Below, piece after piece: positions 1 to 64,000 of a DNA stretch of 64,000 bases (position 1 is the first letter of the stretch; every line of letters begins with the position of its first letter). The notes below the pieces were generated by a model that had not been told where the DNA came from, ran no database searches, and worked only from the letters and a program-made list of their open reading frames with translations. Origin of the DNA: Owenia fusiformis (taxonomy: Eukaryota; Annelida; Polychaeta; Sabellida; Oweniidae); assembly GCA_903813345.2 (NCBI GenBank), contig CAIIXF020000003.1:4118109-4182108 (forward strand), given 5' to 3'. A program made the position numbers and the translations under genes.

Positions 1-1461
1 AGAAGTTCTGATAAAAATGCTCTAACTTAAAAGTGTATCATCCATTTTCCACAATATTTTCAGAGTAACCTCATAGGATATAAAAAATGTAGATGCTGAT
101 AATGAATATTTCTAAAGTTATGGTTGTTATAGTAACCTCAATAACGCTATAGCGGGACAGGGTAAAATTTGTATAGTTTAGATTCAGATTTCTATGAACA
201 AATGATCGAAACCCCATAACAAGGTTACAAATGCCTGTTTTACCAATAACTGCTGTTAATATCCTGTTCTCATAAGTGTTGATACAGAAAACACGAACGC
301 TGCATGATACTTAAGACAAGTGATAAACACACAAATTACTTTCAGTTCAACTATACGTAAAGCAATTCAGAAAAAAGCGACTGAACAGATAGACTAAGAG
401 CCATAGATTCAAACATGTTTGCCTTAGACAACACATCATGTCACAAATCTGGCATGATCTACAATATCATCAGCAACAAGTTAAATATGTAGGTATTAGG
501 ACAGAAGGATATTAGGGCATTCTCCATACTTACCAGATAATGCCCCATTGGGCTTTGTTTGGACCCCTGTTTGGACTTTGGACCGGCCCTAAAGAGGGGG
601 ATCCGAGTGTGTTATATTTAAGAACATTTGTTGAAATTACACCTCACTAGAACTAAAAAGGGTGTACAAACAGTGGATGGATAGATACCAGGATGTACCA
701 AGTGCCCCTACCATGGGGTAGGAAAAGTGTGATTACGAAAAGTTGTATCAATAAATCATTCTGATTCTGAAATTCCCTGCTGTATAGCCATATAAATTAT
801 GTAAATTGTGTAAAAATTTCAAGTGATTTCCTTTTCTTAAGAAAAAGATTTCTAGCATTTTATCAGAACATCTGGATCGGCCTTCGTATATGCGATAAAA
901 CATGTGTATCAACATTAATATTCTGGTATGGTCCATTCCAAGTAGCAGATTTAAACAATTTGTGTACAATCATTCAATATTATATTGTAGCCATATTTTC
1001 AAATAAATGCAAACAAATGGGAAATGATATCGATATATTGAAGGATTGGTATCGTTATGACGAACTGAATTCTACATTGTTTTTCTCAAACCAATTATTG
1101 AAAACATCATGTTCGAAAAAACACGATCCTTTATGTAATGGTAGCTTATTGACAACAATTTAATGCGAAAATTATTTGAATATATTTTTATGACTGTTTT
1201 TGGTTGCATTTATGATATTTTTTGCAATTGTTTTTTTGTTCCTTTCTACCTGTTCTTGAGAATGAGATAAAATATCTTTCCGAATCTTATTGGAACAAAA
1301 TAGCATATACAACATTTTCTTAGACTTCTCAACGTTATAGTTACTAGTATACAAAAGATATTTTGGGTGATTTAACAAAAGGTATTCAAAGACCCAAAAA
1401 TAGAAAAGTAAACCGTTCATTTCATTAACAAGATACTTTTTTAAATCAACCAAACTTTCCT
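1..1461. other. No gene recognised
   Basis: I see no credible coding exon, RNA gene or long repeat here. Open frames are short, AT-rich and show no family resemblance. A small GC-richer patch lies near 540-600. This is intergenic DNA or part of an intron of a gene outside the window. Confidence 0.5.
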
Positions 1462-1618
1462 TTATGCCTTGGTCACACTTGCTCCGATTTTCACTACGGT
1501 GCCCGGCCGATTGAGTATTTTGAGAGTATTTTGTTCAAAATTTTATACAATATTGAACAAAACACTCAATCAGCCGGGCGCCGGCCGATGGATCGGAGCA
1601 TATGTGACCAAGGCATAA
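1462..1618. mobile_element. Short inverted-repeat transposon (MITE), 157 bp
   Basis: The two ends are inverted copies: TTATGCCTTGGTCACA on the left and TGTGACCAAGGCATAA on the right. The symmetry continues inwards through a TCCGAT block, a GCCCGGCCGA block and a TTGAGTATTTTG block around an AT-rich loop near 1540. Counting the repeat from TGCC leaves TA on both sides, as expected for a Tc1/mariner-type target duplication. No coding capacity, so this is a non-autonomous element. Confidence 0.85.
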
Positions 1619-2797
1619 TACAATAAAAAATATCGAGAGACCTTTAAACACGTTGTGTATATGTCGTTTTGTTCCAATGATGTTTGGATAGATGTTTGTT
1701 TTCATTCCGCACATACATATGATACTATGAACAAAAGGAGTGTCTGGTGTGTTTTCTAAAACAATATAGAGAAAAGAAGTGAACAACTGATCAAAAACCC
1801 CTGACACACGACATCTACTTGACAAGGTTAACGAAACGAAACTGGTACTTGAAAAAAGGGATTAAATACATTTTTTTTCAATTATCTGCTTTTGAATAGT
1901 GACATGGACATCTTCAAAGAAAAATCCATCCCAGTTGTTCTATTTTGATCAAGCTATGAATTGGCCTACATGTATACTTGAAAATTATCCCATCAAGTAT
2001 TACAAAATAACAAGGCATTTAAAGAATAAATCGGTCGAATTGAACAAAGTTGTAAAAAGACCTTTTTTGACCCTCAGATCGCCAACCGCCATCGAAAAAA
2101 ACGGAGACCATAACAATCTGTCACCACTTAATGGTGGTGACATAATAAGGCCATAATTGTTTATTAAGTTCTAGCCCTAATCTTGCTTAAAGAGATTTAG
2201 AAAACAATGAGATTCTTGTATGTAATTGATACATATTAAATCTAATGAAGCGGTTGTCCGCCTTACTCTGTCTCGTAATGACAATCCCAGAAACTTGCCA
2301 AGTTGTTATAAAGGAACCATGCGATATGGACTTATCCATATCCTATATTGTTGGAGTGGAGTTAATTGAGAAAATATCAACAAAACTTACTAGAATTTTT
2401 TTTATTTCATACGAATTACAGTTCGAAAACAGATCCCGTAGGTAGGGGCGTAATTGGCGTATGTATTTGTCATTGCTTTGTTCTGATTTCTCAATAGGGA
2501 CCTGTAATACAGTAGAGGGAAATTGCCTAGAGGGAAATCGACAGAAAATTTTAATTAGAAATTCCTTATTTTGAAGATTTCCGATCCAATCCACCTTTTA
2601 CATGAATCCAATTCACTCGATCCAATCCACCTTTTAATCTCTACCATGAGGGTAGCTTTTTTCTGTAAAAATGAGAAACAACCGTAAATATCTAACGAGT
2701 ATCTTTAATGAAATACAAAATAAATAAGTATGCAAACCCATTTTAGTTTATACGATCATGATCTTTTCAGTAATGTGACAATTTTGTTATCCATTTG
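1619..2797. other. Intergenic, nothing recognised
   Basis: Only short open frames without recognisable domains. The 3' untranslated region and polyadenylation signal of the minus-strand glycosyltransferase gene should lie in the right part of this stretch. Confidence 0.5.
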
Positions 2798-3898
2798 TTA
2801 TGACGACACGGTGTTCCAAAGTTCGGTCATACGAGATGGGTACTTGTGTAGATCATGGAGCAAGACAAACGTGTACTTGTCCTTATTTTCTTTCAACGCT
2901 CTTAATGGTCCATCACTGGGAATTATTATTTTTGGAGGGAATTTATAATCCAGCTGGGTCAATTTTACACCAGCTTTTTTGGCAAGTACTCCAGTTATAA
3001 AAACATCATCAATCCAGAAAAACGGTTCATACAATGATGCTGTATATATTGGTTTAGCAGTGGACATGGCGTATACGTAAGCTAGACCATAACAATACGG
3101 GGGATATAGATCTTTCTTAACAAATGGCCGAACCAAACCCAACACGTTATGACAACTGGTAGCATTCTCTCTAGTTATCTTTAACAGATAGCCAAACAGT
3201 GGATATATATTTACAAAAACATCATCGTCCGTTTTCAAAATAAATTTTGCATTAGAGCAAAAGTTGATGGCCCATTTAAGTCCCATTATTCCTTTCAGGG
3301 TTAAATTTCTATATGTGTCTATATAATCTTCTTGTATTATATCATGGTGTATTTTGCTCTCTAGTGTAACCCTTTCATCAATTCTCCGATCTGATGGGAC
3401 TCCCAAGAGAAATATAAGTACTGTACGATATCCTTGTATTCTTCTAACACCACCCCATGTTTTACGAATCATATTCCGGCGGGCAACGTTTCCTGGAGCC
3501 GTATGAATGTATATCAACAGAAAGGGATCGTTTGCACAGATTTTCTCCTCATTAATTAGATATTTATAATCATGAGGACTGATTACAGTTTTCCCGTTTT
3601 CTTCTTTTTTATCTACAGATATTATCTCCGTAGCAGTAGCGTTGTCCTCAGTTGATGTTGAAAGTGTGTTATACTGTTGACTCGGTTCACTTTTACCATC
3701 ATTTTCTGTTTCTATTACTAGTCCTATCATTGCCTCAGTTGTATCGTTATCCACTTGTGACGATGACACGATGTTATCCTGAAGACGTTCAAGTTTCTCA
3801 CTGGTATCTTTTGTGATATCATCGTGATACAAAAAGAAGCTCCTGACTAAAAGATAGAAACATAAACCATAAAGGAATATTTTGAATGCACGACGCAT
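2798..3898 (-). CDS. Beta-1,3-galactosyltransferase / N-acetylglucosaminyltransferase family (GT31)
   Basis: Type II Golgi membrane enzyme expected to transfer Gal or GlcNAc from a UDP-sugar in beta-1,3 linkage. Seen: a short basic cytosolic tail, one membrane anchor (about residues 4-24), a Ser/Thr/Asp-rich stem to about residue 105, then the GT31 domain. That domain has RRNMIRKTWG (about 140-149), the metal-binding KTDDDVF (222-228), YPPYCYGLAYV (265-275) and WIDDVFITG (295-303, the family's E/D-DV-x-x-G motif). Four N-glycosylation sequons are present. I start at the ATG at 3898: the frame opens a few codons further up at a TTG, and an in-frame TAA lies upstream, so this ATG is the first usable start. 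The length (366 aa) and the single exon are normal for the family. Acceptor specificity (B3GALT versus B3GNT) cannot be told. Confidence 0.93.
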   Translation of the reverse strand: MRRAFKIFLYGLCFYLLVRSFFLYHDDITKDTSEKLERLQDNIVSSSQVDNDTTEAMIGLVIETENDGKSEPSQQYNTLSTSTEDNATATEIISVDKKEENGKTVISPHDYKYLINEEKICANDPFLLIYIHTAPGNVARRNMIRKTWGGVRRIQGYRTVLIFLLGVPSDRRIDERVTLESKIHHDIIQEDYIDTYRNLTLKGIMGLKWAINFCSNAKFILKTDDDVFVNIYPLFGYLLKITRENATSCHNVLGLVRPFVKKDLYPPYCYGLAYVYAMSTAKPIYTASLYEPFFWIDDVFITGVLAKKAGVKLTQLDYKFPPKIIIPSDGPLRALKENKDKYTFVLLHDLHKYPSRMTELWNTVSS

Positions 3899-5309
3899 GG
3901 TCTTTTTCTCCAACGACTCCTTTATGTCATAAACACGTATTTAAAGGTGTCCGTTTTGAAGATTGTCCCTATTACAAATGATCCCGGTATGTTGTAAACA
4001 CGCACGTATAAAAAGCGTTCCGATTTATGATTTTAACATGGCCTTATGATTTAAGTGATTGTGTCCACAGGTACCTAAAAATTATGTAATGATTCCGTAT
4101 ATTATATATGAATGTACATGATGTGCCAAAAACGTCCTTGGCGTTAACCTTTTTATTGATGTTTAGGAAACGCAGTGATTGACGTTACAATTGTACCTGG
4201 TATTAGTCTAGTCTATATTGTATTGTATTGTATTGTATATCTTTACTGCTCATAATAAAACGGAGATACAATTTAGATGTACAGTAAAGTACAAAATTTT
4301 GACAAAATTATATATATGTTAGACGTAAAAAAACTATTCAATGAGCAAAATGCTCGTAAGGTTCCCAAAACTGGATAAATAATTTTTAGGGGTCTTAATA
4401 AAAGGTACTTGTATACAGTTGTCACTGTCATGATAATTTTCGAAGCAACAATTTTTCAGTGATAGTAAGTATAAAAGGTGATTGGGAAAATCTCCCTGTC
4501 TATGGAAAATCGGCAACGTGCGTTCAAAAACGCAATTATGTACAAAAGTGCAATAAAAATCCATCAAAAAATGACATTACTGGGTGTATAATTCATTAAA
4601 TCTTTCAAAATAAACTAACCAACTCATTTTCAGTCAGATGATAAGTACTTCCACTAAGTACATGCATTTCACTAACGAGAGGCTTTTTGTCTAACATGTT
4701 TTTGAATGGTTTGGTTTTAGCTATAAGTACAACATTGTGGAAACTTTATTTCGAAATAACAAAAATATTTTTTTCAGAACACGACAGGTAAACGAGCAAC
4801 GGTCTCGATTCATTGCCCAGATATGATCAATTACTGAATCAAAATACATGCAGGTAAGAGTGTCCATTTAACATGTTCAAACCGATTGTCCTATTTCACT
4901 GCTTTTAAATATAGCCAATCATCTGTTGATCATCAAATAGGAAAGTCGATTTATCATAATTGACAACGTTATTTTAATACGGCACGTATTTTATGATGAG
5001 AATGAACGCTCAAAAATGACCCAGATATGTATATTCCAGTTTCAAAGATTAAATATGATTCCAAGATAATTTATGAAGCAAGTTCTTCACTAATTTAGAT
5101 AACTTGCCCTATGTCATATTAAGGAAAGTAAAAAAGAAAGTAAAGCTCTAAACAAATTACGGCATATTTTTAATTAGTTGTATTAATATTTTATTACAAA
5201 ATATATTGCGTTGAGCATATGATTTTGTATAAATAGCAATTTACAATAAAAATACATATAGCATTCAAATTTTTGGATACACTATTATGAACATTTCTCT
5301 GATATATTA
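3899..5309. other. Intergenic with a short (TATTG)n tract
   Basis: This lies upstream of the glycosyltransferase and presumably holds its promoter and 5' UTR, but no TATA or initiator can be assigned. A 5-bp microsatellite (about five TATTG units) lies at about 4213-4240. I see no coding exon. Confidence 0.45.
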
Positions 5310-5682
5310 TACTCGTGGTAGAACCGGACTCACTGCCAAGGAGGATTGGCTCCCAGAGTGCAACACTGACATTCTGTCGCATATATGGCCATGTCGTGAT
5401 GATACACAATTCGAATTCAAACAGCCGCCATTTTGTTCACGCCAACATTTGTATCGTAAAATTTGGTCTTATTTCCCAGCGAAAAATTCCAAAACTCACA
5501 AGAAATGATCGAGATATTGGTTCGAATCGTTTGAACTGTTTATTTTGTATTCATACATACTCTGTTCTAATTTCAGAAAATAACGACATTTCGACGTTTT
5601 CATTATTGGAAAATATCGAGTTTCGATCCTGGGAGCCAATTCTCCTTGACTTGCTGATCTGGAAGGCCTATCATCCATTCAG
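5310..5682. mobile_element. Imperfect foldback element
   Basis: AAGGAGGATTGGCTCCCAG near 5338 pairs with the complement of a block near 5633-5655 (CTGGGAGCCAATTCTCCTT). The symmetry carries on weakly on both sides. The open frames running across this region on both strands are side effects of the palindrome and are not called as genes. Confidence 0.55.
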
Positions 5683-5763
5683 ATGTAGTCTACTACCTGC
5701 GTAGATTCACAAAATTGATCAATGTGTTTTCAACTTCTGCAAAAGCCACGTATTTTGGAATTG

Positions 5764-8700
5764 TCAATTTTGATTATTCATGTAATAATTTTGAATATAA
5801 GCAGAAGATGATCTAAGATCATTAGATGAGCTTAGCTCAGATGAGCTAGGCTCACTAGACGAGCCATCGTTGTTAACTTCATTCTTGTGATGCTCTGCAA
5901 TATCCAATTGTGGCAAATATGGTGGTTTTGGTAACAACACAGGGTTACTATGGTGATTCACAGGTTGCATAGCTACCGATTTCAAAATGGCTGATCCCTG
6001 GCTTTCCCCCTCGGGTATTATAATTCTATTACCAGGATAATCATAAATTGCTTCATGGGACAACCGAGAGTGGGGAGTAAGTTGTGGCGCCGAGACTGAA
6101 TGAGCGGCAGATACAGGTGAACCAAACGGCAGAATCGGTACGAAAGCATTTTCATTTGATTTCTGTTGTGTTTTGATCATTGAATGAGGGACTGTATAAA
6201 GCCCAGGGCTAGTTGTGTAAAGTTCTGAACTAGTTGAATAAAGCCTTTGATTAGTGGCGTAAAACCTTGCATTGGTGGTGTGATTCACGGGACTAGTTGA
6301 GTAAAGCCCTTGTGTATTTGTGTAAAGCCCTGTGTTGGTTGTGTAAAGCCCTGTGTTCGTTGTGTAAAGCCCTGTCGTCGTTGTGTTATGTTTTGGAACA
6401 GTAGAGTAAGGTAGAGTAGTGGTTGGTACTTGAACTGTAGTAGGCTCGTGGGGATATGTTACGGTTCGAACACTCAATGGGTGAGTTTGGAGAACATTCA
6501 TAGGGTCATTATGCTCCACATTGATACTCTGAAAATGAGTAGAACTTTCCATTTTTTGATTAACTTCATGTCGAAGATTAGCTTCTTCCTTACGTTCGAG
6601 TTCATGATTTTTGGCGATTCCGACAAAATAATTTGGATCGTGTAGATCTAATTGTCTTCGGAGAGTAGGTAGAGCATTCGGTTCTCTTGTATAAGTTGGT
6701 TCTGTGGAGGTGTATATCACTTTAGGATCATTTCCAATCGCTTCTCTGGGATAATGTGATTCCTTTTGAATAATCGGTTCTCTTGACATATCTGATTCCC
6801 TTGAAATATGTTCTTCTCTCTGATAGCTTTGGATGTTTTCTAAGTACTGATGTTTAATTTGAGGGCCTGTATCATTGTTGTTTACGTAATCATCCTGATT
6901 GGAATTTGGTTCGTACTGCAATACAAGTAAGGGAGGTATCGTCCCAGCATTATATGTCTCTTTGGCTTGTTCCTTAAACTGTTGAGGATCCGTAGCTTTA
7001 TGCATTTGTTGTACATTCAATGTTACTGGATTTTCGGTTGTTTGTTCATTTTGTTTAATGATGATATCAGACGTATTGAGTCTGTTAACCACATACACGT
7101 TTGATTTCATATCATCTGTCATCCGAGTAGTTTCATCAGTTGACTTTAGCATGTTATGTCTCTTTTCCAAATGGGTTGATAAGCTCTTTTCACCAGCGAA
7201 CCCTTTTCGGCAGATGTGACACTTTGTAGTCCATATAACGACAGCTTTATGGTCTTTGTGAACTTTCTCAATATGACGGTTCAGGCGTTCCACTCTTGTG
7301 AATGATAACTTACATTTTGGACAGACATTCGTATGATGCTGACTCTTCATTTTGATATTATGGTCTCTCACGAAATGTTCTTTTAAGTCAGAGAGAGTAT
7401 AAAAGAGGGCGTCACATTGCGTACATTCCCGTCGTCGATCCTTAGAATGTGTTTTTTCATGGTACTGTAGCGCTTGCTTGTATTTGAAAGACCGAGAGCA
7501 AAATTGACAAATGAACAATGGTTCGTTTGAATGTGTTTTCATGTGTTCTTTTAATTTATCTTTTCTTTTGTATGCTCTTGTGCAACCGGTTATTGTACAT
7601 TTGAATGGTTTAACATTTACATGTGTTGTCATAAGGTGGCGCTTCATGTGGTCACGCTTTTTGAACAATTTACCGCAAGTTGGACACGGGAAATCCTCAA
7701 TCGGGTAATGTGTAAATGTATGGCGTTTTAGGGCATGTTTGTTTGTGAAACCGGCCCCGCATTCATCGCATAGAAAATGCTTCATATTTGAATGGGATAA
7801 CTCATGTGATTTCAGGTTCATCTCAGTCTTGAAAGCACGATCACACTTCTTACATTGGAATTCATGTTTTACATTAGTTTGATGTATTTTTCGTTCCTCA
7901 GATGTTTCAAAGATGTCGCCACAACCGTAACACTTGAAACCATCCGTTCTTTGAATATGAAAGCTCAGTCGATGCATCATGAGGAACTCCAATGAGCTGA
8001 AATGATCGTTGCAGGAAATACAGATGAACGCCCTTTGAGGATGTTCGGTACTATGGTCCTTATATTCATCTAGTGTTTCAAAAATCTGGAAACATTCCTC
8101 TTTTATACATTTGAACACTGGTTTGAGTTTATGATTGACAATTTTATGTTGTTTAAAGTTTTCCCAATCAGTGAATCGTCTGGCGCAATATGGACACACA
8201 AAGGTTTTATCGTTGTTAATATATTCGGTGATGTCCTTCACAAACTGATCATTTGATTTAGCATTACTTGATTTTTCAGTTGTTCCTTGTGCATCTAATT
8301 CTGTTGATTTATTGTTGGTATTATTCAGTCCATCATCAACACTTTTTGCAGTTTTAAAAGGATCACCTGCCTTGGCTTTTAATCCCAATTTAGCTATGAC
8401 ATCATCATCGCCAGTTTTATTGTCTTTGTCAACAGATACATCCATCTCTTTATGGATTTCAGTGGACGAATCACTTGCTTCGACATTGTTATCTCCATTT
8501 CCTCCATCATCTTCAGTTGAGTTTTCTTTGGAGTTATGCACTGACTGATACACTGTGTCAATCACAAGATTATCATCTGTTGGAACCCAAACTTTATGGT
8601 ACTCCAAGTGAATGTTTAATTTCTCAATATTTGGGAAATATTCACAACACAAAAAGCATTTATGAGCCATAACTGAAGATAAATCTTTCACTTGCTGTTT

Positions 8701-10625
8701 CGATTTATCATTGGTTTTAACTGCATTAAGAAGAGTAGACTCATTATGGTTCATAGCCTCATTTTGGATTACAGCCTCCATTTGGATCTCAGCAGACGGA
8801 TCATAGCTTTTTGGATCACTTGAATGAGGTACTTGTGGTTTATGCACCTTCAATTTATGACGCACCACATGATGTTTATGAGAAAACATTCTACAACAGA
8901 CTGAACACCTCAATACATTGAAATCATCTTTGTCAATTTGATGGACTGAGATCATATGTGTCTGATGGACAGTATCAGTTGGAAATATTTGGAAACAAAA
9001 TACACATTTTGTGTTCAGTCTGTTACTATGGTGACGTTGAACATGTTCATGGAAATCATGTTTTGTTTTGAATGATGTTTTGCATGCTTTACAATTCATA
9101 TCATTGGACTTTGAAGGTCTGCCCCTTCTAGCAATCGGTTCACTCACAAGCTCTGCCTTGGCTGCAATTATATCATTTTCTGACACCAATCCTTTATGTA
9201 GGTTTGAAGTCATATGACGCCACAATTTGTACTTTGTTGGGTAGTATTTTCCACATAGTTTGCAGATCCCACAATAGGTGGCAGGATGGTGCTTCTCCAT
9301 GTGTGTTTTAACATCAATATAATTGTCAAAACACTCTAAACAATTTGGACAAGCGAATGACACAGTTTGGTTCTTCTTTCTCTTATCAACTGTCTTATCC
9401 TTAATGACTTTGGATTTCTTTGTAGTTTTCTTTTTGACTGATTTCCTCGTTGACATCCTTGATTTGTGAATATCAGTGTCTTCTTCATCATTATCAGTAT
9501 CTTCCATATCAGAGTCATCCTCATGGGAAATCATTTGACTTTTGCTTTTGTTTGATCTGTGAAGTTTGATTTCAACTTTGTTTGTTTTCGGGGGTGTATT
9601 TTCAATATTGTTCATTGTATGATCATTTTCATGTGCTTGTTTATCATCTGATTGTTCATTAACATGAACATGAACTTCATCAATTTCTTTTTCAGTTTGA
9701 GTTTCTGGTTGTGATTTGGTGGCTGTGTTTTTAAGTTGTTTACCTTTTTGGCATTTCTGAGAAATTATATGCTGCTTTAATCTATGTTTATACCTGAAGG
9801 GTTTGTGACAGAAGTTACATTTTTTGTCACTGATTTTATGTGCATTATACAGATGAGCTGTGTATTCATCTTTATAGAGGGCTGTAAATTCACACTCACT
9901 GCATGCATAGTTGGTAGGTTTAAGACACTTTTTGGCAACTTCCACAGGGTTTGTTTCAACAATATTTTCTTGTTCAGATGATGTGTCAAAATCAACTTTT
10001 AATTTTCTTTTTCTCAATGGCACGTGCTTGTCAGAACTTTGATCAGAATTTGGAACGCTGTCAGAATTGGTTTCACGTCGGGTTAGTTTTGCATAATCTG
10101 CAATGATTTTTGATTTTCTTGGTAACGATCGAAGTTGACTTCTAGTTACATTTTTGTTGTGATCTTGATCTGATGACCCGTTATCATTATGTTCCTCTGA
10201 TGTCAGAATTTCATTGTCATGTTGATATGATGGCAGCGTATCATTATCACATTGAGCTGATGTCAAAATATTATTTTCAGGCTGTTTGATATTATTAGTT
10301 TGCTCTGTAGTCATTATGATTTCAGCATCAGTGTTCTCCTGTATGTCACAATCTGGTTCCATTTCAGTAATAGTGTCATCCTGCAGATTAGAGTCAGCAC
10401 AGTCAAATGGTGGAACATCAGCCTCATTCTGGTTATTGACAGACGGATCAGCCTCATTCTGGTTATTGACAGACAGATCAGCCTCATTATCAAGAATCAC
10501 TGGTTTTGATAATCTAGGGGCTTTACTTTTCTGACACGTTTTTGATTTTTTATGCGCAAAGTAGTTTTCCAAAGAAATAAACACTTCCTTACACCTGCCA
10601 CATTGGTGAACATCCTCATCAGAAT
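5764..10625 (-). CDS. C2H2 zinc-finger protein, 21 fingers (3'-terminal coding exon)
   Basis: Nuclear DNA-binding protein. This exon encodes about 1,619 residues and ends at the stop at 5764. I count 21 C2H2 or C2HC fingers. The first few are widely spaced, separated by Asp/Glu/Lys-rich acidic and basic linkers (SDMEDTDNDEEDTD is one). A dense block of about twelve follows in the middle, including one with a long Cys-Cys loop (FKCTITGCTRAYKRKDKLKEH). The C-terminal third is low complexity: about seven GLYTTN/GLYSTS-type repeats and a serine cluster. The frame stays open above 10625, but a strong splice acceptor (CTATTTACAG) precedes 10625, so I end the exon there. The apparent extra N-terminus would start on a TTG inside sequence resembling a transposon end. 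No orthologue can be named. Confidence 0.9.
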
Positions 10626-12515
10626 CTGTAAATAGATGGCATTGGAGAAATATATATTCATGATTGACACAGTCATATACAGGGTGGTCCAAAAAAATGA
10701 ACCCCTGCAACGGGCCTTATTTTTTAACCAACCTGTACTATACAAATTGAAAGATGTCTCCACAAGATTAAATCAAAAAGGTGCTGCACACACTTGATGA
10801 ACCCACAAATGAAAAGTGAATAAAACCAATGACAACCTTAGACAGGACTGTGTAATGCATAGGTTCTGGGCCGATATAAAGATAGCAGCACCAACAGAAC
10901 CCCGAATATTTATAAATAAACACAGATCGATTACCATGCCATCTTTATTTAAAAATCATTCCTATTGGTATTTGCCTATGGTGTAATGTGAATTTGAAAT
11001 CAGTTGCAAAATTCCTAAGAACAGCATGCAACAATAAAAACTGCAATAACAGTGTCTAAATTGCTATATGTATATTGCTTGGGTTAGATAACATAAACGT
11101 CAGATGAAAGAGTGCATTGCAATTGCTATGTGTATATTGCATAAACGTTAGATGAAAGATTGCATTGCAATTGCTTCCACCATGCATAAGATTAAGGTAT
11201 GTCTGTATAAGAATTTAACAATTACCAAAAATTAATGAAATGAGTTAATTTTTCAAAATGTTATTCTGATGTTTACATACATGTATAATGATGTTACACA
11301 TTCGAATTTAGTTCCAAATTAAATGATCTGTTAAAATCATGTCAAATGACATTTTTCCAAAGTATCGTTTTTGATTTTTTCTCAAAGTATGGAATTACGT
11401 ACTTTAATGTTTAAAACCAGAAAAGCTTTATACATTACATGTAGTATGTATTTCAAAAGCCTTAACCCAATATGCATCTTGGATCCAGGAATGACATTTT
11501 ACTTAATTAAAAGTTGATTCATATGTGACAATCTTTGCATTGATTTGTGGCCATTGATCAGAATGATAAATTGTAATATGCTTGTGCTGCCATCTTTATG
11601 AGACAAATTGTTTCTTTGCTAGATTCAAATGATGCTAAGAGGATGGGTTCAAATGACTGTTGATTAACCATTTAGACTTTCAAATAGACAATTGAATTGT
11701 CAGTCAAGGTGACCCTGACTGTGGTAGAGATGGCCCTAAATGGAAAATACCTGAAGAGGACATGATGGAGAAGCTCTGTGTTGATGCTGTTCTATGTTGA
11801 TGCTGTTCTATGTTGATGCTGCTCTGTGTTGATGCTGTTCTATGTTGATGCTGTTCTATGTTGATGCTGCTCTGTGTTGATGCTGTTCTATGTTGATGCT
11901 GCTCTATGTTGACTTTGTTCTATGTTGATGCTGCTCTATGTTGACAATGTGCCATCTCCTTTTCTATGCTGATGATAACCTTGGTGATTGTGTTTTCAAC
12001 CTTAAAAGGGTAAAACATTAAATGTCAAAAGTGAGTTCACAAATAACATTAGATTTATCAACATACAGAACCAACTTAGATTATCATTGAAATATTCAGC
12101 CTTTACTATTTTAATGCTATGTATCAAAAATACTTGGTATGCTATCAAATGCTTCAGTTATTCTGTAGACAAATGATTAACTTCATGGGGATTTTATCTG
12201 CGCTGCCTTTGCTGGCGAAACTTGACCATTGACACATTTAAGATTATTTGGCACAAACCATGTTACAACAATTTTAGGATAACGAAATTAAATTTTAATG
12301 TCAACCCTCTGCAGTGAAGACTGTCTCAGCATTTTGGTCATTTAAATGAGAGAATGCAGCATTTAATCTTTAGAATACATTGAAGTAAATGTAAGAAATA
12401 TTTGTCAGACAATGCAGAACATTCCCGGGTTTTGAAAAAGAAAGGACCACAATCCAAAGAAAAAGTTGGTGCAGGTGTGACACACCTACAAGAAATGTGA
12501 AATCATTTACCACAC
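10626..12515. other. Probable 5' intron of the zinc-finger gene, transposon-end-like sequence at its edge
   Basis: At 10678-10740 the sequence ACAGGGTGGTCC followed by A-tract DNA resembles the terminus of a Tc1/mariner-type element. I did not find the opposite end. The remainder is AT-rich non-coding DNA apart from the minisatellite listed separately. GCATAAACGTTAGATGAAAG-type sequence is repeated near 11088 and 11140. Confidence 0.45.
11773..11953 (+). repeat. 16-bp minisatellite, about 11 copies
   Basis: The tandem unit is TCTATGTTGATGCTGT, with copies varying at a few positions (TCTGTG..., ...GCTGC, ...GACTTTGT). It is direct and imperfect, and lies in the putative intron of the zinc-finger gene. 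Confidence 0.9.
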
Positions 12516-12621
12516 CGACCCTCATTAGCACACAGGGTCCTTCACTGCTTTCATAGCAGCTCATTATGTAATGCGATGAACAACACTTTGCCAAGGATGC
12601 CAAAATGTCATCACCTGCCAT
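12516..12621 (-). CDS. Candidate first coding exon of the zinc-finger gene (tentative)
   Basis: An ATG at 12621 opens a frame beginning MAGDDILASLAKCCSSHY. The exon at 10625 begins with two bases that must complete a codon, so the upstream exon must end in phase 1. Ending at 12516 (before a weak GTGTGG donor) gives that phase and a continuous frame. A better donor (GTAGGT, exon end at 12490) gives phase 0 and would need an extra exon. No family resemblance supports either, so this is a proposal only. Confidence 0.25.
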
Positions 12622-13191
12622 TTGTTACAGATGTCGACTAACAAATACTGTTACACATGCCAAACACCAGACACAAAAAAAGTTTGAGACTGTAACAATA
12701 TGTCACAACTTGTGGTGATCATGATCAATGACACAAATATTTAAAAAAAATAAAAGTCTATGGACGCATTTTGTAAATACAGTGCTCACCATGAACATGG
12801 GCTTTCCGTGCAACTGTCTCTTGCACAGTCTATTACGCCGTTAGTTAACGAGATGAATACATTTCCATCATTTGAAGAAAATACTGGTTATTGAATAAGC
12901 ACGTGTTAGATGTAAACAATCTGTTGCCACGCCCCCTTCTGGTTGGGGAATATCCGAGTCAGGAATTTTTCAAAAATCAACTTTTATTCAATCAAAATTA
13001 CTAGCTTATCCGTATTAAGAGGACTTACCAAATATGCATTGTGTTTCTTTGAATATCCCTGTATCTCATGTCTTTAACTTTGTATAATAAATTCAAAGTA
13101 ATTAGGCGTAATTTGAATGTATAACGGAGTTTGGGTTTTTACCAGTAAACTTCCATTGTTGTTAATTGATTCCAAAACGAGGCTTCTAGGT

Positions 13192-13226
13192 CACTGCGCA
13201 GAAGGTCAAAGTTCACTGCGCAGTGT
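13192..13226 (+). promoter_or_regulatory. FOG promoter-proximal motifs: duplicated CACTGCGCAG and a DR1-like element
   Basis: CACTGCGCAG occurs twice, about 22 bp apart. Between the two lies AGGTCA-A-AGTTCA (13203-13215), which fits a DR1 nuclear-receptor site of the RXR/HNF4 type. The cluster is about 65-90 bp upstream of the FOG ATG, so it is in the 5' UTR or core promoter. Function is inferred from motif and position. Confidence 0.4.
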
Positions 13227-13279
13227 TATGTTTAGCAGAAAACTAAGAGGAAGAGACACAGAATTTACAACTATCCGTA

Positions 13280-13319
13280 ATGTCGCGGCGAAAGCAGTCT
13301 AATCCCAAGCCGATCAAAA
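13280..13319 (+). CDS. ZFPM (FOG): FOG/ZFPM homologue, coding exon 1 (NuRD-recruitment motif)
   Basis: ATG at 13280 encodes MSRRKQSNPKPIK and the first base of the next codon, then a consensus donor (GTAAGTAC) at 13320. The RRKQxxP N-terminus is the hallmark by which vertebrate FOG, SALL and BCL11 proteins bind the NuRD co-repressor (RBBP4/7). Joined to the exon at 37688, the phase fits exactly and gives MSRRKQSNPKPIKR followed by KSED, which closely matches the FOG pattern (MSRRKQSNPRQIKR). The exon is too short to be found as an open frame and was recognised by its motif. FOG proteins are multi-zinc-finger cofactors of GATA factors in the nucleus. Confidence 0.87.
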
Positions 13320-13488
13320 GTAAGTACTTGTCAACATTTGTATGGATACTCAGGGAACAAACTGGGCAAAGATTGGTTTTATTTTCTCTGTACTTGCTGA
13401 TATATTCTCAAATAGAAAGTTTAATTTTTTGAACATGTGGATTTTTTTCAACAGCTGATTTTGCAATTGTAGATGTCTAATTTTACTC

Positions 13489-14080
13489 ACTTCGAGAGCC
13501 ATGTTAGATTTTGAAACTTATGGCTCTCAAACGGAGAAGTGAACAGCTGATCAATAGTGACCTTTGAAATTGAATTAAGTCGATCCGCGGCTTACTTTTG
13601 GTCTCTAACTGTGTCTTACATCAGTATCATCAATCCGTGTAAGTATTGGAGTGCTGGAGTACTTCTTTTTCGATCAAGACTTGTAAATTGTTCATCGAGT
13701 TAAAGTTTTACAGACCTATTTCCAATATGGCGGTTTGCTAGGTGCGAGATACGCAACGAACGAAATGAATTTTGAGAATTAGTTAGGTTCGGACAACCTC
13801 CGGAGATTTACGAAAATGTCCGAGCAGAAACCGCCATATTGGAATTTGGCAGTAAAAGGATTCACTCGACTAACGAATTACAAGTCTTGATCGAAAAAGA
13901 AGTACTCCAGCGCTCCAATACTTACACGGATTGATGATACTGATGTAAGACACAGTTAGAGACCAAAAGTAAGCCGCGGATCGACTTAATTCGATTTCAA
14001 AGGTCACGATCATTGAGCTGTCCAAATGCTCCGTGGGAAAGCTATTATATCAAAATCCAAATAGCTTTCGCAGGAAGTAA
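13489..14080. mobile_element. Long foldback (palindromic) element, about 590 bp
   Basis: Two arms of about 280 bp are inverted copies. For example, AGTATTGGAGTGCTGGAGTA near 13642 pairs with the complement of the block around 13905-13925. AGTCGATCCGCGGCTTACTT near 13579 pairs with 13966-13990. TTCCAATATGGCGGTTT near 13720 pairs with AAACCGCCATATTGGAA near 13828. Outer arms continue more weakly. There is no coding capacity. It lies just inside the FOG intron, about 170 bp past exon 1. Confidence 0.85.
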
Positions 14081-15849
14081 GTCTAATTGTCTATAGAAAA
14101 TGTTCAAAGATGAATTATGTGAACCGTATGTAGGACCTCTGCATTTCTACTATATGTGTCATGCTCTTTTTGAGTCAATCTATGGACTGAGATGCCAGAG
14201 TAAGATTCTCAGGTCTCCAATGATAGTCATTTGCATCTTCCCTGGACTTCATTTCAAATTCACTTGTTCAACATTGTTTGAGCAAAGGAAAGTCATTATA
14301 TGGAAAACATCAATTTGTTTTGAAGTGTGAGGCAATGCATGGCACATATTATTAGTAGTTTGGATAGTTTCGGTGACAAGTTTGAAGGGTATTAGTATCA
14401 TCCCTAGTTTTAGAGAAATTCAATTGTTGATTATATAATCCGCAAATGACAAGTACAAACGCTCCAGTATACATCCAATCAAAACGCTGAATAAATTTTA
14501 TTAAAGGTAGTCAAAAATTGCTTACCAAAGGCAAACTCAAAGGAGTAAATAGAATATGGCTTCTTACCCTGAAATCCAGAAGCAAGAAGTTATTCCTTTA
14601 TACTCTGACTATGATAGATAATTTTGTGTTTTTGATGCTGATAAGAATATCATACTGACCCAAGGAATAACTCCCGTGACCGTTTTTAAACTAATAGGTT
14701 AGATATAGCTCTCTAAATGAAGAATTGAAATCATACTGTTAAAATGTATAATGGCTTCTCTGGTTTCTTAAGCGCATGGCATTTTAATGGTGTTTAGTTA
14801 CTAAGTATATTACCATGTACTGTTTTACCATTATAATATCTTGAATTGATACAAGTAATCGAGAGAAATAAATGGAGAAAATATATATTCTTAAAAGCTT
14901 AAAAATGATAGCAACTCCTTAAATGGGCAAAAAGGTGGATTTTATATAACAAAATTCTTGGAGAAAAAGCATGTGAATTCTGGCTTTTGCTCGATCATAT
15001 CCGGGCAACTTGAAAGACTGCCTCTAAACCCAATCAGAAGTTTCAATTTTGAGTGACATTTTGCACGTCTCGACCAATATATTTATGTATACGTTTATGA
15101 AGTATGGTACTTTATCTTGTCCTGTTGTATGATCAAAATGTCATTTCATGTAATCACTAAGGATTTACAATATCTTTTAAATCACAGAAAATCATTGGTT
15201 AAAATATACTTATAATAACTCCCTGAGTACAGAGTGAATATAAGGTGAATCAAAACAACTGCAAAAGGTTATAATTAAAGGTAGTTTAGGAATTGTCTTA
15301 AACGTATCCCTTTCTCCAAGCTAAATGATAGGACACATGATTAAAATTAAATTTAAATTTAGCTGCTGCTGTGATAGATAATAGATACATTATTACTAAT
15401 ATTCTTTCATGTTGACCAAGTTCTATAGAAAAGCAGTAATTCATTGTTATTAACTAGGTGATCCCTTGATCATAAAGTCAACTAATCAATGCTTGTTTAT
15501 CAGAGATTTTTAATGAAATAATCTGAATCTGAATTTTTGGGTGTTTTTAGAATAATTGAATTTGCCATCCACATGCTTGTTTACTTTATTTCATATTAAA
15601 CCTTCTTTTTTATCTAATATTGAAATTAGAAATTTGACTGGGTTGACATTTTTTGCAAGGGATAAAGCCAAGCCTTAATATCAATGTATCCTGGATTATC
15701 TACTAGCATATCTCTTATACTGGCTTTTAAACTTTTCATTATTCAAACTTTCATGGGGAATACATCCCTGAATTATATTCAGGTTTAAAACAGTAGGTTT
15801 TAATGAGTAGATCCATCTATGTAGGATTAAAGGCCTATGGAAACCTTTT

Positions 15850-17300
15850 GGTTAAAGTTCATGACCGTCATGTTTTAAAATTCAAAATAGAACAACAAAG
15901 AGTGATTTTAATTTAAAATCATTTACATAGCCTTAAAGTAGATTCTCCAAATTGCATAGAAATGCAATAATTTAAAAAACTTTAATCAAATTTTAGAGAG
16001 AAATTTGACGAAACAAGCAAGAGCAGACGCCATTTTAGATATGAGTAGTACACTCAGATGCAGCCCTGATAAAATGCTGATTTTCTGAGATAAATCTATT
16101 GCAGAAGATAACATTCCAGCTTGAACTGTTGCCATGGTTACTATCAACTCTATTTGATTATTGGCTGAGATAGCCATATGGATATTAGAGATAAGGAAAC
16201 TTTGCTTATAAATTCAGGCTCCACATAGATATCTATCTTCCTAGTCATATTCTCCTACATGATTCTTTTTTTATGAAAAAACATTTAAAATGTTAAATAC
16301 ATGTTTTATCTTAGTTTTGATTCAAACATGACATAAATATTGATGTTTGCAATTACTCGGATTTTATCAACCCTATAAATGCTTTTCAGTTATGAATTCA
16401 GTTTCAACTTGAAATATTTTAGTTTTTATTTTAATGACCAGGATTGATAGTCTAAAAGAGATAAAATTAAATACAGTAATTTGCTCATAAAAACTACAAT
16501 TTAATTCAAAGGTATCTAATTTTACTGAGTAAATTAACATAAATAGCGATCAATCAAAACCATATCAAATTATGATTAATTATTCTTTTTCCCAAAGCTA
16601 GTCTGAAACATCCAGATCTTAATCAAGGGGAAGTTTTTCATTTTTATTTTATGATTTTAAATGATAGTGCTAACCCTAACCCATCAAAAATCCAACTTCG
16701 GTTCATCTTATATTCATTGATTTGAGAATGCACATAAAGTAACAATACAAAAACACAACACAGCAACAATTGGGACAATTCTCAATTTCACAATTCAGAC
16801 CAAAATTGGTCAAAATATGCCCATTTTTCATGATTTTTCTCACATTCAGGTGGGTGCAAATGGATTTTCAGGTGGGTGTAAGTCTATCTTCAAAATCTCA
16901 AATGGGTGCTTCGCCCACTTGCTTTAATGCTAGGGAGATCACTGATTTACCCATCGCTTGTAAGATATTGAAAGAAGCCAATTTTTTTTCTAAATAAACG
17001 AAAAAAGCATTCATCCAATTTAGTGAGTGACCATATCTTTAGCTGTATCACTGTTGAAGTCTGAATCACTTGTTATAGAAATGATGTATTGCTGACTTAA
17101 GATCCACTGAATAATTACTCCCGATAAATTGTCGTCTGCTCATGTATTTTTCCCATTATTTCTCTCTAAAATTTGAATGAACTGTCTGATTTATTGGCAT
17201 TTCTACAGATTTAGAGTGTTCACTACATGTCTGTTTACTTTATTCCTTGCTAATACCACTCTTTCTATCTCTGTTTTGTATTTGAATATATGACCGTTAT
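15850..17300. repeat. TIR-repeat family, inverted pair A
   Basis: A minus-oriented copy at about 15855-16010 (GACCGTCATGTTTTAAAAT, ending in AAATTTTAGAGAGAAAT) faces a plus-oriented copy at about 17158-17300 (TTTCTCTCTAAAATTTGAAT, ending near TATGACCGTTATG). The two behave as terminal inverted repeats of about 150 bp. The sequence between them carries no coding capacity and includes the second repeat at 16770-16945. Confidence 0.6.
16770..16945 (+). repeat. Dispersed repeat with CAGGTGGGTG motifs (copy 1)
   Basis: This block (CAATTCAGACCAAAATTGGT, CAGGTGGGTGCAAATGGATT, ending GGGAGATCACTG) recurs in inverted orientation at 22263-22460, and a weaker relative lies at 22100-22205. It is a dispersed element fragment; the short open frames through it are not genes. 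Confidence 0.65.
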
Positions 17301-18669
17301 GAATTCATCTGAGGGCTATATCAAAAATAGCGTGAGCAAACGCTTATCTCTAAGAAACATTCTCCAATACAGTCAAGCCCATCTTAAGTTTTTCGTTGAT
17401 AAAATGATAAAATCGCGCATTTTTACATTTGTTTTATGTCCATGTCTTTCTGCGTCTGATTATGCTACTCTGGATGATAGATTACGTGTTTGTAACACAT
17501 TAGACTTGATTGAGGAGCTGATCTTGTGGATAAAGAGCAGTGATAACTCCTTCAAGTTTTATCTTCTTTAGACTTGGTGTAATTAGAACATTCAGTTGAT
17601 CTCAAGTCTTCAGATAATCAGACTACTTTAAAAGGGAAGTTCCATTTTTTGCTAGTTTTGCTTCTAGACTCTGCTCCCCCCCCCATCTTATCGAACAAGA
17701 GCGAGGCATGGGATTGTTACTAGGCTACATTTTTGCTTTTTTTTCATTTTTGCCTCACATGGACAAGATTATATGCAGAACTAATGTCAAGAATCAAATT
17801 TTTGATATGTATGGTTTATGGGGATTTGAAGTTTTAAAGGGGATTTTCCATTTCGACTTTAATATTACATGGGCAAAATCATATACAGAAGTAGATGATC
17901 GTTGGCTTTTTGATGTATATGGTTTATGAGGATTTGAGGTTTAAAAAGGGATATTTTATTTCTACCTCAATACTACACTGGCAATATCACATATATAGAA
18001 TTTGGGTTAATTGTTGGCTTTTTTGATGTTTATAGTTTATGGGGATTTGAACATATCTCTTGGCTTAGACATTTTAGGCTAGGCTCTCTATTCAAAATTT
18101 ATCTCTTTTCCATATCATTACATACATTGTTGATAAACCACTTGAAATTTTTTCAGTTTTTTGCAAGATAAGTTTTTTGGTAACTGGCTGAAATAAACCA
18201 GATACAGATTTAGGTTCTAGACAATAGGATGTCCTTATGTTTATCTCTCCACTTATCTATGCTTAAAAGAGGCATTCGTGGGGTCATTTTGTACAATTAA
18301 GAATCAGTTAGTTTTATTAGCATTAAATCTTTGAATATTTTTTTAATAGAAATTATTATAAATGATTGATTGATTTTGGGTCATTTTGACAAATCAAAAA
18401 TAAGAGCTAGAAAGTAGAATTTCACTCATTTTAGCATGGAATGTTGAAACGCAAGTGAAATAGCATTTGTTTTGTTAATAAGTTTCAGAATAAAATATAT
18501 GTCAAAAACACAAAAAACATCACACTTAATGAGTTTGTGATGTTTTAAGTAAAGATAGGAATTTTCTGATAAGGTGGATTGTTTCACAAATACCAAGGGC
18601 TCCTTTGGTGATTTTTGATCTTTTTTACATTGGGGCCCCTTTATATTATTAACAAATCAATCCTTATTT

Positions 18670-19260
18670 CTCTCTATTTCTCTCTAAAATTTGAATGAAG
18701 CCGTTCATGTTTCTGCATTTCCATACAATTTAGAGTATTTACTTTAATTCTATGTATTTCATTGCATTATAGTTTGTTTATTTTCAGTAGTATTTTGAAT
18801 TTTAAAAAGTGACCGTCTGATATTTTTGAAACGGAGAATCCTGGATGAGTATGATAGCAGATGATAAATGATGCATTTAACCTAAGAGTTTTACAGACAA
18901 CTCTAAGGTGGAACAAGATAAAAAAGATATCAGCACCTGATTTGAAATTATTGAAGCCCTATCAATATAACCAACCATTTAACTTAAAAAAGAACCACCC
19001 AAGCGTGTCATTCAATGGAAATCTGTTAAGGGTTTATGGCAAGTTTGCTTATTAGAGCGTATTGTGATTGGTACCATGATAAGATATGATATCTCTGAAA
19101 GTAAAATCCAAACATTGCTTACATAATCTTCCAAAACTTCTCAAAAAAACATCTCACATTTCTTTTATTTTCTATTAAAATCTGAATCATCTGTACCAAT
19201 TTCTTGCATTTCCATACAATTTAGATTATAAACTCTATTTCATTTTTGTTTATTTCTCAT
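18670..19260 (+). repeat. TIR-repeat family, two plus-oriented solo copies
   Basis: Copies at about 18670-18830 (TTTCTCTCTAAAATTTGAAT ... AAAAAGTGACCGTC) and about 19160-19260 (more decayed, sharing GCATTTCCATACAATTTAGA) belong to the same family as the pairs at 15.9/17.2 kb and 38.3/38.8 kb. Confidence 0.6.
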
Positions 19261-19739
19261 AATTTCCTCACAATTTCTCAAAAATGTAAAAAGAAAAACA
19301 TACCTATTTTGAATTTCTAAAAGAGTTCTACATCTTTCTTCAGTACTCTTTTAACAGATATACTCCATGTTCACAATTGCCTCCTTTGGTTTTGACTGTT
19401 CTTGGCTGATTACTTTCATATCTATCAAAAAGTTATTTTTGAAAACAATTTTAAGTAGGTCTTTCAAAAAGAAATATTGGCAAGCTATGTTATCCACGCT
19501 TTGATCAATGAATGATGAAACATGAAAAATATAATACAAAAGTTGTTCTTATTATTTATAAGTGGCTTTTTATCAGCACATCTTTAACTTTTTGTTTCAG
19601 AGACTTTTTGTGTTACAGTCTTAAATCACCTCATTCGTTAGGTATTCCCTATTGAAACCATTCTAAAAATGACCACAAAGGCAAGTCAGCGTTGGATGGC
19701 CGATATGATCTCAATTTTAATGTATCAGCAGCTGAACTT

Positions 19740-20480
19740 ATTAATTTGTATTATATATAACTTTTATTGACATCTTGTATCATAACATGATTACATTAGT
19801 CATAACTATGAAAAAACTAAATATCTAAACTACAAATACTAACTAAGGCAAAAGTACAAAAATATATACGAGATATACAAAAACCCAAAATAAAGGTAGT
19901 ATACATCATGATGAAAGGACAAGGTTACAAGGTTACATTTAAAGTGTGGTGCACATACCCTGCATTCTGACTACAAGTTCTTAAATGAATGATAAATGAA
20001 TTTTCCAAAGTGTCTTTGTAATGTTAAGTTTTTACTTGAAATGAGATTGACAAATAAATTTTCACTATAGAGGTCAAAGTTACTTAGAATTTCACGAGCC
20101 TTAGTGTACAATAATTGTCTATGCTCATCATTCTTTGTACAAGTTAAAAGGAAATGACATTCATCCTCTATATGTTTACAGGTATTGCATAATCTTTCCT
20201 CTCTAGGTTTTGGTTTTGGCTTTGCATGTCTTCCAGTCTCAATCGCCAATCGATGAGAACTCATTCGAAATCTACTTATCGCCAATCTATACTTTTTATT
20301 ATCTAATTTCAAATATAATTCAATTCTAAAATCTTTTTTGAACAATTTATACGTTCTCAGTATAGGATAAATGTTCAAATCATTTTTCCATTTTTCTACA
20401 AATAATACCTTCAACTTCTTTTCTACCATGCTCACTAGATTGTCAGTATTCAGATTTTGGTCATTCCAATAATCCAATAA
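19740..20480 (-). pseudogene. 3' fragment of a non-LTR retrotransposon (LINE)
   Basis: The minus-strand frame 19971-20477 encodes 168 residues resembling the extreme C-terminus of a LINE ORF2. It has a region with LRTYKLFKKDF, SRFRMSSHRLAIETGRH and a CNTCKHIEDECHFLLTC zinc-knuckle-like motif, as seen after the reverse-transcriptase domain of several animal LINEs. The reverse transcriptase and endonuclease are absent: the element is 5' truncated, as usual for LINE insertions. The 3' UTR-like tail continues to about 19740. The short frame being intact suggests a fairly recent insertion in the FOG intron. Confidence 0.72.
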
Positions 20481-22099
20481 ATCACATTTTCTGAGTATAT
20501 CATATTATACACCATCCTTCGCCAATATACCCCTACGAAGTTCTCACATGATTTAAAAACAATCAAATAAGAAAAAAAATATAACCAAAATTAGGGCAGT
20601 TGTTTTCAGGACGTCACATGTCATCTCAATTTTGAATTTATCAACAGCCTAACTATAAGCAATTTACCCCCCCCCCCACACACACCCTAAAAGTCCTCAC
20701 ATTTTGAAGCCATAAAAAAAGTAGACAATACAAAAAATCAGGCCAGTCTTATTCAGGGTGGCCCGTTGATGTGCATCATTATTCAAAGTTATCTTTTGTT
20801 ATTGTTCTTGGGAAATAGTCATTAATCCTAAAGAGATAAGCCTTTCAGAGATAAGGTCCTTTGTTAGCAGTCCAAGGATTATAAATCTAGATTTTTTTGC
20901 CTCCCTATCAACTTTCTGAACTCTCTCATATCCCTATTTTTTATTCATTTGCATATTTAATGCTTTACATTTAAATTAATAATCTTCATATATTCAGTTG
21001 TGATACAATAGTGAATTTTCTGGTTTCAGTGGGACAGAATGATATTTGATATGCATGTAATCAGTATCCATACCTTTTAGGTAAATAACACAAGTGGATA
21101 TCCTATATCTCCCTGAGTAAAATATATCTGGTCAAATGCTTGTTAGCAACTATGCTATGATTTGTAATCAGCTTAAATAAGGGGTTTTACTGTTAACAAA
21201 AACAAATGTAGATAAAACAGTACCATAATTGGAGAAAAGGTGCTTTAAACGTATTGTCTCAAGTTTATTTGCCATTGCACTTGAAACCTGCATAGTGCAT
21301 ACACGCATATATCATTGAATTCAGAATATAGTAATTTCTATATTCTGTGTTTATAAACACCTCTCTGAAGATATTGAAATATGAGCACCTTTTGCCCCCC
21401 CCCCCACCCTGTGGTTCCATGTAAGAATATTTCAGATGTATCCATTCAAATATTGACTACCTGAAAATATTCACAAAATCGTCAATGTGACTGCATACGT
21501 GTGGTACATTGTATGTCATTCTATCTTGAAATCTGAAGTTTCTTATAGGTCAACAATATGCACAACCATTCATGATGATATCAATAGATATGTTCAAAAC
21601 AATATGTTTAGTTTTTGATGTTTTTATCAAATCCGCCATGAGCTAGATTTTGAGTGCTTTTTTATGTTATCTCTGATAAAAGCAACTCAAAGATATCAAG
21701 CCCCGCCATTTTGATATTTATCTACCATAGCCACCAGTTTATCTTAAATATTTATCAGATGTCTGCTTTTTGATAATTTCGTGATGCATTATTACTAAAA
21801 ATACTGATAACAATTGATAAGAATTTTTTCTATATGCTGTTTTTGAAGTATGAGTGTTTATTAGGACTAAAGAACTATTGTATTGGGACTGATAGGCTCA
21901 AACAGGGGTACCTGTTTATTTTGAGCCCTAAAATCTAAATAAACTTGGGTCAAATTTTCTAATTTTTGATTTGATGGATTTGTATCTACCATTTTATTCT
22001 TCCTCATTTACTACGATAAAGTTCATAGTTTTTGTAATAGTAATTGATCTTAATGTTTTACAGGGTTTCAGTTGCATTAACTCCATGTTATAACCACTT

Positions 22100-22460
22100 A
22101 AAGATGGTTCTCTTGCATGCAAGTGGTCATTGCACCCTCTTGAGGTTTTAGAAATGGGTTGCAACCCACTGAAGATCCATTTGCACCCATTTGAAAATTT
22201 TAAAATCATAACAAGTTATCTTAATTTGTCCAGCTTTGTCATAATTATATTTTGCTTTATATTATAATGAAAGCAGTGATCTCCCCAGCATGAAAGCAAG
22301 TGGGCACAGCACCCACCTGAGATTTTGAAAATAGGGTTGCACCCACCTGAAAATCCATTTGCCCCACTTGAAAATGAGACAGATTGGCATATTTTGACCA
22401 ATTTTGGTCTGAATTGTGAAAATGAGAATTTTGCACCTGTGGAGAAAAAATCCTAGGGAG
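22100..22460 (-). repeat. Dispersed repeat with CAGGTGGGTG motifs (copies 2 and 3)
   Basis: 22263-22460 is an inverted copy of 16770-16945, and 22100-22205 is a more diverged copy next to it. Both share the GCAAGTGG...GCACCCA...CCATTTGC spacing. They give rise to open frames on the minus strand that are not genes. Confidence 0.6.
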
Positions 22461-24418
22461 ATCACTGGAAAGTCCTTTTTTCGAGCAAGGAATAAAGTAG
22501 TAATACACATTATGTGATATCAATTCTCTAAATTGCATTGAATTAACAAATAAGTTAAATAGCAAGCATATAACAAACACAGATTTACAATTTCATATCT
22601 CATTATCAGAAATATTGACTGATTTAATGAACTGAATTAAATTTTGATTTGATTTTGATAAGAAATTGTCATCTGCTGTAATGTACGCCATTCCATTCAT
22701 TTTTTTCTAAAATATGAATGAATTACTTAATTTTTCTTCCCTTTCTAAGAAATTTGTAATAACATCTACATGTATATATCCAATATTCCTTGCAATTTCC
22801 ACTATTTCATGATCTAATTTGCATTTTATATCATGGAACCATTTTTTAGCCCCAGTTAATGTCATGTTGTATTTTGATGTAATTTTGATTATGGCTGTCA
22901 TTCCATCTGTCTACCCTCCCCCCTCATAAAAAATAATTCTTTTACAACAAATGTTTTTTAATTATTTATACTCATTATCAAAACAATCTTAAAAACATGG
23001 CTTCCAGACTTTATATTTTTTACAAAGAAAGTTACACATACAAAAATGCAAAAATGAGAAAATAAACCCCATGTTTTTGAAATATGATAATTTTTTTGAG
23101 ATCTTATGGAAGATAAGTGCCATCATCTGTTTTCAGTATTGAGATATTATCAAATGTCATCCATAATCTCAAAATCTTGTGTCATTTGCTGTATAGTTGT
23201 GTCAATTAACTTATTTTAACATATGTTGAAATTAAAATATCTAAAAAAATGTTTAAGTCAAAATATGTAAAACAACAAATTCATGATTCTATCGAACGCT
23301 GGACCAGGTTTAATCAAATTAAAATACAGATTGATATTTTTCATATATATCCATTCTGATTGCACATCTCCTTAAAGGCCCTGTGTAAAACTATAATATA
23401 AGCCAAAAATTTATATGGGGCCTTTAAATATAACAAGAGGGGATTAATATTTTCCATCAAAATTGTCTTGCTATTGAAATGTTATGAATCTTTTTTATCC
23501 CAGATGTACATGAGCAAAAAACATTGACAAAGAACAAGTAGAGTCAGAAACCCGCAACAAATTAATTTCCCAGAAAATCATATTCTTATAATTCCATTAT
23601 AAGCCAATCACATTTTTTTCAATCTTGACGTTAACATATTGGTAAACATATCTTCAGCCCCATTGGGGCTAACAGTGTAGTCTCTAGTCTTTGATTCACA
23701 CCTATTTTTCATCATTTGGTGAGTGTTTAAGAAAGAGGAGTCTTTATCTTAAGATCCCAGAGTGAGATTGTCAAGCCTGGTACAATATTCTGTCATAAAT
23801 AACTGTCAGTGATAGAGGAAATCTTTAGGATGTTTTATACTCACAGAGCATGGACATAAGACTATTATTTGAGATTGATTTTTGGGCTAAACACTTTGAA
23901 AAAACACTTGGTAACGGCATAAGCAAAATTGATCCTTTGTTTGAAGACTGATTTGAATTTTATATCGAAAAATTATGTAAATATTAAAATAAGATTTCCT
24001 ATTAAAAAATAGCCACTAACATTAAGATATGTGGACTGGCACTGAATGGAATAAGAACAACAGGTTTTGGAACTTCCTACGGTATATAATTCAGAACTTT
24101 CAAAAAATTTCAGAAAAACTATAGCCAATGAGCTCAGGATTGATTGTAATTTATTCTTTAATTTTTGACTCTCAAGACGGCTAATAAGCGGGTGTTCTTA
24201 GTGCATAGGCATTAGAAAAGATAAGTATTTCTAAAAACAACATGAGCTTTATCACCTGGGGAAATCAAAAACATTTTTTCAAAAATTATCTCTAAGTATA
24301 ATGTCAGTTCATATAGGAGTGCCTGAAAATGGTCGCAAAGGTACTGCACCTGCACCTGCAAAGTTTTTGTTTTTTCTGAAGCTTCAGAAATTATTTTCAA
24401 AATCTACAAATTATTTAC

Positions 24419-24990
24419 TTGTATTCCCTCCCCATCCACCTACATTCCCTCCCACATCCTCTTGTATCCCTTCCATCCCCATCTTTTTATTCCCCTATAT
24501 CCCATCCACATCCCCTTATAGCCCCTCCCCATCTCCTTATATCCCATCCCCCATTATTTTTATATCCCCTTTCCCCCATCCTCGTCTTACAACCATTCAG
24601 ACTCTTGTATCACCTCTCAATATTCTTGTATTCCCACCCCATCTTCTTGTATCCCCTTCCCATACTTTCATATTCCCTTCCCATCGCCTAATCCTGCTGT
24701 ATCCCCTCCCCCATCTTCTTGTATCCCCATCCCATACTTTCATATTCCCTTCCCATCGCCCATCCTCTTGTATCCCCTCCCCCATCTTCTTGTATCCCCA
24801 TCCCATACTTTCATATTCCCTTCCCATCGCCCATCCTCTTGTATCCCCTCCCCCATCTTCTTGTATCCCCATCCCATACTTTCATATTCCCTTCCCATCG
24901 CCCTTCCTCTTGTATCTCCACTCCCATTATTTTGTATCCCCTCCCTATACTTTAATATCCCCTTCCTGCTTTGTATCCCCATCCTCTTTA
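24419..24990 (+). repeat. C/T-rich minisatellite with about 68-bp unit
   Basis: The plus strand is almost purely pyrimidine with a few A and G. A unit containing CTTGTATCCCCATCCCATAC and TTTCATATTCCCTTCCCATC is repeated tandemly about 3.5 times at 24640-24910, with more diverged copies on either side. All six frames are open over long stretches because of the composition; none is a gene. Confidence 0.85.
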
Positions 24991-25169
24991 AAATCTGGAA
25001 AGTCTTCTTAGCAACCTATAAGATCAAGATGAGTGGCACATCCATCATCTAAGCATAAAAACTTATCTCATTATTACAAACATCCTTAGCAGATTCCCAC
25101 CAGGACCTTGCATCAGATAAGACTAAGTCATTATTCAAAGATGCAATCTCATTGTCACTGCATCCCCTC

Positions 25170-26580
25170 GAAACGGTCATGTTTTGAAACGAGGATTTCA
25201 GCTGAAAAGAGTGGAATTAGCAAGAAATGAAATAGATGGGTATATAGTGGAAACTCTAAATTGTATAGAAATGCGAGAAAATTTGACTGTTCATCCAAAT
25301 TTTAGAGAGGAATAGAGTGAAAAAGGCATGACTTATGGATGTTATACTAAAATGCTGAGTTGTTCTGACTTATGAAAATTATTTTCCGTTCATGTTTATT
25401 TCACATCATTTCTCTAATAAGAATATTTTTGGGTAATCAGCGTTTTAGTGCATATGATAATTAAAAGGTTTATTTCATGCTTGTCATATATATTCCTTGT
25501 CAATTCCTCATGATAAGTTTTATTGTATAATTTAAATCATGCCCATCGTAATGTTATAAATCAGTCAAACTTTTACATGTCACTAACACGGAAATTAATG
25601 AAGATATTCTGCGAACCATTTTCATTCCCGAGAGGGTCCCATTTAATGGAAGTAATGATTCGGAAATGTTTTGTTCGCCAAATTGTGGACGGTTTTGTCT
25701 GATTATTGGTTCGTGAGTCGTCCCAGTCGTAAAGAGATAATTAATTATGGTAGAATTGAGATATAATAGAATTTAATGGGAAAAATATAAACTGGAGTTT
25801 TAAGTAGAGATTGAGATGTAAAGGAGCTTTAAAAGTTTTTGAGGCACTCAGATTACATGGGAAAAATCTAGTTATAGTTATTTTTTGTATTTTATTTAAA
25901 ACTTGACAAAAGCATCATTTAAAATCATATTTAAGCTAAGTTTTTACTCTGATTAGCAAATAGACCGCCATAAAATCAGTTTTGCTTTAGGATATGAAAA
26001 TATGGTATACACCGTTCTAACCCTTCAATTTAGGGGCAGAAGAGAGTGTGCGGGAGAATGTCAAGTTGGCTCTGGACTTTAATAAAGTTATTCATCATCA
26101 TGAATATAAAACTTGTACTTTTGAAACTCCATGTTCTATATTTACTCCCAAATAAAATCTAAAGTTTATTCTTTTAATTATTAAGAAGTGAAGGGAAATA
26201 CAATCCAATAAATATGATATGATAAATATAACACATATAAAATAAACAAACTAACTGCAAACTAGTATATTTTTAGATTTGAAAGAGTAATTGGTTAGAA
26301 ATGAATGTAATTTTATGAACTTTTTCACTGGTATATCTGACCTTATATATCTTGTACCCAAGACCTGATAAAGAAATCTCAACCTGAAAGTCAGATAACT
26401 GATCCTCAAAAGCCGTCTGCTCATGCTTATTTCAACCAATTTCTCTGAAAAATTTGAATAAACTACCAGATTTTCTTGCATTTTTGTATAATTTAGAGTA
26501 TCCCCTACATGCCTGTTCACTTTATTTTTTCTTTATTCTCCTCATTTTTGCTTTATTTTGCAGTTTAAATCTTCATTCCT
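25170..26580. repeat. TIR-repeat family, inverted pair B
   Basis: A minus-oriented copy at about 25177-25320 (CGGTCATGTTTTGAAACGA ... AAATTTTAGAGAGGAATAG) faces a plus-oriented copy at about 26435-26580. The middle holds no gene. Confidence 0.55.
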
Positions 26581-27539
26581 TTAGCATTTTATACAAAGTA
26601 CAAGATAAGATATGTTTTTATCTGCTATCTGCTATAGAAAATGGAGTCAATACTTTGATCTTCATGAGTGTCTGGCTTGCTGATAATAAAGATTTTAACT
26701 TTGGCTATTTTATCTTATTCTTGTCTTGGGGCAAAGAGTCCAATTTAGCAGTTGTAATTAGACCTAAAATTTGTTATAAGACCTAACTTCCTCTTGCCCC
26801 ACTTGTTTCAAAGAGATTGGATCTGATATGGTGTAGATTGGATAGTTAGTTCAAATGAGGTGTCCTTAATGCTTATTTGACTGGTTCAGCTTTTTGTATA
26901 TCTATAGTTCCTCAACAAAGTAAGTTACATGTGCATAGTTCATGATTCAATTCTTAAAGGACATGTGTAATCTTTAGGGATTTTTCACATTAGTACATGT
27001 GCTATCAATTGCTTTTCTCTAAACTCAGCACCAATTTTGATATAATATAGTTTGATACATGATAACTTTACCTTAAAAACAGGAATGGTTTTTGGTCTAT
27101 ACCTAAAGGTAAGGCGTATTTAAGGTATAGTTTTGGTCTACGCCTTCCATTCCTGTCAATAGGCAGGGATGCTTTAAATAATGTCATTACTTTGTTCATT
27201 CAATTAATTGTTATGTTTAATTTTTCTGATAACATTTTATATCAGACAGTGATACACAAATGCTGACCTTTGCTTTAGTTTGATCAAATGATGAAAGTAT
27301 AAAAATGTTGTGTTTTAAAACGCAATATATCTCAAAATAGAGACGAATTAGCTAGCAATGAAGTTCATAGACATGAACTTCATAGTTTAAATTATATAAA
27401 AATGTAAGAAATTTAGAAAGTTTATTCAAATTTTAGAGAGAAATAAGCAGAAAAAAGATTTGCAGACGACATTTTAAATTTTGCCCTAAGCGATTGATGA
27501 AATGATATTTATAATCACAGGAATCTGCTTGAAACCATA

Positions 27540-28040
27540 GATCAAGTAAATATCACGCCTTATCTCTTAATCTAGCAAAATACTTTCATTATTACAGTTT
27601 TTCTCTTAAAATTAAGAAAATTTCACTTTTGTATCATTTTTGAGGCATTTTGGTGATTTAACAAAATCTTTTCACCTCTTATCAAATTCTGATTTTATTG
27701 TTTTGTTTTTACACCCAACACATTGATCAAGTAAATATCACGCCTTATCTCTTAATCTAGCAAAATACTTTCATTATTACAGTTTTTCTCTTAAAATTAA
27801 GAAAATTTCTCTTTTGTATCATTTTTGAGGCATTTTGGTGTTTTTAACAAAATCATTTCACCTCTTATCAAATTCTGATTTTATTGTTTTGTTTGCATTG
27901 ATTGTTTTTACACCCAACACATTGATTGTTTTTATACCCAACACATTGATTGTTTTTACACCCAACACATTGACACATTGATTGTTTTTACACCCAACAC
28001 ATTGATTGTTTTTACACCCAACACATTGATTGTTTATCAT
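27540..28040 (+). repeat. 185-bp direct duplication followed by a 25-bp minisatellite
   Basis: GATCAAGTAAATATCACGCC begins two near-identical blocks at 27540 and 27725 (a few mismatches only). The second runs into a tandem array of the unit ACACATTGATTGTTTTTACACCC from about 27893 to 28036. The first copy ends in a single unit of the same minisatellite, so the array probably grew from it. Confidence 0.85.
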
Positions 28041-28136
28041 TTTGAATTCAACTATTTAGGGTGATTTCACATGAAATGTTTAAACAAGGCTATAGTGTTA
28101 GAGTGAGGGAAGCCAGATCATATCTGTGATTTCACA

Positions 28137-28330
28137 GATATGTACAGTGAACTTATTTATCCAAACACCTATAATCCAAACACCTCTCGATATGAACACC
28201 TTTTATCGGTCCCACATTTGTACCCCTGCCATAGACTCACATATAAGAAAACCTTAAAATGTGAACACCTGCTAGTTAGAACACTTTTGGTCGGTTCTAG
28301 TAGCATTGGGATTAGACATATTTTACTTTG
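28137..28330 (+). mobile_element. Pogo/Tigger-like transposon end fragment
   Basis: TACAGTGAACTTATTTATCC followed by repeated CCAAACACC and TATGAACACC motifs resembles the termini of pogo/Tigger-like Tc1/mariner elements (CAGTGAAC...TATCC). I see no matching opposite end. Identification is by resemblance only. Confidence 0.35.
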
Positions 28331-29639
28331 ATTTGAAATCTTATATGAGATATCAAATTATTTATAAATAGATATATATCTATATTGTTCTGATAGGTGA
28401 ATAAAATGTCATTAATATTAAATATATCACTTTATCACATGTTATCAATAACATTCAAGTAGATACTGAATTATCAAAATTTTACAAATTTGTATATTTA
28501 TCACTGGGTGAAAGGTATGTCTTTGTACATGTTTTATCTTCATTTATCATTAATCAACGAGGGGCAAATTACTATAAAAAAATGTAAAGATTTTACGAGT
28601 ACAAAACTTTATTGAAATCGCTATCACCATCAAATGGATAATAATTCATCTAAAGTATTAAAATACAATAATAAACAAATAGATATTGGATTTGTATTTA
28701 TTACGTATTTGTTATTTTTGATCAATTTGACAAATGATCGTAAACTCCCAGACTCTATCTATCTTATATATTCCAGTTATTTTGAACGTCTTTTGAAGCG
28801 TCAAGATCTAAGTGTATGATATGCAAGAATTTGATATTATCACGATGAAGATTTCATCTGATTTTTCTAAGCAATCTAGAAAACTACAAAATTGAGTTTT
28901 GAATAAGTTGATTTTTGCAATTAGAGACTTGTTTGGGGATACCTTATAATGACTAATGTGATAAAACCCCTCATCTGAAAATCAATCAAGTCATGTTCAT
29001 TTCATCCAGTTTCTCTCTTTTAAACAATAAATTATGATATTATCTGATGTTGCAAAATCATATAGAGAACCCTTTTCATGTCTGTTTACTTTATTCCTTG
29101 CTAATTCCACTCATTGTGCAGAAATTTCACATTTAAGACCCGCGATTGCCATCAGTATTTTTACGGGTTCAGATATGGGTCCATACACTAGATATCAATG
29201 GTATCTCTAAGAGATATCAGACCCTGTAGATCATGGTCCAAAAATCACAGATAAACCAGATAATGAACATGCTCAATCCATTATCTGGCATGTGAAACTC
29301 TGCCTGTTTGAACTATCTGATTTGAGATCCATTACACCTCTAGGTATATACACTCATACATTCATAAGTTCAAATTTTCATTTCAAGTTTTCCATGACAT
29401 TCAATGGTTGTTTTTTTAGGTTACATAAAATTATGCAAATATATTCAATGGTTGCTTTTCAGCTCACATGCAAACATATTCAGTGGCTTGATTTTATGGT
29501 TGCATGCCTACTGCTATAATTAAAAATATACCATAATTGTTGCATTCATTGAACAGTGAGGCTATGTAGCAGTGTTCATTACATCTACATCTAAATTCAT
29601 TAGCCTCTACTTATCTCCCAGAAGCATAAGAGAAATAAA

Positions 29640-30735
29640 AATGGTTACATTCAATGGTTGTATTCAATGGTTGTATTCAATGGTTACATTCAATGGTTGC
29701 ATCCAATTGTTGCATCCAATTGTTGCATCCAATGGTCGCATTTAATGGCATCTGTTGCAGTCAGTTATAAATAAAGATTCTAAAATTTCAGAATGTTACT
29801 CATGTATCTAATAACATCAAATCTTGTTGTGACATATCTTGCGATATCATCTAATAATTGGTTGTATTTCATGGATGACATGGCTATATTCAGTGGTTGC
29901 ATTCAATGGTTGCATTCAATAGTTACATTCAATGGTTGTATTCAATGGTTACATTCAATGGTTGCATTCAATGGTTGTATTCAATGGTTACATTCAATGG
30001 TTGCATCCAATTATTGCATCCAATGGTCGCATTTAATGGCATCTGTTGCAGTCAGTTATAAATAAAGATTCTAAAATTTCAGAATGTATCTCATAACATC
30101 AAATCTTGTTGTGACATCATCTTGCGATATCATCTAATAATTGGTTGTATTTCATGGATGACATGGCTTTATTCAGTGGTTGCATTCAATGGTTGCATTC
30201 AATAGTTACATTCAATGGTTATATTCAATGGTTACATTCAATGGTTGTATTCAATGGTTACATTCAATGGTTGTATTCAATGGTCGCATTCAATGGTTGT
30301 ATTCAATGGTTACATTCAATGGTTGTATTCAATGGTCGCATTCAATGGTTGCATTCAATGGTTGTATTCAATGGTCGCATTCAATGGTTGCATCCAATTA
30401 TTGCATCCAATGGTCGCATTTAATGGCATCTGTTGCAGTCAGTTATAAATAAAGATTCTAAAATTTCAGAATGTATCTCATAACATCAAATCTTGTTGTG
30501 ACATCATCTTGCGATATCATCTAATAATTGGTTGTATTTCATGGATGACATGGCTTTATTCAGTGGTTGCATTCAATGGTTGCATTCAATAGTTACATTC
30601 AATGGTTGTATTCAATGGTTACATTCAATGGTTGCATTCAATGGTTGTATTCAATGGTTACATTCAATGGTTGCATCCAATTGTTGCATCCAATGGTCGC
30701 ATTTAATGGCATCTGTTGCAGTCAGTTATAAAGTT
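29640..30735 (+). repeat. 13-bp minisatellite nested in a higher-order repeat
   Basis: The basic unit is ATTCAATGGTTGC, with variants TTGTA, TTACA and GTCGC. It is embedded in larger units that start with GGTTGTATTTCATGGATGAC at about 29860, 30143 and 30530 and end with GCATCTGTTGCAGTCAGTTA. Because 13 is not a multiple of 3, reading through three copies gives a 13-residue peptide repeat, so long open frames appear in all three plus frames; these are not genes. Confidence 0.92.
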
Positions 30736-30934
30736 CAACATAATCATGATTTAGTTCAATACTGAGTGAAAATTAAGGTTCAATAAATGCAACCATTTCA
30801 TGCAAATATATGCAGCAATGCAGTATGGAGAATTTCATCATTACCATGGTAACATGGAAACAATCTCAGTTGAATCATGCAATGTCTAATAAGATTAAAC
30901 AATTTGGTCATATAATCATTTGGCCTGAGAATTG

Positions 30935-31149
30935 TACACTCCCCTCCATTAGTTTGGCAACCATGAGTTTTCATTAGATACCAAATCAAATTTTTGAACC
31001 TTAATTTTGTTCCTTAATCACAAAACTTTAGTTCTGAAATAATTTATGATGCATTTAATGAATATGTTTGTTTGGCCCAATATAAACAGACTTTGATAAG
31101 TGATCCAGAAGGGGAACTTCCAGTTGCCAAACTTATGGAGGGGAGTGTA
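30935..31149. mobile_element. MITE, 215 bp, with TACACTCCCC ends
   Basis: The left end TACACTCCCCTCCATTAGTT and the right end (reverse complement TACACTCCCCTCCATAAGTT) are inverted repeats of about 27 bp, with TA at both boundaries (Tc1/mariner-like). A second family member is at 33914-34144, and a second right-end copy lies at about 31170-31192. Confidence 0.82.
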
Positions 31150-31359
31150 TATATACTAGATACATATATAACTTATGGAGGGGAGTGTATGTCATGATTG
31201 TACTTGGTGGTCTTACTTTTTCTAAACAGATTGCAAAGTGTTATCTGTAATGCTTATCTAGTTCTCCATTTTGGGTCTGAAATCTCCTCATATCATAGTT
31301 GAATTTTGAACTGCTACAATGATAAAATCCCAAAATCAAAAAGTCCGTCTGCTTGTGGT

Positions 31360-31490
31360 TGTTGGATGATATCTCTAAAAAATTTGAATGAACTATCAGA
31401 TTTTTTTGCATTTCTATACAATTCAGAGTTTTACCTATACAGGTGTTTATTTTATTTTTTGTTTAATGGATTTAATTAAGTTGTATTTTA
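31360..31490 (+). repeat. TIR-repeat family, plus-oriented solo copy
   Basis: Shares AAATTTGAATGAACTATCAG and GCATTTCTATACAATTCAGA with the other copies in the FOG intron. Confidence 0.55.
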
Positions 31491-32269
31491 CATTTTAAAA
31501 CAAGACCCCCAGGAAAATTTCTTCTGGGTGTTACAATGATAACATATCAACTGATAGTCAATATGATTTATGTTCTGACATACATAAAGATTGGACCAAG
31601 ATTTAAGATGCCTTATTAGAAGATAACACATTGTGCATATATAACCCAGCTGCTGGTTTGTTGGCAATGTTTGAATAAAAAACAACTTGGAATGTTGGGT
31701 GTCCCTTTTGAGATAAGTGTTTGATAGGGAAAGGGAAAGGACTGGGGGTTCTATGGGTGACTTATTTGACCTAAAGTTCAAAATGGTCTCATTCTCAAAA
31801 TGAATTAGATAGTTATAGAATATAATGAATAATAGCACAAATTATTATGGATTATGACAAAGTATCAGAAATAAAATATGTTTAAGCTGATTGTCATAGT
31901 TACATCTCTAAAGACAATCAAAAATACAGGAATTGATGTTTTTAAGAATCAAGCCTGCATACATTTGTTCTTCTTTGGAATCTGTGAAGATCTGCAAAAA
32001 TAGGCTTTTGTCTTAGCTTATAGAATTTCATTGTCCCACTAACAAGGACATGGTTGAAGGAGTCCGCATACAACCCATCATCTCCTGGGGGAGAATCATT
32101 TTTTGAGTGGATTTATTTCAACATTTTATTGTTACAAGTCTGGGAATTCTTCATTTAATTCTTCTTTGTGGAAGCTGACCCAGGAATTTCAAAGTTCAGC
32201 TGAATTGTTTATCAGTTGATATCTAAACTGAGGACATAAATTCTGCCACCCTAACTGTTCATATTTTAT

Positions 32270-32660
32270 CAGTTTTCTCACTAAAATTTGAATAAACTCA
32301 TCAGCATTCTTGTATTTCTATACAATTCGAAGTATCAGTTACATGTCTGTATACTTTATTCCTTGCTGATTCCACTCTTTTCACTTATATTCCCATTTTA
32401 AAATCGGACCATCTTGTGGTTTTATCTTTGGGCAAGGTCATAAACAATGGAAATGTCTTATCAATCTCTGTAATGAGAAGAGTGTTGAGCCCTGATAACC
32501 CAAAATATTCCTCCCAGGCATACATTTCTTTGACCAATATCTCAAAAATTAGAGGAATTAGCAAGGAATAAAGCATTCTGTTATATAGTCCACACTCTAA
32601 ATTGTATAAAAATGTCAGAAAATTTAGTAGTTCATTCAAATTTTAGAGAGAAATCAAGAC
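32270..32660. repeat. TIR-repeat family, closely spaced pair
   Basis: A plus-oriented copy (about 32270-32410) and a minus-oriented copy (about 32535-32655) lie tail to tail. This is opposite to the arrangement expected of one element's TIRs, so they probably belong to different insertions. Confidence 0.5.
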
Positions 32661-33107
32661 GAATAAATATGATTAATTGGAAATTGTTTGGGATGTGGAT
32701 TAACTGGGACATGATGTACAATGGTGATAGCACCTAAAATTAAGATAGTAACCACTCACTTACTACAGTGAACCCTTTTCAAGAGGTTTAAAATGACCAT
32801 CATTTATACTTTTTCAATATGAAATCAGATTTGGATCTAGTCTTAGGCAATCAGATAAGGGTTATATTTAAATATTCTTATCTCCAAAAATGGCTGCGAA
32901 TTAAAACAAAAAGTAATTTAATACACAGTTATCATCAAAATAGCATATTAAATTTGTAAGCATTTGTTTTTAATATTTTTTAACCCCATGAAAGTTCCTT
33001 TTTGGTTATTAAATCTTATAAACATCAAAACTAAACATTTGTACATCTTTGTCAGAGGGGAGTAACTTTTGTCCTGTATTTCTTGGAATTTGGGCTTCCA
33101 TCTACAT

Positions 33108-33415
33108 GAAGAAATATAATGCACAATATGATACAATACAACTTGATAAAATATAATACAATATGATACAATACCACTTGATGGAATATAATACAATATG
33201 ATACAATACAACTTGATAGAATATAATACAATATGATACAATACCACTTGATAGAATATAATACAATATGATACAATCCCACTTGATGGAATATAATACA
33301 ATATGATACAATACAACTTGATAGAATATAATACAATATGATACAATACCACTTGATAGAATATAATACAATATGATACAATGCCACTTGATAAAATATA
33401 ATACAATATTATGAT
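33108..33415 (-). repeat. 35-bp minisatellite, about 8 copies
   Basis: The tandem unit contains GATACAATACCACTTGATAG and AATATAATACAATAT, varying ACAACTT/ACCACTT and ATAGAA/ATGGAA. Three copies encode a 35-residue peptide repeat, so three overlapping long minus-strand frames appear; they are not genes. Confidence 0.92.
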
Positions 33416-33494
33416 TTACTATATTTTTCGTGCAAAAAGTCCATGAATCCCCATAATACTGCAAAACGCAATTACAGTATAATCAAATTTATTG

Positions 33495-33640
33495 TGTTAA
33501 ATAACACAATGATATTGATACAATGCACTTTAATATAACACAATTGATTTGATACAATGCACTTTAATATAACACAATTGATATGATACAATGCACTTTA
33601 ATATAACGCAATTGTTATGATACAATAAAATAAGGTATGA
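33495..33640 (+). repeat. Second AT-rich tandem repeat, about 43-44 bp period
   Basis: Blocks of AATATAACACAATTGATATG followed by ATACAATGCACTTT recur three to four times, adjacent to and compositionally related to the 35-bp array. Confidence 0.75.
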
Positions 33641-33913
33641 TACAATTCAAATATGATTTAAAATAAAACAATATGTACAGATACAAAACAAAACATTTCT
33701 AGAAATCAGCATACTACTTAGATTGAGGAAACCAAAAACCTTTACTTGGATCATTAAATCCCTTGCAAGTATGTAATTATCTCAGAATTATAAATAATGA
33801 TGAAAAATTACAAAACTTTAGTAATCTGCCTCTGTGCTGATTTGATTGTTTATTCTTACACTAGTTGCCTATCACCCTCCTGTAATCTATCATCCAATCA
33901 ACTAACATATATG

Positions 33914-34144
33914 TACACTCCCCAAATAAGTATGGCGACTATAGTTCCCCATTACCCTCCTGTAATCTATGATCCAATCAATTAACATATATATACACTT
34001 CCCAAGTTAGTATAGAAACTAAAGTCCCTTTTTGGCCATATGTTAATATAAAGCCTGGTTAGGTTTAAACAGTGGTGAAAACTTCATCATTTTTTGTACA
34101 TTCAATTGGAACTTCTGTTTGCCAAACTTATAATGGGGAGTGTA
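33914..34144. mobile_element. MITE, TACACTCCCC family (second copy)
   Basis: The left end TACACTCCCCAAATAAGTAT pairs with the right end GCCAAACTTATAATGGGGAG plus TGTA. The left part is also present as a direct duplication of about 81 bp (CCCTCCTGTAATCTAT at 33874 and 33955). Confidence 0.65.
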
Positions 34145-34279
34145 TATTCCCTTTCAGGAAATGCTTAAATTGCTGGTGTGGTTGTTTTGATTTTCAGTAA
34201 ACACTTAAATTGATAATGTTAGGGATTTGTCTTTGATATGTTTACATGTATTTTTTACAGTTTACTCATTCAAGCTGGG

Positions 34280-34381
34280 GAACTGCATTGCAATGAATGT
34301 ATTCCATGCAGGTGAACTGCATTGCAATGCATGTATTCCATGTAGGAGAACTGCATTGCAATGCATGTATTCCATGCAGGG
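34280..34381 (+). repeat. 34-bp tandem repeat, 3 copies
   Basis: The unit begins GAACTGCATTGCAATGCATG and ends TATTCCATGCAGG. Each unit contains a palindromic TTGCAATGCA core. Confidence 0.9.
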
Positions 34382-35299
34382 AATTGTTGCATTGTGTGAT
34401 AAGATTTTCAAGCAGCTCTCATCTCTCATTTTTCATCCAAAATCTAATTTACAAAATACCCTCATAATCTTCATTATCTTCTTGTTGTTTACCCTTAACA
34501 GAACTCTTCCCTTTAAGTTCAATATGATTTTACATTGATTTAACCACTATGGGTGCCTTATTCAAGGTAAATGGTAATTAACATTGGTTATCAGTTTTTA
34601 GATAATTAACATTTTTCCAGACACTTGTTTTGTTGAGTAACACCAAATGTTGACCCACTACTACTATAACAAGCAGTCAACCAGTCAGGTCATCATGATT
34701 TCTTAATTTTCTTTGAGTTAAACTCTTAGAATTGGAATTGAAAGAAATATGTCATTTAAAACCTGCCATATTATATATGATTCCTTGTTAGTTATTGTTT
34801 GTATTGCATTTTCAATGAGTTTAAAAATCATGGAACATTTTTTGTTAAGGTTGTGGTTTCTTAATTCATGTCTGTAACCTATCTTGTGAAGTTTTTTTTC
34901 ATGATATTAAGTAGTCCAATATGCATGACTTAGAATACTCAAAGGGCAACAATAAACTTCACACAGCAAAAACTAGTTTGAATTTTTCACTCTTTATGCC
35001 ATGTTTTCAGAAAGTGTCATGAACTTGATATCATTTCAGAATTTTGTAACATTTATACAAGTTGATAAAAATAATGGTAGACAAAATGAAAAATAAAGAG
35101 ATGGGATATATGAACAGTTTGAAAACTCACTGATGGTTTATAAATGGCAATCATATGTGACCAAAATATCAGATGTACGAAATCTTTTTTGACAAATGAA
35201 CATGAATTTTTAATTGAATTTGATTATAAAGTTAGCCTCACGAAACCCCAGTTTCCGATAACCTTGATTAAATTCTTTCTCCTGTAATGCTTATTCCAT

Positions 35300-36960
35300 G
35301 CCATTTGTCTCCAAATCTCAATAATTTGTCAGATTTTCTTAAATTTCTATATTATTTAGACTGCCCCCTACAAGCCCATATACATTATTCCTTCCTAAAT
35401 TCCCTCCTTTTTGCTTTATTTCACATTTTAAAACATGCATATCATGATGTTTTATACATGGGAATGAGACTTATCTCCCAAAGATCTTTGACATTTCTCT
35501 AGTTGTAATTACCACTGTCATATTTCTGAAATTGTTCCATGCCTTCTGATAATATCGGGGACATTGCGATCGCTCTCAAACAAGATCAACAGCGTTTAAT
35601 TATGGTTATCACGCTATATTATCATATATAATTCATACTTCTGTTTCAAGTCCTTTTGTTTTTAATCACTAATGAGACAATATATGGAAAAAATACTTTC
35701 GAATTAAATTCATGTAATTCATAAATACTTGCTTATACTGGATTTAAGAAAGTAAACAAGACTAGAATGTTATATATCATTTTAAAGTTTTTTATGACTC
35801 GTTTTGATGATTGAGCAAATAATAAGTCAACTGAAGTCTAAAGTGTCATTGTTTAAGTTTCCAACTTTTTTGTGGATAGTGTTCGGCGGTTGGTTTTAGA
35901 AGTTTGGTATCTGTTACAAATGGCATGTAGTGACATGTGTATGTTAATGCCTTTGTTATTGTATCTAGTATATTGTTATAAGTTTCCATCTTTCCTGCTT
36001 TAAATCGAAAAAGAATTATAGTAAACAACAATCGACCAAACTAATAAATTCAAACATCAATTTGAAAATCTGCATTCTTTATACTGTTATTACATAATAT
36101 GATTTAAAGATGAAAGCACGTCGCTTTTTAAAATGATGCAGTGGCAATTTTGTAGGTGCAAAATTTGATGGATAAAAAACTGCAGTGTTTCTCTTTTGAT
36201 CGGATAGATTTGAAAGACTGATAATGCAGTTTGAAAAGTCTGGGATTTTCTTAGTTCGTCGAAAATAGACTGAAATCCACATCAGTTGATTTCATCTTGT
36301 AACTGACTCTTGCCTATAGTCAAAATATAGATTGTTTTTAGATTATCGCGGAATATTATCAACCTAGAACAAATTGAAGAAAGGCAATGTGTCAATCAGA
36401 AACAGTTACAATCAATTTTTCTGCAGATTTGTCTTGATTTGTGTCCAGAAGTTGATTTAGACCACTGTCAATCATTAGTCGTGTTTTAATTATGTGATCT
36501 AAAAGTATGATTGGATTTGGATTTGCGAGTTTCCTTAAGGAGATAATTGTAATTAGGGAGATCTCCTTCTAAAGGAGTCCTTTGTCATGGTATATGATTC
36601 ATGTTATATAAGTCTACACTTATTGAAGTAAATTCAGTAGAACTTATTTAAAAATTGAGCAGCTTGTTTACCCAACTAAATATTTAAGGGATTAGGAGTT
36701 CCTGTTTTTTTTACAAAAAGTATGATTTTTGTCTCTTTCACCTGTACGATAAATTTCCATCTTACGTGAAAGATTTCAAGACATTACCCATCATCAAAGT
36801 ATTATTTCTGACACCTTTTAAAATGCAAAATATCGTGAAAAGGATTGATCAATGGGAGAAACGAACTTATCAGGCATGTAAAAGATACTCTTAATATTAT
36901 AGAAATACCACAAAATCAGCTATCTCGTCAGAAATTTTGAGAGAAATGGCATGAAAAAGC
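35300..36960. repeat. TIR-repeat family, decayed copies
   Basis: A plus-oriented copy at about 35300-35450 (ending CACATTTTAAAACATGC) and a minus-oriented copy at about 36820-36955 (starting TTTTAAAATGCAAAATATCG). No coding exon in between. Confidence 0.45.
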
Positions 36961-37687
36961 ATGAACGGAACAAAACAAGAACAAACAGTTTTTGAAATCA
37001 ACATCTTTAATCCACTAATTGGTCATTAGATAAGTGGTATGAGATAAAGTGAGAAAAATATCGTTTCTTTTGACCTCATCCAATATTTTTCATTTCCCCA
37101 TTAAGTCTATCTTATAAACAAAGATAAGAACTTACAACATCTTTGAGATTTCTGAAGATTTCTCAATTCTTTTGGAAGTTGTGTTTGACTGAATGTACTA
37201 ACTCATTGTCTAGTGTTTATCTTATGAAGTGGAGGGTCTCTGGATTTCTTGTATTTAGATCAGGTTTTTGTACCCTGGGCTTCAGAGCCTAGAACAACAG
37301 ATGACACTCTCCTTTGAAGAATTAATCAAAATGAAACTGTTGGAAAGTGGATGTTCTTTGGAATAAGGGGTTTAACATCCCCCCCCCATCCCTTATATTG
37401 TAGAGGTCAAATCTAACCACACAGTGTTTTAACATGTAGCATTTAGGTGTATACTATTATTACATCTTGCCTTTGCTAGAGTTAACTAAGAGTAAACATG
37501 GAATTCAAGATGTGTGATTAGATTCTTGAATCAAATATGCTTGGCAAAGTAATAACCACTTAATTCAAAATAAAAATCACAAAATTTGAATTCAAAACAA
37601 GATTATTCGTTCTATATTGTTTCCAAGTAATTTTCACTGAAAAACACATTGGAATTCATGATATAAATTTTTAATTTATACTTTCAG

Positions 37688-37884
37688 GAAAATCTGAAGA
37701 TGAGTTGGAGGAACTGGCAAAGACGTTACATCTTCCCGCAAATATTCTGCACATCTACGAATCTGACGATAACCACTACATGATTCGTAGCTCCATCACA
37801 CTACCAAAGGGAAGCAGTTTTGGACCATTTAAAGCCCAGGTTGTTCCTGAACACAGCGATACAAAGCCAGATCATGTTATACAG
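37688..37884 (+). CDS. ZFPM (FOG): FOG/ZFPM homologue, coding exon 2 (start of PR-like domain)
   Basis: The acceptor ACTTTCAG precedes 37688. Two bases complete the Arg codon left open by exon 1, and the frame continues for 65 codons to the donor GTAAAA at 37885 (phase 0). With exon 1 this gives 79 residues. SSITLPKGSSFGPFKAQVV matches the start of PR/SET-related domains as found in FOG and PRDM proteins (LPxGxxxGPF). The following PR-domain strands and the GATA-binding zinc fingers are not in the window, so further exons must lie to the right of 64 kb or be missing. The phase match over a 24-kb intron is the main support for joining the two exons. Confidence 0.85.
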
Positions 37885-39480
37885 GTAAAAAAAAGTGTGC
37901 AGTATAACCGTTCAATCTGATTTACCAATGGGACAGGTTGCAGGTTAAAATATGAAGAATTGATAGCCACATTAAAATAGAGACCCATCGAAAAATAACT
38001 AGAAGACCCATCTAAATTTTAGCATGATATTTTTGCCAAACATGAAATATGATGCCGTATATATCCAGAGTCTTAACATCTCAAAAAAGCTAATTGGCTC
38101 AATCATATTAGTAAAACTATATTTTGCTAGACGTTTGTTATGTTCTTGCGGATGTCATGTAGGTTTGACCTATTTATACTCACCAACCTTAAATACATAT
38201 TAATGACATAGAACACTCAGATATCAGTGAGTGATATTAATTCAGTTGAATATAGTAGGGAGATAAAAGATCCCTTACTTGTCCGAAAAATGTTACAGTT
38301 GCATTTTAAAATGCAAAATAGAGTGGAATTTAGTGAAATGAACAAGACATGAAAAACAATGGTATGTAGCCCTTACTCTAAATTGTGTAGAAATGCAAAA
38401 ATATTATAAATATGTCAACTTTTGAAGGAATTTAGAGAGAAATAAGCAAGAAAAGCATGATTTTTTAGATTTGGGTAATTAGCATAAAGATATGCTTTTG
38501 TCTTATCTTTTTAACCCAGCTTGATTATTAATGTTTCTCCCCTTATTAAACTCAAGCCTGAAAAATTCATACCCGTGCGATAAAAATCTTTGAATATATT
38601 TGAGGGAAATTAAGCATGCTGTATGTGAAGTTGATAGAGATGCATCATCATTATCTGAACTAAGATTGACTGATATCCTGCTTTGGAAAATCCGTCTGAT
38701 CATCCTATTTCTCAGTATTTCTCTCTAAAATTTGAATGAACTGTCTGATTTATTGGCATTTCTATACAATTTAGAGTGTCCACTACATGTCTGTTTACTT
38801 TATTCCTTGCTAATTCCACTCTTTTATACTTAATTTCACATTTTAAAACGTGACCAGTAGGGTGTTCTGAAAATTACATACTTTAAGGAACATATGTCAG
38901 TTTTGATAGATTCTTTTTCAAATGGATTGAATCTAAAATGTCAACTCTGGAGGAAACAACAGCTGATTTAAAGAGATAAAATTAAAATGTATATATGTCA
39001 TCGAAATACTTTTCTCTAGGTTAAAAAGATTCAACCTTAATAGAGATCAGATCTAACAATATGGTATATAATTCATTTCTAGTTGTCAAGTTTTTTAGCT
39101 GTTTTATTCCATTGCGGCCAGCATCATATTTTTGTGCACAGATTCTAATCATTAACATTAAAAATACAGCCTGTTTGAAGAACATATATCTGAAAATATA
39201 TCTCCGTCAATGGCATTCTTATTTCTGCATTTTCCTAGAACATAAATCATAACCTACATTTAACAGGGTGCAAAACTAAAAGAGAAAATGCAGGTTTCTC
39301 TTTTAAGACCATATATTTATTTCCAAATATCTGTGTACTTATTTTCTAAAAAGCAAGTTGTGGTAGAAGGAATTGCAGAAATGTGATGGTTTGAAATTTG
39401 GAAATATGACTCAGGTCTCTACATGTTTTCTATGTTTTACTGTTATGCGACTACATGGATATGTTTTGAAATTAAATTTG
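37885..39480 (+). other. FOG intron 2 (or 3' flank) with TIR-repeat pair D
   Basis: No coding exon was found. The best-preserved TIR-repeat pair lies here: a minus-oriented copy at about 38308-38450 (TTTTAAAATGCAAAATAGAG ... TTTAGAGAGAAATAAGC) and a plus-oriented copy at about 38708-38850 (TTTCTCTCTAAAATTTGAAT ... CACATTTTAAAACGTGACC). Together they delimit an element of about 545 bp. Confidence 0.6.
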
Positions 39481-39961
39481 GGTGTCTATGGACACCATCC
39501 GTGTATGATTCACTAGATATTAATATATTTTGTAATCATTGGCAAACCTTATCATATGTTGATGAGGCATAGGGTGTCTATGGACACTCTTCCGATACTG
39601 AGATATAAACACTCAGTGACTGGAATCATTGAAAATAAAATAGTGTCCATGGACACCAACATAATATAATTCTTTTGGCAAAGGTGTCTATGGACACCAA
39701 GAAAAGCAATCAGTATTTGAAAGCCACAAATTCATTAAGAAAACATAACGTCTCCAGTATTGTGATAGTGAGGAGTCTATGGACACTCATATGATAGAAC
39801 CTCCAACGTATACCTACATAATTCCCAAACAATTAAATAAAGAGTGTCTATAGACACCCTCGAACACAGCATATAATACAGGACGGCGTCTATAGACACT
39901 GCGATAACGAACACATGAAACAATAAGGTCTGTATGCAGATGAGAGGTGTCTATGGACACT
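39481..39961. repeat. Array of eight 16-bp palindromes with unrelated spacers
   Basis: Consensus GGTGTCTATGGACACC (dyad GTGTC-TATG-GACAC). Starts: 39481, 39573, 39642, 39683, 39772, 39843, 39885, 39946. Copies 1 and 4 are identical; the others differ at 1-4 positions and most keep the symmetry (copy 3 has CCATGG in the centre, copies 6 and 7 have CTATAG). Start-to-start distances are 92, 69, 41, 89, 71, 42 and 61 bp, so the first two groups of three nearly repeat a 202-bp spacing pattern although the spacers are not similar by eye. The array lies 848 bp beyond the stop codon of the ParB-like gene. It looks like an array of protein-binding sites or the subterminal repeats of a large transposon. 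It is not a simple tandem repeat. Confidence 0.85.
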
Positions 39962-40734
39962 TACAGAATCAAACATCAGATCTTACCATTTATACTGATG
40001 CGTATTTATTACCATATTAGTCATTTATATACAAAGCGTTTCGTCTCTTCAGATAAAAATTGATCTGTTTCATCATTTGTAGACAACACAGACATATTGA
40101 CATATTGACGATCAATCACAGTGTGACCATAACTAACGAAGAACATTCTTGATTCTGGTAAACAGGTGTAACACAAACGTTTGAAAAGGTAAAACAGTTT
40201 AGACGTCTAGTCCATATACGCTTGCTACAGATCTTACTAGACTTCAAACTTCAACATAATCAAACAAGCTAGCAAACATTCACTTAAGTTGAATTGCTAT
40301 CTTAGGTTTAATTATTTACAATATACATTATGGGACAAAATAATATAAATGTATACAATTTTCTTTCTTAAAATAGACAGATTACATATATGAACATTTA
40401 TCTATATGGAACCAGTAAGTCAAATAATTACATATTACATGTAATGAAATAAATTACTTTAAATGTCTATGATCGTGCGGCAAAAATACAGGAAGTGATT
40501 ATTTTATTTAAACAAGCTAATATGACAAAAAATCAGTATTTTAATAAGGTATCCCGTGGTTAAGTTTTAGACTTCTCATTGTACTCGTACATGTGCAATG
40601 GCAATGTTAAGACAAATGAGTGAGCTGGAGGTGTATGAACACGTATATGATACATAAAACAAATACCAAATTAATCAAGATGGTATGGTCTGAATATGAG
40701 TTGTCTGCATGTATACATGTAAACTATTTGTTTA

Positions 40735-40797
40735 TTTATATGTCTGGACATACAAAACAATGTCTGAACATACAAAACAATGTCTGAACATTCAAAA
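40735..40797 (+). repeat. 20-bp tandem repeat, about 3 copies, at the 3' end of the ParB-like gene
   Basis: The unit ACATACAAAACAATGTCTGA is repeated about three times just after the stop codon. The first copy contains TGTCTGGACA, a shortened form of the 16-bp palindrome core (TGTCT...GGACA). Confidence 0.75.
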
Positions 40798-40808
40798 TGC
40801 TCTTTAAC

Positions 40809-41111
40809 TTACAATTTGGATACAATTGATGACAGGCATGATATAACCTTTGCTTGGTCTTGCATCAAAGTAATTATAAGGCTATTTTTTGATATATTAA
40901 GAAACCCACTCTGGACTACAAAGAAATTTTCAATGGCAATATTGACTCCCACTTTTGCCTGGTCCTTCTTATTAATAAGACACATATTTTTGCTAATTCG
41001 GAGTAACTTATTAAACTCGTCTATCTTTGATAGCTGCCGTTGACAGTAATATATCAAGTCGTCCTCCTTCACCCCTAAAAACACGTAGTCTTCCCACCTA
41101 GCACAAACGAT
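40809..41111 (-). CDS. ParB-like gene, terminal exon
   Basis: After a TTTTGCAG acceptor, 100 codons and a TAA stop. The sequence is mixed helical, rich in Lys/Ile/Leu (for example LSKIDEFNKLLRISKN), with no recognised domain. Phase 0 with the preceding 17-codon exon (41557-41507). Confidence 0.75.
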   Translation of the reverse strand: MVCARWEDYVFLGVKEDDLIYYCQRQLSKIDEFNKLLRISKNMCLINKKDQAKVGVNIAIENFFVVQSGFLNISKNSLIITLMQDQAKVISCLSSIVSKL

Positions 41112-44100
41112 CTGCAAAACCAAAACCCACAAATTAAAACAAAATCCCTCAACCAACATTTCAAATACATTAATTAATATATTAAGATACTCTTTTTAAA
41201 ATGTTTAGTATAAATATATATATTAATTGAGGACAGAACATACCAAACGATATTTAAAATGCAAATATTTTTCTAATTTCGGTTCTTTGAGTTCGACAAT
41301 TGACAACTGTGACATGACCTAGGCCATTTGTAAACATTTATACACAAGTAAAATTAAAATGTCAAGCAATCAATGCTAAAAATGCGTTAAAGTTTTCCAT
41401 CCAAAGGTACTTCTTTCACCAGTTGTTTTACAATCAAAGTATTTGAAGAAAAGCTAAGTAAGCGCATAAAATATAGCTTCATATTTCAAATTGAAAAATA
41501 TTTTACCTCTCGAGATGATGTCTTCCCAGACTTTTTCTGCTGACTCAGGGCAGTGTGCTGAAAGCAAACAGTTTTATTTAAATAAAAATTAAATACTTGA
41601 CTTCTGCACATTATCATTTCCCCCCTCAATGTATTCCTTCCATTCAATAAATCAAGCTAGATTCACTTTGTTTAACTTGTTGACAGTCTAATTGCTCCTG
41701 GTAGAAACATTAACATGTGAACATCTAGAAGGGGTTCAAGGAATTGAGACATAACTGATCAAATCTGGTATCATTTAATGAACATAAATCTTTGTAAAGT
41801 CTATACTTTCTCACCCCTCTATCTAAAAAAGTTGTGTATGTTTGTAAAGTATGACACACCACAGGGAAGAACTATTCAAGATATGCACAACTATATTTAG
41901 AAGTCAAGACAGCACCCCTTTGTCTTAAAGTCTAGTTTCCCTGAAGTTACCATTCTCCTTTAAAGATTCTTACTTTGCAAATTGTAACAGAACATGGATT
42001 TTAGTATGATCTTCATTAAAAAACAACTATGCATGTGGAAATTCTTTCAAAATCCATAGATTCGCTTTGCCGGTTTTGTTCAAAAAAGCTTTTTACATTC
42101 AAAAGTAAGATATGTAAATCCAATTAATGCAAGATAGGTAACTGAAAGTATCAAAACGTAAGAAGGAATTCATATAACATTAGATGAGGCACATTATCAC
42201 CCTACATATATAGGCAGTAAATGTTACATGGCATTAATAAGACAATGATCATCATTAACAACATCATTTGCTGAGAAAATCAAGAGTATCAATGACCACT
42301 AGAACTGAACAGCAACCAGAAATTCAGGATATTACCCCACAAATAAAGAGGAGAAAGTTGAAGAAAGTAAAGTGATATTGAAGTGACTCATTGATTGACT
42401 TTAACATAACATAGTATCTATCTTAGATTAACATTTGGATTAGAAATTAGCATTAGCTCATTTATGGGTATTTAATCATAGTCCCTTGCTGAAATTTGGT
42501 AAGTCAATTTCACTCTCAATTCTTGACGCATTTTATCAACAGTTATGCTTTTATAAACACATACACCTTATAAAGATAAACCTTATAAGAATACTGTTAC
42601 CAAAAGTTTTAAATTGACCCTATCATAAGTTATTTTAAAGCCACAAAACTGTATTTCAGTCTTAAATAATATGCAAGGGCAATCTACTGAACATCATGTA
42701 AATAGCCCTACAGAAATGTCTGCAGCAGTTATAGCATAGGCAGATATTTGATATCTTGGTATATCACCGCATATTTTTCCAAATACGCATGTTCTAAAGT
42801 CATTCATAACTTTTTGTTTATATGGTACTGTCATGTAATTCTTGATGGAAAATATAAAGGATACCTTTATTGTTTTAATCATCAAAAAGTGAATAAATTA
42901 AAATCACTACATTCTGAGCATTTAGACTCTAAACTTGACATAATTGTAAAAAAGCCGCATGTAACTGAATGGCAGAATAAATGTGAGACTTTGTTTACTG
43001 CTGCATGGAGTAAAGCTGGAGATTTGTTTAAAAGTTCAGTTGGAAACAGCTGTGTCAACTCATAAACAAGTATTAATGTTTTCAAAAATTATTCTCAAAT
43101 GAAATTCGACAGTTTCAAATTTAGCATAATATTTACCTGTGCACTTATTGCATCACAGAGCTCATTTGTATTCACATTGTCTATCAAATTATCTGTATCC
43201 CCTGTTCTGCAATCTGAAAATATAGACAGTAGCCCAACTCACACTACGTATATAATTCCAAGACGTCTTGGCTAAAATGTTTTAGAAAATTAAATTTGAG
43301 TTTATAGGAATTATAATCGCATTTAAAAATTCAAATTATGAAGTTCTAGTGTACAGTGTGTCTCATTATATCCGTCCCCCAACCATAGTCTTTCCGAAAG
43401 CACCCATACAGCATTCTATACAGCATATTAAATCTTATTTAATTCTTAACATATAGGCCAAATATTGTCATGATTGAACAATGGAAACATAATCTTTGTT
43501 ATTAGTCACTATCATGATTGGCTTGCTTTATCACGTTACTGACATATAGATTAAAAAGAGGAGCGGCTTGCAATTAAATGTATTGTACCATGGACTTTCG
43601 ACGAGAAGAGTAGGCAACTTCCTATATTTCATACATAAGCATTGCCTTGGTTTTCAAAATTGGAGAAGATACACATTCCGAGAAAATCTTATTTTGTACT
43701 TTCTTGCTCATTTTGAAGGTCTCATGTTATAACACAGAGTTGCATACCCTTATAATTGAAAGCCCATGATTGTACATTTCAAAACAGGAAGTATTTTTTG
43801 TCTATCAAAATCGATTTGCACCCTACATCCCTACTTCTTACCCAAATATGTTACTAAATAATAGTATAATCTTTGGTTTTACAAAGTATGATATCTGATA
43901 ACTGTAAATGTTGTTTTTGGAGCATTTTTATAGCCATTTTGTAGGGATGTACAATCGTTTAATTTAAGTATGACCTGAATCGATTGCAAACATCATTTTT
44001 GCACATTTGATGAGATAAACCATTTGTGTCTTATTGTGAAATTATTAAGTTTTCAGGCCATAGTGTATTTTGGTGTTTTTGTGATAATCAATGGAAACAA

Positions 44101-47100
44101 ATTGCCTCTATTGAGATCTGATGGACATGTTAAGTCGATGGTGCACAGCCCAATGCAATTCAATACAACCTTGCTGAACTACTAGTTGACCCCTATCTCA
44201 GCCAAATGTATACCCACAGATTTAAACATTTACCCAATAATTATGTGACATCATATTCATCATGTTACACCTAAGAATGATTCATTTTGACCATTGGGGT
44301 ATTTGCCATTTATCGCACCTCATCCTTAGCATTTCTATGTCTATCGAATTAAGATGTTAACTCACCTTGAGTTGTTGCCTGCGGATCAATCTGTTGGCCG
44401 TACTTAGCTTCCCGTCGTCTTTTTGACTCTGCAATACGTAAGCAAAATGCCATCAAGTTCCAATTGAAAAATTGCACAAGGCAAAAATCGTACAATTACT
44501 ATAATTGTATTACATTTGTCAGTATAGAAATGTAGAATAGGCCTAAAGATACATTTCACTAGAAATGAGACCCAAGTTGCAATTTTTAGTCAAAGCTATG
44601 AATGAAATACCTAAATGACACTATTGGGGTAAAACACTACATGGAATTAACAGAATTTTCCATATTCCCCGCTCTCTCATTGGTCTATGCATTACAGTTA
44701 CAAAAATAAAAGACGTATTCAACAGCCATGCTTATTACAACCCAAAAAGGGTATTCACCAGTAGAATATATTCGTCCAGTACAGTGTAAATTTGAAAACA
44801 AAGTAATGTTCTCCCATTTTCTTGTTCTTATAAAACATTCCAAATAAGAAAGTGGGGGATACAAATATTCCATACAATTTTCGGTAAATTTCTATTGCAT
44901 ATCATCACTTACTAAATGCGATATCAATATCTAGAGCATGTTCATCCGTTTCCGTTCGAGCAACATCTCTACTTCGCTTCACACCAGACGTTCCGCTTTG
45001 ATCAGTGATAGCCTTAAAATAAAATATTATTCTTCTATGGATACGCGTGCAAACATTTTCAGAGTCGAATTGATGAATTATTTCTTTACTGAGTTTAACT
45101 GTCATCTATAGTTGATTATACAAAACTTACAAGTGAGGAGTCGGTTGCAGGAATAATCTCGCTGATATCGCTTACATTGCTTTGTTTTTCATAGCCTTCT
45201 GACAACCTTTTAAATTGCTTTTCAAAATCTGAAATAAAAGCATTTTTGATAAGCTTTCATTTACCATCCATCCACAGTAGCGACAGCTACGTATTTGGAA
45301 CCATGTTATTACATTTTTGTTGCATGCAATTTAGGTCGTATTGTTATTGTATAAACAATATGTTTGCCTGACCTTTTTACACATATCATTCTAATTCTAG
45401 TTCTTATACGTAGCCATAAAATACTACTATGGTGTATCTTTAAGTAATTATTCAGCCAGTGGTTATATGACTTACATAACTTTTCGTTTTTCAGCTGTCG
45501 AATAGTTTCTTTGAAATGTTCGTGCTGTTTCTGATCGAACTCTGCCTCTTTCAACTTGTTTTCAACACCAGTCAAATCAGTCTTTGCCTTTAAATACAAT
45601 TAATACAATCGTGATTATACAGATAACCAGCTCCCGTACGAGCTGAAGAAACTATCCAACCAATGTAAAACCTTGATGATTAATTCAATTTCTTTCATGT
45701 GAACACATACATTTTCTTAACAAATTAACTATAGGCTATCCTTTTTAGTTTTGAATACAAAAGAAGTATCACCAATACACTGTTGTTTTTCTTGGTTATG
45801 AACTCAAACGACTTACCACCGTCATTGGGATAACGCTTACTAGTATTAGAAACCTACCTTGGTATACATTGCCGTCATAGCAGTAAGATCTTTATTAGAT
45901 TTCCGAAGGCTGCTTTTCATATCCAAGTAACTTTTCTCAATCTAAAAACGATATTTTTATTTAGTATTTCAATTGATGTAGAGTTTGTAGGGAATTGTTT
46001 GTTAAAATAAATAGTATGTAGTATTAGTATGCTTAAAACAGTCTACACATCAATTAGTCAATTTATCAAGAGGTATCTGCAGCAATCAAGTTTTGAGGGA
46101 TCGCGTTTTTCTACTATATACCTTTGAGTAGTTATCTGACACTCTCGCCAGGTCATCCTTATATCTCATTGCATTCTGTTCTGCATTGGTCAGTTCCTGC
46201 TTACACTGAAATATGGCAGATTGAAGAATTACGGAAAATGTACCGACATATCAAAGTGAGAAGTAAACGTAATAAACATTTTTGTATAGTTTATTACATC
46301 CTGATGTAACAAGGAAATGAGCGTTTTAAAACATTCTACGCACAAATCCAACTGAAACATTATCCAAACTCAACCGTAAGCAATTGCATTTCTCAACTAA
46401 CTTTTGAAATTACTGGTGAAGGTTTATGCATACATACGTATGTTATGCTATGGCTGGTACACGTCTGATACAATATATAGACAGATAAAGGATTCTTCTA
46501 ATTGTGATCTGAAGAAGTGGATGGAGGGGGGATACCTTATTTTCGCTCGAAAATTCAACAAATCTGGGGGCATGGACCAACCCCCCTTGGATCTACTGTT
46601 TGCAGGGTATACTCTTATGTAAAGTTAATTATGATACTAGCGAATTGGAAAATACCATTCTGTATGGGTATTGATTGAAATGCAATTTTAAATCCAGGTG
46701 CCCCTTTGAACACCGAAGTGGAATTTAATATCATGTATTGGGCATATAGCATAATATTTTGTACCTGTAAATACTTAGTTGTCATAACTTCCAAGTCGAC
46801 TTTTAATTTATCCACCACAGTGTCGTCTTTAGGTCCAGATACATTCTAGCAACGCATATAAAAACAATATTATTTGATATATAAAAGAAATACAATGATT
46901 ACTTCGAAAATAGTGCTTTTAATGAAATGATTGGCTACAATTTCACCTATGTCTTCAAGGCATTTTAGCATACTTCCAGCCATTAGGTGTTGTTCTAAAA
47001 ACTAATTACTCAGTACTACTTGAAATAAAATGTGGCTAGAAACATGAATCCGATACCCCATGGTCTGTTATGTTTGTGATATATTGTCTGATATCAATTA

Positions 47101-50100
47101 ACTTTGAACTCTACGTCGTTAACACTATTAGAATCATGTAAGATAGTTTAACTAACTTCATGTTCGTCCTGGTTTACAATTTCTTCTATTATATCATCCA
47201 CATGTTCGGCTCTTGGAGTCTCTTCTGTCGATGTATTTCTATAATAGAGAAAAAACAATGAGACTTGTTAGCATGAACATTTCCGACTTTTTAAATGGTA
47301 CTAGAATCATTTGAAATATACGTGATTAGCAGACGTATGGATATTAAATATATGCCTTACACTAGAACATCAGTTAGAAAAAGTAATAAAAATTTATTAA
47401 TGTCCAGAATACATTGTATATAATGTTTACTTTAAGGAGAAAATTCCATTAAGAAATCACTACACTTTTGATTTGAATTATTGAAAATGGTCATGGGCTA
47501 AAAATATTGCTTACGTGCATTTCAATCGCAATTGATTGTAATCTATCTGTCCATCTATGCACTGCCTGATAATGTGAGTGGCATCCTCCAGTGGTGGGGT
47601 CAAGAGGCAAGCTATGTGGTGTTTTTTCAACACCGTTTTTCCTTTTGGTTGTTTAGGTTGCTTCGTAATCTCACCCTTCCTCCACTTGATGTCAAAGTGT
47701 TTCAACTCTTGAAATGATTCTGTCGGCCATTGTGCAATACGTATTGCCACTCCGTATGAATTATTGAAATCACGTCTCTAAAAGTAAAGGTATATTGTGC
47801 AGATAGAACACTTTTTTCTTTTATTGCCTAATATATATATAGGAATTTGCAGGATATGAAGTTTAAAAATCGAAATGTCTACAGGGGCGTATCCAGCTTT
47901 CAGTCAGGGCAGGGGGGGGGGGGGGGGCGATCACCAAAAAATCCATTTTTAATCAGGGGATGCGATTGCGACACAAAAAGCCAACAATTAAGATTTATCT
48001 TGAATTTTACAAAAACTTCCTTCATAATAAATTGAGGTAGAAGCTTCAAATAAAAAGCATTTTAAAGCTATTTTCTTCTCAATCAATCACCAATTGCACC
48101 CCCCCCATGGCTACGCCTATGGTTTAATTGAAATGTAAAAACTCTGCATTGAACTACAAGTATTAAAAGTTGCTTTCACAAATAGCTGATACAGATATTC
48201 TATCTACTAGTATACTCATATGAACAGAGATATAGAATTTCAAACTGAAACATTAAGATAATTTGTTCTGACGCTGAAACAATATTTATGGCCAGCTAAA
48301 TTTCTGAGAATTCAATGTGTTTCATTCGTTTACTCCTGGACTATATAATTTCCAAACAAGTTGCCCCGGAGCAGTTTACATATTTTTTCAATATGTAACT
48401 GAGGCCCGGGTATACTTTCATTAATGAAAAGAATTCTTATCCATAAAAATCGGCACAAATGAATGATAACATGATTAGGTTCGTATTTTACCCAACTTTC
48501 ACCTGTTTTGTGGTTGAACGGAATTGAGTTGATGCAATTTTGAAATAGATAACTTTATCATTTTACGTCGTCCATCATCATAAACTTACATGATATATTA
48601 GAGAGATTTCGCACATACGTGAAAGTACAACTTATACGTATACGTATACTTTAAAGGGTCATGTCGAACTATTATATTTACTAAAATCAATTTCAAATTG
48701 TACTTAATGGAACATAACTATTCACGATATAGAAAAGCTCCATCAACTAGAGACTGTGAATGCACTGTCATCTGCACGTGTAGATTATGCACATTATAGT
48801 TAAATGCTTGCTTCCGTGTCCTAGTAGTTGTAGTGTATTATAAACACGATCCTTTAAAGTGAGTCATGATCCTTTAAAGCGAGTCATTACATAAACAAGT
48901 TGATTATTTCAAAGTTTTCATGATCAGTATAAGTTCAATGAACTTACAAAACGGTATATATACGAGATGATAAACGTATAGAGTTGGATCTCCGTATAAA
49001 GCTGTGTGGAACAATTGACCGTAAGCATTTTTTAAAAATAATTTGCTGAGTAGGAACAGTATCCAATCAAATACGTTAACCATCAATTTGAAACACCAAT
49101 CAAACCAGAAGGTTCTAGCAATTTCTGGAAACGACCCATTCAGTAGCTCAACAAATGACATACAGGGTGTTTCATAACGAGCATCTAAAAAAGGCAATTT
49201 GAGAAGAGATAGATCTATAGCATACGTACTATATATGAGCCTATTTTATTCTAGACAAGCACATTTGGATCAACTAAACATGCTACAATTCATGAAAGAA
49301 CAAAGGCATCCCTTTGACCTTTATTTATTACAGTCCGAGAAGATCTTTCCTGACGAAAAGCCCACATTATGAAACACCTTGTAAGTTTGCTTATAAGTAT
49401 AAGTATACGTTATAAGTTGTAAATTCACGCCGTGCGAAATCTCTCTATTATAACGTAGTTTATACTTATAAACAATGAGTATACAGTTATAAAGAATAAA
49501 ATGACGCAAACGAGTTTTATTTCCAAGAAGCACCTATTTCGTCTTGCCATTATTTTAAAACGGGTTCATGTAATCATAAAATATTGGATAAAAATGACTA
49601 ATAATTTACATTTAATTGGTCCAGATTAAGTCGGAATTTCGTATTTCAAACCGACCTAGGACGCTTCAAATGCAATCTCATTTTAAAATTTTCTTGGGGG
49701 AGAACCCCCCCAAACCCCCCTCGAACTCGTTCGCATCGCTCACTCGTGGCGTACTCTCACAAAATACCCACGCTACGCCTCTGCACCACGCATTAACATC
49801 TCAGTACACTAGCGGACATTTTAAACATTTTTAACGTATTCCTGGGCCTCAGATATGGAATTGGTACGCGCGGCCGCGTAGTTGGTGTGTGCCTTGTTAA
49901 TAATCTTGGTGGCCAGTGCTAGGCGCTGCATGTGTATGCAATCTTTGGCATAGAAGTCGGAATTTCATCTAATATAAAAGTTCCGTATTCCGCAAAGATA
50001 TAGTTCAAGTTATTCCTTTTAATTGAAATATGAAATGTCATATGGATTGTATATCTGAAGCTCTATATATTAGTAGGTGTCATGCTCATCTATTGCATTG

Positions 50101-53100
50101 CGTAAATACGGTCCATTGTCTGAGTGATTCATACGTTCGATCAAATGTTATTTTGGGGTATTAGTTCACCGAGTCATCTTATTGAGATTTTAGATACAGC
50201 ATGTCTGATCTATTTACAATATGTAGATTTATTTATCAATTTAAAAAATGTAATTCTTATAAGTTTGCATTTTTGCTAGATTAAAAAGACCACCTGCATT
50301 AAAGTTGATTTATAATTAAAATTAATGAGATGCATATTGGATGATCTCAACACGATAAGTACCAAGACCATTAACAGTTAGAATAACACAACCTAATGTC
50401 CAAGTGGCAATTTATGAGATAAGCAAGAACATTTACTGTGAAATATGGACACTTTGGTGTTGCATTTAATTTACAACGAGTGGTGCCTTACAGAAATTTG
50501 AGAACTATGGTGATAAGCGGAGATTGTTTGAGCATTTTAAAAACTCCATTTTGTGTAAAAATGTACAAGAACAACATTAAAATGAATGTTTACTTATTTC
50601 TATGTTGCTTGTGGACATACCTTTAGAGTTGATTGATTAAATTCAAATGTTAACGCAATTTAAATCATAGCACGAGGGACATCATACAATCAAATATTTA
50701 AAAAAGGCTTTATTTGCAAATATTTTTTTGGCTGAAAATAAGAACCTTCTGTTGTTGAAATTAATCCATAAACTCTAAAAAAGGATTAATTATACCTGTG
50801 TAAACAAAAGTCATTTCACAGATTGAATAATTAGGATTAAGGGTTTAAGCATATTATCTGTCATGTCTCAAAATATTTTTGCATCAGTTTTCTATATCAT
50901 GCACCAATTTGCTCAAAGCTTATAAATCAATTTGGTGATAAATCCAAAATTTAACACTACGTTAATCATAGCATGGGGGAAATTTCTCTATTTCCAGCTC
51001 GTTTTAAATAACTATCAAAGAAACAAAAGTTGGCCTGTCTTGCTTCTGCGAGATTTGATGATTACAGCTGAGTGTGACTGGGACTGTCAAGTTGCGTCAA
51101 TGGGTTTTACTAAAACGCAGCGTCTTAAACTGACCATCGTTATCCCGGGGATCGCGGTGTATACACTTACACCCCTATCGGCAAGAACCAGCTTATGCCA
51201 TCTACCAAAACGCACATGCCTTTTTGGCAGAGGGATCCAGGACATAAAAAGCATATTTTACGTAGAGCTTTTAACCTCGGTCATTTTATGTTTCAATAAT
51301 ATAAGCGAAGATATTTTCATATTTCATTAATTACGTAGCCCTCAATGTCTCCAGAGTGGACCTAACATATCATCTGTATTCGGTTACTTTATCTTTCGAC
51401 ACTCTATTTTTTGAAGTTATACTTTGACATTGTCACTTGACATCAACCGCTTATTGCATTTCTGAGAATACTTTATATACCATTTATCAATTATACCAAA
51501 TTTCAAATCTGGGCACTATGCCAGGGCGATCGCACCACCTCCCCATTACCAATGAAAATATAACCATGAGATAAAAGAAGAAACGAGCTTTAAAATGCTT
51601 TTTATTTGAAGCTTCGAGCTCAATTTTGAAGGAAGTTGCATCAATTTTTGTAAATTTCAGGAAAAATCTTAATTTTTTGGCTTGTTTATGCCACAGCCGC
51701 ACCCCCTGACTGAAAGCTGGCTACGCCCCTGTCAAGGTTCAGTTGCTCCACAATAAAATGACGTTTTAGTTATTAATTAATTATAACTAAGTTCATAACT
51801 TTATCCCTTATAGTTAATAACTAAAACGTCATTTTATTTAGGTAACACATGATTTCAGTGGAGCAACTGAACCTTGAGAATCAAGATTGCTTAAACGATC
51901 CAGACAAGGCATCGTGGCCAGATTTATAATTTGATAGGTATCCTATATAACCTAAATAGTCTTATATGTATGCCGAAAACTTGGTACAGATCTGTACTTG
52001 CCTTCAGGCTATTCATTTACTCCTGTTGACACTGTGTTTAGAATAAAATAATAAATGGTCCAGATACTGTTTTAGGATCTTTCTTAAATCCAGCCAGAAA
52101 CTGCACCCAATATTGAATTGCTACTATATCTAGGTTATTTGAAAATATACTAAAAAGTGAATACATTAAACATGAGCTTATGCCCATGCATTAAAGAATG
52201 ATCAAATTCTTATAAATACCAAGATTGCTTTTGTACTGTTTTTCTTTGGAGAATTAATTTGTTAACTTATTAATCATCACTTGCCCAGGGTACTTGATTA
52301 GCAGGTCTGCATAATAACTTTATGATTAGATGAACTTGCACCATTTTCAATATTAGAATAAAACCTGGATATATCAGAATTTCAGATAATTCTGATATCC
52401 GTTAATGTTCATCCAGTGTGGGCAATAAAAAGTAGGAAGGCACTGTTTTCTTCAAGCAATTCCGGGTGTTAAAAGATTCAAAAAAAGAAAAGGAAAAAAA
52501 TTTGAGAAGTCACAAATTCATAAGAAATTTGATCGCCGCAAAATTTAAAAAACTGAGAATTAGTGAATATTCATAGCCGCGAAACTTCGAAATTGCAAAA
52601 AAGTGAAATATAATAGCGTCAAATATAAGTTAGAGTAGAGTATTATATTATAAACTGTTTATGTTTTCTTATTTCCAAAATTAATAAAATCTAGAAGGAC
52701 CCCTCCCCTTCTGATATTAATAGCATAGATATGTGATAAAATACAAATATAATGATACAATATAATATGAAAGTCAAGCAAACCTCCCCCCCCCATCCTT
52801 ATTAGAACAAGCTCCCAGAGATCTTCTTTATTTGAACTCATTTCAGATAATGATAATAATATAATTTCAGATTGAAAATCATCAACTTCTAAGATGGTTA
52901 GAATGGAACGTTAGGAGTTGAGAATCATGCTTAGCGATTGAAAGCTTCTACACAAACTCCTCATACACAGTAGTAGGCTTAAATTTCAAAATCAAAGCAA
53001 TTAACGATCAGCTGTTTAAGATAAGGTGACAGCCTCATTGATTTTAGCCAGAGAAAAAATTTGAAAATTTAATGTCTTTCTGGGTCTTAATTTGGCGTTT

Positions 53101-54434
53101 CCATGAAATTTGCGAGGGTTAAAGATAAAATCAATGCTAAAATCGTTTGGTCTTATTTACTACTTACCTTTTGGATACCCCGCACTTGTTGGCACGTCGC
53201 CTTCCATGCTTCGACAAGTTTTCTATCATTAGGTGGGTCAACTGTTGTGGTCTCTATTTCTGACTTGCCCGAGAGTTGATATAGAGCTGCTCTCATTTCG
53301 CATATATTTTCCATGTAGGATTCCTCTTTGCCACTTTTCCGCACAATATTGTGGAGGTTTGCGAGGTGCCTCGCAAGATGGTTTGGCAATCCACAATACA
53401 CGATTGCATCTCTAAATCGAAACATGTTTTTTACATGTTCCGAAATAGTGTCATCGTTTAGAATAGAAAGGAACGCTTCTCTACTATGGTTTCCCCCTAT
53501 TACTTCTAATATTGTTCTTTCCCTTGAAATCACTTCTTTCGTAAATTGTTTGACATTTGGCACATTGACCAGTATAAGGTGAAAATATCCACTGGGGTTT
53601 TTGAGGAATGTTTCTTTGAGACTCTGGACATGGTTTGGATCGGGAGGGCGCACGGATCTTTCCCAAGAAGGGGCAGTCAATTTACGCACATCAACTTTGA
53701 AAATTCCACAATAGAAGTCAGACGGGTTCTCTTTCTCCGATGAGGGGGCTTTGTCATCGGGTGTCTTTAACTGGCAATGTTCCTCTATCGCAGTACAAAG
53801 TGCTGATCTGGAGGTTCTTTCCCGGACAGTCAAGCCGTCAAATATAATTTGACTGTCTTCAGAATTTGGTGTGAACGACTTTAGTAACAGGTATATCGTC
53901 GTGTTGTTTACATCTGTTGCCTGGAAACGTGTAAAAAACGTATTAGAGTGAAAACCAATTAACTGCTTCACACATAAAAGTTACGCTCCCAGATTGGGTT
54001 AATTCTAAATGGTTCAATTACTCTTTCTCAATGCACTATGAAGAATTATATTTACGTGAACGTTTTTTGCACGTGCCATATTGTATAAGAAGAATCACAC
54101 AAACGCCCTTTATACAACATCATACTTATAAATAACAATAATGAACATTATTGCCACCTTGCCGATCCTTTTTAGCGTATTAATACAGTTAAGTAGCATG
54201 AAACAAAGTGAAATCCTGGACCGGACCTTCTAGTAAAGCTTTTAATTGCAATTTCAGACAAACTTTTTAAATTAAAAAGGAGACAATCTCATGTTTTACC
54301 TTAACGGCAGTTCTAGCGTTTGCAGGCTCTATTGTTTTTATTTCTATGGCTTCGTTATTTTCCCTCTCTAGCCATATTTGCTCCTCTTTTTGGGTAATCC
54401 ACCACAAACAAGTGTTTATCATGTTATCTGCCAT
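40809..54434 (-). CDS. ParB/sulfiredoxin-fold-like protein with long coiled-coil tail (at least 14 coding exons)
   Basis: Coding exons (minus strand, in order): 54434-54300, 53920-53168, 49184-48964 (uncertain), 47777-47515, 47238-47157, 46845-46765, 46205-46122, 45941-45858, 45587-45476, 45228-45131, 45012-44913, 44428-44366, 43213-43137, 41557-41507, 41111-40809. From 47777 to the stop every junction keeps frame with good GT/AG sites. Exons 1-2 also join in phase 0. Domain order: an acidic/aromatic N-terminus, a ParB-like domain (about residues 113-240), a middle region, then a Lys/Glu/Gln-rich, probably coiled-coil tail. The tail has a basic patch SKRRREAK (a candidate nuclear signal) and a 100-residue last exon. 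Total is about 850 residues. Function is unknown; ParB-like folds occur in chromosome-partition CTPases, nucleases and sulfiredoxin. The junction between exon 2 and 49184 is out of phase, so at least one exon is missing from this model. Confidence 0.78.
43137..45587 (-). CDS. ParB-like gene, five small tail exons
   Basis: Exons 45587-45476, 45228-45131, 45012-44913, 44428-44366 and 43213-43137, joining in phases 1, 0, 1, 1, 0. The products are charged and helix-prone (for example ENKLKEAEFDQKQHEHFKE), compatible with a coiled coil, with a basic SKRRREAK patch in the fourth. Confidence 0.75.
45858..47777 (-). CDS. ParB-like gene, five middle exons
   Basis: Exons 47777-47515 (88 residues, basic centre WRKGEITKQPKQPKGK), 47238-47157, 46845-46765, 46205-46122 and 45941-45858. 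The last three have 81, 84 and 84 nt, are all phase 0, and encode heptad-like segments of about 28 residues. Such a run of near-equal symmetrical exons suggests exon duplication of a coiled-coil unit. Confidence 0.75.
47882..48122 (+). mobile_element. MITE, GGGGCGTAGCC family, copy 1
   Basis: It starts CAGGGGCGTATCCAGCTTTC and ends CATGGCTACGCCTATG, with a poly-G run after the left end and poly-C before the right end, about 240 bp. It lies in an intron of the ParB-like gene. Related copies: 51510-51731 (inverted) and 55196-55439. Confidence 0.82.
48964..49184 (-). CDS. Probable exon of the ParB-like gene (boundaries uncertain)
   Basis: An acceptor (CTTTTTTAG) opens a frame with ARYETPCMSFVELLNGSF and aromatic/hydrophobic sequence. 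To keep frame with the exon at 47777 it must stop before GTATAT (48963). A stronger donor GTAAGT (48947) would shift the frame. Its entry phase does not fit exon 2, so another small exon between 49.2 and 53.1 kb is expected. Not assigned to any domain. Confidence 0.5.
51510..51731 (-). mobile_element. MITE, GGGGCGTAGCC family, copy 2 (inverted)
   Basis: It ends on the right with GCTGGCTACGCCCCTG. The interior matches copy 3 in antisense (GCTTTAAAATGCTTTTTATT, TGAAGCTTCGAGCTCAATTT). The left end is decayed. Its right end touches the next MITE directly. Confidence 0.75.
51732..51878. mobile_element. MITE, 147 bp, with TCAAGGTTCAGTTGCTCCAC ends
   Basis: Perfect 20-bp terminal inverted repeats (TCAAGGTTCAGTTGCTCCAC / GTGGAGCAACTGAACCTTGA). 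Inside, AATGACGTTTTAGTTATTAA is also inverted-repeated around an AT-rich loop. Confidence 0.9.
53168..53920 (-). CDS. ParB-like gene, exon 2: ParB/Srx-like domain
   Basis: 251 codons between TTTCCAG and GTAAGT, phase 0 at both ends. Features typical of ParB N-terminal domains: a beta-strand segment FYCGIFKVDVRKL, a dipeptide-rich helix after DPNHVQSLKETF, a strand with LILVNV, the glycine-histidine loop TILEVIGGNHSREAFLSI (the G-G-x-H-R/S signature of ParB/sulfiredoxin folds), and a helical segment GLPNHLARHLANLHN like the family's '...A..LA..HN' region. The residue after His is Ser instead of the usual Arg, followed by Arg. Assigned by eye; a profile search would decide. Confidence 0.72.
54300..54434 (-). 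CDS. ParB-like gene, first coding exon
   Basis: ATG at 54434, 45 codons (MADNMINTCLWWITQKEEQI...), donor GTAAAA. It joins exon 2 in phase 0. The start is the first ATG after the shared divergent promoter. Confidence 0.78.
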
Positions 54435-54530
54435 GTTAGTTCAGATGAAACAAGCGCAAGTATCCTGGGTTCTTGTGCGCATGCGCTTTGACTGAACTAG
54501 TTTGAGACCCACAAGTCATTCTTACTTGCA
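54435..54530. promoter_or_regulatory. Divergent promoter shared by the ParB-like and Ubl-DUF7869-like genes
   Basis: Only 96 bp separate the two opposite ATGs, so the regulatory region and both 5' UTRs overlap, unless an upstream non-coding exon exists. TGCGCATGCGC (54476-54486) matches the NRF1 palindrome at 11 positions, typical of TATA-less bidirectional housekeeping or germline promoters. No TATA box seen. This arrangement predicts co-expression. Confidence 0.65.
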
Positions 54531-55103
54531 ATGGCGTTTCTCTACTGGTTTTTGATATGGCTTTGCCCATCATTTTATTTACTTCCATCCCCTCAAATGG
54601 ATTTTAAAATCGTCAATGAAACACAAAGGAGTGAAAATGCTATCGGTGACAAGATGCGACCATCATCTCACGATAAGGAAGACAAACGAAATTTGCCACG
54701 ATTTTATCCCGGTGACGATGACTTTAAGAAACAATGGCCATGGAGACCACTTTTTTATCCTACATCAAACTGGTTTGATTATGCCGATGATATGTCATTC
54801 AAATTAGACGAGTCTTTTTATTTAATGGAACTCCAAGATGCTCTACCATACGTCTATGCCTTGATAAACTCCGTCGACTTTATGACAGTTCGTAGAAATT
54901 TTCGTAAGTTTATGATGTACAACGACGAGGATATGATCATTGAAAAACGTTGCACAATAATATTACCAGATGGAGAAAAACTAATCGCTAAAATTCGAGT
55001 CGGTATAGATGTTGCCGAATTCAAACACATCATTCACGACAAGGTTTCCACACATTTAGGAATACCCCAGGAATTACTGCAGTTGTACATCAACGGTAAA
55101 ATG
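54531..55103 (+). CDS. Ubl-DUF7869 gene, exon 1 (N-terminus and most of Ubl)
   Basis: ATG at 54531 has a favourable context (G at -3 and +4). The first 20 residues (MAFLYWFLIWLC...) are hydrophobic; a downstream Met at 54597 would remove them. The exon ends in the Ubl domain at LYINGKM, before GTATGT. Confidence 0.8.
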
Positions 55104-58100
55104 GTATGTTGCTTTATGTACGTTTTGTAATTATTATATGATCTTTTCATTCTCGAACAATGGTGTTTAAGAAGCTTGCAATCGAATAAGACAGACAGGG
55201 GCGTAGCCAGCTTTCAGTCGGGGGGGGGGTGGGGGGGGGGGGGGGGGTTGGTGCGATTTTCAGTAAACAAGCCAAAAAATAAGATTTAATTTTGAATTTT
55301 ACAAAAATTGATGCAACTTCTTTCGAATTTGAGCTAGAAGCTTCAAATAAAAAGTATTTTAAAGCTCTTATCATTATCATTATTATATATGGGGGGGGGT
55401 GCAACGCACATATCACACACACCCCTGGCTACGCCTATGATAGGATACACCGCAACTTACAGTTGTGAAATAGATTTTATTGTGTTATGTGTAGTACTAA
55501 GCAGCCAAGTAGTTTTTACAATCATTTACATTGCATTACAGATAATTCATCAAGAGCAGATCGAGCACGATGAGATGAATATTTACGTATTGATGGGCTT
55601 GAAAGGGGGTGTGCGACAAACATCAACTCCAAGCAGAAGTGATATTTACACGCAACTTGATAGCACCCATGAAAGCTTCGCTTGCAATTGCAATGGTGCA
55701 TGCAATTGCCATATGTTTACGGGGAATCTTTCACCTATAACAAATCAGCACAAAGACGACGCTAAAACACGTGCAAGTTCAAGTACACCATTAAGAGACT
55801 CTTTCGTATATGAGAAGTCGCCCAATTTTCAGAGCTCTTCTACAATTCGGGATTCAGTCTACTTCGAGCCCTCATCTCCAATTGATTCCGTTTTCCAAGA
55901 GAAGAATACCTCCCGGGATCTGATTAATTTTGAACATTCATCCCCGATCGATTCAAACAATGGTATCAGTCTTTCTAAAGATCAACATCCACTATATGGT
56001 TCCGAGGTCGAAAAACGCCGTAAATATATTGACAATGTTACCCTAAAACGATCATTACGAGAGTCAACACAATTTGAATTTTCATCGCCTTTGGAGGAAG
56101 ATAAGACACTGGTATCTAATGGCTGTGAAACAAATGTATTTTCATTTGAAAGTGAAAGTGATTCCAGTGTGCGCAGTTGTCAAAGGGTCGATAAATCTAA
56201 ATTGAACAAACGACAATTTAAAAGAAAAGTGTCAAAGTCCTTATTCCAGCCAAGACAATCTAATGATAACAACACCGTTGTTCCACCGTACTTTGTGAGG
56301 CTCGAAGAAAGCTCGTCTTCTGAATCAGATTCGTCTGAATCAAGCGTGAATTCCCTTGAGCATGTGGGGTCGGATTTGGAAGTAGTTCAACCAAAACTTG
56401 ATAGGTCGGATGACAAAACAATTGAAGAGGCTGTCGAAATAGGTATGTTGTTTATTTACACTATGAGCACACCATATACCATGGCAAAGTCATATTTTAT
56501 TCACGGGGCCCCCAAAAGTAAAACAGGTGCTATAAATCATACTGGTGTTTGAAATGAAAAAGTATGGAATAATTGTGATCCAGTTTAGTAAAAAAACAGT
56601 TTGAAAATGAAAATGCATTTTTAATTGATTGATTTATCATAGTGCCTTAAGAGCGGTGGCACAGAAAAGTATGGTGCGAATGACAAAAATCATAGATAAA
56701 AATACATATCATAGATCAGGCCAAAACGTCCCTTCCTCATTTTATTGGAAAGAAATCTTAGATACTGGCAACATGGACGCAGAAACTACTCCACAAACAA
56801 AAAGCATCAGTATTCCACCCCTACCAGATAATTTCACTCTCTAATTGGTTTTATATCAAAGTAATCTTTCCATCAATTAACACCTCATTATGTTAACATG
56901 TTTAAGGTCTCTCTTGACCATATTGTACTAATATTTTTCAATTTTCTTGCATAGTAAATGAGAATTAAAGTGAAAAGTTCAACTTTGTCTGTCTGGATGG
57001 TGTACACAAATTGAAACTTAAAATCAAAAAACTTGAGATATGTATTTTTTATCATGAATTGAAAGTAGCATTTAAGAAAAGTTTTCAATTTGGAATAATT
57101 AAAAAGTAAAATTAGGAACTCATCAAAATTATTAAAAAGTTATAATGATTTTAAAACAGTAGGGTAATAGAAAATAAAATGGATACACATTTAACACATT
57201 AAACCAAGCATTTCTCTATAGATTTGAAAGTGTTGATTACACAGTGAAACTTCAGATGTCTTTTTCTAATTGGTTGATGAGCATGAGCCGTTTTCACAAT
57301 ATTAAAGCACAGAAATTCTTCTTTATCATTGTCTAAAAATGAAACATGTGAAAAATACATTAGTATAAATATAATGAATTTAAGAATTTTATTTAAGAGG
57401 CTTAATTAAAACTCTGACCATAGCTTAGCAGTGATTACAGTGAGAAGTAAGAGATAAACAACACACAGGCACTGGAAAGTGGTGTAATTAATCATTTAAT
57501 CTTCAGCAGAAGCAGATACACGCGGTACTAACTTCGACCGTTAATTTGAATTTTTGACCTACTGGATGTTTGAAAATCAAGGATTACGAGTCTCATAATG
57601 CACCGTTTTTCTTCAAACTTGATCCATTCAAAGCATAACAAAAATCCCTTTCTGTTGGTACATTATTCTTCTAAACAGAGTCCCTTCTTCCAGCGGCATT
57701 TTGGTCCCCAGCTGTAAGAAGGCCTTCTAACAGCTGGGGACCAAAGCACTGCTAGAACGAGGAACTCTTTACAATACAGTAATGCACCGACAGAAAGGCA
57801 ATTTTGTTTTGCTTTTAATGGTATAAGTTTGAAGAAAAACGGTGCTGTATGAGACTCGCAATCCTTGATTTTGAAACATCCGGTAGGTCAAAAAATTCTA
57901 ATTAACGGTCGAAGTTAATACCGCGTGAGATAAGCTTTGAAAAGCGAATGTCCTACTGATATGTGCTGTGCATTATATTCCACACTACATTTGAAAGTTA
58001 ATGGTTCATATAACTGCAAAATTATTTACCGATCTGTAATGGCTTAGAAGAGTACTCGTCAATTATTTAATCGAGTCTAAGTGTATAAAGTCTGATAGAT

Positions 58101-61100
58101 GACATGCTGTACATTTGATGAAACCAACATAGCTGCACACTTCCCTTAGATCAATATTCAAATAGGGTTTCAACAAGTCCCTATGTGGAGATTATAGATC
58201 TATGGCCCCATTTCAAACACATCAAATTTGTGAATCTTGAACACTTAGTTGACATTTTGCCAGTAAAAGACAGCGTTAGGCTGTTATCAGCTTCTGGAGA
58301 TATTTTTGATACTCGGTAGTACAGTAGTAGCCTTGCCCAAGTCGGTATTTTTTTACTTATCTGATCTTGAACTATTACCATAATAGAAATCAAGATAAGT
58401 AAAAGAGACCGACTTGGGCAAGGCTATTACAGTAGATATTTTCATGAAATCTGGAATAAATTGGTGAAAATATGTTTCAATAGTTTTTAAAGGAGGCCGA
58501 AACAAAACAAAAGCAAACAAAGGGAACATATGTACAAAACAGTGTTTGAATTCATTGATAATATCATAATTATTGACATGTGGTTTCTCACAGTGCAATT
58601 TTATGTAAATACATGACGTTGTTTGATCACTTTAAAGTAATTGTACATGTGATAGAGAGATGAAGCCGCTCAATGATGAATTGATTATGAATATAAAAAA
58701 TCCCAGAAAACAGAAGAGATTTAATCTTCATGATATTAATTCCATTAATTGTTGCATTGGTTAATGTAATGATTATTCTTATTAATGATACACCCCCTTT
58801 TCCTTGAGGTAGAATAATGATACTGCAATATGCCATGCAGTATCCGAGGAGGTGTGGGCTCACTGTTTGGGATATCAACAATTATAAAACTGTGCTACAC
58901 TTTCATGTATAGAACATGGAAAGTCTCAAGGGGTTGGCCTTGGGAATCTTAACCGTATTTTCTAGTTTTTTAAAAACAATTGCAGTAATTTCAGCAGTGA
59001 TTCTAATAACGTTGTAAATATTATCGCAGTACTCAAACTGAACTTCAGAACTAAAACTGCTATCATGATGCAATTTCCAAATCGTCTGTAACTCTCTTAC
59101 TTGGCAAGTTTTTGTCTGATTTTAAAGAGTTGCATTTTCAAAGAAACAGCTCTTTAGAAGAGAACTTTTAATGAAAATGGGATTGCTTCAACAAGACAAA
59201 ATATATATGGGCTGTATTCTCATTTGGTTTCAATTACGCAGGTAATCGTGTCATTTAAAAAGCCGCCTCTTTTGATTAATGGAGAGGTTAAGCTAACGAT
59301 GTTTTTCACAACGTAACCGTGAACGCAAAGTACAAAAATTAACAATTGAATGTATCGAGCGCTCATAGTTTTATGCGCGCTTAGTCTACTTCAGATACTC
59401 TTTCAGCTTCAGAGTTTCGGGTTTAGAACGGGAGATTTGAATATTTGACGTTGGGTCAACGGGAACCATTTTACTCGTGTCTATTGAACACTATGCTGTC
59501 AATTTTGATTTCGATGCACAGTTGAATTCTTGCTGAACACGATGGTGTATGTCATGCATGATTTAGCGCCAAAAATCTTACGAAACGAGCTCGTTTAAAA
59601 TATGTATTAGAAAACCAGCTATAAAACCGCATCAATGACATACTATAGAATCATTACACGCTATGGTGTAGTCTAAACAAACACTGGATTTGAACGGCTA
59701 TTTATATGAGAAGGCTACATGAATTTGTATATGGTCGAGTGATACGTACAGGTTCAGTTTCGATTATATATGCAAAGCTTAACCTCTCCATTGTTTGCAT
59801 TCTGCACATGTATTTATATTAGTTATCCGCGAAGAATTTCCTGACCATGGTAAACATTGGGCACATTTTCTGAAAAATCTGAAAAATCTGTTCAGTGACC
59901 TTTCCCAAGCTCCTACTTTTAGCTATTTTTTAGCTACATTTTCAGAGGGCTGAAAAAGTTATTTCATCATGTTTAGGGTCATTCTGACTGCATGTACATT
60001 GTGATCCTGGTCATGTAAATGATACGTGGAACTAGTTTAATTGACTGGAGTTCAAAACAGAACTCTGTTATCTTTGTTCAAAAATGTCTTTAAATGCAGC
60101 AATGTTTTGTCACTTCCTGTTTTGTTATTCCCTGTTGAGTACCACTATATATTTTCCCGATAGTTCGAGTTATTTTGTATACTTATATTCAGTAAGTAAG
60201 GTTAACATTGAATATATTAAACGTCATCCCGTCTTCCAACGTGTTAAATGTAAGAAAAGTAGTTCTAAATAAATCTGTGTATAGCTAACTCTTGCATCTA
60301 TGTTTATTTCAGCAAAGAACAAAGGCGCCAGAACATCAAAAATGCTTATACGAAGTATTCAGGGAGAGTCTATAAAGAATTGCATAGCTACAAACCACTG
60401 TTCAAATCGATGTCATGAAATACTGACATTTAATGAGATAAAACATGCAAGGGAGTCCTTTTGGACAAAAAACTTTATTCAACGTAACCAATGGTTACTT
60501 TATGAAATAAGGCTTTCAAAGCATGGAGTTGATAAACAATCGTTTAGAGTGCCTACATCATCATATTCAATAAATGTATGCTCACTTTGCTGGAGAGCAA
60601 TTTACATGATCCCCAAGCATGCATTTTATAAATGTAACAATAAAGTGGCGGAGGGATTTTTAAATTCTGCAAGAAGTTACCGGACCAAGCGGTTTTCAAG
60701 GGATGCGAAAGTTGCAGCATGGTTCAGCAACTATGTAACATTAGGCGGTTGTCGAATGCCGCACAAGAAAGTAGACGAAATCTGGCTTCCCTACAAGACC
60801 GAGTGGAAGGATGTTTACTCAAAATATAAAGAGGACATGGTTAGGAAAGATGAAATTGCTGTTTCTTACAGTTCTTTTAGGAACACAAGAAAGAAATATT
60901 TTAGCCATGTAAAGATTAAAACAGTGAGTCATTTTCTAGTACCAACATAATGTATCAACTTGTTTGACCACACTTATTTGTTTTTGATATTTTCAGTCAT
61001 AGTACCTCAGTCGTACCTGTACGCAGATGGTTATTTAACACAGTTAACAAATATTTCTTTCATGACCAGTACATCAGTTATGAAATATAATACAGTCATA

Positions 61101-61691
61101 GATATCCGACATTCTCAACATTCATCAAGAAATTGTGATATACTGTATTGTACCTTGTAGGTCTAAGTGCACGTTGGATTAAATCTAGGAGGATTTCATC
61201 CTAGTTCTAAATGCGCACATACTTAAACAAACTAAAAACAATTAATGTTCTAAAAGCCATGTCTTCACCATTTCTGACTTGTTTTGATGTCCACCTTAGT
61301 AGGGTTACTCAATCGTTTGCATTTATGTGCAATTTAGGCAAATAAATTATATAATTATAATGATTTAACATATTCGTATATGTACATTATTTGGTTCCTT
61401 GACGTTTTTGTTGATGTGCTTATAATGAATGATTTCAGACAAACTCTTTTAGTAGATGCGCCAGATGCACCTTATTAGAACGACAGGAAGAGGGTGCGAA
61501 AACCAAAGAGAGAAAATTGAAAATTGCCAAGAAGCGGGCCCTGCACGATAGACGTCAAAGGTATGATGTGAATTTGCTGTTCATCCCTTCTATTATGTAC
61601 CCTGCGCGCAGTCTAGTTATAAACTTCAACGAACCTCTTTTTAAGACATGAAGTCGAACGAATGCAAAGGGTATTTACAATGCTTTCAATG

Positions 61692-61741
<50 letters not shown>

Positions 61742-63463
61742 CCTCCCTCCCTCCCTCCCTCCCTCCCTCCCTCCCTCCCTCTCTCTCTCTCTCTCTCTTA
61801 TATGGACCTCATTTTCTATTCATTATGAGACGGTATTATATATCTTCAATTATTTTATTCGGGACAGTGAACTGCAGTAGTTGCGTAAATATAATGGGCA
61901 AAATACATTCACAAAATTGTTCTAAAAGCAAGCGTATTTTCAGGCTTGAGAGGGCTGCCTACTATGCGAGACGTGATAAATCAAAGGAAAATCCTAAGAA
62001 ATATCTTAGTATTATCATCGATGGAATGGATCAGGCCAAAACGTCCCTTCCTCATTTTATTGGAAAGAAATCTAAGGTACTGGCAACATGGATGGGTTTT
62101 CAATAATTATAACTGACTTCAATTTACACAACTGAATACTTCAGTAATTAAACACTCATTTTTACAATTGTTCATGGTCCTAGAATGTTATGGCACTTAG
62201 CAGCTTATAATTCACATTAGCATTACACGTGGCCATTATCAACAGGACACTTACCTAAAGGTTAATTGATCAGCTCTGCATTTGAGGGGTAAAACATTGA
62301 TTTAGACTTTTCATGTAAGGGAGCGGTAAACATTGGATTGTTACAAACGGCTGCATAGGTTAATTAAAGGGGCAAAGAGGTCTGTAGAGAGAAAATTATT
62401 TTTTTTACTTTTTCTGAGCTACCGGGGCAGCATTTGGCTTAACATCTTTTTTGACATATATGTTTTCTTAATATGTATGGATAATCTATCAATGTCAGCA
62501 TTAAGAAGTGTAAATTCAGTTCAAAGCTTCTTTAAAGGGAGTCCCACTCAAATATTTTTAAGATCATTCACGTTTCAAGAGGAATATCAGCTAAAATAAA
62601 GTTCATACATGATTGTTTTGGAGAAAATTAAAACATATGTTAGTCTTGATGAAATGTCCAAAATTGTATACATTTTGACACTGGTTCATGGTCGTTGAAT
62701 GGCCCCTTTGCACTAATTGTTACACCTTTAAATATTCATAGAAAATAAGACTTATTCGTTTGTCCCATTAATTGAAAGTTTGTACAAGCTGGGGGGGGGG
62801 TATACCGTATCCTCAATACATTAAATAATTCGATATTTCGATTTCAGGATTTGAATCCGCAACACTTCCTAAAGGTGCACGTATCTGGGGTCCTCAACCA
62901 TGGAACAAAGGAAGCATTGACGTATATTGATTTGTTTGAGTACCCACATGATTCCAACTTGGTGATGAATATTTTAAACAAAATTATTCTGGATATCCAT
63001 ATGACCAAGGTAATAACGTTTAATCCACACAGAAATTCTCTATAATGGGTAAATCAAGATCTAGAGAAGGCGAACTATATTTCTTACATATCATTGTGAA
63101 ATAATTCCTGGAATAAAGTAAGGACTTTTTGGAATTTTTACAAAATTGACATACCAAGGAATGATATGAGCCCAAAATATAATACAATTGAAACACTTTT
63201 TGTTTTGCTTGCTCTCTAAAATCCGATTCTCTCTCAAATAGCAAACTATAATAATTATATCATATTATAAAATAGCCTAACACGAATCACTCTGCATCCG
63301 AGAATTACGTAATATAATTATGTCGTATAGATCAATGTCTTCATTTTAGGGTTGCCATCCTCCTATATTATACCTACAGGCTGATAATTGTTATCGAGAA
63401 AACAAGAACAAGTATTTGCTAGGATTCCTCGATATGTTGGTACACGCAAGAATATTTCACGAG
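54531..63463 (+). CDS. Ubiquitin-like domain fused to a DUF7869-like domain (partial, 3' end beyond window)
   Basis: Exons: 54531-55103, 55542-56442, 60313-60923, 61439-61560, 61944-62076, 62848-63009, 63350-63463. All junctions are in phase (872 residues so far). Order: a hydrophobic N-terminus; a WPWRPLFYP-containing region; a ubiquitin-like domain (141-214) ending LMGLKGG; a Ser/Asp-rich linker with CNCNGACNCH and repeated FE-SSPID motifs; a Cys-containing helical region (CSNRC..., INVCSLCWRAIY); a basic RRQR/ERAAYYARRDKSKEN stretch; then a domain with IIIDGMDQ (D762, D765), EYPHDSN (H814, D815) and LYLQADNCYRENKN (D846, E851). The last pattern resembles uncharacterised DUF7869-type proteins, where similar Asp motifs recur. 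I infer, without proof, a metal-dependent RNase H-like or transposase-like fold. The gene continues past 64 kb. Confidence 0.8.
55196..55439 (+). mobile_element. MITE, GGGGCGTAGCC family, copy 3, inside intron 1 of the Ubl gene
   Basis: Left end CAGGGGCGTAGCCAGCTTTC, right end CTGGCTACGCCTATG, poly-G tract after the left end. It occupies more than half of a 438-bp intron that splits the Ubl domain. Confidence 0.85.
55542..56442 (+). CDS. Ubl-DUF7869 gene, exon 2 (Ubl C-terminus, Ser-rich linker)
   Basis: It opens IIHQEQIEHDEMNIYVLMGL then KGG, completing a 74-residue ubiquitin-like domain ending in Gly-Gly, followed by VRQTSTPSRSD. The rest is low complexity: CNCNGACNCH, four imperfect repeats of a RDSVYFEPSSPIDS type, and SSSSESDSSESS. 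The donor AG|GTATG at 56443 leaves phase 1, matched by exon 3. Confidence 0.82.
56643..56795 (+). pseudogene. Relic duplicate of exon 5 (DUF7869-like) in intron 2
   Basis: 56714-56776 is almost identical to 62029-62092 in functional exon 5 (it includes GATCAGGCCAAAACGTCCCT), and extends past the donor. The upstream part is only weakly similar. The donor GT is changed (TTAGATACTGG instead of AAGGTACTGG) and the IIIDGMD codons are lost, so it cannot be spliced or work as the original. High identity over 63 bp suggests recent duplication or gene conversion. Confidence 0.8.
57520..57926. mobile_element. Foldback element, 407 bp
   Basis: Arms of about 190 bp: ACGCGGTACTAACTTCGACC on the left pairs with GGTCGAAGTTAATACCGCGT on the right. 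AAACGGTGC... and GGTCCCCAGCTGT/ACAGCTGGGGACC form inner arms around the centre near 57722. No clear target duplication seen. Confidence 0.9.
58321..58434. mobile_element. MITE, about 114 bp
   Basis: TAGCCTTGCCCAAGTCGGT and ACCGACTTGGGCAAGGCTA are inverted arms. The outer TACAGTAG/CTGTAATA edges and flanking TA suggest a Tc1/mariner-type MITE. Confidence 0.85.
59278..59792. mobile_element. Non-autonomous TIR element, 515 bp
   Basis: 16-bp ends AATGGAGAGGTTAAGC (59278-59293) and GCTTAACCTCTCCATT (59777-59792). The interior is GC-richer than the surroundings and has no open frame of note. Confidence 0.75.
60313..60923 (+). CDS. Ubl-DUF7869 gene, exon 3 (Cys-containing helical region)
   Basis: Acceptor TTTATTTCAG; two bases complete an Ala codon from exon 2. 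It encodes 203 residues with CIATNHCSNRCHEI, a helical FWTKNFIQRNQWLLYEIRL segment, INVCSLCWRAIYMIPKHAFYKC and a segment with DEIWLPYKTEWKDVYSKYKE. The 'C-x-x-F/W-x-x-x-(Y/L)xI' block is characteristic of the N-terminal half of DUF7869-type animal proteins as I remember them. Donor GTGAGT, phase 0. Confidence 0.82.
61439..61560 (+). CDS. Ubl-DUF7869 gene, exon 4 (basic linker)
   Basis: Acceptor GATTTCAG, donor GTATGA. Encodes CARCTLLERQEEGAKTKERK and further basic residues up to ALHDRRQ. It may bind nucleic acid or form a nuclear signal. It was found by phase and splice sites only, since no ATG frame covers it. Confidence 0.78.
61698..61799 (+). repeat. (CT)n-(CCCT)n-(CT)n microsatellite
   Basis: A compound microsatellite in intron 4, about 100 bp. 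The serine/proline/leucine-rich open frames across it are artefacts. Confidence 0.95.
61944..62076 (+). CDS. Ubl-DUF7869 gene, exon 5 (IDGMDQ motif)
   Basis: The acceptor ATTTTCAG is followed by one base completing Arg, then ERAAYYARRDKSKEN and SIIIDGMDQAKTSLPHFIGK; donor GTACTG, phase 0. D762 and D765 are candidate metal ligands. A relic copy lies in intron 2. Confidence 0.85.
62848..63009 (+). CDS. Ubl-DUF7869 gene, exon 6
   Basis: Acceptor CGATTTCAG, 54 codons, donor GTAATA, phase 0 at both ends. Contains FLKVHVSGVLNHGTKEALTY and a EYPHDSNLVMNILNKI segment with conserved His and Asp. Confidence 0.85.
63350..63463 (+). CDS. Ubl-DUF7869 gene, exon 7 (DN-C-ENKN motif)
   Basis: Acceptor TTCATTTTAG, 38 codons, donor GTATCA, phase 0. 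Encodes PPILYLQADNCYRENKNKYL and GFLDMLVHARIFHE. The Q-x-D-N-C-x-x-E-N-K-N block is the most recognisable signature of the family. The next exon is not in the window. Confidence 0.85.
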
Positions 63464-64000
63464 GTATCAATTATTTTCAATTAAAAGTTAAATGGGATAT
63501 TTAGGAGAGACTTATATTAAGTTGGATATCCACCCTCCCCCTAAAACTTAATTCTTAAAATATAGAAAATCGAGTCTGAGGATTGAAATGAAAAAAAGTA
63601 AAGTTTGCCCAATACATGATGGAAATCGGCAACAAAGTTCAGCAACATTTTTCAAGGATGATGATTAGCTTTTAAATATGTATATAAATTAGTCATTCCA
63701 ATGCTACATTTCATGTCGCTTTACTATATTTTTGAAGGCAGTAAAACTCAGATTTTATGAAATTCCCAACATTCATTTTTCGGATGGAAACATTTCAGTG
63801 TTGAACCCACCCCCATTTGTTACGTTTCTAAACAGACTTTGAAATTTTGACGTCTCCCCTTAGCTGACCAGTATTCGTAAGCTTATTTTGTAACAAAGTC
63901 GAATAAGGTTTAGAAGCATAATCATTCATTTAAGTTCTAGAGATTTATTTAAAATGGAAAATCATACATTGCACGGTGCTTTAAGCAACCTGTGTGTAAA
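63464..64000 (+). other. Intron of the Ubl-DUF7869 gene, nothing recognised
   Basis: AT-rich; no further exon of the gene could be found up to the window end. Confidence 0.5.

Follow-up and report, generated by a model that had tools for sequence, protein, structure and literature searches.

The window analysed here, a 64,000-nucleotide stretch of the Owenia fusiformis genome, contains two divergent multi-exon genes and an array of 16-bp palindromes. The minus-strand gene comprises 14 exons running from 54434 to 40809 and encodes a protein of 761 aa, with every intron GT-AG, while the plus-strand gene comprises nine exons from a start at 54531, seven of them within the window, and its 1,150-aa translation has a single stop, at the end. 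The exon models of both genes are predicted, from splice-site reading. Both genes lie within a 28,077-bp element that runs from window position 39262, where an inverted repeat begins, to extended coordinate 67338, so that its final 3.3 kb fall beyond the right edge of the window; the unit of 39481..63463 proposed in a preliminary description of this DNA was therefore too short. The features, with positions above 64,000 given as extended coordinates, are as follows.

39258..39261, no strand: left target site duplication ATTT (second copy at extended 67339-67342)
39262..39414, plus: left terminal inverted repeat (partner at extended 67186-67338, outside the window)
39481..39961, no strand: left array, eight 16-bp palindromes RGTGTCYATRGACACY, by sequence match
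40809..41111, minus: ParB-like gene exon 14 (last) with stop codon; 55% identical remnant on C10
41507..47777, minus: ParB-like gene exons 3-13; coiled-coil-like stretch, weak Pfam coiled-coil matches only
53168..53920, minus: ParB-like gene exon 2, 251 aa; resembles ParB N-terminal domain (GGNHS..A, HNxV)
54300..54434, minus: ParB-like gene exon 1 with start codon (exon model)
54435..54530, no strand: shared divergent promoter region, 96 bp, between the two start codons
54531..55103, plus: DUF7869 gene exon 1; holds first part of ubiquitin-like stretch
55542..56442, plus: DUF7869 gene exon 2; ubiquitin-like stretch terminates in ...LKGG
60313..60923, plus: DUF7869 gene exon 3 (exon model)
61439..61560, plus: DUF7869 gene exon 4 (exon model)
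61944..62076, plus: DUF7869 gene exon 5; likeliest first catalytic D, D762 (IIDGMDQ)
62848..63009, plus: DUF7869 gene exon 6; alternative first D, D808 (YID)
63350..63463, plus: DUF7869 gene exon 7; second putative catalytic D, D846 (QADNC.REN)
extended 64290-64943 and 65336-65518, plus: DUF7869 gene exons 8-9; GHTHED (E885), outside the window
extended 66617-67148, no strand: right array, nine sites, inside the right end of the element

The head-to-head arrangement in the preliminary description was thus borne out by the 14- and 9-exon models and the 96 bp between their start codons, and its suggestion to extend the sequence to the right of 64 kb yielded exons 8-9, the right array and the right inverted repeat.

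Its assignment of the plus-strand protein to DUF7869 was also upheld, with a match to Pfam PF25273 at E=1e-63 (214.9 bits, against a curated cut-off of 26). A DDE-like pattern, D762-84-D846-39-E885, can be read in this protein, with D762 sitting 18 residues ahead of the Pfam match (780-963). D846 and E885 are invariant in all eight aligned paralogue fragments, as is D762 in the five that cover it; D808, conserved in all seven fragments covering that position, could be an alternative to D762 as the first acidic residue. Taken together, these residues suggest that the DUF7869 protein is most likely a transposase. We read the DDE fold from the motif, because profile comparison of DUF7869 with the PDB gave no credible relative (the best match, at E=0.014, was an unrelated synthase deemed to be chance), and a scan of viral contigs with the last DUF7869 domain found none. 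The protein has long N-terminal and C-terminal regions, the C-terminal one being basic. The ubiquitin-like character also claimed for this protein drew four weak PDB matches (E 0.08-0.67, at a limit of E 10), one named ubiquitin-like and the other three (S27a, eL40 and FLJ35834) ubiquitin fusions or ubiquitin-like; a Pfam search of the protein returned no ubiquitin match, and support for the claim is weak.

The ParB identity proposed for the minus-strand product fared less well. No ParB profile in Pfam, NCBIfam or PHROG matched it by hmmscan, phmmer and hmmsearch comparisons with the PDB gave no credible relative, and tblastn on phages and a scan of viral contigs gave nothing convincing. An hhalign comparison with ten plasmid ParBs, using a five-sequence alignment of which two sequences were near-identical, scored 20.5, where the best of 50 column shuffles reached 19.9, and with a three-sequence alignment the shuffles were not beaten. 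On these comparisons, ParB homology of the 761-aa protein is near noise and not established. Profile searches recognised no DNA-binding domain in it, and no DNA methyltransferase was detected.

The eight-palindrome array reported near the ParB-like stop codon was recovered as described. The sequence GTGTCYATRGACAC occurs eight times in the left array, at 39482-39960 (six exact, two with one mismatch), and 847 bp separate the end of the last 16-mer (39961) from the stop codon (40809). Across the window there are 16 matches to the 16-mer at ≤3 mismatches, compared with a shuffle mean of 5.1, and none of 100 shuffles reached 16. The left array is mirrored by the right one (eight and nine sites), and no site departs from RGTGTCYATRGACACY at more than one core position: 14 of the 17 in this copy are exact in the core and three carry one change. 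Asymmetric sites face one direction on the left (5/5) and the opposite direction on the right (7/7). Genome-wide, two exact sites 55-85 bp apart occur at 23 places in 498 Mb (control, 0), comprising 21 in the three element copies described below, one at a remnant on C10 and one on the small contig C44. Closely spaced site pairs are therefore nearly restricted to the three copies. There are 62 exact sites in the genome, 50 of them among the matches listed; single sites on C2 and at C5:5387133 were dismissed as chance, the reversed-pattern control yielding three.

Three full, near-identical copies of the element are present in the genome, on C3 (the copy in the window), C7 and C12. Terminal inverted repeats of ~153-159 bp, 93-94% identical, bound all three at both ends; those of the C3 copy are ~155 bp and start AACAGGGTGCAAAAC. 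Each copy is flanked by a 4-bp target site duplication: ATTT for C3, and CGAA and ATAT for the others. The flanks differ, and since the only common matches among the 3-kb flanks are of 91 and 37 bp, between the C7 and C12 left flanks, the copies represent separate insertions. The C7 target lies in an interspersed repeat for which a paralogous empty repeat was found: 18 of the 38 non-self matches listed for the joined C7 flanks cross the junction by at least 7 bp with the element absent, in a scoring that took in 40 of 111 candidates. No empty site was seen for the C3 copy, whose single other match lies entirely on the right flank. Both genes are intact in two of the three copies, and across both genes C3 and C7 differ by seven synonymous and one non-synonymous change, with sites at about 1:4. 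At the sequence level, the inverted repeats, 4-bp duplications and three unrelated sites confirm that the 28,077-bp unit is a DNA transposon. The preliminary description's proposal of a large mobile element bearing a subterminal array is supported; its other option, a domesticated derivative, is disfavoured because the copies are recent and two of the three retain both genes intact.

The gene pair also recurs within the genome in the predicted head-to-head form. At 15 of 18 ParB-like loci a divergent DUF7869 gene lies 9-22 kb away, where chance would give ~0.4% per locus. These pairs form five or six families, the count depending on two that are 80-92% alike in DNA. Apart from the element described here, paired families lie at C1/C6/C9, C2/C3/C4/C9/C66, C7:28.7M, C12:19.3M and C144. 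DUF7869 genes are multi-copy, forming 43 clusters, and at the search sensitivity used no ParB-like partner was detected for 28 of them, so such a partner need not be general to DUF7869 elements. For family F3, a further 1.65 kb read downstream, short of the end of the element, contained no array. A scan of 3-kb DUF7869-family loci (at most two per family) found no palindromes occurring at least three times; the scan misses the element's own array and is uninformative, because locus L040 ends before that array and also scores none.

Palindrome sites additionally cluster on C5, C10 and C11. The C10 cluster proved, judged from its sequence, to be a diverged remnant: a ParB-like last exon, 55% identical, is followed by an array 0.6 kb downstream, with only this exon recognised and no exon-2 or DUF7869 match there. 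Because this diverged remnant retains the last exon plus the array, we infer that the ParB-like protein may bind the arrays. The clusters on C5 and C11 have no detectable ParB-like or DUF7869 coding matches, and we take them to be relics; the preliminary description had counted an array without the genes against its own proposal, and these two clusters show that situation in part. As candidate non-autonomous copies, the C5, C10 and C11 clusters were rejected, with no matching termini at seven loci and at least 8 of 29 mismatches in the best case.

We consider it probable that this giant element moved recently, and likely autonomously, as a cut-and-paste transposon with a DUF7869 transposase and a ParB-like protein that binds the arrays for end pairing and/or promoter control. 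In this mechanism, the DUF7869 protein would be a DDE-type transposase cutting at the inverted repeats and inserting with a 4-bp stagger. Its ParB-like partner, with its putative coiled coil, would bind the 16-bp palindromes at both ends as a dimer and bring the two termini, 28 kb apart, into contact for cleavage, and/or control the shared promoter. The nearest functional model is En/Spm, with TNPA as array binder and TNPD as transposase. A more far-reaching version, in which DUF7869 would define an unrecognised giant-transposon superfamily built on a divergent two-gene module, its DDE transposase acting with a ParB-fold protein that loads on mirrored parS-like arrays at both ends and pairs them, is put forward tentatively; a clamp of the bacterial segregation type would then carry out transposon end synapsis in a eukaryote.

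The same transposon might instead rely on the DUF7869 transposase to bind the arrays, as the Ac/hAT transposase itself binds subterminal repeats, with the ParB-like protein countering silencing or regulating the promoter, for example. We consider this rather unlikely, although the long N- and C-terminal regions of the DUF7869 protein, the basic nature of the latter, the lack of a recognised DNA-binding domain in the ParB-like protein and the 28 of 43 DUF7869 clusters without a detectable partner all point towards it. The 16-bp dyad, in contrast, would suit recognition by a dimeric protein, for instance one with a coiled coil, and at C10 the final ParB-like exon survives beside an array, which is a weak argument because the DUF7869 gene would sit at the opposite end and may simply be lost. 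Considerably less probable is that the arrays are parS-like partition or maintenance sites on which a CTP-dependent ParB-like clamp loads and spreads, aiding persistence or segregation of an excised or extrachromosomal form. Arrayed 16-bp palindromes do adjoin the ParB-like gene and its motif order is compatible with ParB, but ParB profile matches are absent, Pfam matches of the two gene models include no ParA-like family, and opposite-facing arrays at both ends fit end pairing better. The last alternative, two host genes whose promoter is served by the array or a domesticated derivative that has become fixed, would account for long multi-exon genes with a common promoter, but three near-identical copies that share their termini and differ in target duplications and flanks refute it, as far as the sequence of one genome allows, and leave it a negligible chance.

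The way in which very large DNA transposons bring their distant ends together becomes directly testable, as this element, young and 28 kb long, offers intact copies, precisely mapped ends and a delimited array of candidate binding sites. A function is also suggested for DUF7869, as a likely transposase that is multi-copy in the O. fusiformis genome. The plus-strand protein belongs to a Pfam family (PF25273) described as a domain of unknown function, and no paper naming the family was found in the literature searched. We rate the 28-kb element as a previously undescribed variant form of giant DNA transposon.

Among known systems, bacterial ParB-parS is similar in having a ParB-like gene near 16-bp palindrome arrays (17 sites in the C3 copy), but here a eukaryotic transposon carries the sites at its two ends and homology is not established. 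En/Spm (CACTA), the TNPA/TNPD system of plants, combines a transposase with a second protein binding short repeated motifs within both ends, as is proposed for the present element; it makes a 3-bp duplication and has non-palindromic 12-bp motifs, and differs in termini, duplication length, motifs and its unrelated proteins. Kolobok target duplications are TTAA, unlike the ATTT, CGAA and ATAT found here. Sola elements make 4-bp target duplications, a feature common to Sola1 and this element. Pfam includes a KDZ model, and no KDZ family appeared when the 1,150-aa protein was searched against Pfam (E≤10, HMMER filters on). The KDZ giant transposons, which carry accessory genes and reach 30 kb according to PMC12477816, are comparable as giant DNA transposons carrying an accessory gene. 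For curated Sola1 elements of bivalves, PMC10294476 gives a mean length of 5.4 kb. The nearest precedent found is Sola1-1_Ec32 of Ectocarpus, described in the main text of PMC12477816 as a 21.5-kb DNA transposon that has, on the strand opposite the transposase, a gene combining a ParB-like domain with a DNA methyltransferase; its authors suggest that such accessory proteins might act on the very transposon encoding them, by binding and modifying it, and that main text makes no mention of palindromes. Both are giant transposons with a ParB-like gene opposite the transposase, differing in the ParB-methyltransferase fusion of the algal element, as no methyltransferase was detected in the C3 element. 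With this methyltransferase-joined version in an algal Sola1 element, it becomes testable whether transposons have repeatedly arrived at ParB-like accessory proteins as a solution.

The preliminary description had noted an array of eight 16-bp palindromes and proposed a possible mobile element, and both points held. The eight sites are present in the window (C3:4118109-4182108), a second array lies beyond it, and the element was bounded at 39262-67338 (28,077 bp; extended coordinates) because inverted repeats of ~155 bp, starting AACAGGGTGCAAAACTAAAAG, were found external to both arrays.

Palindrome arrays of the window's copy
39481-39961: left array, eight 16-bp sites, in the window
extended 66617-67148: right array, nine sites, 2.6 kb beyond the window's right edge

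Full copies were also found on contig C7 (28,385 bp, inverted; 98.5-99.6% identity to the window's copy, C3, over long aligned pieces) and contig C12 (31,147 bp; 96.2-98.5% identity to C3 over long aligned pieces). Each copy has its own 4-bp target duplication (ATTT, CGAA and ATAT) and the sole stretches common to their 3-kb flanks are two short C7/C12 matches of 91 and 37 bp, so the three are independent insertions and did not arise by duplication of one segment. An interspersed repeat in the C3 right flank (67514-68568) recurs ~6 kb outside the C7 copy, out of register with the element. The C7 copy was inserted within an interspersed repeat: with its flanks joined, 18 of the 38 non-self matches listed extend at least 7 bp across the junction without interruption (73-85% identity over these 38; 40 of 111 candidates scored). 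Ends for which no partner was found lie elsewhere in the genome at C4:15705519, C12:25447687 and, in shorter form, C2:16835991. Outside the element, the window contains tandem repeats with unit lengths of 13 bp and 34-35 bp (29640-30709 and 33113-33647).

All 17 sites in the C3 copy conform to RGTGTCYATRGACACY, with one core change in three of them. They are spaced 41-92 bp apart, and the arrays start 220 and 191 bp inward of the ends. Among the asymmetric sites, all five on the left have TATGG and all seven on the right have CATAG, mirrored about the element centre. When C3 was compared with C7 and C12, the sites showed 1 mismatch in 544 aligned positions and the remaining bases of the end regions that hold them 28 in 2,612. 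Paired exact sites 55-85 bp apart occur at 23 places in 498 Mb, 21 within the three copies and one each on C10 and C44; a control search with the reversed pattern gave 0 places in 498 Mb. The C10 remnant retains a last ParB-like exon (55% identical) with an array 0.6 kb beyond its stop, and gene and array have therefore stayed together at one diverged place. Its array DNA is still alignable in short stretches only, and genome searches with ParB-like exon 2 and DUF7869 found neither in its neighbourhood. The C44 pair (G000:C44:5798-5880, a small contig) stands alone with left-array spacing and is perhaps a second haplotype or a partial copy. Loose clusters of the palindrome, without recognisable genes or termini, were seen at L015-L018 (loci on C5 and C11), the three C11 loci being 93-99.7% alike across many kilobases.

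The two divergent genes had been described as DUF7869-like and ParB-like. The first label was confirmed by Pfam: the plus-strand gene (nine exons, 1,150 aa) matches DUF7869 at residues 780-963 (E=1e-63). Its product is a candidate transposase, as suggested by a DDE-like spacing of D762, D846 and E885 (D-84-D-39-E), where D846 and E885 are invariant in 8/8 aligned paralogue fragments and D762, 18 residues ahead of the Pfam match start, in the 5/5 covering it; D808, an alternative first acidic residue, is invariant in the 7/7 fragments covering that position. A profile search of this protein against PDB gave no credible match. Its N-terminal region resembles ubiquitin-like proteins and terminates in LKGG; this stretch gave four weak PDB matches, one named ubiquitin-like and the other three presumably so, and Pfam found no ubiquitin family in the protein. 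The C3 and C7 copies each have both genes intact and differ over the two genes by seven synonymous changes and one non-synonymous change in total. On C12, a 4.1-kb nested insert in exon 1 and a change of length in exon 3 disrupt the DUF7869 gene. The insert (L012, C12:2970467-2974579) has a 6-bp duplication, TTTGAT, and inverted termini that are rich in G, GGGGGGGTGTATAGAG. Intron 2 of the DUF7869 gene holds a duplicate ~65-bp piece of exon 5 with its donor site (56711-56777 versus 62026-62092), also in the C7 and C12 copies.

The minus-strand gene (14 exons, 761 aa) is intact on C12, with 10 synonymous and nine non-synonymous changes relative to C3. Its exon 2 and those of four relatives, a pair of which have 97.7% similar DNA, share E-[VI]-[LI]-G-G-N-H-[ST]-x-x-A and H-N-x-V, whose order resembles that of the ParB motifs named GERRxxA and ENLQR. 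The profile libraries searched gave no ParB match, and hhalign of a five-sequence exon-2 profile against ten plasmid ParBs scored 20.5, with 19.9 as the best of 50 shuffles; a three-sequence profile gave no signal. 'ParB-like' is thus used here as a label only. The 96-bp promoter shared by the genes carries TGCGCATGCGC at 54476-54486, which we take to resemble an NRF-1 site, between AGTTCAG/CTGAACT inverted repeats. Long hairpin-like inverted repeats in the introns (57519-57927 and ~51735-51878) are perhaps small nested transposons.

Searched for elsewhere in the same genome, the head-to-head pairing recurs: with two ParB-like proteins as queries, 18 ParB-like loci were collected, 15 with a divergent DUF7869 cluster 9-22 kb off (unpaired: C12:30.33M, C4:28.98M and C3:8.56M). 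The 15 form five or six families (3, 1, 1, 1, 4 and 5 loci), the two largest being 80-92% alike in DNA; exon-2 identity to the C7:28.7M member is 25-46%. Some loci are on small contigs and may be second haplotypes. To judge from these loci, the pair is a recurring unit. DUF7869 gave 95 listed matches in 43 clusters, 28 of which lack a ParB-like match at the sensitivity used. Besides the element's own, two DUF7869 subfamilies of five loci each (L027-L033, L035-L037; C1, C2, C3, C4, C6, C9, C12, C66) are 93-99.5% and 98-99% alike within 3 kb, have a ParB-like partner at 9 of 10 loci, and are likely also recent transposons. At C1:37273560, C3:13188520 and C1:37182263, DUF7869 matches fall in uninterrupted reading frames of 988-1,005 aa, and no ParB-like partner accompanies them. 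C3:8559467-8626403 holds a cluster of decayed fragments akin to the element, some ParB-like (50-66%) and others ubiquitin-like (55-67%), which we read as an old related family.

We infer a mechanism in which the putative DUF7869 transposase would probably act at the inverted repeats while the ParB-like partner probably sits on the arrays, pairing the element ends, and perhaps sets expression from the 96-bp promoter. The mirrored site orientation speaks more for a function at the element ends than for one in partition.

The literature searched yielded no paper that names DUF7869, none that joins ParB with animal genomes, transposable elements and horizontal transfer, and none tying a ubiquitin-like domain to transposons. 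In the parts consulted, a survey of the ParB fold gives sulfiredoxin as its commonest eukaryotic form, with transposons unmentioned in the main text (PMC12704722), and a giant-transposon review names no comparable element (PMC6431247). The nearest precedent found is Sola1-1_Ec32 of Ectocarpus, which encodes a ParB-like and methyltransferase protein opposite its transposase; the source also cites proteins of this sort from green and red algae (PMC12477816). On this comparison, we class the element with giant DNA transposons with accessory genes, as a variant that the literature searched does not name and for which Repbase may already hold an entry.
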